From NCBI GenBank assembly GCA_963920705.1, contig OY987240.1:7605676-7669675 (forward strand): a DNA stretch of 64,000 bases. The letters are read 5' to 3'. Of the stretch, positions 1 through 64,000 are shown piece by piece (position 1 is the stretch's first letter; every line of letters starts with the position of its first letter). The DNA comes from Odiellus spinosus. Taxonomy: Eukaryota > Arthropoda > Arachnida > Opiliones > Phalangiidae. The notes beneath the pieces are model-generated. The model did no database searches. It was not told where the DNA came from and saw nothing but the letters and a program-made list of their open reading frames with translations. A program made the position numbers and the translations under genes.

Positions 1-180
1 AGAGGAGAGGAGACGAGAGGAGACGAGAGGAGACGAGAGGAGACGAGAGGAGACGAGAGGAGACGAGAGGAGACGAGAGGAGACGAGAGGAGACGAGAGG
101 AGACGAGACGAGAGGAGACGAGAGGAGAGGAGAGGAGACGAGAGGAGACGAGAGGAGACGAGAGGAGACGAGACGAGGCC
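1..180. repeat. GAGAC/GAGAG simple repeat
   Basis: A purine-rich tract of 10-bp units (GAGACGAGAG) interrupted by GAGG variants runs from the window edge into a copy of repeat family 1. The same tract occurs, reverse-complemented, at about 16719-16775, and a short version lies at about 48653-48690. In each case it sits at the same place inside family 1, so it is a variable-length microsatellite belonging to that family. Confidence 0.9.
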
Positions 181-1255
181 AGACCAGACGAAAGAGAGCT
201 ATAATGACTTAAGGGAGATAATCAACCAGCATAGAATGTTATCACCATTTGAAGTCAACAGAGCAGCGACACGGCTTTCATTTATCACAAGAAAGAGACG
301 GCCCGGCTACGAAGAATTGAAACGTGCAAGCAGTTAGTGTTTTCGGCCTCGACATATGAGATACCTACAGTCAGTAAAAGCTCGGCAGTTCTTCGTACGG
401 CCTCGTAATTGTAAACATAAAAGGAGCTCTTCTAACGGTATGGAAATTAGTCTACTTTCAGTCTTTTAAGATATTTTTTTATCATAGGAGTGGAAGCTAA
501 CGTCTTGTAACCGGTTTGGAAAATAACCTCTCAACCAGCTCAATCCTTGGATTCTTCCATTGACTGGGATCACTTGTATGATGAGAATATCAGTAATGGT
601 CCTATTAGCACGTCAAATCAAGAATTTCAGACGAAAATTGTACCGGAAGTAATTACCAATCATCGACCGACAATGGGTTGTAATTGGAACATTCAGTCTA
701 CTATATTCCTTGGTTTGTCCAAGAGGAACTTGCTACCATATCTTCGTCGTTTTCATTCCTTGTCTTCCTTGCCATCCCAGACTAAATTCTTCATCTTTAT
801 CAAATCAGTGGATTATCAAAGATAATCACACAGTACAGCCTATACTCAAGTGTTAATTTATATTACAAGAACTTGTATTTTACATTTTTGCCTATAAAAT
901 AAACATTTCAATTGGTGTGTCTATTAAGAAATCTATGCCCTGCCGCATATAATTATGGGTAACGCAGGACATTTCATTTGGTGTGTATATTAAGAACTCT
1001 ACCGCCTGCCGCGTATAATTATGGATAACGCAGGACACTCTTTTGCATTCTCTGAATCCTTGAGGTTAAGGGAAAATACATATACTCCGTAACCTAGATG
1101 GGAAATAGAGAAGTGTGATTGAAATGCACGCTGTTTCTTCTACTCTTCCACTACTCTACATTTCTTTTCATCTTTTATTTTAGGTAAGGTTAGGTTAGGT
1201 TATGTTACCTTAACGTCGGGGTCGGGGAGGTTATATTTTGGTTTCCCAACTTGTT
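181..1255 (+). repeat. Repeat family 1, right half (copy A)
   Basis: Non-coding interspersed repeat. Closely related sequence is found at 48680-49625 (plus), 15671-16720 (minus) and 13941-14940 (minus). Shared landmarks are the start GACGAAAGAGAGCTATAATG, a block with TTAGGTTAGG near 1185-1202, and the end GTCGGGGAGG followed by an AT-rich stretch and CCCAACTTGTT. The short reading frame at 547-825 has no support as a gene: it lies inside the repeat and is not preserved as a protein in the other copies. Confidence 0.8.
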
Positions 1256-1610
1256 GTTTATCATTTTGAAGCAATTAGTAAAGCTCGGCTAAGCTTAAGA
1301 TCTCACCCTTTTGTAACCCATTCAGGCACCTTACTTTCTATTACTTCGTATACTTAATCAACATTTCATTATTGAAATCTGTGTTTAACTAGAGATACTC
1401 TTGTACCCGAACGAAGTCTTATCAAATTTTTTCAAAAGTACCTTTGTCTGTATTAATTCGAATTCAGTGGACGGTGGGAAGAGGGAAACGACGACGACGA
1501 CGACGACGACGACGATTTCAGTTATCAAGCGCCGCGGGTCCATTGGAAAAGACATTACGGTTTCTGATGAAATTCGAGTTTAGATAAAGGGATAAACATT
1601 GTGTTTATCC
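1255..1610 (+). repeat. Segment C repeat with (ACG)n tract
   Basis: From 1255 to about 1480 the sequence matches a segment also found at 18390-18600 (plus), 45240-45470, 46868-47100 and 55745-55915 (all minus). It ends with an EcoRI-like GAATTC and GTGGACGGTGGGA. From 1480 to 1610, including an ACG trinucleotide tract at about 1490-1515, it continues to match only 55640-55745, so this copy and the 55.6-kb copy form a subfamily. Confidence 0.75.
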
Positions 1611-1726
1611 TAATGGAAGGATTTAAAACGAGAGAAAGAAAAAAGAGGGAGTGACGTTTCACTCGAGTCATGCGCGGTAGAGTTGGTTTATTTTATTCGA
1701 TTCCTACAAAGGCAATTGATCGAATC

Positions 1727-1977
1727 ATGGGCCAAGAAACGATAAATCCAGGACATGTCTCAAGCGTTTACTAAAAGAAACAGGCTACGTCATCACCGTA
1801 CCGTGATGACGCGTTTTTTGAGATCAAGTTTGTACAGTCAAAGGTATGGGGTTTTGGGAGCAAAGTGACGTCATATGACGTCACACGCTGTACGAAGGCT
1901 GTTTGTTTGGCCGACCGAGATTTTATTCCCTCAAACGGGGAAGAGTCATGTCCTGGATTTATCGTTTATTGGCCCAT
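1727..1977. mobile_element. Mutator-like MITE, copy 1
   Basis: A 251-bp element with terminal inverted repeats beginning ATGGGCCAAGAAACGATAAA and ending with the near-complement. Inside are a palindromic CGTCATCACCGTACCGTGATGACG-type core (described here by its halves) and TGACGTCATATGACGTCA. The flanking 9-mers 1718-1726 (GATCGAATC) and 1978-1986 (GATCAAATG) agree at 7 of 9 positions, consistent with an aged 9-bp target duplication. A second copy in opposite orientation is at 61163-61414. The reading frame at 1865-2065 is contained in or overlaps the element and is not treated as coding. Assignment to the Mutator type rests only on the 9-bp duplication. Confidence 0.8.
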
Positions 1978-1986
1978 GATCAAATG

Positions 1987-2339
1987 CAATGCCTTTTATT
2001 CAATCGCTGAATTAACGGCAGCCGCTTCCATCACCCGCCTTTCCCCGAGTCGAATATATATTTGACATCGTTATTCAAATAAATGTTCCATTTTTAGATC
2101 CAAGTTTGCCTTTAAACATTTTTACTCGATAGCAACCCGGTTTCCGGCGTCGAGGATAGGACACTTGAGAATTCGCGCGCAATTTTGTTCAAACAAAGGA
2201 CATTCGTTTAAATACAAATTAATACACTTCTGGCGCGAATAACTTTAATTTATTCCAAGATCTAATTAAAATAAGCTATAAAAATACAAGGAAAAGTTGC
2301 TCGTGTGACAATTCAATGACGTCAATTAACCAATTGCAA
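1987..2339. other. Unassigned, 3' flank of receptor gene
   Basis: AT-rich sequence downstream of the minus-strand receptor stop codon. It probably includes the 3' UTR. I see no other gene or repeat here. Confidence 0.5.
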
Positions 2340-4092
2340 TTACAGCAGACGAGTGGTTTTAGTAACTCGAATGTTACTATAAAGTTTGCGGGCGATAAGA
2401 AAGATGCCGACGCAAGTTAGGATCAAAATTAAACCATTGAAAATTTGCTTCAGATCATTGTAACCGATGTAAACTATTTCTTCGGGTTGTTCCGAAATTC
2501 TATTCGCTCGCTCAAGTTTGAAATTATGATATAACAAAATTTTTTGGAGAAACCCACCTTCGAAAATTTTAGTAATCCTGAATAAACAATTTTGGAAGTT
2601 ATTAAACTTTGCCAAAAACTACACAAATCCGTTTAAAAATATCTATTGAAATCTCAAAATCTTGTAGCAGGTTTTAATGTTTCGGGAATCGCAAAAATAT
2701 CTGGTAGGAAATTTTTACTTACCCCTGATTAAATATTTCGATAAATTGGAAACTTCGCGCGTAAGCCATGGCCAAGTAGACGGAAGAGATCTTCTCTTTG
2801 GGAATATGAACCACCAACTGCTTCACGGAACTATCTTCTTGATCGTGTAACAATTTGAAAAAATATTGTTTTCTTATGATGAAGGCGAAATTGGAACTCT
2901 TAATAGCCCGGGCTGCTTCCAAAATTGAATTCTTCCTGTTATTCTTCTTATTCTTTTCCAATATTTTTCCCAAATAAACCACGTCGGCGTTATCGGAATG
3001 CTATTAATTGTAAATGAATCAAACAAAATACTTAACGCGGAATGACCTTAAAGCGTTAAGAATAGGAGTAATGTAGGGATGATCCTACCTGCATCTGCTC
3101 TTCTAGAATACTAGTTTGTCTAAGCAATCCCATTGAAACGGTTCCATTTCGAACAGCGTGTACGAAATCCTTAATCGTGTTCAAATTGGCCCCCTCCGGT
3201 TTGGCGCCGACAGAATAGGACAGAGTGGAATTGTACAATTCGAAAAAGCAACCGACGATAATGGTTAAGGTAGCAATAGCCACCTTCAACCACGATCTCG
3301 AAGGAATGACGCAATGAGTTTCTAAACGAATCAAAACATTTCTGACTTCAATTATTGGATGTCGATGGACCAATGATGAAATCGCACCTAATCCAATTTG
3401 CCTGGAGATTACGTTCCACGAAGAGAACGGTTCCAAGAAGGGTTTCAACTTTGGAAATAACCATCGAACCGATTCGGAAATAAGGAAATACGAACAGAAT
3501 AGCGTGATGATAAGAATCCAAAGCTAAACAAGACGCGCAATTATTAATTAGATCATGAATTAATTTATGATTAGATGCGAAGAATATAAACGAATTACTC
3601 TCGTTTCAAATGGCTCGAAAAAAAACTTGCAGCTTTCGACACGATGACTGGCCACCTTCTTCGTTATCAAAACGATATCATCTTGGTAAAAGATTGGTGA
3701 TGACGAGAAAGCTTTGAGTCGTTGTGGTGACACGAAAAAAAGAAATGTCGAAAATGCAGCTTCCTACAATTTATAATATAATTTAATATATTTTAAACAG
3801 TATTTTTGCTCTCACGGTAGCTTCGTACCTTTCTTTGCAACATTCCAATCATTCCATTGTAAGTTCCATTTCCGGTATCTATCCCGAAGGTTCCGGTTTT
3901 AGGAAATACTAAATGATATCTGTACAGAAGAAAATTACATTTTTTTAGGGAATTTATTCCCGGAGCTAATCTATGGCAAATACAATACTTGAAGCCGAGA
4001 AGAAACGACAATAGCTCTAAAAAAAGAAAATAAGGCCCAGAACGACCTACGAGGCTGCCGTCATTCAGACGATCAATTTTAAATTGCGTGTC
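2340..4092 (-). CDS. Chemosensory ionotropic receptor, S1 to C-terminus (six exons visible)
   Basis: I built this model from reading frames and splice signals. Exons on the minus strand: 4092-3989, 3919-3829, 3763-3599, 3523-3089, 3000-2723 and 2577-2340 (TAA stop). Phases are compatible throughout, and introns from 3988 downward are GT-AG; they give about 436 residues. Seen in order: ligand-binding S1 (LLSFLLGFK, then GNGTYNGMIGMLQRK; SPQRLKAF keeps the S1 arginine; FYQDDIVLI), then FFFEPFETR before membrane segment M1 (LWILIITLFCSYFLI), a pore region, M2/M3 (WLKVAIATLTIIVGCFF) with SYSVGAKPEG, S2 (HIPKEK, GGFLQK), M4 (IFNGLILILTCVGIFLIA) and a short tail. This order is that of insect ionotropic receptors: ligand-gated cation channels in sensory neuron membranes. 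The amino-terminal region upstream of 4092 is not identified; the 4092 acceptor is my choice. It looks intact over this range. A specific IR number cannot be assigned. Confidence 0.8.
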
Positions 4093-4432
4093 CTTGATAA
4101 TAAACCATAAATTAATTAATATATAATACAATGAATTCTATAATCTGCCCCTTGAAACTCGTAATCTCTAACAGGTTTCGAACAAAATTTTATCAGTTAA
4201 TTTCCCTGACCAATATAACATTTTTTTTCGTGAATTTATTCTTACGAGCTTGAGCTGTTGGCAATTCCCACATTTTATTTGACATAGTTTATCAATCGGG
4301 GTCAGCTGATAGTTTACTCGGAATATGAGAAACAATTTGAATATTTCGGAAAATATTTTCAATTTATAATAATTACGTTACAATTAATTGGTCAACCAAT
4401 CATAAATAGTTCCTTGACACGTACCAAAATAT
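4093..4432. other. Unassigned, upstream of receptor S1
   Basis: Likely intron or 5' sequence of the receptor gene. A stretch around 4190-4270 resembles the small intron at 3920-3988 (both contain an AATAAATTC motif next to a poly-A run on the minus strand), suggesting a local duplication. I could not find the missing N-terminal exons. Confidence 0.4.
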
Positions 4433-4795
4433 TTATTTTCTCTGACCATTTGGGCTATTTTCAAATTCCTTGACTTTTCCCTGACCTATTGGAGCAATTT
4501 TCTTATTCCCTGACCCTTTTGGGCCAATTTCCAAATTCCCTGACTTTTCCCTGACCTTTTGGGCCAATTTTCTAATTCTCTGACTTTCCCCTGACCTTTT
4601 GGAGCAATTTTCCAATTCCCTGACTTTTTCCTGACCTTTTGGGCCAATTTCCAAATTCCCTGACTTTTTCCCTGACCTTTTGACCCAATTTTCTAATTCC
4701 CTGACATTCCCCTGACCTTTTGGGCCAATTTCCAATTCCCTGACCTTTTGGGCCAATTTCCAAATTCCGTGGCTTTTCCAGGTTTTCCAGGTCGT
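4433..4795. repeat. Minisatellite, about 33-55 bp units
   Basis: Imperfect tandem units built from CCTGACCTTTTGGGCCAATT and TCCAAATTCCCTGACTTTTC. Units alternate between a shorter and a longer form. The repetitive minus-strand reading frames across it (Gly-Asn-Trp-Pro-Lys-Arg-Ser-like) come from the repeat and are not genes. Confidence 0.9.
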
Positions 4796-5926
4796 GTACG
4801 AACCATGTCTAAGTTTTGGTGCAACCGCGAATTGTTCCATAAAAGGGATACGAGAATTATTTATAAATAGCTTACGTTCATTACAGCCACATTGAAAGTA
4901 TGGTTTCCAAGTAACGCCATTCCGAGATCTTAGTCCAACTATAAGCCACTATCTAATACGCGTTTGTTCCCGTAATTAACTTCGATTAAGCCAAAAAATT
5001 AAAGAGAAATCGAAAAATATTAGACGACTATGCCTAAATAGAATTTGAACGAGCAAACACCTTTACTGTAGAACTCCAACCTTTTATATAACAACGAATC
5101 GACGAATATTCGGTCCGGGAAAAACAAATTAACCTCTTTCCGCTTTCCTGACATTGTTATTACAAATTAATTCCACAGGGTCTATTTATTTTTCTATCTA
5201 ATCTATCTAATAATGGACTTTCTAGTCCTTTCGCGTACAGGACTTTGGACAAAATTCAATACTAACCATGATCCCTCCAATTTTCCTAGCATTGTTCTCG
5301 TTGCTGATTGGCTAAGTTTCCTCATTAGCCAAGAACTAAAATAATTGATCTATTTCCTGGTAGGGAAACATTGTCGAATTTAATGAAAAATATGCATTAA
5401 GAAACCTACCTATTTTCGTGATTAATTTTCATATAAAGGTAATAACGCGTGATATTAAATCGTGATTAACTTATACTGCTTTCAATAAAATTTAAAGTAA
5501 AATTTAACGGTCAGTTAAATTGGAAAATGAATGTGAAACGCGACACTTCAAAATTTATTCAGCTCGAAGGCAAATTTATTCGAGAAAAAAATCACAAGAT
5601 ATAATGATTTTCTACGCGTATTATTACTAGTTAAACTTATCAATTAAAATTAGCAGGCTTATGGTAATTTCCCTTTATGATGTGGATAAATGATTCAACG
5701 AAGAATCAGCGTAACTCCGTCTTTTACTGTATTATATTAAATATGGAAATAACATTGTGTGCCAATTCATGATTATACAGTGTTTGAAATATCACTAGAA
5801 TAGGACACGGACACTTGAAAGAAAACAAGGGACATTCGTTTAAATGAGAATTTATGAAATATTTAGAAGTCAAATTAATACACTTTTGACGCTTATAACA
5901 TTTCTTTGTTAATCAATTAGAATTAC
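4796..5926. other. Unassigned AT-rich intergenic
   Basis: No reading frame, RNA gene or repeat that I can support. It separates the intact receptor gene from its broken duplicate. Confidence 0.5.
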
Positions 5927-6512
5927 AGAAGACGAGTTGTTTTAGCTCCTCGAATCTCGCGATGAAGATTACCGAGCATAAGACAGATTCCGATGAAAGT
6001 TAGAATCAAAATAAAAGAATTGAAATTTACTTCAGATCATTATAGCCAATGTAAATTATTTCTTCGGGTTCTTCCGATATTCCATTCGCTCGTTCAACTT
6101 TGAAATTATGGTATGAGAAACATTTTTCGTAAAAACCACCTTCTAAGATTCTTCTAATCCTGAATAAACGATTTTAGAAGTTGAAATCCCGAAATCTTGT
6201 AAAAGTTTTAGTAGAAGATTTTTCATGATATGTTATGGATAGAAAACACTTGTTTTAATTCTACCCTTTTGTTCTTTTTACTTACCCTTGATTAAATATT
6301 TCTTTGAATTGAAAACTACGACCATAAGCGAAAGCCGCGTAGCCTGAAAGTATCCTTTCTTTGGGAATATGAAACACTGTTTCAGGGAAGTAGTTTCTTG
6401 ATCGTGTAATACTTGGTAAAAGTATTTTTTGCTTATGACGATAGCGAAATTGGAACCATTAATAGCCCGGGCTGCTTCCAAAAATGAACTCTTCCTGTTT
6501 TGCTTCTTATTT
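5927..6512 (-). pseudogene. Ionotropic receptor pseudogene, last two exons
   Basis: This is a diverged duplicate of the last two exons of the gene at 2340-4092. The penultimate exon (about 6512-6291) keeps LEAARAI and SNFAI, but after SLKQ the frame shifts; in the shifted frame one reads HIPKER and RSFQFKEIFNQG, matching the intact copy. A GTAAGT donor follows. The last exon (from about 6169) keeps GYNDLK just before M4, where a CAA codon has become TAA; a further small deletion follows. The upstream part of the gene is missing because repeat family 1 begins at about 6513, inside the penultimate exon. It cannot make a channel. Confidence 0.8.
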
Positions 6513-7759
6513 TTACCCCCCCCCCCCGACTGAACTTTAGCTCATGAGGAGGTTTTACACTGGTCGTGTCTGTGTGTGTGTGTGTGCGTGTCTGTGTGTC
6601 ACTACTTCCGGTTTAACCGGATATCACGTGACCTAGCTCGTGGAGCAAAAAGTTTAGAGACGTAATCATACCAGCTTATCGTTCAATTCCGGGGAATTAC
6701 CTCCTTTAAGCGTGGCTGCCACATTGAGTTTCAGGTATCGTGCAATTACATGCAAGAGGACGTCTCCAATTGCATATTTTCGCATTTCACCATCCACTTT
6801 ACGGTCAAACCTCGATGCTGTACAGTTGAAGGCGATTATAAGCAATGGGACGTCTCCCACTGTTATAAACACCTCCGACCATACCTACACCAAGGTCCAA
6901 CCTCCAGTTTCCGATCTCAGCGGGCCATACTAGCAAGGCGTCTCTCACTAATATGGTCCTCATCAATCTTCCACTCTCCAATCATCGCCCCACCAATGGG
7001 TTAATTAGCTTTGCGAACCAAGCGCCTAGAGATCAAGAATCAACAAGACATTGAAGGTAGGGGGTTTTCCTCCCAACTTCATGGCCACATCACTCGATTA
7101 ATAAAGGCTTTCGAAGGGTTTTTGGAATGAATGCTAATTAGGCTTATGGTGTGATATCGTTTACGGAAATGAAACGCAATATTAATTTATATTAAAATTA
7201 AAATGATCAATATGGTTAAACTTAATCTAATTAATAATTCAGTTGAAAAATAAATTTAAAATTCGAGATAGTTTAAAAGATATTTAAGAAATTGTGCAAA
7301 AATTTAAAGAAATGTGACCGTTTAATACCAGCTTGAGTTAGCAGCACACGCTAAGCTATTTTCTATATATATATCATTTAGTCAAAAAAGCAAAGGTATA
7401 ACGGGCAGTATAAGTTTAGGCTTAATGCAAACTTGGGGTGGATTGAAGAATCTATATAAAGGTGCGTTTACGCGGGTACCCAAGATTGAAACGACATAAT
7501 TTAGATAAGAGATAATATACTATATAATATAATAACTTCGATTATACTCAGTACAATTTTAACCAGTTCAAGGGGAATTGGTGTATAAGGCTTAAAGCTG
7601 AGGCGGATTGATACAAAATGTTAAACCTCTTAAGAAAAATAAAAGTCGTGAAAACTCTCCTTGAACAGAAGTAGAGTAGGTGTTTAAAAAACATTAAAAT
7701 ACACCAATTAGAATAAAAAATGGACATCTGATGTTGGAAAAAAACAAAAATAGGCTTCA
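6513..7759 (+). repeat. Repeat family 1, left part (copy B)
   Basis: The copy begins at a poly-C tract (about 6519-6529) that replaces the usual TTACCTCCCCGACTGAAC start, continues through a TG microsatellite (about 6570-6600), a CACGTGACC block and the GACGTCTCC blocks, and is cut off at about 7759, where Gypsy gag sequence starts. Related copies: 15671-17985 (minus), 45869-46860 and 47424-49625 (plus). Reading frames at 6666-7004 on both strands are repeat-internal and not conserved as protein. Confidence 0.8.
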
Positions 7760-7761
7760 AT

Positions 7762-8370
7762 TTATCGTTTCATTGCGTCCACCGTAGGTTCAGTTGGAGT
7801 TGTTATATCCTTGTGAATTGCGGTTGTAACCATAGCACCTGCGTGAATGGTAGCTGTTTCTTCTGCCTGGCATAGAGCGACAGCTTTATTAAGGGTTAGA
7901 TCATTGATAGACAAAAGCTCCTTCCGAAGTCGATCGTTACGAGTGCCCACGACGAGAAGAGTAGTAACTAGGGAGTCTCTTAAAAGTGCAAACTCACAGT
8001 CTTGGGCCTTAGCCTTGAGATCGATGTAAAAATCGTCGAATGTTTGTCCGGGTCGGTGCACGGTAGTAAAAAAAAAAGTAGCATAGGTAAAGGAGATTTT
8101 TGTATGGTTTATAATAAAAATTAAGCGTTAAGAATTACTGTAACGGTTCTGGCATCGTCGGTTTCTTGAATATCAAGCGTGTTATATATGCGGCGACCGA
8201 CGGGACCTAACACATGAAGAAATGTAGCACGTTGCCCACTGCCCAGCAACGGTTGCCGTCTCTAGATTAGCGGCGATCGCGTGTATTTCGTAACTTTCAC
8301 GATACTCGCCCCAAGCTGATGCAGGATCAGAACCGGGAAGGAATTGCGCATGACTCTTGAATGACGTCAT
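7762..8370 (-). pseudogene. Gypsy-type LTR retrotransposon gag fragment
   Basis: Read on the minus strand, the region gives pieces of a Ty3/Gypsy Gag: first SDPASAWGEYRESYEIHA (8370 downward), then after a frame change LGPVGRRIYNTLDI, then GQTFDDFYIDLKAKAQDCEF, and RNDRLRKELL with LTLNKAVALCQAEE near the end. These follow the usual order of insect Gypsy Gag, which forms the particle that packages element RNA. At least one frame change and stop codons lie between the pieces (about 8060-8190), and the element is cut at 7760, so zinc knuckles, protease and polymerase are absent. The LTR and primer-binding region lie just upstream at 8455-8664. Confidence 0.75.
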
Positions 8371-8472
8371 TGCTTAATGTCGAACGGAGAGACGCGTGGT
8401 GAAATTATAGTTGCTTACGACACGTTTAATAAAATTTGAGAGCGCGTTGAGTAGCCACCTCTATCACCATGT

Positions 8473-8664
8473 TGTGATATTAAAAAGACACCCTTTTTGA
8501 ATTAAACACTCATAACTATTTATTTACATATTTATGTACAAGTTCACTACGTGACGATCTGACTGAGAGTGGCTCCTTACTCCGCGTCTTGTTTTTACCT
8601 CAGCTCGCTTCCCCTGGCGGGTTTCTCTATCAACTCAAATCAACACTCCACTCTCATTGGTCAC
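8473..8664 (-). mobile_element. Gypsy LTR (5' LTR of the gag fragment)
   Basis: On the minus strand this roughly 190-bp block ends ATATCACA and is followed by ACATGGTGATAGAGGTGG, which resembles the LTR-end/primer-binding junction of insect Gypsy elements. The gag remnant follows in the same direction. The outer LTR end is placed at about 8662-8664, where half of a tRNA-Ala begins. No matching 3' LTR is present in the window. Confidence 0.6.
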
Positions 8665-8665
8665 T

Positions 8666-8705
8666 CGCATGCGGGAAGCCCCGGGTTCGAACCCCGGTAT
8701 CTCCA
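8666..8705 (+). pseudogene. tRNA-Ala 3' half
   Basis: Anticodon 3' arm, T arm and acceptor 3' strand of the Ala tRNA (CGCATGCGGG ... TATCTCCA) with no 5' half. The missing half is replaced by the end of the Gypsy LTR, suggesting the retroelement landed in the anticodon loop. Confidence 0.7.
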
Positions 8706-8776
8706 GGAAGGATATTTTTCCGGGTTGGTTTTGTGAAGAACATATGTGGGGTTATAGTTCAGATCTGTAAGGACAT

Positions 8777-8848
8777 GGGGTATAGCTCAGTGGTAGAGCG
8801 CCCGCTTTGCATGCGAGAAGCCCAGGGTTTGTACCCCGGTATATTGTG
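8777..8848 (+). pseudogene. tRNA-Ala(UGC)-like, acceptor broken
   Basis: The D and anticodon arms are Ala-like (loop TTTGCAT), but the 3' acceptor strand reads TATATTG and the T loop is TTTGTAC, so neither the acceptor nor the T arm fits a working tRNA. Confidence 0.7.
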
Positions 8849-8921
8849 AATTACAACTTCATTATGGAAGCTAAAAGAGTATTCGTTTTATGAATAACAT
8901 AGCTCAGTTGCGGTAGGACGT

Positions 8922-8993
8922 GGGGATATAGCTCAGTGGAAGAGCGCCCGCTTCGCATGCGGGAAGCCCCGGGTTCGAACCCCGGTATCTCCA
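8922..8993 (+). tRNA. tRNA-Ala (anticodon CGC)
   Basis: A full 72-nt cloverleaf: acceptor GGGGATA with TATCTCC (one G-U pair), D arm GCTC/GAGC, anticodon stem CCCGC/GCGGG around TTCGCAT, T stem CCGGG/CCCGG around TTCGAAC, and A as discriminator. The B box GGTTCGAACCC is perfect. A T5 run at 9008-9012 can end Pol III transcription. One of the best-preserved members of the Ala cluster. Confidence 0.88.
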
Positions 8994-9080
8994 GAGTGAA
9001 AGGTACATTTTTGAAGTTCGAAGAGTATTCATTTTGTGAAGAACATATCTGGAGTTATAGTCGAGATATATAAGGACGTG

Positions 9081-9137
9081 GGGGTATTGCTCAGTGGTAG
9101 AGCGCCCGCTTTGCAGGCGGGAAGCCCCGGGTATATT
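9081..9137 (+). pseudogene. tRNA-Ala-like, T arm deleted
   Basis: 5' half with loop TTTGCAG; the sequence jumps from CCCCGGG directly to TATATTATG, so the T loop and acceptor 3' strand are lost. The copy at 9743-9800 has the same deletion. Confidence 0.7.
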
Positions 9138-9225
9138 ATGAAGGAAATCTTCATTATGGAAGTTAAAAGAGTATTCGTTTTGTGAATAACATGTCGGGGT
9201 TTATAGCTCAGTTGCGTTAAGTCGT

Positions 9226-9297
9226 GGGGATCTAGCTCAGTGGAAGAGCGCCCGCTTCGCATGCGGGAAGCCCCGGGTTCGAACCTCGATAACGCCA
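9226..9297 (+). pseudogene. tRNA-Ala(CGC)-like, weakened T arm and acceptor
   Basis: Anticodon arm intact (TTCGCAT), but the T stem 3' strand is CTCGA and the acceptor reads GGGGATC against TAACGCC, giving several mismatches. Confidence 0.65.
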
Positions 9298-9382
9298 GAA
9301 TGAAAATTACATTTTTGAAGATCAAAGAGTATTCGTTTTGTGAAAAACATGTCCGGGTTATAGCTTATATGCAGAGATATCG

Positions 9383-9454
9383 GGAGATATAGCTCAGTAG
9401 AAGAGTGTCCGCTTTGCATTCGGGAAGCCCCGGGTTCGAACCCCGGTAACTCCA
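9383..9454 (+). pseudogene. tRNA-Ala(UGC)-like, mismatched stems
   Basis: GGAGATA faces TAACTCC in the acceptor, and TCCGC faces TCGGG in the anticodon stem, so both stems have a mismatch. The B box is intact. A closer-to-consensus relative is at 10056-10127. Confidence 0.6.
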
Positions 9455-9584
9455 GGAAGAATATTATTCCGGGTTCGTTTTGTGAAGAACATTTGTGGGG
9501 TTATAGTTCAGATGTGTAAGGACGTGGGGTTATAGTTCAGATGTGTAAGGACGTGGGGTTATAGTTCAGATGTGTAAGGACGTG

Positions 9585-9656
9585 GGAGGTATAGCTCAGT
9601 GGTAGAGCGCCCGCTTTGCATGCGGTAAGCCCCGGGTGCGAACCCCGGTATCTCCA
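9585..9656 (+). tRNA. tRNA-Ala (UGC), B box altered
   Basis: All arms can form (acceptor GGAGGTA with TATCTCC, loop TTTGCAT), but the T loop has changed from TTCGAAC to TGCGAAC, which damages the B box, and the anticodon stem has one weak pair. Probably poorly transcribed. Confidence 0.5.
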
Positions 9657-9742
9657 GAATGAAAAGTGCGTTTTTGAAGTTCAAAGAGTGTTAATTTTGT
9701 GAAGAACATATCTGGAGTTATAGTCGAGATATATAAGGACGT

Positions 9743-9800
9743 GGGGATATTGCGCAGTGGTAGAGCGCCCGCTTTGCATTCGGGAAGCCCCGGGTATATT
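9743..9800 (+). pseudogene. tRNA-Ala-like, T arm deleted
   Basis: Same truncation as 9081-9137, with D-arm change TTGCGCAG. It marks a duplicated block of roughly 660 bp within the cluster. Confidence 0.65.
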
Positions 9801-9888
9801 ATGAAGGAAATCTTCATTATGGAAGATAAAAGAGTATTCGTTTTGTGAATAACATGTCGGGGTTTATAGCTCAGTTGCGTTAAGTCGT

Positions 9889-9960
9889 GGGGATCTAGCT
9901 CAGTGGAAGAGCGCCCGCTTCGCATGCGGGAAGCCCCGGGTTCGAACCTCGATATCTCCA
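9889..9960 (+). pseudogene. tRNA-Ala(CGC)-like, weakened
   Basis: Close to 9226-9297 but with the 3' end TATCTCCA restored; the T stem 3' strand CTCGA and acceptor position 7 still mismatch. Confidence 0.6.
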
Positions 9961-10055
9961 GAATGAATATTACATTTTTGAAGTTCAATGAGTATTCGTT
10001 TTGTGAAAAACATGTCCGGGTTATAGCTTATATGCAGAGATATCGGGAGATATCG

Positions 10056-10127
10056 GGAGATATAGCTCAGTAGAAGAGTGTCCGCTTTGCATGCGGGAAG
10101 CCCCGGGTTCGAACCCCGGTATCTCCA
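10056..10127 (+). tRNA. tRNA-Ala (anticodon UGC)
   Basis: The acceptor GGAGATA pairs perfectly with TATCTCC, the anticodon loop is TTTGCAT with a single G-U in the stem, the T arm and B box are intact, and the discriminator is A. T5 lies at 10137-10141. The D loop has AGTAGAA in place of AGTGGTA, which loses one of the conserved D-loop Gs, so function is likely but not certain. Confidence 0.75.
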
Positions 10128-10197
10128 GGAAGGGTATTTTTCCGGGTTGGTTTTGTGAAGAACATGTGGGGTTATAGTTCAGATCTGTAAGGACGTG

Positions 10198-10269
10198 GGG
10201 GTATAGCTCAGTGGTAGAGCGCTCGCTTTGCATGCGAGAAGCCCAGGGTTTGTACCCCGGTATATTATG
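10198..10269 (+). pseudogene. tRNA-Ala(UGC)-like, acceptor broken
   Basis: Near-duplicate of 8777-8848: compensated anticodon stem CTCGC/GCGAG, loop TTTGCAT, T loop TTTGTAC and 3' end TATATTA that cannot pair with GGGGTAT. Confidence 0.65.
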
Positions 10270-10342
10270 AATGACAACTTCATTATGGAAGTTAAAAGAG
10301 TATTCATTTTATGAATAACATAGCTCAGTTGCGGTAGGACGT

Positions 10343-10414
10343 GGGGATATAGCTCAGTGGAAGAGCGCCCGCTTCGCATGCGGGAAGCCCCGGGTTCGAA
10401 CCCCGGTATCTCCA
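10343..10414 (+). tRNA. tRNA-Ala (anticodon CGC)
   Basis: Identical in sequence to 8922-8993, with T5 at 10429-10433. Its flanks also match, showing that the 8.7-9.1 and 10.1-10.6 kb parts of the cluster arose by duplication. Confidence 0.88.
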
Positions 10415-10501
10415 GAGTGAAAGTTACATTTTTGAAGTTCGAAGAGTATTCATTTTGTGAAGAACTTATCTGGAGTTATAGTCGAGATATATAAGGACGT
10501 G

Positions 10502-10573
10502 GGGGTATTGCTCAGTGGTAGAGCGCCCACTTTACAGGCGAGAAGCCCAGGGTTCGTACCCCGGTATATTATG
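10502..10573 (+). pseudogene. tRNA-Ala-derived, anticodon loop TTTACAG
   Basis: Anticodon stem CCCAC/GCGAG is poorly paired, the loop would read UAC, and the 3' end TATATTA does not match the acceptor. The last recognisable unit of the Ala cluster. Confidence 0.6.
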
Positions 10574-10639
10574 AATGACAACTTCATTATGGAAGTTAAA
10601 AGAGTATTCGTTTTATGAATAACATGTCCGCGTTTATAG

Positions 10640-12570
10640 CTCATAAAATGTTGTTAGATTCTTGAAATCTCGTTAATATGACGCGTTTGATAGGGTAAAT
10701 CAAATATTTTCTTAAAGATTAATTTTCAAAATACAGCCAAGCCAGGTTCACACTATCCACTTGAAACGATTTTCGAACTTTTTCGAATGTTTGAAATTAA
10801 CTTTTTAACGTAATAATCACGTTTCTTGAGAAAAGGGCGAAACAATTGACCTTATAATTTCTTAGTATGACTTTCCAAAACGAACGCGATTCGATCTAAC
10901 GCTTTTCTATTTCTTAATAGTCATTAAACTTCCTTTTACTATTTTTTCTATGATGCTGATGTAATTTAACTTAGGTATATTATGTTTAGATGAAATTTAG
11001 TAACAGTGTTCCTTTAAAAAAATTGTTTCTCATATATAGGTGTTGAAGCGAAAGCTATAATTCATTTACGTCATTGCTTTTCATTGTAACAAAATATACG
11101 GAGCTTACTAACAAAAAAATAAGTTTCAGTAATACAATGGATTCGAGTTAGAGTATATTTCACTGATGGGGGAAAAATGTTTTTTTATTGTTTTCAAACT
11201 TTTCTCGGTTTTTTCACGATTATCGTGCATTTATTTATTTATACCGTAATAATCCTCGCGATTCTTGAAACTAATAACGCATTTAATTTGAAAATAAGAT
11301 GGAATGAAAAAAATTATAACTTGAATAACTTTCATTTGAATAAAGCTAGAGATGTGATTATTTCGGCAATTTACAATGTGGTCCTAAATACGCTTTTACA
11401 ACCTGAATTAACCCCATTTAGATTTTTGATAATCTTTATTTTGCAAAAGACTATATCGAATGGCAATATTAAACACTATCGAGTGTTTGAAGTTAGAAAT
11501 GTTCATAGTTAACAAGTCTGACCATATTAATTGTATTTTTGCCACCATTTATAGGCTATAAGCGCGATTCCTTGCGAGATAACTACGAAACAAAATGATA
11601 ATACAATTCGTATTTATTCCGAATATTACATAAATTATCTTCACCATGGTAATAAACTTAAAATATATTTAAAATTATTCACGAAACTATTTCTGATTGG
11701 AATTAAAAATTTCGAACGTACAAATTCCCTTTAAACCCAAATTTAGACCTATATTTGGATTTAAGAAGAAAACTTACTAGTCATTATATTGAAATAATTA
11801 AACATTTACTTTTTGAACGCGTAACCCTTTAAAATACCATTCATACCACTTTAAAAAGGTTACTTTTCAAACTATAAAATATGAAATCAAATCCATTTTA
11901 AAGTTGGCTTATTTTTATGTTAACCGAGTTCTCGAAAATTATATTCTGTATATAATATATATTATATGTGGGCATAAACCTCGTGATGCTGAAAAAGGAT
12001 ATTGAACAGGATAAATCGCGAACGACTAAAACATTACGTGTAAAACCTGGTTTTCACTAGCCCATATTTCATGGAATAGGAAAAAACAATCCTAGATCTT
12101 GATGAAAAAAATAATGAGGCAAACCGTTTTCACTTAAAATATCTCCAGCCTTCCGCTAGTGGCGCTAGAGAGTAATTCCGACGCAAAAACTCTAGCGGCC
12201 AGTCTAGCATCAATAGTCAAAATGGCGAGGAACGAAGTGTCGTTTGGGGATTTTTCTTCGGCGTATTTTAATTTTATTAATACGGTTATGCTTTTTGCAT
12301 TATGGCGAAAAGAACTTCGAACATAAAAATCTACGAATCCTGACTTCTACAAACGTCTCTAGATTCAATCGTTTCGCCATTAATTTCAATTAAATAAATT
12401 AAACCAAAACTTTGGTTAACAAGATGGTCAAGCACATAGGAATAGCTAGACCCATGACATTGAAAAAGAGGCTGAAAGAATGATGCTATAGCAGGGGCTT
12501 GTTATGCATGCATAAACGCTCTTTGAACAATTTGAATGGCGTTTCGAGATTCCTTTAAACACGAAGTTGC
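10640..12570. other. Unassigned AT-rich region
   Basis: No supported gene. A 111-codon frame at 11177-11512 is AT-rich and hydrophobic at its start but has no recognisable domain or splice context. A short frame opens in a CAAAATGGCG context near 12220 and stops after about 35 codons; it could be a first exon but nothing supports this. No repeat shared with the rest of the window was seen. Confidence 0.5.
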
Positions 12571-13162
12571 GTAAAGTTTTTCAAATCGTGTTTTTCAAAT
12601 CGTGTTTTTCAAATCGGGTTTTTCAAATCGTGTTTTTCAAATCGTGTTTTTCAAATCGTGTTTTTGAAATCGTGTTTTTGAAATCGTGTTTTTCAAATCG
12701 TGTTTTTTAAATCGTGTTTTTCAAATCGTGTTTTTCAAATCGTGCTTTTCAAATCGTGTTTTTCAAATCGTGTTATTCAAATCGTGTTATTCAAATCGTG
12801 TTTTTCAAATCGTGTTTTTCAAATCTTGTTTTTCAAATCGTGTTTTTCAAATCTTGTTTTTCAAATCGTGTTTTTCAAATCGTGTTTTTCAAATCGTGTT
12901 TTCCAAATCGTGTTTTCCAAATCGTGTTTTCCAAATCGTCTTTTTCAAATCGTCTTTTTCAAATCGTGTTTTTCAAATCGTGTTTTTCAAATCGTGTTTT
13001 TTAAATCGTGTTTTTTAAATCGTGTTTTTTAAATCGTGTTTTTTAAATCGTGTTTTTTAAATCGTGTTTTTTAAATCGTGTTTTTCAAATCGTGTTTTTT
13101 AAATCGTGTTTTTCAAATCGTGTTTTTCAAATCGTGTTTTTCAAATCGTGTTTTTCAAATCA
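12571..13162. repeat. 14-bp minisatellite (TTTTTCAAATCGTG)n
   Basis: About 42 head-to-tail 14-bp units (estimated from length), most identical, with local variants such as TTTTTTAAATCGTG clustered at about 13000-13110 and TTTTCCAAATCGTG at 12898-12940. Clustering of variants shows expansion by local duplication. Three overlapping frames of about 100 codons across it are repeat artefacts. Confidence 0.97.
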
Positions 13163-13940
13163 AATATTTTATTTCTGACATACTCAAACCCAGCACGCAT
13201 TAGCTCCCTTATAATCTCGTTCGCGACGACTTGTTTGTTGTTTTTTAGTTTTCATTACTGACAGACTAGAACCGAAACATTCATAAGCTACTTTTTATCT
13301 GGTTCGCGACGACCTCTTATTAACGGCGACTTGTTTTCTGTATTGTATATCTATGAAGATATAAAGAGTTTTTCGCCAAAGTTTAACCATATATCAATGG
13401 TAACGGGGATGAGCGTTAAACATTCGATCGTAAAGCTATGCAGCGGCGAGCGCGATTCGGCGTGATTCAGTATTCGGGAGAACACTTGGATGGAAAATTG
13501 ATATTGAAAAAAAAAATTTTAATTTTAAATTTGTCTCGGACATCACGTCGTGACGTCTGGTGGAAAAGAGACGAAGGTTATTTCTTTATATATATTGATT
13601 GGGACATCATGTCGTGACGTCTGGTGTATAAGAAACGAATGTTTTTTCGATACGATGACGTTTTTCGTCATTTCTGGGACACCGACTTCAGACTTCAGAC
13701 TACCAGCACGACTCAAAACACTAGCTAGAACCTATACAAGTATAGGGTCTAGCTAAAAACGCGAGGCGACAGGAAACCCCCTTAGAACCACTAGGATCAC
13801 GTAAGATGCCTACGACGTCACGACCTCGCACTTTCCTATTGGTCAAGGCTTTCCTTTTCCGCAAAAAAAAACCGAAAAATAAACTCTATTCCGCGCAAGG
13901 TGCCTGAAAAACGCGAGAATTTGCGGAAAGTTACCTCTGA
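13163..13940. other. Unassigned, with two short direct repeats
   Basis: A block containing CGTCGTGACGTCTGGTG occurs twice (about 13544-13560 and 13610-13626), and TTCGCGACGAC occurs twice (about 13220 and 13302). No gene or RNA seen. Confidence 0.5.
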
Positions 13941-15480
13941 AACAAGTTGGAAAACCAAAATATTACCTCCCCGACAACGTTAACCTAACCTAACCCTACT
14001 TTAAATAAAAGATGGAGGTATGTAAGGAATTAGGATGAGTATATGGACCAGGGTGCTTTTGATTGCCAGTATTTTATTTCCCCCCTATGTTACAGTGTAT
14101 AACAATTTTCAGACTATACTCAGAGTACTCAAATTTCCCATGACCTTATTTTATGTCAGGTCGTAGGATGAGTAGAGACACACACAATGAAATGATTCAG
14201 TCTGGGGTGGCTTCCGTCCGGAAGAGACGAAAATAAAAAGACGGAGATTCTCCATCAAGTTACTCTTGGACAAACCCAACATATTCTAAACTGCAAGTTC
14301 CATTGGCCCTTCCTCGGTAGATGATGGCAATACTTCCGGTATTGATTTCGTCTGAATTTCTGGTTCTGACGTTCTAATAGAGGACCATTGCTGATGTTTT
14401 CATAATACGTGTGAATGATCTCAGTCATTGGAAGAATCCAAATATATAGCTTGTCAAAAACCGCTGGCAGGCTGACAAGACCTTCTTCTGCACTCCTAAA
14501 ATAAAAAAATATCTTAAAAAGCCTGAAAAAAATACTAAATTCCATACCGTTAGTATTTACACTTGAATAGTTATTTTTATGTTGAGTCTCAAAACATTCG
14601 CTGCTTTTGTCCCAATTCTTGTGGCCAGGCCGTCTCTTCCTGTTGTTAAATGGAAATGGCACCAGTGAAGTTGCTCTGTAGACTTCAAATGGTGATGACA
14701 TTCTGCGCTGGTTGATCTATATTGACAAGGTCTTCACGAATTTGAACTGCTATTCAGTACTTCTAAGCCTCCAAATTATATTTAATTATAATTTAGCTGA
14801 ACGATAGTAACATACACAAAGGTAATAGCAGTCAATTTACCTTAATGAAACTATCTCTATAATGCCAACTCTCTAATCCAATAATAGCATGACTTAAATC
14901 TTTATAGCTCTTTTACTACTTCTGTTCTGCTCTGCTCTCTAACGAAGTTCACTGGACACGGTTGCTTTTGAAATGACTTTTTTGGGAAATGTTTCCCGGT
15001 TTTATAGTGGAGATAACTGAAGCCTTTTTTAGATTTGTTTTCTCCAAAATCAGATGCGCATTTTTTTTATTCAAATATAGACTTGATTTTTTAAACACAA
15101 GAAACCTACTATACTTCAAAAATAGTTTTCATGACTATCATTTTTGTTTTGATTTCTAACGTTAAGTATCAATCCGCCTCAGCTTTAAATTTTATACTCC
15201 AATTCCGCTTGAATCGATCTATCAACTAGAGTACAGTAGTAGAATTGTACTTAGATGATCCAAACCACATTGAGTTTGCAGCAAGCCTAAGTTTACACTA
15301 CCTTTGCTTGAACTTAGGGGCGTGCTGAACACTCAAGCTGGTATTTAACACACAAGTGATATTAAATCCCTAGACATTTCATTGTGTAATGTTCTTCTAG
15401 AGACATAATTTATTAAATTAGCCACATTTCTAAGTAATGCCATTTAAATTCAATTGCCTCGGTTTATTCGAGTACTCTAG
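13941..15480 (-). repeat. Repeat family 1, diverged copy (copy C)
   Basis: Minus-strand copy: starts at the AACAAGTTGG / CCTCCCCGAC end, passes the TTAGG-like block near 13980-14000, the CCATTTGAAGT block near 14680 and the GAGAGCAGAGC region, and fades into the CGCTTGAGT / CAGCTTGAGT-type block near 15330. More diverged than the other copies. The 148-codon minus-strand frame at 14255-14701 lies wholly inside the repeat and is broken in the other copies. Confidence 0.7.
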
Positions 15481-15670
15481 CCGAAAGATCGTGAGAAGGA
15501 GGTAGGAGGCCTCTTATCACCGAAATATAGGTGAGAAACGATTGCCGACACCATCGCGCAAGCGAGAGGGTTCACGTAAACCACCCATTGGTGCAGTGCA
15601 GTGAAGAGCAGTGCATCTATGAGTACAGAAACTGTTTATATATATACCGAGATGAGATATATTATTTAAG
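15481..15670. other. Unassigned spacer
   Basis: Short non-repeat stretch between two family 1 copies with a small GTGCAGTGCAGTG direct repeat near 15592. No gene seen. Confidence 0.4.
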
Positions 15671-17985
15671 TTAAACAAGTTGGGAAACCAAAATATAACC
15701 TCCCCGACCACGACGTTAAGGTAACATAACCTAACCTAACCCTACCTAAATTAAAAGATGAAAAGAAATGTAGAGTATTGGAATAGTAGAAGAAACAGCG
15801 TGCATTTGAATTACATTTCTCTATTTCCCATCTAAGTTACGGAGAATAAGTATTTTCCCTTAACCTCAAGGATTCAGAGAATGCAAGAGTGTGTCCTGCG
15901 TTACCCATAACTATATGCGGCATGTCGTAGACATTTTAATATACACACCAAATGAAATGTCCTGCGTTACTCATAATTATATGCGGCAAGGGGTAGATTT
16001 CTTAATAGACACACACGAAATGAAATGTTTATTTTCAAAGTAAATATGTAAAATACAAGTTCATGTAATATAAATTAACACTTGAGCATAGGTTGTACTG
16101 TGTGATTATCTTTGATAATCCACTGATTTAATAAAGACGAAGGATTTAGTCTGGGATAGCAAGGAATTAAAACGACGAAGATATGGTAGCAAGTTCCTCT
16201 GGGACAAACCAAGAAATATTCTAGACTGATGATTGGCAATTACTTCCGGTACAGTTTTCGTCTGAAATTCTTGTTTTGACGTGTTAATAGAGGACCATTA
16301 CCGATATTTTCATCATACGAGTGATCATAGTCATTGGAAGAATCCAAGGATGGAGCTGGTCGAGAGGTTATTTTCCAAACCGGCTGACAAGACGTTAGTT
16401 TCCACTAATATGATAAAAAAAAATATCTTGAAGACTGAAAGTAGACTAATTTCCTTACCGTTAATATTTATACTTGAATAGCTCCTTTTATGTTTAGAAT
16501 AACGAGGCCGTATGAAGAACTGTCGAGCTTTTACTGACCGTAAGTATCTCATATGTCGAGTCCGAAAACACTCACTGCTTGCACGTTTCAATTCTTCGTA
16601 GCCAGGCCGTCTCTTTCTGGTGATAAATGAAAAACGTGTCGCTGCTCTGTTGACTTCAAATGGTGATGTCATTCTGCGCTGGTTGATTTTCTCACTTAAG
16701 TCATTATAGCTCTCTTTCGTCTCGTCTCGTCTCGTCTCGCCTCGTCTCGTCTCGTCTCGCCTCGTCTCGTCTCCTGGTCTGCTAACGAAGTTCACTGTAC
16801 ACGGCTTTCTTTGATTATGAAAATAATCGGAAATGTTTCTTGGTTTTGTAGTGGAGAAAACTGAAGCCTATTTTTTTTTCCAACATCAGATGTCCATTTT
16901 TTATTCAAAATTGTTGTTTTTTAAACACGGGAAACCTACTGTACTTCTGTCCAAGGGGAGTTTTCACGACTATAATTTTTCTTAAGAGGTTTAACATTTT
17001 GTATCAATCCGCCTCAGCTTTAAATCTTATGTCGTTTCTATCTTGGATGCCCGTGTAAACGTACCTTTATATAGATTCTTCAATCCACCCCAAGTTTGCA
17101 GCAAGCCTTAGCCTATACTGCCCGTTATACCATTTATTTTTGGACTAAATGATATATGCAAAACAGCTTAGCGTGTGGTGCCAACTCAACCTGGTTATAA
17201 AACCGTCAAATTTCTTTATATTTTTGGACAATTTCTTAAATATCTTCTAAACTATCTCGAATTTTAAATTGATTTTTCGGCTACATAATTAATTAGATTA
17301 AGTTGAACCATTTTGATATTTTTTATTATAATATAAATTAATATTGCGTTTCATTTCCTTAAACTATATCACACCATAAGACTCATTTGCATTCACTTCA
17401 TAAAGGTAGTATATAAACCCTTCGAAGGGCTTTGTTAATCGAGCATTGTGGCCATGAAGTCTGGAGGAAAACACCCTCCCTTCAATGTCTAGACGATTCT
17501 TGATCTCTAGGCGCTTGGTATGCAAAGATAATTTACCCATTGGTGGGGCGATGTTTGGAGAGTGGAAGGTTGATGTGGACCATATTAGTGAGGGACACCT
17601 GAGATAGGACACTGAAGGTTTGTGGGGATGGTCGGAGGTGATTATAACAGTGGGAGACGTACCATTGCGTATAATCGCTTTCAACTTCGAGGTTTGACCG
17701 TAAAGTGGATGGTGGAAGGTGATAATATGATATTGGAGACGTCCTGTTGCATATCATTGCACGACACTTAAAACTTAATATGGCAGCCACGCTTAAAGGA
17801 GGTAATTCCCGTTAAACGGAATTGAACGATAAGCTGGTATGATAATGTCTCTAGAGCTCGGTCACGTTATATCCGCTTACACAGGCAGTGACACAGACAC
17901 ACACACACTACAACTACACACACACACAGAGACGACGAGTGTAAAACCTCCCCCTGAACTAATGTTCAGTCGGGGAGGTAAAAAT
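15671..17985 (-). repeat. Repeat family 1, full-length copy (copy D)
   Basis: About 2.3 kb and contiguous on the minus strand, from the hairpin end near 17949-17980 (CCTCCCC...GGGGAGG with GAAC/GTTC inside) through a TG/CA microsatellite (17885-17930), the GACGTCTCC blocks, the GAGAC microsatellite (16719-16775) and the TTAGG-like block to the end at 15671 (AACAAGTTGGGAAACC). It forms the outer left arm of the giant inverted repeat around the tRNA-Pro array. Frames at 16281-16795 and 17364-17790 are repeat-internal. Confidence 0.8.
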
Positions 17986-18800
17986 CAAATGATAAGAAAA
18001 TCTTGACTGCTTTTTAATTACGGTGAATTGAGGTGAATTTAATAGGATACTCATGATGTCATATAATGTCAAAATTAAAGGGATGAAGAGTAGAAGAATC
18101 CAGTGAATCTTATTTTCAGTTATCGATAAAAAATACCATTAAAAATAGGTTATCTACTGTTTAATAAATTAAATTTTTGTTCATCAATTTAGAGCCAATT
18201 ATTAAAGCTCGGCTAGGTTTATGTTTTAACCTCTTCGTAACCCATTCAGCCTCCTTCATATACCTTATCAATCTTTCGTTATTGAAAACTTTGTTTAACC
18301 AAGAGAAGCACTCATACTCAATAAACTATACTTTCTCTCTATTAACTCGAAGTCAATGGATATTCCTTATCACTCTACTGTTTAAGAAAATTTTTGTTTA
18401 CTATTTTGAAGCAATTAATAAAGCTTGGCTAAGCTGATAATTTCACCCTTTTATAACCAATTCAGGCACCTTACTTTCTATTACTTCGTATACTTTATCG
18501 ATATTTCATTATTTAAATAGTACCCAAAAGAAGTCTCATCAAATTTTGTCAAAGTACGTTTGTCTGTATTAATTCGAATTCAGTGGACGGTGGGATCTTG
18601 GATACCAGTGTAATCCCACCTTTAATTAGATTCTTCAATCCACCGCTTGCGATTTACGAGGCTCCCACTTTTCAACCCACCCCATCCACCCGTTTGGGAG
18701 TGACTACTTTACCGAGCCAGGTAGTAGCTCGTCTCGTAATTTCGTATACTTCTCTGTATTATCCTTGGGTCACCTTACATTTTAAAAGATAGTTACAAAA
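17986..18800 (+). repeat. Inner left arm: tandem pair of ~210-bp repeats and array border
   Basis: Two diverged head-to-tail copies of one ~210-bp sequence (about 18177-18390 and 18391-18600), each with AATAAAGC-like, TTTAAC/TTTCAC, ACCTTACTTTCTATT-like and TTATCAAT blocks, followed by a 200-bp border that runs into the first tRNA-Pro spacer. The whole block is present reverse-complemented at 45060-45890 with few differences. The 86-codon frame at 18177 recurs at 45672 only because the DNA is duplicated. Confidence 0.85.
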
Positions 18801-18840
18801 AGACGCCCAGCACTAAACATAGTTCCTGGTACAAAACGAT

Positions 18841-18912
18841 GGTTCCGTCACTGAATCATACACGGGACCACTCGCACCCTAAGCGAGTATTATACCACTA
18901 AACCAACGGACC
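18841..18912 (-). pseudogene. tRNA-Pro(AGG)-like, T arm broken
   Basis: Outermost left copy. Its T arm (GTGTATGATTCAG on the sense strand) no longer pairs and the acceptor is mismatched. The same damage is present in the outermost right copy near 44949-45020, showing that the array borders are inverted duplicates. Confidence 0.75.
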
Positions 18913-19011
18913 TTAATGTATTGAACCCCATCGGCTATCTTACATTTCAAAAGATAGTTACAAAAAGATGCCCAAACTTAAACATGATTCATGGTTATGG
19001 TACAAAGCGAT

Positions 19012-19083
19012 GGGTCCGTCCGGGAATCGAACCCGGGACCACTAGCACCCTAAGCCAGTATTATACCACTAAACCAACGGACC
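19012..19083 (-). tRNA. tRNA-Pro (AGG), compensated anticodon stem
   Basis: Minus-strand copy with intact acceptor, D arm, T arm and C73. The anticodon stem has changed on both sides (CTGGC/GCTAG) and can still pair with one G-U. The best preserved of the minus-strand copies. Confidence 0.7.
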
Positions 19084-19183
19084 CTTGTTGTGTTGAACCC
19101 CATCGGTCTGCTTACATTTCAGAAGATAGTTACAATTAGATGCCCAAACTTAAACATGTTTCATGTTTATGATACAAAACGAC

Positions 19184-19255
19184 TGGTCCGTCCGGGTATC
19201 GAACCTGGGACAACTCGCACCTAAAGCGAGTATTATACCACTAAACCAACGGACC
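19184..19255 (-). pseudogene. tRNA-Pro-derived, anticodon UAG
   Basis: The anticodon loop reads TTTAGGT on the sense strand, putting UAG (a leucine anticodon) at 34-36 in a proline tRNA body. Discriminator would be A. Same variant as 44609-44680, its mirror copy in the right arm. Confidence 0.65.
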
Positions 19256-19342
19256 GTTATTGTGGAGAAACCCATCGGTCAGCTTACATTTCAAAAGATA
19301 GTTATAAAAAGATACCTTTAATTAAGCATGATACAAAGCGAT

Positions 19343-19414
19343 GAGTCCGTCCGGGAATTCAACCCGTGACCACTGGCACCCTAAGCTTGTATTACACCAC
19401 TAACCCAACAGACC
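19343..19414 (-). pseudogene. tRNA-Pro-like, several mismatches
   Basis: Acceptor, anticodon stem and T stem each carry mismatches. Mirror of the copy at 44450-44521 in the opposite arm, but more decayed. Confidence 0.6.
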
Positions 19415-19508
19415 CTTGCTGTGTCGAACCCCATCGGCCAGCATACATTTCAGAAGATAGTTACAATAAGATCCCCAGAACTAACCATGATTCCTAGTAC
19501 AAATCGAT

Positions 19509-19580
19509 GGGTACGTCCGGGAAAAGAACCCGGGACCACTCGCACCCAAAGCGAGTATTACACCACTAAACCAACGAACC
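19509..19580 (-). pseudogene. tRNA-Pro-derived, anticodon UGG, B box lost
   Basis: The loop is TTTGGGT (UGG, the other normal proline anticodon) with a sound stem, but the T loop/B box has become TTCTTTT, so transcription is unlikely. Confidence 0.6.
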
Positions 19581-19673
19581 ATTTTTGTGTTGAACCCCAT
19601 CGGTCAACTTACATTGCAGAAGATAGTTACAATAAGATGCCTAGAACTAAACATGATTCCTGGTACAAAACGA

Positions 19674-20053
19674 TAGTTTCGTCCGGCAAACGAACACGGG
19701 ACCACTCGCACCCAAAGCGAGTAATATACCACTAAACCTGTAGTGAACCCCCTCGGTCAGCTTATATTTCGAAAGATATAGCATAAGATTCCCAAACCTA
19801 AACATGATTCAAGGTTATGGTAAGACGTCGGGTCGAAACCAGGACCAATCGCACCCTAAGCGAGTATTATACCACTAAACCAACGTACCCTTGTTGTGTT
19901 GAACCCCATCGGTCAGCTTACATTTCAGAAGATAGTTACAAAAAGATGCCCAGAAGTAAACATGATTCCTAGTAGAAAACGACGGGTCCGTCCGGGAATC
20001 GAACCCGGACCACCCGCACTCTAAGCGAGTTTTATACCACTAAACCAACCCCT
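19674..20053 (-). pseudogene. Three decayed tRNA-Pro copies
   Basis: Copies at about 19674-19740 (loop TTTGGGT, truncated 5' end), 19822-19890 (AGG loop, T stem damaged) and 19984-20053 (loop TTAGAGT, giving AGA). The strand of the array switches to plus in the following ~90 bp. Confidence 0.6.
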
Positions 20054-20484
20054 AACGATAGTCGTCTTGTATCATGGTTATTTAAGGGTATTTTTTGTAA
20101 CTATCTTCTGCAATGTAAGCTGACCGATGCGGCTGAACATAACAAGGGTCCTTTGGTTTAGTGGTGTAATACTCGCTTAGGGTGCGAGTGGTCCCGGGTT
20201 CAATTCCCGGACGCACCCGTCGTTTTGTATCATAACCATGAATCATGTTAAAGTTTAGGCACCTTATTGTTACTATCTTCTCAAATGTAAGCTCACCGAT
20301 GGGGTTCAACACAACAAGGGTACGTTGGTTTAGTGGTATAATACTCGCTTAGGGTGCGAGTGGTTCCGGGTTCGATTCCCGGACGGACGCGTTGTTTTGT
20401 ACTAGGAATCATGTTTAGTTCTGGGCATCTTATTGTAACTATCTTGTGAAATTTAAGCTGACCGCTGGGGTTCACCACTATAGC

Positions 20485-20556
20485 GGTCCGTTGGTTTAGT
20501 GGTATAATACTCGCTTCGGGTGCGAGTGGTCCCGGGTTCGATTTCCGGACGCACCC
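20485..20556 (+). pseudogene. tRNA-Pro-like, anticodon CGG
   Basis: Anticodon loop TTCGGGT (CGG). The T arm reads TTCGATTTCCGG and the 3' acceptor strand ACGCACC, giving mismatches in both stems. Confidence 0.65.
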
Positions 20557-20653
20557 GTCGTTTTGTATCATAACCATGAATCATGTTAAAGTTTAGGCAC
20601 CTTATTGTAACTATCTTCTGAAATGTAAGCTGACCGATGGGTTTCAACACTGC

Positions 20654-20725
20654 AATGGTCCGTTTTTTTACTGGTATAATACTCGTTTAGGGAGCGAGTG
20701 GTCCCGGGTTCGATTCCCAGACGGA
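20654..20725 (+). pseudogene. tRNA-Pro-like with T7 run in D arm
   Basis: Type example of the variant preceding type 3 spacers: the D arm reads CCGTTTTTTTACTGG instead of CCGTTGGTTTAGTGG. This destroys the A box and puts a seven-T Pol III stop inside the gene. The loop is TTAGGGA. At least ten further copies share it (e.g. near 21145, 21636, 22972, 23463, 24294, 25613, 26609, 31096, 32085). Confidence 0.75.
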
Positions 20726-22135
20726 CCCGTCGTTTTGTATCATGCTTAATTAAGGGCATCTTATTGTAACTATCTTCTGAAATGTAAGCTGACCAATGGG
20801 GTTCAACACTGCAATGGTCCGTTGGTTTAGTGGTGTAATACTCGCTTAGGGTGCGAGTGGTCCCGGGTTCGATTCCCGGACGCACCCGTCGTTTTGTATC
20901 ATAACCATGAATCATGTTAGAGTTTAGGCACCTTATTGTAACTATCTTCTCAAATGTAAGCTCACCGATGGGGTTCAACACAACAAGGGTACGTTGGTTT
21001 AGTGGTATAATACTCGCTTAGGGTGCGAGTGGTCCCTTGTTCGATTCCCGGACGGACCCGTTGTTTTGTACTAGGAATCATGTTTAGTTTTGGGCATCTT
21101 ATTGTAACTATCTTCTGAAATGTAAGCTGACCGATGGGGTTCAACACTGCAATGGTCCGTTTTTTTACTGGTATAATACTCGCTTAGGGAGCGAGTGGTC
21201 CCGGGTTCGATTCCCAGACGGACCCGTCGTTTTGTATCATGCTTAATTAAGGGCATCTTATTGTAACTATCTTCTGAAATGTAAGCTGACCAATGGGGTT
21301 CAACACTGCAATGGTCCGTTGGTTTAGTGGTGTAATACTCGCTTAGGGTGCGAGTGGTCCCGGGTTCGATTCCCGGACGGACCCGTCGTTTTGTACTAGG
21401 AATCATGTTTAGTTCTGGGCATCTTATTGTAACTATCTTCTGAAATGTAAGCTCACCGATGGGGTTCAACACAACAAGGGTACGTTGGTTTAGTGGTATA
21501 ATACTCGCTTAGGGTGCGAGTGGTCCCGGGTTCGATTCCCGGACGGACCCGTTGTTTTGTACTAGGAATCATGTTTAGTTTTGGGCATCTTATTGTAACT
21601 ATCTTCTGAAATGTAAGCTGACCGATGGGGTTCAACACTGCAATGGTCCGTTTTTTTACTGGTATAATACTCGCTTAGGGAGCGAGTGGTCCCGGGTTCG
21701 ATTCCCAGACGGACCCGTCGTTTTGTATCATGCTTAATTAAGGGCATCTTATTGTAACTATCTTCTGAAATGTAAGCTGACCAATGGGGTTCAACACTGC
21801 AATGGTCCGTTGGTTTAGTGGTGTAATACTCGCTTAGGGTGCGAGTGGTCCCGGGTTCGATTCCCGGACGGACCCGTCGTTTTGTACTAGGAATCATGTT
21901 TAGTTCTGGGCATCTTATTGTAACTATCTTCTGAAATGTAAGCTGACCGATGGGGTTCGACACAGCAAGGGTCCGTTGCTTTTGTGGTATAATACTCGCT
22001 TAGGGTGCGAGTGGTCCCAGGTTCGATTCCCGGACGGACCCGTCGTTTTGTACTAGGAATCATGTTTAGTTCTGGGCATCTTATTGTAACTATCTTCTGA
22101 AATGTAAGCTGACCGATGGGGTACAACACTGAAAG

Positions 22136-22207
22136 GGTCCGTTGGTTTAGTGGTATAATACTCGCTTAGGGTGCGAGTGGTCCCGGGTTCGATTCCCGGA
22201 TGGACCC
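22136..22207 (+). tRNA. tRNA-Pro (AGG)
   Basis: Consensus except for one acceptor G-U pair (ATGGACC). TTTT follows. Confidence 0.8.
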
Positions 22208-24623
22208 GTCGTTTTGTACTAGGAATCATGTTTAGTTCTGGGCATCTTATTGTAACTATCTTCTGAAATGTAAGCTGACCGATGGGGTTCAACACAGCAA
22301 GGGTCCGTTGCTTTTGTGGTATAATACTCGCTTAGGGTGCGAGTGGTCTCGGGTTCGATTCCCGGACGGACCCGTAGTTTTGTACTAGGAATCATGTTTA
22401 GTTCTGGGCATCTTATTGTAACTATCTTCTGAAATGTAAGCTGACCGATGGGGTTCAACACAGCAAGGGTCCGTTGCTTTTGTGGTATAATACTCGCTTA
22501 GGGTGCGAGTGGTCCCGGGTTCAATTCCCGGACGCACCCGTCGTTTTGTATCATAACCATGAATCATGTTTAAGTTTAGGCACCTTATTGTAACTATCTT
22601 CTCAAATGTAAGCTCACCGATGGGGTTCAACACAACAAGGGTACGTTGGTTTAGTGGTATAATACTCGCTTAGGGTGCGAGTGGTCCCGGGTTCGATTCC
22701 CGGACGGACGCGTTGTTTTGTACTAGGAATCATGTTTAGTTTTGGGCATCTTATTGTAACTATCTTCTGAAATGTAAGCTGACCGATGGGGTACAACACA
22801 ACAAGGGTACGTTGGTTTAGTGGTATAATACTCGCTTAGGGTGTGAGTGGTCCCGGGTTCGATTCCCGGACGGACCCGTTGTTTTGTACTAGGAATCATG
22901 TTTAGTTTTGGGCATCTTATTGTAACTATCTTCTGAAATGTAAGCTGACCGATGGGGTTCAACACTGCAATGGTCCGTTTTTTTACTGGTATAATACTCG
23001 CTTAGGGAGCGAGTGGTCCCGGGTTCGATTCCCAGACGGACCCGTCGTTTTGTATCATGCTTAATTAAGGGCATCTTATTGTAACTATCTTCTGAAATGT
23101 AAGCTGACCAATGGGGTTCAACACTGCAATGGTCCGTTGGTTTAGTGGTGTAATACTCGCTTAGGGTGCGAGTGGTCCCGGGTTCGATTCCCGGACGGAC
23201 CCGTCGTTTTGTACTAGGAATCATGTTTAGTTCTGGGCATCTTATTGTAACTATCTTCTGAAATGTAAGCTCACCGATGGGGTTCAACACAACAAGGGTA
23301 CGTTGGTTTAGTGGTATAATACTCGCTTAGGGTGCGAGTGGTCCCGGGTTCGATTCCCGGACGGACCCGTTGTTTTGTACTAGGAATCATGTTTAGTTTT
23401 GGGCATCTTATTGTAACTATCTTCTAAAATGTAAGCTGACCGATGGGGTTCAACACTGCAATGGTCCGTTTTTTTACTGGTATAATACTCGCTTAGGGAG
23501 CGAGTGGTCCCGGGTTCGATTCCCAGACGGACCCGTCGTTTTGTATTATGCTCAATTAAGGGCATCTTATTGTAACTATCTTCTGAAATGTAAGCTGACC
23601 AATGGGGCTCAACACTGCAATGGTCCGTTGGTTTAGTGGTGTAATACTCGCTTAGGGTGCGAGTGGTCCCGGGTTCGATTCCCGGACGGAACCGTCGTTT
23701 TGTACTAGGAATCATGTTTAGTTCTGGGCATCTTATTGTAACTATCTTCTGAAATGTAAGCTGACCGATGGGGTTCAACACAGCAAGAGTCCGTTGCTTT
23801 TGTGGTATAATACTCGCTTAGGGTGCGAGTGGTCCCGGGTTCGATTCCCGGACGGACCCGTAGTTTTGTACTAGGAATCATGTTTAGTTCTGGGCATCTT
23901 ATTGTAACTATCTTCTGAAATGTAAGCTGACCGATGGGGTTCAACACAGCAAGGGTCCGTCGCTTTTGTGGTATAATACTCGCTTAGGGTGCGAGTGGTC
24001 CCGGGTTCAATTCCCGGACGCACCCGTCGTTTTGTATCATAACCATGAATCATGTTTAAGTTTAGGCACCTTATTGTAACTATCTTCTCAAATGTAAGCT
24101 CACCGATGGGGTTCAACACAACAAGGGTACGTTGGTTTAGTGGTATAATACTCGCTTAGGGTGCGAGTGGTCCCGGGTTCGATTCCCGGATGGACGCGTT
24201 GTTTTGTACTAGGAATCATGTTTAGTTTTGGGCATCTTATTGTAACTATCTTCTGAAATGTAAGCTGACCGATGGGGTACAACACTGCAAGGGTCCGTTT
24301 TTTTACTGGTATAATACTCGCTTAGGGAGCGAGTGGTCCCGGGTTCGATTCCCAGACGGACCCGTCGTTTTGTATCATGCTTAATTAAGGGCATCTTATT
24401 GTAACTATCTTCTGCAATGTAAGCTGACCGATGGGGTTCAACACTGCAAGGGTCCGTTGGTTTAGTGGTGTAATACTCGCTTAGGGTGCGAGTGGTCCCG
24501 GGTTCGATTCCCGGACGGACCCGTCGTTTTGTACTAGGAATCATGTTTAGTTCTGGGCATCTTATTGTAACATTCTTCTGAAATGTAAGCTGACCGATGG
24601 GGTTCAACACTGCAAGGGTCCGT

Positions 24624-24634
24624 TGGTTTAGTGG
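24624..24634 (+). promoter_or_regulatory. Pol III A box of reference tRNA-Pro
   Basis: TGGTTTAGTGG fits the eukaryotic A-box consensus TRGYNNANNNG. Lost in T7 copies and altered in copies with CTTTTGTGG here. Confidence 0.85.
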
Positions 24635-24666
24635 TATAATACTCGCTTAGGGTGCGAGTGGTCCCG

Positions 24667-24677
24667 GGTTCGATTCC
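24667..24677 (+). promoter_or_regulatory. Pol III B box of reference tRNA-Pro
   Basis: GGTTCGATTCC is a perfect B box (GGTTCGANTCC), the TFIIIC anchor. It is the best-kept part of the unit across the array, including in copies whose A box is gone. Confidence 0.9.
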
Positions 24678-24692
24678 CGGACGGACCCGTCG

Positions 24693-24696
24693 TTTT
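24693..24696 (+). terminator. Pol III TTTT terminator of reference tRNA-Pro
   Basis: T4 begins five bases past the tRNA 3' end (GTCGTTTTG). The same short trailer is present in nearly all units, so each unit can be a separate transcription unit. T4 is at the weak end of effective stops. Confidence 0.75.
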
Positions 24697-26103
24697 GTAC
24701 TAGGAATCATGTTTAGTTCTGGGCAACTTATTGTAACTATCTTCTGAAATGTAAGCTGACCGATGGGGTTCAACACTGCAAGGGTCCGTTGGTTTAGTGG
24801 TATAATACTCGCTTAGGGTGCGAGTGGTCCCGGGTTCGATTCCCAGACGGACCCGTCGTTTTGTACTAGGAATCATGTTTAGTTCTTGGCATCTTATTGT
24901 AACCATCTTCTGAAATGTAAGCTGACCGATGGGGTTCAACACTACAAGGGTCCGTTGGTTTAGTGGTATAATTTTCGCTTAGGGTGCGAGTGGTCCCGGG
25001 TTCGATTCCCGGACGGACCCGTCGTTTTGTACTAGGAATCATGTTTAGTTCTGGGCATCTTATTGTAACTATCTTCTGAAATGTAAGCTGACCGATGGGG
25101 TTCAACACTGTAAGGGTCCGTTGGTTTAGTGGTATAATACTCGCTTAGGGTGCGAGTGGTCCCGGGTTCGATTCCCGGACGGACGCGTCGTTTTGTACTA
25201 GGAATCATGTTTAGTTCTGGGCATCTTATTGTAACTATCTTCTGAAATGTAAGCTGACCGATGGGGTTCAACACTGCAAGGGTACGTTGGTTTAGTGGTA
25301 TAATACTCGCTTAGGGTGCGAGTGGTCCCAGGTTCGATTCCCGGACGGACCCGTCGTTTTGTACTAGGAATCATGTTTAGTTCTGGGCATCTTATTGTAA
25401 CTATCTTCTGAAATGTAAGCTGACCAATGGGGTTCAACACAACAAGGGTACGTTGGTTTAGTGGTATAATACTCGCTTAGGGTGCGAGTGGTCCCGGGTT
25501 CGATTCCCGGACGGACCCGTTGTTTTGTACTAGGAATCATGTTTAGTTTTGGGCATCTTATTGTAACTATCTTCTAAAATGTAAGCTGACCGATGGGGTT
25601 CAACACTGCAATGGTCCGTTTTTTTACTGGTATAATACTCGCTTAGGGAGCGAGTGGTCCCGGGTTCGATTCCCAGACGGACCCGTCGTTTTGTATCATG
25701 CTCAATTAAGGGCATCTTATTGTAACTATCTTCTGAAATGTAAGCTGACCAATGGGGTTCAACACTGCAATGGTCCGTTGGTTTAGTGGTGTAATACTCG
25801 CTTAGGGTGCGAGTGGTCCCGGGTTCGATTCCCGGACGGACCCGTCGTTTTGTACTAGGAATCATGTTTAGTTCTGGGCATCTTATTGTAACTATCTTCT
25901 GAAATGTAAGCTGACCGATGGGGTTCGACACAGCAAGGGTCCGTTGCTTTTGTGGTATAATACTCGCTTAGGGTGCGATTGGTCCCAGGTTCGATTCCCG
26001 GACGGACCCATCGTTTTGTACTAGGAATCATGTTTAGTTCTGGGCATCTTATTGTAACTATCTTCTGAAATGTAAGCTGACCGATGGGGTACAACACTGA
26101 AAG

Positions 26104-26175
26104 GGTCCGTTGGTTTAGTGGTATAATACTCGCTTAGGGTGCGAGTGGTCCCGGGTTCGATTCCCGGACGGACCC
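26104..26175 (+). tRNA. tRNA-Pro (AGG)
   Basis: Consensus sequence; trailer GTAGTTTT instead of GTCGTTTT. Confidence 0.88.
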
Positions 26176-26931
26176 GTAGTTTTGTACTAGGAATCATGTT
26201 TAGTTCTGGGCATCTTATTGTAACTATCTTCTAAAATGTAAGCTGACCGATGGGGTTCAACACAGCAAGGTCCGTCGCTTTTGTGGTATAATACTCGCTT
26301 AGGGTGCGAGTGGTCCCGGGTTCAATTCCCGGACGCACCCGTCGTTTTGTATCATAACCATGAATCATGTTTAAGTTTAGGCACCTTATTGTAACTATCT
26401 TCTTAAATGTAAGCTCACCGATGGGGTTCAACACAACAAGGGTACGTTGGTTTAGTGGTATAATACTCGCTTAGGGTGCGAGTGGTCCCGGGTTCGATTC
26501 CCGGATGGACGCGTTGTTTTGTACTAGGAATCATGTTTAGTTTTGGGCATCTTATTGTAACTATCTTCTGAAATGTAAGCTGACCGATGGGGTACAACAC
26601 TGCAAGGGTCCGTTTTTTTACTGGTATAATACTCGCTTAGGGAGCGAGTGGTCCCGGGTTCGATTCCCAGACGGACCCGTCGTTTTGTATCATGCTTAAT
26701 TAAGGGCATCTTATTGTAACTATCTTCTGCAATGTAAGCTGACCGATGGGGTTCAACACTGCAAGGGTCCGTTGGTTTAGTGGTGTAATACTCGCTTAGG
26801 GTGCGAGTGGTCCCGGGTTCGATTCCCGGACGGACCCGTCGTTTTGTACTAGGAATCATGTTTAGTTCTGGGCATCTTATTGTAACATTCTTCTGAAATG
26901 TAAGCTGACCGATGGGGTTCAACACTGCAAG

Positions 26932-27003
26932 GGTCCGTTGGTTTAGTGGTATAATACTCGCTTAGGGTGCGAGTGGTCCCGGGTTCGATTCCCGGACGGA
27001 CCC
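26932..27003 (+). tRNA. tRNA-Pro (AGG)
   Basis: Consensus copy. The upstream spacer has AACATTCTTC in place of AACTATCTTC. It is the 2315-bp-offset relative of the reference copy at 24617. Confidence 0.9.
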
Positions 27004-27595
27004 GTCGTTTTGTACTAGGAATCATGTTTAGTTCTGGGCAACTTATTGTAACTATCTTCTGAAATGTAAGCTGACCGATGGGGTTCAACACTGCAAGGGT
27101 CCGTTGGTTTAGTGGTGTAATACTCGCTTAGGGTGCGAGTGGTCCCGGGTTCGATTCCCGGACGGACCCGTCGTTTTGTACTAGGAATCATGTTTAGTTC
27201 TGGGCATCTTATTGTAACATTCTTCTGAAATGTAAGCTGACCGATGGGGTTCAACACTGCAAGGGTCCGTTGGTTTAGTGGTATAATACTCGCTTAGGGT
27301 GCGAGTGGTCCAAGGTTCGATTCCCGGACGGACCCGTCGTTTTGTACTAGGAATCATGTTTAGTTCTGGGCATCTTATTGTAACTATCTTCTGAAATGTA
27401 AGCTGACCAATGGGGTTCAACACTGAAAGGGTCCCTTGGTTTAGTGGTATAATACTCGCTTAGGGTGCGAGTGGTCCCGGATTCGATTCCCGGACGGACC
27501 CGTCGTTTTGTACTAGGAATCATGTTTAGTTCTGGGCATCTTATTGTAACATTCTTCTGAAATGTAAGCTGACCGATGGGGTTCAACACTGCAAG

Positions 27596-27667
27596 GGTCC
27601 GTTGGTTTAGTGGTATAATACTCGCTTAGGGTGCGAGTGGTCCCGGGTTCGATTCCCGGACGGACCC
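27596..27667 (+). tRNA. tRNA-Pro (AGG)
   Basis: Consensus copy with the AACATTCTTC spacer variant upstream and TTTT downstream. Confidence 0.9.
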
Positions 27668-27761
27668 GTCGTTTTGTACTAGGAATCATGTTTAGTTCTG
27701 GGCAACTTATTGTAACTATCTTCTGAAATGTAAGCTGACCGATGGGGTTCAACACTGCAAG

Positions 27762-27833
27762 GGTCCGTTGGTTTAGTGGTATAATACTCGCTTAGGGTGC
27801 GAGTGGTCCCGGGTTCGATTCCCGGACGGACCC
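27762..27833 (+). tRNA. tRNA-Pro (AGG)
   Basis: Consensus copy directly following 27596-27667; the upstream spacer has GGGCAACTTATT. Confidence 0.9.
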
Positions 27834-28093
27834 GTCGTTTTGTACTAGGAATCATGTTTAGTTCTTGGCATCTTATTGTAACCATCTTCTGAAATGTAAG
27901 CTGACCGATGGGGTTCAACACTGCAAGGGTACGTTGGTTTAGTGGTATAATACTCGCTTAGGGTGCGAGTGGTCCAAGGTTCGATTCCCGGACGGACCCG
28001 TCGTTTTGTACTAGGAATCATGTTTAGTTCTGGGCATCTTATTGTAACTATCTTCTGAAATGTAAGCTGACCGATGGGGTTCAACACTGCAAG

Positions 28094-28165
28094 GGTCCGT
28101 TGGTTTAGTGGTATAATACTCGCTTAGGGTGCGAGTGGTCCCGGGTTCGATTCCCGGACGGACCC
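28094..28165 (+). tRNA. tRNA-Pro (AGG)
   Basis: Consensus copy in type 1 spacers. Confidence 0.9.
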
Positions 28166-28259
28166 GTCGTTTTGTACTAGGAATCATGTTTGGTTCTGGG
28201 CAACTTATTGTAACTATCTTCTGAAATGTAAGCTGACCGATGGGGTTCAACACTGCAAG

Positions 28260-28331
28260 GGTCCGTTGGTTTAGTGGTATAATACTCGCTTAGGGTGCGA
28301 GTGGTCCCGGGTTCGATTCCCGGACGGACCC
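28260..28331 (+). tRNA. tRNA-Pro (AGG)
   Basis: Consensus copy; the upstream spacer has GTTTGGTTCTGGGCAAC. Confidence 0.9.
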
Positions 28332-29089
28332 GTCGTTTTGTACTAGGAATCATGTTTAGTTCTTGGCATCTTATTGTAACCATCTTCTGAAATGTAAGCT
28401 GACCGATGGGGTTCAACACTACAAGGGTCCGTTGGTTTAGTGGTATAATTTTCGCTTAGGGTGCGAGTGGTCCCGGGTTCGATTCCCGGACGGACCCGTC
28501 GTTTTGTACTAGGAATCATGTTTAGTTCTGGGCATCATATTGTAACTATCTTCTGAAATGTAAGCTGACCGATGGGGATCAACACTGTAAGGGTCCGTTG
28601 GTTTAGTGGTATAATACTCGCTTAGGGTGCGAGTGGTCCCAGGTTCGATTCCCGGACGGACCCGTCGTTTTGTACTAGGAATCATGTTTAGTTCTTGGCA
28701 TCTTATTGTAACCATCTTCTGAAATGTAAGCTGACCGATGGGGTTCAACACTACAAGGGTCGGTTGGTTTAGTGGTATAATTTTCGCTTAGGGTGCGAGT
28801 GGTCCCGGGTTCGATTCCCGGACGGACCCGTCGTTTTGTACTAGGAATCATGTTTAGTTCTGGGCATCTTATTGTAACTATCTTCTGAAATGTAAGCTGA
28901 CCGATGGGGTTCAACACTGCAAGGGTACGTTGGTTTAGTGGTATAATACTCGCTTAGGGTGCGAGTGGTCCAAGGTTCGATTCCCGGACGGACCCGTCGT
29001 TTTGTACTAGGAATCATGTTTAGTTCTGGGCATCTTATTGTAACATTCTTCTGAAATGTAAGCTGACCGATGGGGTTCAACACTGCAAG

Positions 29090-29161
29090 GGTCCGTTGGT
29101 TTAGTGGTATAATACTCGCTTAGGGTGCGAGTGGTCCCGGGTTCGATTCCCGGACGGACCC
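29090..29161 (+). tRNA. tRNA-Pro (AGG)
   Basis: Consensus copy. Confidence 0.9.
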
Positions 29162-29255
29162 GTCGTTTTGTACTAGGAATCATGTTTAGTTCTGGGAAAC
29201 TTATTGTAACTATCTTCTGAAATGTAAGCTGACCGATGGGGTTCAACACTGCAAG

Positions 29256-29327
29256 GGTCCGTTGGTTTAGTGGTATAATACTCGCTTAGGGTGCGAGTGG
29301 TCCCGGGTTCGATTCCCGGACGGACCC
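29256..29327 (+). tRNA. tRNA-Pro (AGG)
   Basis: Consensus copy; the upstream spacer has GGGAAACTTATT. Confidence 0.9.
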
Positions 29328-29587
29328 GTCGTTTTGTACTAGGAATCATGTTTAGTTCTTGGCATCTTATTGTAACCATCTTCTGAAATGTAAGCTGACC
29401 GATGGGGTTCAACACTGCAAGGGTACGTTGGTTTAGTGGTATAATACTCACTTAGGGTGCGAGTGGTCCAAGGTTCGATTCCCGGACGGACCCGTCGTTT
29501 TGTACTAGGAATCATGTTTAGTTCTGGGCATCTTATTGTAACTATCTTCTGAAATGTAAGCTGACCGATGGGGTTCAACACTGCAAG

Positions 29588-29659
29588 GGTCCGTTGGTTT
29601 AGTGGTATAATACTCGCTTAGGGTGCGAGTGGTCCCGGGTTCGATTCCCGGACGGACCC
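29588..29659 (+). tRNA. tRNA-Pro (AGG)
   Basis: Consensus copy. Confidence 0.9.
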
Positions 29660-29753
29660 GTCGTTTTGTACTAGGAATCATGTTTAGTTCTGGGCAACTT
29701 ATTGTAACTATCTTCTGAAATGTAAGCTGACCGATGGGGTTCAACACTGCAAG

Positions 29754-29825
29754 GGTCCGTTGGTTTAGTGGTATAATACTCGCTTAGGGTGCGAGTGGTC
29801 CCGGGTTCGATTCCCGGACGGACCC
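29754..29825 (+). tRNA. tRNA-Pro (AGG)
   Basis: Consensus copy; next unit downstream (29920) has an ATAATTTTCGC anticodon arm with an internal T4. Confidence 0.9.
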
Positions 29826-30749
29826 GTCGTTTTGTACTAGGAATCATGTTTAGTTCTTGGCATCTTATTGTAACCATCTTCTGAAATGTAAGCTGACCGA
29901 TGGGGTTCAACACTACAAGGGTCCGTTGGTTTAGTGGTATAATTTTCGCTTAGGGTGCGAGTGGTCCCGGGTTCGATTCCCGGACGGACCCGTCGTTTTG
30001 TACTAGGAATCATGTTTAGTTCTGGGCATCTTATTGTAACTATCTTCTGAAATGTAAGCTGACCGATGGGGATCAACACTGTAAGGGTCCGTTGGTTTAG
30101 TGGTATAATACTCGCTTAGGGTGCGAGTGGTCCCGGGTTCGATTCCCGGACGGACGCGTCGTTTTGTACTAGGAATCATGTTTAGTTCTGGGCATCTTAT
30201 TGTAACTATCTTCTGAAATGTAAGCTGACCGATGGGGTTCAACACTGCAAGGGTACGTTGGTTTAGTGGTATAATACTCGCTTAGGGTGCGAGTGGTCCA
30301 AGGTTCGATTCCCGGACGGACCCGTCGTTTTGTACTAGGAATCATGTTTAGTTCTGGGCATCTTATTGTAACTATCTTCTGAAATGTAAGCTGACCAATG
30401 GGGTTCAACACTGAAAGGGTCCCTTGGTTTAGTGGTATAATACTCGCTTAGGGTGCGAGTGGTCCCGGGTTCGATTCCCGGACGGACCCGTCGTTTTGTA
30501 CTAGGAATCATGTTTAGTTCTGGGCATCTTATTGTAACTATCTTCTGAAATGTAAGCTGACCGATGGGGTTCAACACAGCAAGGGTCCGTTGCTTTTGTG
30601 GTATAATACTCGCTTAGGGTGCGAGTGGTCCCGGGTTCAATTCCCGGACGGACCCGTTGTTTTGTACTAGGAATCATGTTTAGTTCTGGGCATCTTATTG
30701 TAACTATCTTGTGAAATTTAAGCTGACCGCTGGGGTTCACCACTATAGC

Positions 30750-30821
30750 GGTCCGTTGGTTTAGTGGTATAATACTCGCTTCAGGTGCGAGTGGTCCCGG
30801 GTTCGATTCCCGGACGCACCC
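30750..30821 (+). pseudogene. tRNA-Pro-derived, anticodon CAG
   Basis: The loop is TTCAGGT with a perfect CTCGC/GCGAG stem, so positions 34-36 read CAG (a leucine anticodon). It is a one-base change (G to A) from the CGG variant. The acceptor 3' strand ACGCACC has one mismatch; A and B boxes are intact. Confidence 0.65.
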
Positions 30822-31577
30822 GTCGTTTTGTATCATAACCATGAATCATGTTAAAGTTTAGGCACCTTATTGTAACTATCTTCTCAAATGTAAGCTCACC
30901 GATGGGGTTCAACACAACAAGGGTACGTTGGTTTAGTGGTATAATACTCGCTTAGGGTGCGAGTGGTCCCGGGTTCGATTCCCGGACGCACCCGTCGTTT
31001 TGTATCATAACCATGAATCATGTTAAAGTTTAGGCACCATATTGTAACTATCTTCTGAAATGTAAGCTGACCGATGGGGTTCAACACTGCAAGGGTCCGT
31101 TTTTTTACTGGTATAATACTCGCTTAGGGAGCGAGTGGTCCCGGGTTCGATTCCCAGACGGACCCGTCGTTTTGTATCATGCTTAATAAAGGGCATCTTC
31201 TTGTAACTATCTTCTGAAATGTAAGCTGACCAATGGGGTTCAACACTGCAAGGGTCCGTTTTTTTACTGGTATAATACTCCCTTAGGGAGCGAGTGGTCC
31301 CGGGTTCGATTCCCAGACGGACCCGTCGTTTTGTATCATGCTTAATTAAGGGCATCTTATTGTAACTATCTTCTGAAATGTAAGCTGACCGATGGGGTTC
31401 AAAACTGCAAGGGTCCGTTGGTTTAGTGGTGTAATACTCGCTTAGGGTGCGAGTGGTTCCGGGGTCGATTCCCGGACGGACCCGTCGTTTTGTACTAGGA
31501 ATCATGTTTAGTTCTGGGCATCTTATTGTAACTATCTTCTGAAATGTAAGCTGACCGATGGGGTTCAACACTGTAAG

Positions 31578-31649
31578 GGTCCGTTGGTTTAGTGGTATAA
31601 TACTCGCTTAGGGTGCGAGTGGTCCCGGGTTCGATTCCCGGACGGACCC
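31578..31649 (+). tRNA. tRNA-Pro (AGG), terminator mutated
   Basis: Consensus tRNA, but the trailer reads GTCGTTATG, removing the T4 stop. If transcribed, the transcript would run on into the spacer. Confidence 0.85.
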
Positions 31650-31909
31650 GTCGTTATGTACTAGGAATCATGTTTAGTTCTATGCATCTTATTGTAACTA
31701 TCTTCTGAAATGTAAGCTGACCGATGGGGTTCAACACAGCAAGGGTCCGTTGCTTTTGTGGTATAATACTCACTAAGGGTGCGAGTGGTCCCGGGTTCAA
31801 TTCCAGGACGGACCCGTTGTTTTGTACTAGGAATCATGTTTAGTTCTGGTCATCTTATTGTAACTATCTTGTGAAATTTAAGCTGACCGCTGGGGTTCAC
31901 CACTATAGC

Positions 31910-31981
31910 GGTCCGTTGGTTTAGTGGTATAATACTCGCTTCGGGTGCGAGTGGTCCCGGGTTCGATTACCGGACGGACCC
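31910..31981 (+). tRNA. tRNA-Pro (anticodon CGG)
   Basis: Loop TTCGGGT with full acceptor GGTCCGT/ACGGACC and C73. One T-stem mismatch (TTCGATTACCGG). TTTT follows. Confidence 0.65.
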
Positions 31982-33395
31982 GTTGTTTTGTACTAGGAAT
32001 CATGTTTAGTTTTGGGCATCTTATTGTAACTATCTTCTGAAATGTAAGCTGACCGATGGGGTTCAACACTGCAAGGGTCCGTTTTTTTACTGGTATAATA
32101 CTCGCTTAGGGAGCGAGTGGTCCCGGGTTCGATTCCCAGACGGACCCGTCGTTTTGTATCATGCTTAATTAAGGGCATCTTATGGTAACTATCTTCTGAA
32201 ATGTAAGCTGACCAATGGGGTTCAACACTGCAAGGGTCCGTTGCTTTTGTGGTATAATACTCGCTTAGGGTGCGAGTGGTCCCAGGTTCGATTCCCGGAC
32301 GGACCCGTCGTTTTGTACTAGGAATCATGTTTAGTTCTGGGCATCTTATTGTAACTATCTTCTGAAATGTAAGCTGACCGATGGGGTTCAACACTGAAAG
32401 GGTCCGTTGGTTTAGTGGTATAATACTCGCTTAGGGTGCAAGTGGTCCCGGGTTCGATTCCCGGACGGACCCGTCGTTTTGTACTAGGAATCATGTTTAG
32501 TTCTGGTCATCTTATTGTAACTATCTTGTGAAATTTAAGCTGACCGCTGGGGTTCACCGCTATAGCGGTCCGTTGGTTTAGTGGTATAATACTCGCTTCG
32601 GGTGCGAGTGGTCCCGGGTTCGATTCCCGGACGCACCCGTCGTTTTGTATCATAACCATGAATCATGTTAAAGTTTAGGCACCTTATTGTAACTATCTTC
32701 TCAAATGTAAGCTCACCGATGGGGTTCAACACAACAAGGGTACGTTGGTTTAGTGGTATAATACTCGCTTAGGGTGCGAGTGGTCCCGGGTTCGATTCCC
32801 GGACGGACCCGTCGTTTTGTACTAGGAATCATGTTTAGTTCTGGTCATCTTATTGTAACTATCTTGTGAAATTTAAGCTGACCGCTGGGGTTCACCACTA
32901 TAGCGGTCCGTTGGTTTAGTGGTATAATACTCGCTTAGGGAGCGAGTGGTCCCGGGTTCGATTCCCAGACGGACTCGTCGTTTTGTATCATGCTTAATTA
33001 AGGGCATCTTATTGTAACTATCTTCTGAAATGTAAGCTGACCAATGGGGTTCAACACTGCAAGGGTCCGTTGGTTTAGTGGTGTAATACTCGCTTAGGGT
33101 GCGAGTTGTCCCGGGTTCGATTCCCGGACGGACCCGTCGTTTTGTACTAGGAATCATGTTTAGTTCTGGGCATCTTATTGTAACTATCTTCTGAAATGTA
33201 AGCTGGCCGATGGGGTTCAACACAGCAAGGGTCCGTTGCTTTTGTGGTATAATACTCGCTTAGGGTGCGAGTGGTCCCAGGTTCGATTCCCGGACGGACC
33301 CGTCGTTTTGTACTAGGAATCATGTTTAGTTCTGGGCATCTTATTGTAACTATCTTCTGAAATGTAAGCTGACCGATGGGGTTCAACACTGAAAG

Positions 33396-33467
33396 GGTCC
33401 GTTGGTTTAGTGGTATAATACTCGCTTAGGGTGCGAGTGGTCCCGGGTTCGATTCCCGGACGGACCC
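33396..33467 (+). tRNA. tRNA-Pro (AGG)
   Basis: Consensus copy preceded by CACTGAAA. Confidence 0.9.
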
Positions 33468-33899
33468 GTCGTTTTGTACTAGGAATCATGTTTAGTTCTG
33501 GTCATCTTATTGTAACTATCTTGTGAAATTTAAGCTGACCGCTGGGGTTCACCGCTATAGCGGTCCGTTGGTTTAGTGGTATAATACTCGCTTCGGGTGC
33601 GAGTGGTCCCGGGTTCGATTCCCGGACGCACCCGTCGTTTTGTATCATAACCATGAATCATGTTAAAGTTTAGGCACCTTATTGTAACTATCTTCTCAAA
33701 TGTAAGCTCACCGATGGGGTTCAACACAACAAGGGTACGTTGGTTTAGTGGTATAATACTCGCTTAGGGTGCGAGTGGTCCCGGGTTCGATTACCGGACG
33801 GACCCGTCGTTTTGTACTAGGAATCATGTTTAGTTCTGGGCATCTTATTGTAACTATCTTCTGAAATGTAAGCTGACCGATGGGGTGCAACACTGAAAG

Positions 33900-33971
33900 G
33901 GTCCGTTGGTTTAGTGGTATAATACTCGCTTAGGGTGCGAGTGGTCCCGGGTTCGATTCCCGGACGGACCC
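33900..33971 (+). tRNA. tRNA-Pro (AGG)
   Basis: Consensus copy; duplicated at 35882 with offset 1982 bp. Confidence 0.9.
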
Positions 33972-35881
33972 GTCGTTTTGTACTAGGAATCATGTTTAGT
34001 TCTGGTCATCTTATTGTAACTATCTTGTGAAATTTAAGCTGACCGCTGGGGTTCACCACTATAGCGGTCCGTTGGTTTAGTGGTATAATACTCGCTTAGG
34101 GAGCGAGTGGTCCCGGGTTCGATTCCCAGACGGACTCGTCGTTTTGTATCATGCTTAATTAAGGGCATCTTATTGTAACTATCTTCTGAAATGTAAGCTG
34201 ACCAATGGGGTTCAACACTGCAAGGGTCCGTTGGTTTAGTGGTGTAATACTCGCTTAGGGTGCGAGTTGTCCCGGGTTCGATTCCCGGACGGACCCGTCG
34301 TTTTGTACTAGGAATCATGTTTAGTTCTGGGCATCTTATTGTAACTATCTTCTGAAATGTAAGCTGGCCGATGGGGTTCAACACAGCAAGGGTCCGTTGC
34401 TTTTGTGGTATAATACTCGCTTAGGGTGCGAGTGGTCCCAGGTTCGATCCCGGACGCACCCGTCGTTTCGTATCATAACCATGAATCATGTTAAAGTTTA
34501 GGCACCTTATTGTAACTATCTTCTCAAATGTAAGCTCACCGATGGGGTTTAACACAACAAGGGTACGTTGGTTTAGTGGTATAATACTCGCTTAGGGTGC
34601 GAGTGGGCCCGGGTTCGATTCCCGGACGGACGCGTTGTTTTGTACTAGGAATCATGTTTAGTTTTGGGCATCTTATTGTAACTATCTTCTGAAATGTAAG
34701 CTGACCGATGGGGTTCAACACCGCAAGGGTGCGTTTTTTTACTGGTATAATACTCCCTTAGGGAGCGAGTGGTCCCGGGTTCGATTCCCAGACGGACCCG
34801 TCGTTTTGTATCATGCTTAATTAAGGGCATCTTATTGTAACTATCTTCTGAAATTTAAGCTGACCAATGGGGTTCAACACTGCAAGGGTCCGTTGGTTTA
34901 GTGGTGTAATACTCGCTTAGGGTGCGAGTGGTCCCGGGTTCGATTCCCGGACGGACCCGTCGTTTTGTACTAGGAATCATGTTTAGTTCTGGGCATCTTA
35001 TTGTAACTATCTTCTGAAATGTAAGCTGACCGATGGGGTTCAACACAGCAAGGGTCCGTTGCTTTTGTGGTATAATACTCGCTTAGGGTGCGAGTGGTCC
35101 CGGGTTCAATTCCCGGACGGACCCGTTGTTTTGTACTAGGAATCATGTTTAGTTCTGGGCATCTTATTGTAACTATCTTGTGAAATTTAAGCTGACCGCT
35201 GGGGTTCACCACTATAGTGGTCCGTAGGTTTAGTGGTATAATACTCGCTTCGGGTGCGAGTGGTCCCGGGTTCGATTCCCGGACGCAGCCGTCGTTTCGT
35301 ATCATAACCATGAATCATGTTAAAGTTTAGGCACCTTATTGTAACTATCTTCTCAAATGTAAGCTCACGGATGGGGTTCAGCACAACAAGGGTACGTTGG
35401 TTTAGTGGTATAATACTCGCTTAGGGTGCGAGTGGTCCCGGGTTCGATTCCCGGACGCACGCGTTGTTTTGTACTAGGAATCATGTTTAGTTTTGGGCAT
35501 CTTATTGTAACTATCTTCTGAAATGTAAGCTGACCGATGGGGTTCAACACTGCAAGGGTCCGTTGGTTTACTGGTATAATACTCGCTTAGGGAGCGAGTG
35601 GTACCGGGTTCGATTCCCAGACGGACCCGTCGTTTTGTATCATGCTTAATTAAGGGCATCTTATTGTAACTATCTTGTGAAATGTAAGCTCACCGATGGG
35701 GTTCAACACAACAAGGGTACGTTGGTTTAGTGGTATAATACTCGCTTAGGGTGCGAGTGGTCCCGGGTTCGATTACCGGACGGACCCGTCGTTTTGTACT
35801 AGGAATCATGTTTAGTTCTGGGCATCTTATTGTAACTATCTTCTGAAATGTAAGCTGACCGATGGGGTGCAACACTGAAAG

Positions 35882-35953
35882 GGTCCGTTGGTTTAGTGGT
35901 ATAATACTCGCTTAGGGTGCGAGTGGTCCCGGGTTCGATTCCCGGACGGACCC
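35882..35953 (+). tRNA. tRNA-Pro (AGG)
   Basis: Consensus copy; partner of 33900-33971 in the 1982-bp repeat. Confidence 0.9.
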
Positions 35954-38029
35954 GTCGTTTTGTACTAGGAATCATGTTTAGTTCTGGTCATCTTATTGTA
36001 ACTATCTTGTGAAATTTAAGCTGACCGCTGGGGTTCACCACTATAGCGGTCCGTTGGTTTAGTGGTATAATACTCGCTTAGGGAGCGAGTGGTCCCGGGT
36101 TCGATTCCCAGACGGACTCGTCGTTTTGTATCATGCTTAATTAAGGGCATCTTATTGTAACTATCTTCTGAAATGTAAGCTGACCAATGGGGTTCAACAC
36201 TGCAAGGGTCCGTTGGTTTAGTGGTGTAATACTCGCTTAGGGTGCGAGTTGTCCCGGGTTCGATTCCCGGACGGACCCGTCGTTTTGTACTAGGAATCAT
36301 GTTTAGTTCTGGGCATCTTATTGTAACTATCTTCTGAAATGTAAGCTGGCCGATGGGGTTCAACACAGCAAGGGTCCGTTGCTTTTGTGGTATAATACTC
36401 GCTTAGGGTGCGAGTGGTCCCAGGTTCGATCCCGGACGCACCCGTCGTTTCGTATCATAACCATGAATCATGTTAAAGTTTAGGCACCTTATTGTAACTA
36501 TCTTCTCAAATGTAAGCTCACCGATGGGGTTTAACACAACAAGGGTACGTTGGTTTAGTGGTATAATACTCGCTTAGGGTGCGAGTGGGCCCGGGTTCGA
36601 TTCCCGGACGGACGCGTTGTTTTGTACTAGGAATCATGTTTAGTTTTGGGCATCTTATTGTAACTATCTTCTGAAATGTAAGCTGACCGATGGGGTTCAA
36701 CACCGCAAGGGTGCGTTTTTTTACTGGTATAATACTCCCTTAGGGAGCGAGTGGTCCCGGGTTCGATTCCCAGACGGACCCGTCGTTTTGTATCATGCTT
36801 AATTAAGGGCATCTTATTGTAACTATCTTCTGAAATTTAAGCTGACCAATGGGGTTCAACACTGCAAGGGTCCGTTGGTTTAGTGGTGTAATACTCGCTT
36901 AGGGTGCGAGTGGTCCCGGGTTCGATTCCCGGACGGACCCGTCGTTTTGTACTAGGAATCATGTTTAGTTCTGGGCATCTTATTGTAACTATCTTCTGAA
37001 ATGTAAGCTGACCGATGGGGTTCAACACAGCAAGGGTCCGTTGCTTTTGTGGTATAATACTCGCTTAGGGTGCGAGTGGTCCCGGGTTCAATTCCCGGAC
37101 GGACCCGTTGTTTTGTACTAGGAATCATGTTTAGTTCTGGGCATCTTATTGTAACTATCTTGTGAAATTTAAGCTGACCGCTGGGGTTCACCACTATAGT
37201 GGTCCGTAGGTTTAGTGGTATAATACTCGCTTCGGGTGCGAGTGGTCCCGGGTTCGATTCCCGGACGCAGCCGTCGTTTCGTATCATAACCATGAATCAT
37301 GTTAAAGTTTAGGCACCTTATTGTAACTATCTTCTCAAATGTAAGCTCACGGATGGGGTTCAGCACAACAAGGGTACGTTGGTTTAGTGGTATAATACTC
37401 GCTTAGGGTGCGAGTGGTCCCGGGTTCGATTCCCGGACGCACGCGTTGTTTTGTACTAGGAATCATGTTTAGTTTTGGGCATCTTATTGTAACTATCTTC
37501 TGAAATGTAAGCTGACCGATGGGGTTCAACACTGCAAGGGTCCGTTGGTTTACTGGTATAATACTCGCTTAGGGAGCGAGTGGTACCGGGTTCGATTCCC
37601 AGACGGACCCGTCGTTTTGTATCATGCTTAATTAAGGGCATCTTATTGTAACTATCTTGTGAAATGTAAGCTGACCGATGGGGTTCAAAACTGCAAGGGT
37701 CCGTTGGTTTAGTGGTGTAATACTCGCTTAGGGTGCGAGTGGTCCCGGGTTCGATTCCCGGACGGACCCGTCGTTTTGTACTAGGAATCATGTTTAGTTC
37801 TGGGCATCTTATTGTAACTATCTTCTGAAATGTAAGCTGACCGATGGGGTTCAACACTGCAAGGGTCCGTTGGTTTAGTGGTTTAATACTCGCTTAGGGT
37901 GCGAGTGGTCCCGGGTTCGATTCCCGGACGGACCCGTCGTTTTGTACTAGGAATCATGTTTAGTTCTGGGCATCTTATTGTAACTATCTTCTCAAATGTA
38001 AGCTCACCGATGGGGTTCAACACAACAAG

Positions 38030-38101
38030 GGTCCGTTGGTTTAGTGGTATAATACTCGCTTAGGGTGCGAGTGGTCCCGGGTTCGATTCCCGGACGGACC
38101 C
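38030..38101 (+). tRNA. tRNA-Pro (AGG)
   Basis: Consensus copy; the upstream spacer carries CTCAAATGTAAGCTCACC (type 2-like). Confidence 0.9.
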
Positions 38102-39838
38102 GTCGTTTTGTACTAGGAATCATGTTTAGTTCTGGGCATCTTATTGTAACTATCTTCTGAAATGTAAGCTGACCGATGGGGTTCAACACTGCAAGGGTCC
38201 GTTGGTTTAGTGGTTTAATACTCGCTTAGGGTGCGAGTGGTCCCGGGTTCGATTCCCGGACGGACCCGTCGTTTTGTACTAGGAATCATGTTTAGTTCTG
38301 GGCATCTTATTGTAACTATCTTCTCAAATGTAAGCTCACCGATGGGGTTCAACACAACAAGGGTCCGTTGGTTTAGTGGCATAATACTCGCTTAGGGTGC
38401 GAGTGGTCCCGGGTTCGATTCCCGGACGGACCCGTCGTTTTGTACTAGGAATCATGTTTAGTTCTGGGCATCTTATTGTAACTATCTTCTGAAATGTAAG
38501 CTGACCGATGGGGCTCAACACTGCAAGGGTCCGTTGGTTTAGTGGTATAATACTCGCTTAGGGAGCGAGTGGACCCGGGTTCGATTCCCAGACGGACCCG
38601 TCGTTTTGTATCATGCTTAATTAAGGGCATCTTATTGTAACTATCTTCTGAAATTTAAGCTGACCAATGGGGTTCAACACTGCAAGGGTCCGTTGGTTTA
38701 GTGGTGTAATACTCGCTTAGGGTGCGAGTGGTCCCGGGTTCGATTCCCGGACGGACCCGTCGTTTTGTACTAGGAATCATGTTTAGTTCTGGGCATCTTA
38801 TTGTAACTATCTTCTGAAATGTAAGCTGACCGATGGGGTTCAACACAGCAAGGGTCCGTTGCTTTTGTGGTATAATACTCGCTTAGGGTGCGAGTGGTCC
38901 CGGGTTCAATTCCCGGACGGACCCGTTGTTTTGTACTAGGAATCATGTTTAGTTCTGGGCATCTTATTGTAACTATCTTGTGAAATTTAAGCTGACCGCT
39001 GGGGTTCACCACTATAGTGGTCCGTAGGTTTAGTGGTATAATACTCGCTTCGGGTGCGAGTGGTCCCGGGTTCGATTCCCGGACGCAGCCGTCGTTTCGT
39101 ATCATAACCATGAATCATGTTAAAGTTTAGGCACCTTATTGTAACTATCTTCTCAAATGTAAGCTCACGGATGGGGTTCAGCACAACAAGGGTACGTTGG
39201 TTTAGTGGTATAATACTCGCTTAGGGTGCGAGTGGTCCCGGGTTCGATTCCCGGACGCACGCGTTGTTTTGTACTAGGAATCATGTTTAGTTTTGGGCAT
39301 CTTATTGTAACTATCTTCTGAAATGTAAGCTGACCGATGGGGTTCAACACTGCAAGGGTCCGTTGGTTTACTGGTATAATACTCGCTTAGGGAGCGAGTG
39401 GTACCGGGTTCGATTCCCAGACGGACCCGTCGTTTTGTATTTAAGGGCATCTTATTGTAACTATCTTGTGAAATGTAAGCTGACCGATGGGGTTCAAAAC
39501 TGCAAGGGTCCGTTGGTTTAGTGGTGTAATACTCGCTTAGGGTGCGAGTGGTCCCGGGTTCGATTCCCGGACGGACCCGTCGTTTTGTACTAGGAATCAT
39601 GTTTAGTTCTGGGCATCTTATTGTAACTATCTTCTGAAATGTAAGCTGACCGATGGGGTTCAACACTGCAAGGGTCCGTTGGTTTAGTGGTTTAATACTC
39701 GCATAGGGTGCGAGTGGTCCCGGGTTCGATTCCCGGACGGACCCGTCGTTTTGTACTAGGAATCATGTTTAGTTCTGGGCATCTTATTGTAACTATCTTC
39801 TCAAATGTAAGCTCACCGATGGGGTTCAACACAACAAG

Positions 39839-39910
39839 GGTCCGTTGGTTTAGTGGTATAATACTCGCTTAGGGTGCGAGTGGTCCCGGGTTCGATTCCC
39901 GGACGGACCC
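39839..39910 (+). tRNA. tRNA-Pro (AGG)
   Basis: Consensus copy; partner of 38030-38101 at offset 1809 bp (1818 less a 9-bp spacer deletion near 39440). Confidence 0.9.
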
Positions 39911-41484
39911 GTCGTTTTGTACTAGGAATCATGTTTAGTTCTGGGCATCTTATTGTAACTATCTTCTGAAATGTAAGCTGACCGATGGGGTTCAACACTG
40001 CAAGGGGCCGTTGGTTTAGTGGTTTAATACTCGCTTAGGGTGCGAGTGGTCCCGGGTTCGATTCCCGGACGGACCCGTCGTTTTGTACTAGGAATCATGT
40101 TTAGTTCTGGGCATCTTATTGTAACTATCTTCTCAAATGTAAGCTCACCGATGGGGTTCAACACAACAAGGGTCCGTTGGTTTAGTGGCATAATACTCGC
40201 TTAGGGTGCGAGTGGTCCCGGGTTCGATTCCCGGACGGACCCGTCGTTTTGTACTAGGAATCATGTTTAGTTCTGGGCATCTTATTGTAACTATCTTCTG
40301 AAATGTAAGCTGACCGATGGGGCTCAACACTGCAAGGGTCCGTTGGTTTAGTGGTATAATACTCGCTTAGGGAGCGAGTGGACCCGGGTTCGATTCCCGG
40401 ACGGATGCGTAGTTTTGTATCATGCTTAATTAAGGGAATCTTTTTGTAACTATCATTTAAAATGTAAGCTGACCGAGGGGGTTCACAACAATAACGCTCC
40501 ATTGGGTTAGTGGTGTAATACACGCTTAGGGTGCGAGTGGTCCAGGGTTCGATTCCCGGACGGATCCGTTGTTTTGTACTAGGAATCATGTTTAGTTTTG
40601 GGCATCTTATTGTAACTATCTTCTGAAATGTAAGCTGACCGATGGGGTTCAACACTGCAAGGGTCCGTTGGTTTACTGGTATAGTACTCGCTTAGGGAGC
40701 GAGTGGTCCCGGGTTCGATTCCCAGACGGAACCGTCGTTTTGTATCATGCTTAATTAAAGGCATCTTATTGTAACTATCTTCTGAAATGTAAGCTGACCG
40801 ATGGGGTTCAACACTGCAAGGGTCCGTTGGTTTAGTGATATAATACTCGCTTAGGGTGCGAGTGGTCCCGGGTTCGAGTCCCGGACGGACCCGTCGTTTT
40901 GTACTAGGAATCATGTTTAGTTCTGTGCATCTTATTGTAACTATCTTCTGAAATGTAAGCTGACCGATGGGGTTCAACACAGCAAGGGTCCGTTGATTTT
41001 GTGGTATAATACTCGCTTAGGGTGCGAGTGGTCCCGGGTTCAATTCCCGGACGGACGCGTTGTTTTGTACAAGGAATCATGTTTAGTTCTGGGCATCTTA
41101 TTGTAACTATCTTCTGAAATGTAAGCTGACCGATGGGGTTCAACACTGCAAGGGTCCGTTGGTTTAGTGATATAATACTCGCTTAGGGTGCGAGTGGTCC
41201 CGGGTTCGATTCCCGGACGGACCCGTCGTTTTGTACTAGGAATCATGTTTAGTTCTGTGCATCTTATTGTAACTATCTTCTGAAATGTAAGCTGACCGAT
41301 GGGGTTCAACACAGCAAGGGTCCGTTGATTTTGTGGTATAATACTCGCTTAGGGTGCGAGTGGTCCCGGGTTCAATTCCCGGACGGACGCGTTGTTTTGT
41401 ACTAGGAATCATGTTTAGTTCTGTGCATCTTATTGTAACTATCTTCTGAAATGTAAGCTGACCGATGGGGTTCAACACAGCAAG

Positions 41485-41556
41485 GGTCCGTTGGTTTAGT
41501 GGTATAATACTCGCTTAGGGTGCGAGTGGTCCCGGGTTCGATTCCCGGACGGACCC
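41485..41556 (+). tRNA. tRNA-Pro (AGG)
   Basis: Consensus copy with trailer GTAGTTTT. Confidence 0.88.
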
Positions 41557-41816
41557 GTAGTTTTGTACTAGGAATCATGTTTAGTTCTGGGCATCTTATT
41601 GTAACTATCTTCTGAAATGTAAGCTGGCCGATGGGGTTCAACACTGCAAGGGTCCGTTGGTTTAGTGATATAATACTCGCTTAGGGTGCGAGTGGTCCCG
41701 GGTTCGATTCCCGGAAGGACCCGTCGTTTTGTACTAGGAATCATGTTTAGTTCTGTGCATCTTATTGTAACTATCTTCTGAAATGTAAGCTGACCGATGG
41801 GGTTCAACACAGCAAG

Positions 41817-41888
41817 GGTCCGTTGATTTAGTGGTATAATACTCGCTTCGGGTGCGAGTGGTCCCGGGTTCGATTCCCGGACGGACCC
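41817..41888 (+). tRNA. tRNA-Pro (anticodon CGG)
   Basis: Loop TTCGGGT, full acceptor, T arm and C73; one D-arm change (TGATTTAGTGG). The best-preserved CGG copy I found. It would decode CCG. Confidence 0.75.
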
Positions 41889-42645
41889 ATCGTTTTGTAT
41901 CATAACCATGAATCATGTTAAAGTTTGGGCATCTTATTGTAACTATCTTCTCAAATGTAAGCTCACCGATGGGGTTCGACACAACAAGGGTTCCGTTGGT
42001 TTAGTGGTATAATACTCGCTTAGGGTGCGAGTGGTCCCGGGTTCGATTCCCGGGCAGACCCGTCGTTTTGTATCATGCTTAATTAAGGGCATGTTATTGT
42101 AACTATCTTTTGAAATGCAAGCTGACCGATGGGGTTCAACACAGCAATGGTCCGTTGGTTTAGTGGTATAATACTCGCTTAGGGTGCGAGTGGTCCCGGG
42201 TTCGATTCCCGGACAGACCCGTCGTTTTGTACTAGGAATCATGTTTAGTTCTGGGGATCTTATTGTAACTATCTACTAAAATTTAAGCTGACCGATGGGG
42301 TTCACCACTACAACGCTCCGTTGGTTTAGTGGTATAATACTCGCTTCGGGTGCGAGTGGTCCCGGGTTCGATTCACGGACGGACCCATCTTTTTGTATCA
42401 TAACCATGAATCATGTTAAGGTTTGGGCACCTTATTGTAACTATCTTCTCAAATGTAAGCTCACCGATGGGGTTCGACACAACAAGGGTACGTTGGTTTA
42501 GTGGTATAATACTCGCTTAGGGTGCGAGTGGTCCCGGGTTCGATTCCCGGGCAGACCCGTCGTTTTGTATCATGCTTAATTAAGGGCATCTTATTGTAAC
42601 TATCTTTTGAAATGCAAGCTGACCGATGGGGTTCAACACAGCAAT

Positions 42646-42717
42646 GGTCCGTTGGTTTAGTGGTATAATACTCGCTTAGGGTGCGAGTGGTCCCGGGTTC
42701 GATTCCCGGACGGACCC
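42646..42717 (+). tRNA. tRNA-Pro (AGG)
   Basis: Consensus copy preceded by GCAAT rather than GCAAG. Confidence 0.9.
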
Positions 42718-42970
42718 GTCGTTTTGTACTAGGAATCATGTTTAGTTCTTGGCATCTTATTGTAACTATCTTCTGAAATGTAAGCTGACCGATGGGGTTC
42801 AACCCAGCAAGGGTCCGTTGGTTTAGTGGTATAACACTCGCTTAGGGTGCGAGTGGTCCCGGGTTCGATTCCCGGACGGAACCGTAGTTTTGTATCATGC
42901 TTATTTAAGGGAATCTTTTTGTAACTATTATTTAAAATGTAAGCTGACCGAGGGGGTTCACAACAATAAC

Positions 42971-43042
42971 GCTCCTTTGGGTTAGTGGTATAATACACGC
43001 TTAAGGTGCGAGTGGTCCCGGGTTCGATTCCCGGACGGATAA
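42971..43042 (+). pseudogene. tRNA-Pro-derived, anticodon AAG
   Basis: Loop TTAAGGT gives AAG (leucine); the anticodon stem CACGC/GCGAG has an A-A mismatch and the 3' end reads CGGATAAG, so the acceptor fails. A sister copy with the same loop is at about 44118-44189. Confidence 0.65.
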
Positions 43043-43958
43043 GGTGTTTTGTACTAGGAATCATGTTTAGTTCTGGGCATCTTATTGTAACTATCTTCTG
43101 AAATGTAAGCTGACCGATGGGGTTCAACACTGCAAGGGTGCGTTGGTTTAGTGGTATAATACTCGCTTAGGGAGCGAGTGGACCCGGGTTCGATTCCCAG
43201 ACGGACCCGTCGTTTTGTATCATGCTTAATTAAGGGCATCTTATTGTAACTATCTTCTGAAATGTAAGCTGACCGATGGGGTTCAACACAGCTATGGTCC
43301 GTTGGTTTAGTGGTATAATACTCGCTTAGGGTGCGAGTGGTCCCGGGTTCGATTCCCGAACGGACCCGTCGTTTTGTACTAGGAATCATGTTTAGTTCTG
43401 GGCATCTTATTGTAACTATCTACTGAAATTTAAGCTGACCGATGGGGTTCACCACTACAACGCTCTGTTGGTTTAGTGGTATAATACTCGTTTCGGGTGC
43501 GAGTGGTCCCGGGTTCGATTCACGGACGGACCCATCGTTTTGTATCATAACCATGAATCATGTTAAAGTTTGGGCACCTTATTGTAACTATCTTCTCAAA
43601 TGTAAGCTCACCGATGGGGTTCGACACAACAAGGGTACGTTGGTTTAGTGGTATAATACTCGCTTAGGGTGCGAGTGGTCCCGGGTGCGATTCCCGGGCA
43701 GACCCGTCGTTTTGTATCATGCTTAATTAAGGGCATCTTATTCTAACTATCTTTTGAAATGCAAGCTGACCGATGGGGTTCAACACAGCAATGGTCCGTT
43801 GGTTTAGAGGTATAATACTCGCTTAGGGTGCGAGTGGTCCCGGGTTCGATTCCCGGACGGACCCGTCGTTTTGTACTAGGAATCATGTTTAGTTCTTGGC
43901 ATCTTATTGTAACTATCTTCTGAAATGTAAGCTGACCGATGGGGTTCAACCCAGCAAG

Positions 43959-44030
43959 GGTCCGTTGGTTTAGTGGTATAATACTCGCTTAGGGTGCGAG
44001 TGGTCCCGGGTTCGATTCCCGGACGGACCC
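43959..44030 (+). tRNA. tRNA-Pro (AGG)
   Basis: Consensus copy with trailer GTAGTTTT; one of the last intact copies before the right border. Confidence 0.9.
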
Positions 44031-44449
44031 GTAGTTTTGTATCATGCTTAATTAAGGGAAACTTTTTGTAACTATTATTTAAAATGTAAGCTGACCGAGG
44101 GGGTCCACAACAATAACGCTCCGTTGGGTTAGTGGTATAATACACGCTTAAGGTGCGAGTGGTCCCGGGTTCGATTCCCGGACGGATAAGGTGTTTTGTA
44201 CTAGGAATCATGTTTAGTTCTGGGCATCTTATTGTAACTATCTTCTGAAATGTAAGCTGACCGATTTGGTTCAACACAGCAAGGGTCCGTTGCTTTTGTG
44301 GTATAATACTCGCTTAGGGTGCGAGTGGTCCCGGGTTCGATTCCCGGACGGACCCGTTGTTTTGTACTAGGAATCATGTTTATTTCTGGGCAACTTATTG
44401 TAACTATCTTCTGAAATTTAAGCTGACCGCTGGGGTTCACCAATATGAC

Positions 44450-44521
44450 GGTCCGTTGGTTTAGTGGTATAATACTCGCTTCGGGTGCGAGTGGTCACGG
44501 GTTCAATTCCCGGACGGACTC
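44450..44521 (+). tRNA. tRNA-Pro-like (CGG), border copy
   Basis: Loop TTCGGGT; acceptor closes with G1-U72; one T-stem mismatch (CACGG). Inside the right inverted arm. Confidence 0.5.
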
Positions 44522-44608
44522 GTCGTTTTGTATCATGCTTAATTAAAGGTATCTTTTTGTAACTATCTTTTGAAATGTAAGCTGACCGATGGGTTTCTGC
44601 ACAATAAC

Positions 44609-44680
44609 GGTCCGTTGGTTTAGTGGTATAATACTCGCTTTAGGTGCGAGTTGTCCCAGGTTCGATACCCGGACGGATCA
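44609..44680 (+). pseudogene. tRNA-Pro-derived, anticodon UAG
   Basis: Loop TTTAGGT with an intact CTCGC/GCGAG stem; the acceptor and T stem each have mismatches (ACGGATC, CCAGG). Mirror of 19184-19255. Confidence 0.65.
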
Positions 44681-44780
44681 GTCGTTTTGTATCATAAACA
44701 TGAATCATGTTTAAGTTTGGGTATCTAATTGTAACTATCTTCTGAAATGTAAGCTGACCGATGGGGTTCAATACAACAAG

Positions 44781-44852
44781 GGTCCGTTGGTTTAGTGGTA
44801 TAATACTCGCTTAGGGGGCGAGTGATCCCGTGTTCGATTCCCGGACGGACCC
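44781..44852 (+). tRNA. tRNA-Pro (AGG), border copy
   Basis: Acceptor fully paired; loop TTAGGGG, one T-stem change (CCGTG). Trailer ATCGCTTT lacks a clean T4. Mirror of 19012-19083. Confidence 0.55.
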
Positions 44853-44948
44853 ATCGCTTTGTACCATGACCATGAATCATGTTTAAGTTTGGGCATCTTT
44901 TTGTAACTATCTTTTGAAATGTAAGATAGCCGATGGGTTCAATACATA

Positions 44949-45020
44949 AAGGTCCGTTGGTTTAGTGGTATAATACTCGCTTAGGGTGCGAGTGGTCCCG
45001 TGTATGATTCAGTAACGGAA
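44949..45020 (+). pseudogene. tRNA-Pro(AGG)-like, T arm broken
   Basis: Last right-hand copy, with the same T-arm damage (GTGTATGATTCAG) as 18841-18912. Confidence 0.75.
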
Positions 45021-45059
45021 CCATCGTTTTGTTTAGTGCTGGGCATCTTTTTGTAACTA

Positions 45060-45868
45060 TCTTTTAAAATGGAAGGTGGCCCAAGGATAATACAGAGAAG
45101 TATACGAAATTACGAGACGAGCTACTACCTAGCTCGGTAAAATAGTCACTCCCAAACGGGTGGATGGGTTGGGTTGAAAAGTGGGAGCCTCGTAAATCGC
45201 AAGCGGTGGATTGAAGAATCTAATTAAAGGTGGGATTACACTGGTATCCAAGATCCCACCGTCCACTGAATTCGAATTAATACAGACAAAGGTACTTTGA
45301 CAAAATTTGATGAGACTTCTTTTGGGTACTGTATAAATAATGAAATATCGATAAAGTATACGAAGTAATAGAAAGTAAGGTGCCTGAATTGGTTTTAAAA
45401 GGGTGAAATTATCAGCTTAGCCGAGCTTTATTAATTGCTTCAAAATAGTAAACAAAAATTTTCTTAAACAGTAGAGTGATAAGGAATATCCATTGACTTC
45501 GAGTTAATAGAGAGAAAGTATAGTTTATTGAGTATGAGTGCTTCTCTTGGTTAAACAAAGTTTTCAATAACGAAAGATTGATAAGGTATATGAAGGAGGC
45601 TGAATGGGTTACGAAGAGGTTAAAACATAAACCTAGCCGAGCTTTAATAAAAGGCTCTAAATTGATGAACAAAAATTTAATTTATTAAACAGTAGATAAC
45701 CTATTTTTAATGGTATTTTTTATCGATAACTGAAAATAACATTCACTGGATTCTTCTACTCTTCATCCCTTTAATTTTGACATTATATGACATCATGAGT
45801 ATCCTATTAAATTCACCTCAATTCACCGTAATTAAAAAGTAGTCAAGATTTTCTTATCATTTGATTTT
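45060..45868 (-). repeat. Inner right arm (inverted copy of 17986-18800)
   Basis: Reverse complement of the left border and tandem ~210-bp pair, with only scattered differences over about 800 bp. The high similarity, despite decay of the tRNAs it brackets, suggests recent copying or gene conversion between arms. Confidence 0.85.
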
Positions 45869-46860
45869 TACCTCCCCGACTGAACTTTAGTTCAGGGGGA
45901 GGTTTTACACTCGTCGTCTCTGTGTGGGTGTGTGTCTGTGTGTCACTTCCGGCGTACACTGCTTCCGGTGTAACCGGATATCACGTGACCTAGCTCGTGG
46001 AGCAAAAAGTCTAGAGACGTAATCATGCCAGCTTATCGTTCAATTCCGGGGAATTACCTCCTTTAAGCGTGGCTGCTACATTGCGTTTCAGATTTCGTGC
46101 AATTATATACAACAGGACGTCTCCCATTGGATATTATCGCCTTTCACCACCCACTTTACGGTCGAAACTCGATACTAGACAGTTGAAGGCGATTATACGC
46201 AATGGGACGTCTCCCACTGTTATAATCACCTCCGACCATCCCCACACCAAGGTCCAACCTCCAGTGTCCGATCTCAGCGGGCCATACTAGCGAGGCGTCC
46301 CTCACTAATATGGTCCACTTCAACCTTCCACTCTCCAAACATCGCCCCAACTACGGGTAATTTAGCTTTGCATACCAAGTGCATAGAGATCAAGAATCAG
46401 CAAGACATTGAGTTGAGGCCGTTTTCCTCCCATTTTCATGGTCACATCGCTCGATTAATAAAGGATTTCGAACGGTTTATATACTACCTTTTTGGAGTAA
46501 ATGCAAATGAGCCTTATGATGTGATATCGTTTAGGGAAATGAAACGCGAAATTAATTTATATTATAATTAAAAATATGAACTTAATCTGATTAATAATTC
46601 AGTTGAAAAATCAATTTAAATTCGAGATAGTTTAGAAGATATTTAGAAATTGACCTAGAAGATATTTATGAAATTGACCAAAAATTTCAAGAAATGTGAC
46701 CGTTTAATACCAGCTTGAGTTTGCAGCACGCGCTAAGCTGTTTTCCATATATAATTTAGTCCAGAAAGCAAAGGTATAAAGGGCAGTAAAGGCTTAGTCT
46801 TGCTTGAAACTTCGGCTGGATTGAAGAATCTAAATAAAAGTGCGTTTACACGGGTATCCA
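45869..46860 (+). repeat. Repeat family 1, left half (copy E)
   Basis: Starts TTACCTCCCCGACTGAAC with its hairpin partner CAGGGGGAGG, a TG tract, the CACGTGACC block and the GACGTCTCC blocks, to a block ending ACACGGGTATCCAAGATC, where it joins segment C instead of the right half. Confidence 0.8.
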
Positions 46861-47423
46861 AGATCCCGCCGTCCGCTGAATTCGAATTAATAGAGACAAA
46901 GGTACTTTGACAAAATTTGATAAGACTTCTTTCGGGTACGAGAGTATCTTTAGTTAAACACAGATTTAACTAATGAAATATTGATAAAGTAAATGAAGTA
47001 ATAGAAAGTAAGGTGACTGAATTGGTTACCAAAGGGTGAAATCATAAGCTTAGCCGAGCTTTATTAATTGCTTCATAATGGTAAACAAAAATTTTATTTC
47101 TTAAACAGTAGAATGATAAGGAATATCCATTGAATTTGAGTTAATAGATAGAAAATATAGTTTATTGAGTGGTTATACAAAGATTTCAATAATGAAAGAT
47201 TGATAAGGTATATGAAGTAATAGAGAGAAAGGTGGCTGAATGGGTTACGAAAAGGTTAAAACATAAACCTAGCCGAACTTTATTAAGTGGTTCTAAATTG
47301 ATGAACAAAAATTTAATTTATTAAACAGTAGATAAGCTATTTTTACTGGTATTTTTTATCGATAACTGAAAATTACATTCACTGGGTTCTTCTACCCGGG
47401 TAGCCCTCTTCAGCCCTTTAATT
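46861..47423 (-). repeat. Segment C/D tandem pair, second right copy
   Basis: Further inverted copy of the ~210-bp tandem pair, more diverged than 45240-45690, lying between two family 1 copies. It has no equivalent in the left arm, so the right arm gained, or the left arm lost, one family 1 plus C/D unit of about 1.5 kb. Confidence 0.75.
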
Positions 47424-49625
47424 ACCTCCCCGACTGAACTTTAGTTCAGGGGGAGGTTTTACACTGGTCGTGTCTGTGTGTGTGTGTGTCACTTCCTGTG
47501 TAAGCGGATATCCTGTGTAAGCGGAAATCACGTGACCTAGCTCGTGGAGCAAAAAGTCTAGAGACGTAATCATGCCAGCTTATCGTTCAATTCCGTTTAA
47601 CGGTAATTACCTCCTTTAAGCGTGGCTGCCACATTGAGTTTCAGGTGTCGTGCAATTATATGCAACAGGACGTCTCCAATTGCATATTATCGCCTTTCAC
47701 CATCCACTTTACGGTCAAACCTCGATGCTGGACAGTAGAAGGCGATTATACGCAATGGGACGTCTCCCATTGTTACAATCACCTCCGACCATCCCTACAC
47801 CAAGGTCCAACCTCAAGTGTCCGATCTCAGCGGGCCATATTAGCGAGGCGTCCCTCACTAATATAGTCCACATCAACCTTCCACTCCACTATCTCCTCCC
47901 TCTACGGGTCTTTGTGGTGCAGTTACCGAATGCCTAGGGTTACGATAAACGTCTAGACGTTGAAAAAGGGGGGTTTTCCCCAACTCTTCTCGGTTATTCG
48001 CTCGATGAATAAAGGTTCGCGAAAGCTATATATACCCCTTTTCCATGCCCAAACTATTTAGGCCTTATGGCGCGATATCTTTTAGTGAACTGAAGCGTAT
48101 AATGCATTTAAATTTTAATTTAATATTATAATATTGTTAATCTGAATCTTATTAATAACGAAGCTGAAAAATCAATTAAAAATTCGAGATAGTTTAGAAG
48201 ATATTTAAGAAATTGTCCAAAAATTTTGTGAAATTTGACCGTTTAATACCAGCTTGAGTTGGCAACACGCGCTAAGCTGTTTTCCATATATCATTTAGTC
48301 CAAAAAGCAAAGGTATAACGGGCAGTATAGGCTAAGGCTGGCTGCAAACTTGGGGTGGATTGAAGAATCTAAATAAAGGTACGTTTACACGGGCATCCAA
48401 GATAGAAATGATATAAGATTTAAAGCTGAGGCGGATTGATACAAAATGGTAAAACTCTTAAGAAAAATGATAGTCGTGAAAACTCTCCTTGAACAAAAGT
48501 ACAGTAGGTTTCCCGTGTTTAAAAAACAACAATTATGAAGAAAAAATTACATCTGATGTTGGAAAAAAATAGACTCCAGTTTTCTCCACTATAAAACCAA
48601 GAAACATTTCCGATTATTTTCATAATCGAAATAAGCCGTGTATTGTGAACTTCGAGACCAGGAGACCAGGAGACCAGACCAGACGAAAGAGAGCTATAAT
48701 GACTTAAGGGAGATAGTCAACCAGCGCAGAATGTTATCACCATTTGAAGTCAACAGAGCAGCGACACGGCTATCATTTATCACCAGAAAGAGACGGCCCG
48801 GCTACGAAGAATTGAAACGTGCAAGCAGTTAGTGTTTTCGAATTCGACATATGAGATACCTACAGTCAGTAAAAGCTCTCAGTTCTTCATACGGCCTCGT
48901 AATTGTAAACATAAAAGCAGCTATTCAAATATAAGTACTAACGGTATGGAAATTAGTCTACTTTCAGTCTTTTAACATATTTCTTTATCATAGGAGTGGG
49001 AACTAACGTCTTGTAAGCCAGTTTGGAAAATAACTTCTCGACCAGCTCCGTCCTTGGATTTTTCCAATGACTGGGATCACTCGTTTGATGAAAATATCAG
49101 TAATGGTCCTCTATTAGCACGTCAAAACAAGAATTTCGGACGAAACTGTACCGGAAGTAATTGCCAATCATCTACCGACAATGGGTTGTAAATGGAAAAT
49201 TCAGTCTAGAATATTTCTTGGTTTGTCCAAGAGGAACTTGCTACCATATCTTCGTTTTAGTTCCTTGTCTTCCTTACCATCACAGACTAAATCATTCGTC
49301 TTTATCAAATGAGTGGATTATCAAAGATAATCACACAGTACAGGCTATGCTTAAGCGTTAATTTATATTACAAGAATTTGTATTTTACATATTTACTTTA
49401 AAATAAACAATTCTTTGGTGTGTCTATTAAGAAGTCTACGACCTGCCGCGTATAATTATGGGTAACGCAGTACACTAAATGGGAGAAAGAGAAGTGTGAA
49501 TCAAATGCACAATGTTTCTTCTACGCTTCCAATTCTCTACATTTATTTTCATCTTTTATTTTAGGTAGGGTTAGGTTAGGTTTACGTCGGCGTCGGGGAG
49601 GTTATATTTTGGTTTCCCAACTTGT
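47424..49625 (+). repeat. Repeat family 1, full-length copy (copy F)
   Basis: About 2.2 kb in one piece from the hairpin start to GTCGGGGAGG and CCCAACTTGTT; outer right arm of the giant palindrome and inverted relative of copy D. The GAGAC microsatellite is nearly absent (48650-48690). All frames inside it are short and not conserved. Confidence 0.8.
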
Positions 49626-51992
49626 TTCTCTCTCTCTCAAGAAGCGCAACGTACATAAATAAAGAGTGAAGTTTTGCCTAAACGCGGTTGGTGAACAGTT
49701 TGAACAATATTTGTAATGAATTCCGATTAGTAGACGTATTAATAAACAGGGTGTATGTAACGACGTATGTTGCAGCAGTCTCTTTGAATTATCCACACGC
49801 ATTTTGAGTTGCAGTGCTTTTGGCCAAGTGTCATTACTATTAGATGTAGCAGTATCGGTTACCCGTAATCGTAACCATAAGCTAAAATACTTCTTACCAT
49901 AACCTTTTGAACAATTTCAAGCGTTCAACTATAGCTCAGCATTTGCATTCAACACGTTCGTGATCGACGCAGGCGTACTTATAAACTCATGTTATTGAAT
50001 TTTGCTACTTGAGATTAAGCTTATCTCTTTCGATTAGAAGCTTATAAAATTGAACATTAAGTTTAAAAACAATTTGGTCAAAGATACAATAAGCGTTTAA
50101 CAATTCCGATGTTTTTCTTGTTATGGGCATCAAACGTTTTTCTATGAACCTCTTCGGAAAGATTATTTTTCTCGATCGCTCGAATCTCTCTTAAAAATTT
50201 AAGAGACGAGAAAGGACACCGTTCGAGGAAGATATTCCCCCGAATAAAAAAGAGAATCGGTTATAGTACGTGTAAAACTTGTCCCGAGCTGAAGCTATAT
50301 TATCTTGACACAGTTTGTGGACGAATTCACCCTCGTAGCTCTTTAATACGCTTGCACTCGACGAGGAATACAAATTTTCTGTGAAAGTTCAGGATCATTT
50401 TTTTTTTGGAATTTTGAAAATTTTAATTGAATTTCGCTACATGGATCTTCTTTAAAGGTTCTCGGAAATGGCGTCGTAAATTTGTTAAAAATAAAAAGAC
50501 CTTGCCCATAATTTGATTTCAATACTTTTATGGGCTGAGTGTTTTTATAGAAAAGCAGAGTGTTTTATGAAAAAGCAATCTGGAGGTTTTTGTTTTTGGA
50601 AAAAGCAGAGAATCTTGCGTGTTTTTAACCGTAAGGTTTTTGGTCAGATACAAATATACGAACAAAGCGTGAAATTAAAATTTTTTCAATCATTTAGAAA
50701 AAGTTTAAGTGAAAACTGGGCCACTTACTACGCCTTACTCGTGTTTTTCCTGATCGACATAATAAAAGCAACCCGTCAATGCCACTTTTAGTAAAGAATG
50801 ATTGTAACATTAAAAAGCTGTGTGACATAACGTCGGATTTCACGCCAGATATATCTTTCGAATATTCAGCTATGGAGTTCATCCGTTTAAGTTTTTCCTA
50901 TGCTTTTATGACTTGATTATCAATATTGCAACTTGCGTATTGGTTGAATAAATGTCTGTGTTCTAGTCATCTAGGAAGTTACATATGTATACTATAGCCA
51001 GGAATATTATTTGTTTTCGAATTGAAGACGAACGAAGAGTATAATAAATCCATTTGGTGGAGAAATCTTAAGTATTCATTGGACAAAACTGTACAAATGG
51101 GACCTACTTTTTTCTTGGAAGTATTTTGTGGAACCTACCAATCAAACCAAGCCCCTTCACTATAGTAAATTACCTATTTTTTGATAGAAAAATTATATAA
51201 TTAGATCTCCATATTGTAAATACTCCCTTTATTAGTCAAGGTTAGTGGACTACCAGATGAATATATTTAGTCTGTGTTGGTTCGTTTGAACTGAACTGTT
51301 TTGAACTGGGTTCTTCTTCTTTATGCTAGTCTGAACTCGATAGAATTAGTTGATTGTTGATCTCCGTTTGGTTTAGACGTTTAGATATTAGCGGTAAATA
51401 ATAGTCGTTATGTAACTTTAAACTTATTTAATAATAAAACTAACTTAAATTTCATCAAGTATAATTAATTTATATATGGATATTATATCATTTTTGAAAT
51501 ATTCGCTTCAATCCTCTTCAATAAGAATATATCGAGGAATTTGAAGGAAATTGTTCAAAAAGGTAATTCTCGTCTATTCTAGCTTGATATGTGTACGTAA
51601 AAGTCCCAATTAATGAAGGCTATAAGATATCATATTGACCAAAATAACTAACGAACGAACGACTGAAGAAGGGCCTTGGCTCGTAACTTCTCGAAAAATA
51701 AAGTTTCTCAATAAATAAAATGTACCTAGTTCTTTGAAAAAACCATAATTTCTACTAAATCTTCCCCAGGGTAAATAAAAAGTGGGGTGGAAGAGGGAAA
51801 TATCTCGACCTTTTCTCTGTAGTTGAGAATAAGGCGTCATGGATCGGCGGGCCAATACCAAGCTCGGGCTAGTATGGCTAGTTTCCGTTTTCACGCATGG
51901 AGAATATCAATAAAAGCATGCTTAACACGTTTAAAAAAATATTTTCTACCTGTTCAATAATTTTCGCGTTCAAACTAAATTCTAAAATAGTC
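49626..51992. other. Unassigned AT-rich region
   Basis: No gene I can name. One possible exon: minus strand about 50376 down to 50191, preceded by a plausible acceptor (CTTTCACAG), coding for a stretch containing KSYEGEFVHKLCQDNIASAR; I do not recognise it and it may be chance. Frames at 50513-50791 and 51610-51894 have no domain or splice support. Confidence 0.4.
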
Positions 51993-52017
51993 CGAGGGGC
52001 TAGTCACTCGAGGAATC

Positions 52018-52255
52018 AGGTGTACAAAACCGGGGAAATCGATTTCCTGATTTCCAGAAATCAGAGGAAATCACTGGCAATCAGAAAAAAATAATGGGAA
52101 ATTTGAAAATCACGAGGAATCAGAGGAAATCACTGGAAATAAAAAGAAATCAGAGGAAATCAAATGGAAATCAAATAGAAATCAGTAATCATTTTGGGAA
52201 TCACAGGAAATCAAATGGAAATCAGAAATAATTTTGGGAATCACAAGAGTCTGTC
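52018..52255 (+). repeat. GGAAATCA-type minisatellite (left block)
   Basis: Short irregular units such as GAGGAAATCACTGG and AAATGGAAATCA. The related right block is at 54435-54915. Confidence 0.85.
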
Positions 52256-52439
52256 TGAATAGGGTAGGGTGGCCTAATTCTGAAAGCGTTTTAAGAAATT
52301 TGTGGTCTCGATTGCTATGGAATTTTAGCTTATGAAGTTAAGCATCTAATGTTAAGATTGAATTGTCGCGGACCCGTTGCGTTTAAAAACGACAGTAGCG
52401 GCTTCTAATTCTGAACGAACGACTCTAATTCTGCACACC

Positions 52440-52700
52440 GGGATAGAGCCAATAAGAAGGTCCATAATTGGGTGGACGCAAATTTGGGGAACGAACATTA
52501 GTTGGATGCGATAATTGGGTGAATATCAATTGGGTGGATCCGATAATTCGGTGTACGAAATTTGTCTGGATGCTTTCATTTGTTGGATGCGATAATGGGG
52601 AGAACGAGCACTGGATGGGCGTGATAATTCGGTGGTTAAAAACTGGGTGGACAAGTACTGGGCGGCTGTGCCAAGTATTTGGACGAATGTTGGGTTAACA
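52440..52700 (+). repeat. GGGTGGATGCGATAATT-type minisatellite
   Basis: Irregular ~30-bp units combining TTGGGTGGA, GATGCGATAATT and GAACGA. The reverse-complement version occupies 53200-53520, so the two blocks face each other. Confidence 0.8.
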
Positions 52701-52812
52701 GGCTGGATTATTGGCTGAGGATGTATATTTGGTCTAGTATTTCGGAAAGAAAGGGAAGAATTGTCATATTGGAGATGGCAGGTTTGGATAAGGTTAAAGT
52801 TTTTATGTACAA

Positions 52813-52881
52813 AACGCATAATATCAACCCAGACTGAATATTTGTACTACAAATATTCAGTCTGGGTCGATATTATGCGTT
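52813..52881. repeat. 34-bp stem hairpin
   Basis: Arms 52813-52846 and 52848-52881 are complementary with one mismatch around a single central base (AACGCATAATATC ... GATATTATGCGTT). It could extrude as a cruciform or fold as RNA. It lies roughly midway between the inverted minisatellites. Confidence 0.95.
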
Positions 52882-53029
52882 CCAAGTGAGTTTACGATAT
52901 TTCCGGTTCCGGACACCATAATATTAATGGTTAGGGTTTAAATTTTCGATCTACAAATGTGTTCAATGAAAGCTTTGGTTATGTTAGTTAATCTATTAAA
53001 CTAGCGCATTCCTCCAACTGGTTAATCCC

Positions 53030-53195
53030 TCCTGAAAGCCCGAAACCCTTGTAATATTTTAGGTTAGGTTAGTTAATCACTCGAACTGGCCCTTCCCTCT
53101 TATAATATTGTAAGTAAGGTTAGGTTAGGTTAGGTTAGTTAATCACTCGAACTAACCCATCCCTCCAAGTTGATTCCTCAATCTAACCCATCCAG
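53030..53195 (+). repeat. Minisatellite with TTAGG-like runs
   Basis: Units of about 50-80 bp with GTTAATCACTCGAACT, CCTTCCCTCTTATAATATT and GGTTAGGTTAGGTTAG. A larger block of the same family is at 55910-56470. Confidence 0.8.
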
Positions 53196-53199
53196 TGGA

Positions 53200-53520
53200 A
53201 CTCGGTGCAATGGAACATAGCCTTTAAATCCATCAAATTATCGTACTCATCAAATTGTTCCATGCGCCACATTTCCGTTCACCCAATTTTTGCATCCACC
53301 CACTTGCCATCTAAACAATCACCGCATCTAGCCAACTGTCGTTTACCCAATTTTCGCATCCACCCAAAGGTCACCCATCCAAGTATCGCATCTATCCAAC
53401 TGTCGTTCACCCAATTTTCTCAACCACCCAAAGGTCACCCATCCAATTATCGCATTAACCAAACTGGCGTTCTCCAGATATGGTACCCCGAATTTTAACA
53501 CGCCCAATTTTCCCCCAACC
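53200..53520 (-). repeat. Inverted partner minisatellite
   Basis: Units containing TATCGCATC, ATCCAACTGTCGTTCACCC and AATTTTC, the complement of the block at 52440-52700. Confidence 0.8.
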
Positions 53521-53539
53521 AGTTGCCGTAGACCCCTGA

Positions 53540-53965
53540 ACACCGTCTTGCTTCTAAATCTGAACTATCTTATAACATTTAAAAAAAAAGTGCCAATTTG
53601 AGAAAGGAACCACTTCTGCGCCTCGGATCGAGAAACGAGTGTCACCAACGCATTTCTTGGCCAAATTTAACAGGGGAAAGGCGGAGTTAGCGCGATCGAC
53701 CCAGTATTTGCGAGGTTATGGACGATTTAACATTTTTGCATTGCTTTGCCATAGAAGCCGTTAAGGAATCCTCATTTGGAAATCGTCGATAACTTCGCAA
53801 ATACTGGCTCGATCACGCCAATTCCGCCTAGTCCCTCATAATTTCGGCCAAGAAATAGATTGGTGACACTCGTTTCTCGATCGGAGGCGCGCAAGTGGTT
53901 CCTTTTGCATTTTTTTTTTTTTTTTACATGTTATAAGATAGTTCAGATTTCGAAGCAGGGGGTGT
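53540..53965. mobile_element. Palindromic (foldback/MITE-like) element 1
   Basis: Long inverted arms: AATCTGAACTATCTTATAAC (about 53559) through GGAACCACTT, AACGAGTGTCACCAA and CCAGTATTTGCGA mirror the second half, ending GTTATAAGATAGTTCAGATT near 53950. Short unpaired centre near 53730-53755. Non-coding; frames at 53836-54165 lie in the arms. Confidence 0.8.
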
Positions 53966-54024
53966 ACAGAATTGATATCAGGGCGTTCAGAATTAGAAGC
54001 TACCGTCTTAAAAAAAACCTCGCT

Positions 54025-54285
54025 AATTTGGGAAAGGAACCACTTCCGCACCTTGAATCGAGAAGCGAGTGTCATCAATGGATTCCTTGGCCGAATTTAA
54101 CAGCGGAAAGGTGGAATTTACGCGATCGAGCCAGTATTAGCGAAGTAAAGAAATCCTCATTTTGAAGGAAATCGTCCATAACTTCCCAAATACTGGTTCG
54201 ATCGCTCTACTTTCGCAACTCCCCTGTTAAATTCGGCCAAGAAATCCGTTGGCGACCCTCGTTTCCCGATTCGAGGAGCGGCCTT
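54025..54285. mobile_element. Palindromic (foldback/MITE-like) element 2
   Basis: A second, diverged member of the same family: AAAGGAACCACTTCC, GCGAGTGTCATCAA and GATCGAGCCAGTATT mirror AATACTGGTTCGATC, TTGGCGACCCTCG and the end near 54280. Its outer arms are shorter than in element 1. Confidence 0.75.
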
Positions 54286-54434
54286 TTATTTTTTTGTTGA
54301 TTTTAATTTTCCGCCGAAATGGTCAATTTTAAAGAACTTAATAATTAAAATTTTCAATGTTAAAATCGCATTGAAATTATATCCCATAGAAGCTATTGGG
54401 TCCTGTTTTTGGTTGAGTCGTGCACAGGCAGGTA

Positions 54435-54915
54435 CTCAAACGGAAATCGGAGGAAATCATGAAAAATATTGGAAATCTTAAATTTTTTAAGAAATCATGG
54501 AAATCAAGGAATTCATTTGGTAATCACAGCAATGACGATGAGTCACCGGAATCAATGGAAATCACGAAACGGTTCTCAAAAATTATGGAAATCAAGGATA
54601 TCACATGGTAATACCCGGAAATCATGAAAAATCACCGAAATCACCTAATTTTTTGGAAATCACTTTGTAATCACTGGGAATCACGAGAAATCACCGGAAT
54701 CAAATGGAAATCAGAGGAAATCACCGGAATCAAATGGAAATCAGAGGAAATCACCAACTTTTTTTGGAAATCAAAGGAAATCAAATGGAAATCAGGAAAT
54801 CACCAATTTTTTGGAAATCACCGGAAATCACTTAAATATTTTGGAATCGGAAATCACTTGGTAATCACTGGAAATCACCGGAAATCACTTAAATATTTTG
54901 GAATCGGAAATCGGG
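54435..54915 (+). repeat. GGAAATCA-type minisatellite (right block)
   Basis: Units such as GGAAATCACCGGAATCAAAT and TTTTTTGGAAATCA, in the same orientation as 52018-52255. The 102-codon frame at 54624-54932 is a repeat artefact. Confidence 0.9.
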
Positions 54916-54948
54916 TGTACAAAATATTTTGAAGTGACTAGCCCCTCG

Positions 54949-55639
54949 CCATGGTCTAAGAAAGAGTTTTACCCTGGACACGCGACTTGCAGCCTTCCAC
55001 TGTAGTTTACACAATTTTTTAAATAGTTAGGGATCCTGGTGGGGCAGTTCGCAGGCGCGTTAGCGGTAGAGATGGTGGAAAGGAAGAGCGTACCATCGAA
55101 GCATACTAGTACCGCCTCAATCGGTAATAACAGTTACTAATGACGTAGGGAACACACTGCGTGTCCTGGGACAAACTCTTAGTCTTTGATGTTCCTGATG
55201 CTGATTTGAGTATTTGACATATTATATTGCAATAGAGGGTTTCATATACTTTTCGAAATGAAATAGCTGGTTTCGTTTTTCGACTTTACACCAGATTATC
55301 GAGAAACGGGCCACAATATTCCTTACGAAAATTGTCTCATGGATTTAAATGCTCAACGCATTTGCAAAAAAAATAAGTTGTCCTTAAATACAATCCTTTG
55401 TCTGCTTTGGACTTGTCCATGGCATTTCTAATGATTCTATCGAGTTATCTGAATTAAGCTAAACATTCCAAAATAGTTGAATTTCCTGTATTTTATGAGA
55501 CGTATAGATTGATTTCAACTCCTGTAGTTGACCGATTGTTTATCACAAATTGCAACGATGTTATTATACGAAATAAAAATAAAACAATTATTTCCTTTCT
55601 GATAAGCAATAATTATGGGAACAAATAATTTGGATAGAC
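54949..55639. other. Unassigned
   Basis: No gene, RNA or recognised repeat seen. Confidence 0.5.
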
Positions 55640-55915
55640 ACATCAGTGTTTATACCCTTATCTAAACTCGAATTTCATCAGAAACCGTAATGTATTTTCC
55701 AATGGACCCGCGGCTCTTGATAACTGAAATCGTCGTTTCTCTCTTCCCACCGTCCACTGAATTCGAATTAATACAGACAAAAGAACTTTTGAAAAAATTT
55801 GATAAGACACTTTTCGGGTACAACAGTATTTCTAGTTAAACACAGATTTAAATAATGAAATATTGATTAAGGTATACGAAGTATCAGAAAGTAAGGTACT
55901 AGCCTGTCATTTTAA
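55640..55915 (-). repeat. Segment C repeat, extended form
   Basis: Reverse complement of 1255-1610, including the part specific to that copy (ACCCGCGGC / GAAACCGTAATG block) but with no long ACG tract. Confidence 0.8.
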
Positions 55916-56470
55916 CAAGTTAATCCCTAGCTCGGGCTAACCCGTCCCTCTTGTAATATATTAGGTAAGGTTAGTTAATCCCTCGGGCTACCCCGTCCAT
56001 CTGATAATCTTGAAGTTAAGGTAAGGTAAGGTTAGGTTAGATAACCCCTTGAAGTAGCCCATCCCTCCGACTACTTAATCCCTATAGCTCGGACCAACCC
56101 GTCGCTCTTGTAATATTTTAGATAAGGTTAGGTGAGTTCATCCCTCGAACTACTTAATACTTCCATTTAGTTAATCCCTCTGGCTACCCCTCAATCTGGT
56201 ATTCTTTAAGGCTTAGTTAGTAAATTCCTTTAATTATTCCATACCTCTTACTACTTAATCCCTCGGGCTACACTGTCCATCTGGTAATCTTTAAGGTTAG
56301 ATTAGTTAATCTCTCTTATTAGCCCATCCTTCCAACTAGTTAATCCCTAGCGTGGGCTAACCCTTCACCCTTGTATTATTTTTGGTATGATTAAGTTAGG
56401 TTAGTTAATCCCTTGACCTAGCCCATGACTATTTTACTGCTTTAGGTAAAGTAAGATTAGTTCATCTCTG
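55910..56470 (+). repeat. ~50-bp minisatellite with TTAGG-like tracts
   Basis: About ten irregular units with TTAATCCCTCGGGCTA, CCCGTCCCTCTTGTAATATT and GGTAAGGTTAGGTTAG. It starts at the end of the segment C copy. Confidence 0.85.
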
Positions 56471-57219
56471 TTTTTCGAGATTTGTACCAGAGTCTTAATT
56501 ACGTATAGATAGAAGCCTCATTTAAACGATATAATTTTTATTCAGCATTAGTAAGAATTAAGATTCAAAAGACCTATAAAGCAAAATAGTGAAATGTGGA
56601 AAAGGGGTATATTTTTGGGTAAAAAAAGAGACAAATTATACAAAAAAAAGGTTGCTTGGCACCCTTAAAAAGGCCCTTATCTAACTCGTATCAAACCCGT
56701 GAAGTGACACAAATTAATTGTTAGAGAAGGAGCAATTTAATATGTTTATAATTATAGTTAGTAGATATAGTTTACTACTCCAAAGATTTTATTATTATTA
56801 AATATTTTCTAAAAAAACGGATAAATACGACCTAGGCTTTTCCTAGGTCGTCTTAATATCCCAGGGAAATTAGGCCAAAAATTGCTTTAATTAGTAACAA
56901 GCTAATTCCAACGGCTATACCCATAATGCACTTATAATGGTTATTAATGGGAAAAATGTTTCTTCATTTCCGGGGACTGGAAGACCCCCAAAAATTGCCG
57001 TCATTTTGAAAATGTGCGTTTTTTGCATTTTACGCTTAAACCGTAACCCGTAGAAGTGAACTGTCAATGTAGAAAAGAACGAGGCTATAACATTAAATCT
57101 AGCGGTACATAATCAACTTTCTACGACTTACCGTTCTAAAGATACAGCCATTTGGATGAAGCGACATTTTGAATTTTTGAAATTTTGTGCAAAATTTTGC
57201 TTATTAAAACTGAAAAAAA
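56471..57219. other. Unassigned, with one perfect 10-bp hairpin
   Basis: ACGACCTAGG (56827-56836) and CCTAGGTCGT (56842-56851) form a perfect hairpin with a five-base loop. No gene seen otherwise. Confidence 0.5.
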
Positions 57220-59765
57220 ATGTGAATTTAGGAAAAAAAAAACAAGATTATCATTATATTTTAATGACATATCAAAAATTTCATAATTTTTCTCTTCAGG
57301 AGCATCTTTATAAGCAAAAGTACAAGAAATCCCATTGCATTCCGCACACATTACGCAACATTTCATATTTTATTTCCGACATGAACGCGTTTTTCCACAG
57401 TTGGATGATTTAACTCACACAAAACTTGTTTCAAAATACTATCAGGTGCTGGGGCGCACTCTAAAAAAATTGGTACAAGTTATTATATTTATCTAGTTCC
57501 CATTCTTCGGAGCTCAAAGCATTTCCTAACCACTTTTGAGTTTGCTATGTATTCCTTACGGCTGATGTCGTCGGTGGTAGTGACGGCAATTCGAAAGTTT
57601 TTTTCAATATCTGTTTGGCAATAACGTTGTTGTATTACAAATATCTGTGGAGATTTAAGGTCTTGGTTGTAGTTCTAACACCGTAAAATTTCAGAAAGAT
57701 GTCTTCGCCTCTTTTTTGCAGTGTTTCTTTCATCGCGTTCATGTCGTTGAATGCAGAACATCATTCGTCTTGATCAGCTTTACCTTTGAATAAGTTTAGA
57801 GCTGCTAAATTTCACTTTTTATAGATGCTCGAAGTGGTATCGCAAGTGGAAAATGCGTGAATATACGGGAGTAGTTCACTTAGTCCGCCAAGCTTGCAAC
57901 GTAGCTGATGAATATCAGTGACTTTATCAGGTGTAACGTTTTCGATGGTCTCATCATAAATATGTGCTCTGATGTGTGGTATACAAGAAGAACCAATATA
58001 TCCGTGTCATCAGCCACTACAACTATCGAGTTTTTTCTCGCATTTAAGCGATGTTGACACTATGACATCGGCATCAACTACCGAAATGTTCGATGATTTA
58101 AGCTTAAGGGATAACTTCGCAATAAAGGCTTTCTTATTAAGCACGTTACCAAGGAAATCTAATTGAATTAGAGAGTTATTCATTTCATCTTGAAGCAGGG
58201 GCGTAGGAAGGTTTTTCATATTGGAGGGAGCAAAATCCGCAAATGTGATAATGTTTTTGCATTTTTTCCTACATAGAAATTTATTTTCAAATGCATAACT
58301 TTTTCAGATCATATCATAATTTTCTTTTTACACTAAAAGGTATTTTCATTTTTCAAATACATACGTCCTAGTCCTACCCAAAGGTATTGTACAACATAAA
58401 GTATAGAGAGAAATCACTAGAGTAGAGACAGCTACTCCATGGATCAAAATAAACGTTTTCAGGAGGGCTTTCGGACGTATATTTGTTATTTTTGTAAATT
58501 TTCTTAGAGTAGAAAAGGATTGAAATGGGAGTCACTATTCTAGCAGGTCCGAAAGCTTTCATATCCATTTTACAAACTGTTTCTTTTAATTATGCAGAAG
58601 CTGACTCTTAAATTATTTTGTTATTATTATACGTTAATCACCATGGTCAACAAATTTTGTGTATTTACCTTCATATTTGAATTTTATGTCCGTCAGTTTT
58701 CTTTTTTAGACGTTACTTAAGATAAAACGTTAACGTAGAGAATTCACACAACAGCCCAACAGCCAGTCTAGTCTAGTCAGGGCTGAGGTTCGGGAGTTTA
58801 TATTTTTAACTTTTAATTTTAGTTTTGAAGTGTACTTTTTGTTTTATTTTAAACGATTAAAGCGAAGAGTGGGAATATCTGTGTATTATATTTTGACAAC
58901 TTTAAAGCCTAACCTTAGTAATTTTTCTGCGGTCTTAGCCGATGAGTAGCCAACTCTTTGTACTACGGTGTTCTTTAATAACAGTAAAATTTTTCGATAT
59001 GAGCATAATGAACTAGGTCTAGTAGTAACCAAAGAAATACATGTTAAGAGCTACACGTTTTTGATATAAATTATTTCTCCCAATATAGTATAACTAGAAT
59101 ATTTTTTAAATAATTATTGGGTGTTTAGCAGGGAAAATGTTTTACTCCACAAAATCTAAACATTTCGGAGGGGCTTTCTAAAAGTTTTGGAGGGGGCAAT
59201 CTAAACATTTTGGAGGGGGCAAAGGAATTTATTGCAGGGGGCAATATTAACATTGGAGGGGGCAATGCCCACTGTGCTCCCCCTAGTTGTTATGCCCCTG
59301 TCTTGAAGAATGATTAATAGCCCATGTTTAGTGACTCTTCGAGTTTGTTCTTGATATTTTGTACTGAGGGTATATTCGTCGTAGCCGTCAAACACAACTC
59401 TACTTTTATTGCCGTAGTGATATGTCACGTAGTTAAAATATTACTGGTAGATTTCACGTATGTTGAGGGACATTGCCATACAAATTTATACAGTAAATAG
59501 CCATCCTCTATAACATAGTAGATTTCATCATTCTCTGGAAGTGTACCACTGGGCTTTTGGGCTTTGTCCAGTTCCTTTAAGAGATTGGATTTATACCTTC
59601 TCTTGAGAAGCCTTTTACAAAAAGCGATGGCAGATATGATGCCAATTCAAACTTAAAACAGTTTTCAAGATATTCTGGAGATTTACTTACGCCAGAAGAA
59701 AATAGAGGAAGTGGATTACTTGGCCTTAATCGCGAGGCGTCCCGTTTCGTTTTTTTTCGCGCCAT
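57220..59765 (-). pseudogene. Broken gene of uncharacterised Cys-rich family, split by hAT insertion
   Basis: On the minus strand from ATG at 59765: ELASYLPSLF, then (after a frame change) YYVIEDGYLLYKFVW, YHYGNKSRVVFDGYDEYTLS with EQTRRVTKHG, then the inserted element, then NKKAFIAKLSLKL, VVDADVIVS, PYIHAFSTCDTTSSIY, LPPTTSAVR, KWLGNALSSEEW and a Cys cluster ending CVMCAECNGISC near 57325. I recognise this order from an uncharacterised family seen in many invertebrate genomes (VVFDGY, HAFSGCDTTS, then a Cys-rich tail); its function is unknown to me and it may itself be carried by mobile DNA. Several stops and frame changes, plus the insertion at 58196-59300, show it is dead. Confidence 0.7.
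58196..59300. mobile_element. Non-autonomous hAT element, 1105 bp
   Basis: Ends CAGGGGCGTAGGAAGG and (reverse-complemented) CAGGGGCATAACAA match hAT-type termini, and the flanking 8-mers 58188-58195 and 59301-59308 are both TCTTGAAG, a perfect 8-bp target duplication. The interior is AT-rich with no transposase; GGAGGGGGCAA-like units repeat near the right end (59167-59265). It interrupts the Cys-rich pseudogene; removing it rejoins the reading frame. Confidence 0.92.
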
Positions 59766-61119
59766 TTGCTACCCCTGGGGGTAGAGACAGACTGGGATTT
59801 TATCGCGCATTAACACGCGAGTGACGTAACATATAAGGGGCTACGCCGCTTCGCGTCTTCCAATCTTCGACTCTGTCGAGGTGTAAATCGGCTGGCAAGT
59901 AGTGATTAATTAATCTTATTATTTTATTGGGTTTCATTATTGAATAAAAACTTACTATGAATTTCTACTTTGAAAATGAATTTGTCAGAGATTTTGAACC
60001 CTGATAGGGAAGATTACAAAGCAACATAAGACCTAAAGAGCAGACGACAGAACTATACCTGCCGGTCAAAGGTAAAAGATTGTTTCCACAAAACGCTACA
60101 TGGTGGCGCCTTCCCTTAAAAATATTCCGAGAGAGGATTTTTTTAAGCTTTGTCCCGATTGGCTAGATTCAAATTCTAGGGGTGGAGGGTGATATGACTA
60201 TTGTTACGCTGGGGTAAGGGACGACTTGTATGGCTCAAAGGTACAGTAACCCACTTCCTCCATTTTCTTCTGCTTACGCGTATTATCCTGTTAAACATCT
60301 GTGAATGGCTTATACAAATTTCGTCGTTGTTAAACTTTTGGAACTTCTGGTTGGTTATGTTAAGGGTTTTAACTCGACCCAATCTACGAAACTTAACATC
60401 TTTTAATTTTTCCCTATCGTTTTTTGCATCAATCCAGCAACTCGTCCACTCCAAGTACTTCATCAAATTGAGAATTGTCTTCAAGCCAGTTTCGGAACAG
60501 ATCTGGATCCTTTTGGTACCTATTACGACTTGAACCTCTTAAGTCTACATGCTGCTCGGTTGTGAATTCTCTAATGCATTGCTTACGTCGGAACCATAGA
60601 TAAAATAACTACGTATATAGATTGGAATCTCAATGCTATAGAAGTGACTCCGCGCGATCGCGGCGATCCTGGTGGTTGGAGCCGAACACTAAAATCTGGC
60701 AAAGTTCGCATTACTCCCAAATTCTACTAGTCTCGAATTTCCCCGCTTCGGCCAAAAAAATGTTTTCTATTAAATATTATTTGAGAGGAGGGAATTAAAT
60801 CGGCTTAAAACATGTTAAAAAAGTTGTACTAAACACGAAACGTCAATTTTCAAAAGGTAAAAATAACATTTACATCATTTTAAAAAATTAAAACTTATTT
60901 ATCTCGCTAAGCCTTGGTCCTTCTTATAGAGAAGAGAAGGCATATGCTTTGATACGATACAAGTAATACAAGGCGAAGTAAATAAGTTACTATTTTGACG
61001 AGGAAGCCTAATTTTGATAATTTTTATTTATATTAGGTATGTTTATTGTTGGAGAATAAAGTTTTAATTACCCGCCTGAAGAAAAAAAAGGTTTGGTACC
61101 CCCTCAAAGTACGCAACAG
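59766..61119. other. Unassigned
   Basis: Upstream of the Cys-rich pseudogene. Overlapping frames of about 100 codons on both strands at 60176-60533 have no recognisable domain. No repeat shared with the rest of the window was seen. Confidence 0.45.
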
Positions 61120-62385
61120 TCTAGAGAGGAAATCATTTTTACTTTATGTTGTCGTCTGAAACATGGGCCAAGAAACGATAAATCCAGGACATGACTCTTC
61201 CCTGTTTGAGGGAATAAAATTCTCGGTCGGCCAAACAAACAGCCTTCGTACAGCGTGTGACGTCATATGACGTCACTTTGCTCCCACAATGCCATAGCTT
61301 TGACTGTACAAACTTGACCCCAAAAAACGCGTCATCACCGTACGGTGATGACGTAGCCTGTTTCTTTTAGTAGACGCTACAGTCATGTCCTGGATTTATC
61401 GTTTCTTGGCCCATGTCTGAAACAGTTGGATTTTGTAAATCTCGCAATGAAAACCTTGTTCTGCTTAAAAGTGGCAGTATTTGTCTCATTTAAATCACAA
61501 TTAACTTTCTAATATAAGGATTTTAGTTACGGTGATAATGCGTTTCAAGCTGCAGAAGCTTAATGAACGCTATCAATGGTTCGTAAGAAAATAATCAAAT
61601 TACAGTATTCTACCAGGGGCTTAAGTTTATTGAACAATAATAATATCACTTTTATACATTTACAAATATTTTCTGGGTCTCAGAAAGCAGGCATTCAGTG
61701 ATCGCTTATCAAATATTTCACCGGTCAAATTTGGTAATTGACAAACAAGATCTTGTGAGTACGAAATCTAAATCATTATTTCTTTCAAGAGTTTAAAATA
61801 AACGTTCTTGCAATTTCATTCAGATTTCATGAGTTATGAAATAGTAAATATATACGGCAAGAATTGTCAGTTTAGGGTAATTTTCTACGATCCATTGTGT
61901 TTAGTGAAATTACTTTACCGTGCTCGTACCATCTCGGTTCAGTTAATCACATGATGGAATGCATTTCTTAAAATGTAATGTTAAGAGCATGAATTCCCAA
62001 CCTTTCTGTCCAATCTTATCTGGCTGATAGATTCATCCCTGACTGATGAAATATTTGATGAGCGATCACTGATTTTCTGTATTCTATGATCTGAAAATAT
62101 TTGTAAACATGTAAAAGTGATATTTTTATTGTTCAATAAACTTAAGCCCCTGGGGCCTGGTAGAATACTGTAATTTGATTATTTTCTTACGAATCATTGA
62201 TAGCGTTCATTAAGCTTCCGCTGCTTGAAAAGCGTTATCACCGTAACTAAAATCCTTATATTAGAAAGTTAATTGATTTAAATGAGACAAATACTGCCAC
62301 TTTTAAACAGAACAAGGTTTTCATTGCGAGATTTACAAAATCCAACTGTTTCAGACGACAACATAAAAATGATTTCCTCTCTAGA
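61120..62385. repeat. Local palindrome with ~350-bp arms
   Basis: 61120-61162 plus 61424-61735 is the inverted counterpart of about 62035-62385 (for example TCTAGAGAGGAAATCATTTT against its complement, and TCAGTGATCGCT on both sides), with a ~300-bp centre. The left arm is interrupted by the MITE at 61163-61414; the right arm stops where the hAT element begins at 62387. Confidence 0.85.
61163..61414. mobile_element. Mutator-like MITE, copy 2
   Basis: 252 bp, opposite orientation to 1727-1977. Flanked by perfect 9-bp duplications GTCTGAAAC (61154-61162 and 61415-61423). The other palindrome arm near 62346-62356 holds the site without the insert, confirming the ends ATGGGCC...GGCCCAT. Confidence 0.93.
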
Positions 62386-62386
62386 T

Positions 62387-64000
62387 CAGTGTTGCCAATG
62401 TTTGAGGCTCGAAAATCCCACAGATACGATTTAAAAACCGCCCAAAGGCTAACCCTCCACCCCCTTAAAAAACTAAACGGAAAACATGCACTTTTTTTTG
62501 GAGTCAATTTTTTTTTGCATTTTATAAAAAAATTATTTACAAGAAAGTCTATTTTTTAATACATATTTGTATTGTGCAATTCAAAATGCCTAGGTTCTGG
62601 TTTAAAGGTGGTGCAGTTAATATCGTTAGCTTCAAAACTCGACCTTAAAATGCAATATGCATTTAATGTTTCATCACCCATTTTGTTTCGCTTTTTACTT
62701 TTTACGTCTGTAACCTTGGAAAAGATCCTTTCTGCCTCAGCATTTGAAAAAGGCATTGAAATGACGATTTTTACCAGGTTACAGACATTTTCAAATTTTA
62801 AATTATCACAAAAGTCTTTAGCAAAAGAAATTTTGTGTCAAAAAATATCAATATCCAAATCATATAATTCCTTTTTTTCACTTTCACTAAAAGCAAATGG
62901 CAAATTCCGCCACTCAATAGCTAGTTCATTTGCGTCAAAGCCACCTATACGGTTGGAAAGTTCACTTAGGTCGCTAATTTCTCTGCCCTTAGCCTCCAAG
63001 GCAATTTTAGGGTCAACAAATTTAAAAGCTTTAATAAGTGGGTCATTCAGGGGAAGCCTGCTTTGCATTTCTACAAAAGCGGTTATGTAAAATTCCAAAC
63101 ACTTCAAGCGAATATCAATTTGCTCATTTTTGGTTTCTGGTGGCAATGATTTCAAAATTTCTCACAATCAGGACCTAAATATATTTTCTCTACTGGGAGC
63201 TGATTTCTAGGTTGGTTTGGAATAATGTTTTTCAAATCTCCATTTAATATCTCTGGTTTTAAAAAGTTTTGCCCTATTTCTTTTACTAGTTGTTCAGAAT
63301 GATCTGATAGCCGGTGAATGAGGATTTTTCGGGATTGAAACAAGGCATTGAATGAGTTGAAATAGTTTAAACTATATTTAAGGAAATAAAAATATGCCAT
63401 CAAATACTTATTTTTCAAATTTTGCAAGATATTCTCAGCGATTTTTAATTTATCTTCAAAACATGCCAATGTAAAATAATTTTCAAGAGGGGTCCAATTT
63501 TCTAAAATGCGTACAACGCAAGGATGCATGGAAAGCCAGCGTGTACTAGCTAGTTTAAGAATCTTTTTAGATTCTGTATGGAAGTGCTCTTGAAACTCTG
63601 TTAATAAAGCGCATCGCTTTGCGCTTCCTGAGACATATGTTGAAACCCCTCTTATTAGCTCCTCACATGATCTAGGAAGTTTGGCACACGCTTTGCTAGA
63701 TACTAAGGCTGAAGAATGGCAAATGCACTTGAGTAAAATTAGTCCTGGTATTACTTCTTTTAGCCTACTATAGAAAGAATTGTGGACCCCAACCATGACA
63801 CTGGCACCATCTGAAGCAAGAGCAACTATGTTCTTTAAGGGAATATTAAGTTTCTTCAAACAGTCCTCAAATGCATTGAAAAGTTTCTCACTGGAACAAT
63901 CTTTAGCATCTAGCTTAATTAGTTTTAAGAGTTCAGCTTTAGTACGACCATTGTTTAAATCAGTGTACCTCACTAACACGCTAAAAATTTTTTAATCTGC
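62387..64000 (-). mobile_element. hAT transposon, 3' portion (truncated by window edge)
   Basis: The outer end CAGTGTTGCCAATG at 62387 is a typical hAT terminus; the preceding 8-mer CTCTAGAT (62379-62386) would be the target duplication, but the other end lies beyond 64000. It carries the transposase remnant below. Confidence 0.75.
62556..63979 (-). pseudogene. hAT-family transposase, broken, partial
   Basis: The minus strand codes for the middle and C-terminal part of a hAT transposase, the enzyme that cuts and rejoins element ends in the nucleus. From 63979: ALASDGASVMVGVH and CICHSSAL (RNase H-like core surroundings), ASTRWLSMHPCV, then a frame change at about 63150 (one missing T within GAAATTTTGAAA), IEWRNLPFAF, an in-frame TGA near 62838, and the dimerisation region VISMPFSNAEAERIFSKV ending at 62556. 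One frameshift and one stop disable it. The N-terminal zinc finger lies outside the window. Confidence 0.85.

Follow-up and report, generated by a model that had tools for sequence, protein, structure and literature searches.

A tandem tRNA-Pro(AGG) array in Odiellus spinosus is probably a satellite derived from a tRNA gene

Introduction

Tandem arrays of tRNA genes are already known. They may be maintained for dosage or may be a by-product of repeat turnover. The closest precedent for the array described below is the tRNA-Pro arrays of plants. Chromosome 1 of Arabidopsis thaliana carries 27 tandem tRNA-Pro copies, and tRNA-Pro clusters are reported for many plants (PMC11700998, PMC12652284, PMC12308677). 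Plant clusters of neighbouring tRNA genes contain two to 110 genes (PMC12652284). The SYY cluster of Arabidopsis is silent in most tissues but expressed in cells of the root cap, and a transgenic glycoprotein rich in Ser, Tyr, and Pro differs in accumulation and stability when the cluster is deleted (PMC12308677). In animals, tandem repeats of tRNA-Ala genes are described for the silk gland of Bombyx (PMC12308677).

The array analysed here lies in a window of 64,000 nucleotides (contig OY987240.1 of Odiellus spinosus). Like the plant arrays, it consists of tandem repeats of one tRNA-Pro gene, but it contains 159 copies in units of 159-172 bp. The initial annotation regarded a single-isoacceptor array of this size in an arthropod-like genome as unusual. 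An array of this kind is less isolated than that, because plants are reported to carry tRNA-Pro arrays of a single isoacceptor (PMC11700998, PMC12652284). No animal tRNA-Pro array of comparable size was noticed in listings of open-access PMC literature on tRNA arrays, satellites, spiders, silk, and tRNA mutation.

Results

Organization of the array

The window was searched with nhmmer (--max, 72-nt consensus as query, E up to 1e-3). All 159 tRNA-Pro matches are located at 18841-45021, and none is found elsewhere in the 64-kb window. The minus strand carries eight of them (18841-20049), and the plus strand carries the other 151 (about 20147-45021). This result agrees with the initial annotation in the position of the array, in its estimate of about 160 copies, and in a unit of about 166 bp with one 72-nt tRNA-Pro. 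The inverted orientation of the first eight copies is absent from that annotation. The features are as follows.

15674..18767, minus strand: left flank, an inverted copy of the right flank (self-BLAST)
18768..20049, minus strand: inverted left end, eight tRNA-Pro units with many private changes (TRF, nhmmer)
20050..20094, no strand: short junction between the head-to-head arrays (sequence)
20095..45032, plus strand: main array, 151 head-to-tail units of a 72-nt tRNA-Pro and a spacer of ~94 bp (TRF, nhmmer, unit lengths)
24617..24688, plus strand: example of an exact-consensus tRNA-Pro(AGG) (Rfam, 59.3 bits)
33698..37672, plus strand: perfect tandem duplication of a 1982-bp block of ~12 units (1993-bp exact repeat at offset 1982)
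45033..49627, plus strand: right flank, partner of the left flank, with an additional, diverged partial copy of the block (self-BLAST)

The locus is thus composed of repeats of one tRNA gene with its own flanks, 151 of the 159 copies being in the same orientation. TRF reports a 166-bp period with 150.8 copies at 20095-45032. The only periods reported inside the array are 166, 331, and 491 bp, the last corresponding to three units, and TRF reports no short-period repeat there. The spacing of plus-strand copies is 166 bp in 100 of 150 cases, 159 bp in 28, and 172 bp in 16, and ranges from 150 to 173 bp in the other six. A degenerate pattern of the 60-nt core matches exactly at 35 positions in the window, as compared to a mean of 0.00 in 100 shuffles.

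ARAGORN predicts 151 tRNAs within the array, of which 145 are tRNA-Pro (133 with AGG, 11 with CGG, and one with TGG anticodon); the five tRNA-Leu and one tRNA-Ser that it also predicts are at array positions. In the window, 154 tRNA matches reach the gathering score of Rfam, at least eight of which are tRNA-Ala. A ninth tRNA-Ala (32.8 bits) may belong to these matches, so that 145 or 146 of the 159 array copies reach the gathering score. At least 79 of the 159 copies score at least 50 bits, as tallied by hand among the matches listed.

Sequences outside the array

Outside the array, the spacer gives one match in the window, of 20 bases (E 0.63). A dispersed SINE family is disfavoured, because the 64-kb window contains no tRNA-Pro outside the array and this single weak spacer match. 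Of the initial reading as a satellite rather than a SINE, the tandem satellite is supported, and the SINE is disfavoured as far as this window extends. Viral contigs contain no match to the spacer pattern or to the degenerate tRNA-Pro pattern, and prokaryote genome contigs contain none to the latter, as would be anticipated for eukaryotic DNA. When the 194-aa translation of an antisense ORF of the array is used as a protein query, to detect the satellite elsewhere by way of spurious proteins, none of 823 candidates reaches E <= 0.001. The antisense ORFs are regarded as frames that happen to be open in a repeat.

A small tRNA-Ala array is located about 8 kb from the tRNA-Pro array, indicating that conversion of a tRNA gene to a tandem repeat is not specific to proline here. 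The window also contains a fragment of a hAT-type transposase with 76 matches, those named by species being from pea aphid, ants, and longhorn beetle, and a receptor-like gene, for which a protein search yields no hit at E <= 10 among 1920 candidates.

Consensus gene and integrity of copies

The array consensus is a tRNA-Pro(AGG) with an A box, a B box, C73, and TTTT. The AGG anticodon is read as IGG. The consensus differs from human tRNA-Pro-TGG-3-1 (PMC12217144) at 12 positions, six in stems and six in loops. The loop differences include the wobble base, and the stem differences constitute three fully compensated pairs. Because all six stem differences are compensated, the founder of the array was probably a genuine, working tRNA-Pro gene.

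The 159 copies represent 88 distinct tRNA sequences, and 20 copies are identical to the consensus. The consensus A box is present in 111 copies, the consensus B box in 142, and TTTT in 148. All 20 scored stem pairs are kept in 50 copies, and at least one is broken in 109. In 44 of the 159 copies, the 20 stem pairs are complete and are accompanied by the A and B boxes, C73, an NGG anticodon, and a TTTT within 30 nt. The initial count of at least 19 copies with the whole cloverleaf was therefore too low.

Amplification of units

Among the 151 plus-strand units, 113 are distinct. Identical units are most often separated by 11 or 12 units when offsets of 1-39 are compared, the longest exact repeat is ~2 kb, and three spacer types are interleaved along the array. 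Tandem monomers with higher-order block duplications, a feature of satellites, are thus found here as exact duplications of 11-12 units. The consensus A box is missing from 48 of the 159 copies, and 30 of these belong to families of at least two identical tRNAs. One variant with five changes that lacks this box is present nine times. Judging from these sequences, the amplification looks blind to gene function.

Comparison of tRNA and spacer

When changes per site are counted by base-stratified parsimony on the whole-unit tree, the tRNA exceeds the spacer by 0.004 (permutation p 0.51), and the base-matched tRNA/spacer ratio is 1.00 (95% CI 0.74-1.36). The values are 3.65 for the tRNA versus 2.17 for the spacer on a spacer-only tree, and 2.38 versus 5.24 on a tRNA-only tree. 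The equality of tRNA and spacer hinges on which tree is used, and exchange between copies breaks the tree assumption of this comparison. The unstratified comparison gives p 0.13. Omission of CpG sites leaves the result unchanged (difference -0.03), and omission of both CpG sites and the last six columns gives a difference of 0.42 (p 0.14 for tRNA higher).

Stem sites show 3.20 changes/site and other tRNA sites 2.09. Of the single stem changes, 14 of 64 types preserve pairing, the expected proportion being 0.195, as do 31 of 236 cells. Paired cells number 1606, as compared to 1602.0 +/- 2.9 upon shuffling, and 56 of 500 shuffles are equally high. Pairing is not clearly preserved by the stem changes. 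The A box, with 1.82 changes/site, is nominally somewhat lower than the spacer (2.38), and the B box (2.73) is no slower than the spacer. Little constraint is visible inside the array, and on the whole-unit tree the tRNA parts seem to accumulate changes to about the same extent as the spacers.

The variants were also compared by frequency on a base-matched scale. For variants present in one copy, the density in the tRNA is 2.04 times that in the spacer (none of 3000 permutations as high), for those in 3-5 copies it is 1.83 times (p 0.014), and for those in at least six copies 0.51 times (p 0.008). By a hand count, 25 of 44 singleton tRNA changes are located in the eight inverted copies. The skew persists with the 141 core units alone, in which the tRNA-to-spacer numbers are 29 to 15 for singletons and 15 to 34 for common variants (Fisher p 0.0009). 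It would fit either weak selection that keeps tRNA variants from spreading or a mutation rate that has recently been higher in the tRNA, so that weak selection is conceivable. The pair is lost in all 10 common stem variants, which is counted against selection as the cause of the skew. With respect to transcription-linked mutation as the source of singletons, neither a flank gradient nor a strand bias is seen by eye in the variant lists.

These results bear on the possibility that the array is a dosage battery, transcribed in a tissue that makes a proline-rich secreted protein, for which the SYY cluster and the silk-gland tRNA-Ala repeats provide precedents (PMC12308677). The complete copies, the nearby tRNA-Ala array, and the depletion of common variants in the tRNA speak for it, but the equal change of tRNA and spacer on the whole-unit tree, the spread of promoter-defective variants, and the broken stem pairs in most copies speak against it, and it is considered unlikely. 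The proposal of the initial annotation that these are potentially working genes holds for the 44 structurally complete copies. That working genes are the point of the array finds little support, because tRNA and spacer change equally on the whole-unit tree, stem pairing is not clearly kept, and promoter-defective copies are amplified. Total dosage could be under selection even if single copies are unconstrained. A transcribed tRNA-Pro(AGG) battery under weak selection at the level of the array, in which damaging variants arise freely but seldom spread widely, and which together with the tRNA-Ala array raises the supply for a secreted protein rich in Pro and Ala in some tissue, is rather less likely still.

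More doubtful again is a chromatin element, in which TFIIIC recruited by the many B boxes would form a boundary, seed heterochromatin, or belong to a centromere. The retention of the consensus B and A boxes in the numbers of copies given above speaks for it, but the B box changes no more slowly than the spacer. The unit length of 159-172 bp is close to one nucleosome repeat, and a link between the two would be hypothetical. For one tandem repeat of human tRNA genes, CTCF binding and a proposed role as a boundary are reported (PMC4041453).

Inverted left end and flanks

The right end of the array and its flank are present as an inverted duplication at the left. Self-BLAST aligns 17040-20049 with 46864-43798 at 87.7% and 15958-17981 with 49474-47422 at 81.3%, and the inverted arms differ by about 7-12%. 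Three units at the inverted edge best match units p148-p150 in order, and the fourth matches p151 only marginally (0.178 versus 0.183 for the next). The inner inverted units m1-m4 find their matches among copies from the interior of the array.

It is improbable that the tRNA array is the cargo of a mobile or foldback element whose arms are the inverted flanks. The flanks are inverted copies over several kb, and their repeat blocks recur elsewhere in the window, but these other block copies are not adjoined by tRNA-Pro, and none of five flank ORFs (16334-16867, 17367-17753, 46179-46568, 18168-18434, and 45415-45681) matches a Pfam transposase. An inverted segmental duplication equally explains why tRNA units of the edge were copied with the flank.

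An assembly artefact, in which copies are multiplied, collapsed, or inverted by the assembler, is very improbable, because although long tandem arrays are difficult to assemble and the exact 1993-bp repeat means that the true copy number may differ from 159, most plus-strand units are distinct, the window contains no ambiguous bases, and typical long reads would extend beyond the longest exact repeat of ~2 kb. A chimeric foldback read is likewise disfavoured, because the divergence of the arms is too great.

Discussion

The array is probably a satellite derived from a tRNA gene, most likely without a specific selected function. The sequence shows an intact consensus, head-to-tail units, exact block duplications, mixed spacer types, and an inverted duplication of the right end together with its flank. 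The satellite unit would descend from a tRNA-Pro(AGG) gene and roughly 94 bp of DNA that flanked it. Unequal exchange or slippage would have spread the units regardless of the function of each copy, and the copies would then decay at about the spacer rate. Between 44 (all tests) and at least 79 (at least 50 bits) of the 159 copies may still have the structure needed for transcription by Pol III. By analogy with Arabidopsis tRNA clusters, the array is probably silenced as repeat chromatin, and any tRNA that it produces would be a by-product.

The array bears on both sides of the question of dosage versus repeat turnover, since its consensus is shaped by tRNA function, and the tRNA parts of its 159 copies apparently change about like their spacers. 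It also illustrates that a single satellite can inflate tRNA gene counts, as in the 145 tRNA-Pro genes predicted by ARAGORN. With 88 distinct tRNA sequences in the array, expression could be assigned to individual variants.

Comparison with known systems

The SYY cluster resembles this array in that a tandem tRNA array has grown by duplication of a core and contains variant and pseudogene copies (PMC12308677). It differs in that the tRNAs of its repeat are for serine and tyrosine, introns are present in its tRNA-Tyr genes, and its expression has been demonstrated. The Bombyx silk-gland cluster likewise consists of tandem-repeated tRNA genes, and a small tRNA-Ala array lies near the present array, but the cluster of Bombyx represents a tissue-specific tRNA-Ala, whereas the present array is for proline. 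In Entamoeba, tRNA genes also form tandem arrays, but these include almost all tRNA genes of E. histolytica, with up to five genes per unit and short tandem repeats between them (PMC2652664), whereas the present array has one tRNA per unit, one isoacceptor, and no short-period repeat detected by TRF. Helenus is a tRNA-bearing TRIM with two LTRs and, between them, a primer-binding site and a polypurine tract (PMC10886601). The satellites of Harttia catfish contain sequences derived from tRNA genes, but they are mostly complex mixtures of SINE, LINE, and tRNA (PMC11955569), whereas the present unit is a whole tRNA gene with a spacer. The human tRNA VNTR at 1q23.3 is a tandem, copy-variable tRNA array in an animal, but it consists of 9-43 units of 7.3 kb, of which tRNA genes make up less than 6% (PMC4041453), whereas 72 bp of each 166-bp unit of the present array is the gene.

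Extent and integrity of the array

When the 72-nt consensus is used as an nhmmer query, 159 tRNA-Pro copies are detected, every one within 18841-45021; the first eight lie on the minus strand, the remaining 151 on the plus strand. Over this stretch ARAGORN predicts 151 tRNAs (145 Pro), and TRF gives a period of 166 bp over 20095-45032 and likewise over the inverted part, 18768-20049. The consensus unit consists of a 72-nt tRNA-Pro(AGG) and a 94-nt spacer. The interval between plus-strand copies is 166 bp in 100, 159 bp in 28 and 172 bp in 16 of 150 cases, and these lengths correspond to three spacer types, which are intermingled along the array (6 of 151 plus-strand units are left untyped).

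The exact consensus tRNA is present in 20 of the 159 copies. Its minimum-energy fold (-29.3 kcal/mol, z -2.20; 6 of 200 shuffles fold equally well) contains the acceptor, anticodon and T arms, the weak D arm being absent. The Pol III boxes, scored by textbook patterns, are found in 111 (A box), 142 (B box) and 96 (both) copies. TTTT lies within 30 nt in 148 copies, C73 is present in 153, and all 20 scored stem pairs are kept in 50. The anticodon is AGG in 140, CGG in 11, TGG in 2 and other in 6. Every test, including an NGG anticodon, is passed by 44 copies.

The consensus differs from human tRNA-Pro-TGG-3-1, in the sequence given in PMC12217144, at 12 of 72 sites. Three compensated stem pairs account for six of these differences, and the other six fall at loop or single-stranded positions, the wobble base among them. 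The founder of the array was probably a real tRNA-Pro gene.

Growth of the array and its inverted left end

On the plus strand, 113 of 151 units are distinct, and the commonest distance between identical units is 11 or 12 units (offsets 1-39 compared). In the longest exact repeat (1993 bp, offset 1982 bp), about 12 units are duplicated without any change. The most homogeneous stretch, 15 units from about 27.6 kb, has 1.20 tRNA and 1.73 spacer differences from the consensus per unit, and 15 units from 42.5 kb have 3.40 and 12.67 respectively.

In inverted orientation, the sequence from the left flank into the left array aligns with the right end of the array and the flank beyond it (17040-20049 with 46864-43798, 87.7%; 15958-17981 with 49474-47422, 81.3%). 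By global alignment, with gaps uncounted, the arms are 90.7% identical in the array part and 92.8% in the adjoining flank. Among the inverted units (m1-m8), m5-m7 best match plus-strand units p148-p150 in order, and p151 is narrowly the best match of m8 (0.178, next best 0.183); m1-m4 are outside this order. The four pairs differ in turn at 8, 1, 5 and 1 of 72 tRNA positions and at 4/87, 4/100, 3/99 and 31/108 spacer positions, the last spacer extending into the flank. Because the flank and edge units match the right end and m1-m4 do not follow in order, the right array edge and its flank were probably duplicated together in inverted orientation, with the interior turning over afterwards. A near-palindromic motif at 45872 and 47426, possibly an element end, starts a repeat block with copies at other places in the window.

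Constraint after amplification

Constraint on the tRNA since amplification is little visible. On a FastTree tree built from all 159 units in full, parsimony counts 2.71 changes per tRNA site and 2.38 per spacer site (Mann-Whitney p 0.13), and matching for consensus base gives a difference of 0.004 (p 0.51) and a ratio of 1.00 (95% CI 0.74-1.36), though these counts assume a tree, which exchange between copies violates. They also hinge on the tree chosen, tRNA and spacer values being 3.65 and 2.17 on the spacer-only tree and 2.38 and 5.24 on the tRNA-only tree. Within the tRNA, stems change more (3.20 per site) than the remaining sites (2.09). Single stem changes preserve pairing in 14 of 64 types, where a share of 0.195 is expected, and in 31 of 236 cells; two-sided changes do so in 3 of 9 types. 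Distinct tRNA sequences hold 1606 paired cells, compared with 1602.0 +/- 2.9 when shuffled (56 of 500 shuffles as high), and at least one stem pair is broken in 109 of 159 copies. Because 30 of the 48 A-box-defective tRNAs belong to families of identical tRNAs, one of nine members, defective tRNAs have themselves been amplified.

Variant frequencies point the other way. In base-matched comparisons, single-copy variants are 2.04 times as dense in the tRNA as in the spacer, a value that none of 3000 permutations reached; the ratio is 1.06 for two-copy variants, 1.83 for variants in 3-5 copies (p 0.014) and 0.51 for those in 6 or more (p 0.008). When variants in 3 or more copies are pooled, it is 0.90, which is not significant. 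In the 141 core units (plus-strand units without 1-4 and 146-151, the eight inverted units also dropped), tRNA and spacer have 29 and 15 singletons and 15 and 34 common variants (Fisher p 0.0009). This skew may reflect poorer spread of tRNA-damaging variants, faster recent mutation in the tRNA, or inflation of the spacer's common variants by old spacer types; the common-variant ratio is still 0.52 without spacer columns 81-111 (p 0.024). Pairing is lost in all 10 common stem variants, which counts against selection as the cause.

Other features of the window

2340-4137, minus strand: ionotropic-receptor-like gene pieces (by eye)
8665-10645: tRNA-Ala tandem array, anticodons CGC and TGC (9 Rfam tRNA matches, E up to 0.01; 6 ARAGORN calls)
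12576-13161: 14-bp tandem repeat, about 42 copies, 96% matches (TRF)
62556-63991, minus strand: hAT-type transposase, broken, in several frames

Further partial tRNA-Ala copies lie between the called ones; thus, with the tRNA-Pro array, two different tRNA genes have turned into tandem repeats in the window. The receptor-like pieces give only a sub-threshold Pfam match (Lig_chan-Glu_bd, E 0.091), and a protein search with them gives no match; 2326-2955 recurs at 5909-6514 (74% identity). The hAT-type fragment at 63152-63991, a 279-aa frame, has pea aphid, ants and longhorn beetle as species-named relatives, and a neighbouring frame matches Dimer_Tnp_hAT, the hAT dimerisation domain. These relatives point weakly to an arthropod host, as transposons can pass from one species to another. 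The inverted pair 61415-61727 and 62040-62356 (90% identity) is perhaps a foldback element, and 61162-61415 matches 1726-1978 in inverted orientation (94.5%).

Comparison with known arrays

The reading that we favour, with some reserve, is a tRNA-Pro gene turned satellite with a large minority of copies intact, and the array most likely has no selected role; the chief rival, an unlikely one, is a dosage battery of tRNA-Pro genes. By structure, as far as sequence can tell, it belongs with tandem tRNA-gene arrays. Such arrays are described in Entamoeba (PMC2652664), at human 1q23.3 (PMC4041453), and in Arabidopsis (27 tRNA-Pro genes) and maize (28 tRNA-Ile) (PMC12652284, PMC11700998); an Arabidopsis Ser/Tyr tRNA cluster is described as active in root cap cells and silent in most tissues (PMC12308677). 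A 2010 survey states that tRNA tandem repeats had until then been reported from Entamoeba histolytica only (PMC2888827). The Odiellus array is striking and testable, though of a kind already known; it is set apart from the known arrays by its copy number, minimal unit and higher-order blocks, and in that its tRNA and spacer do not clearly differ in how much they change.
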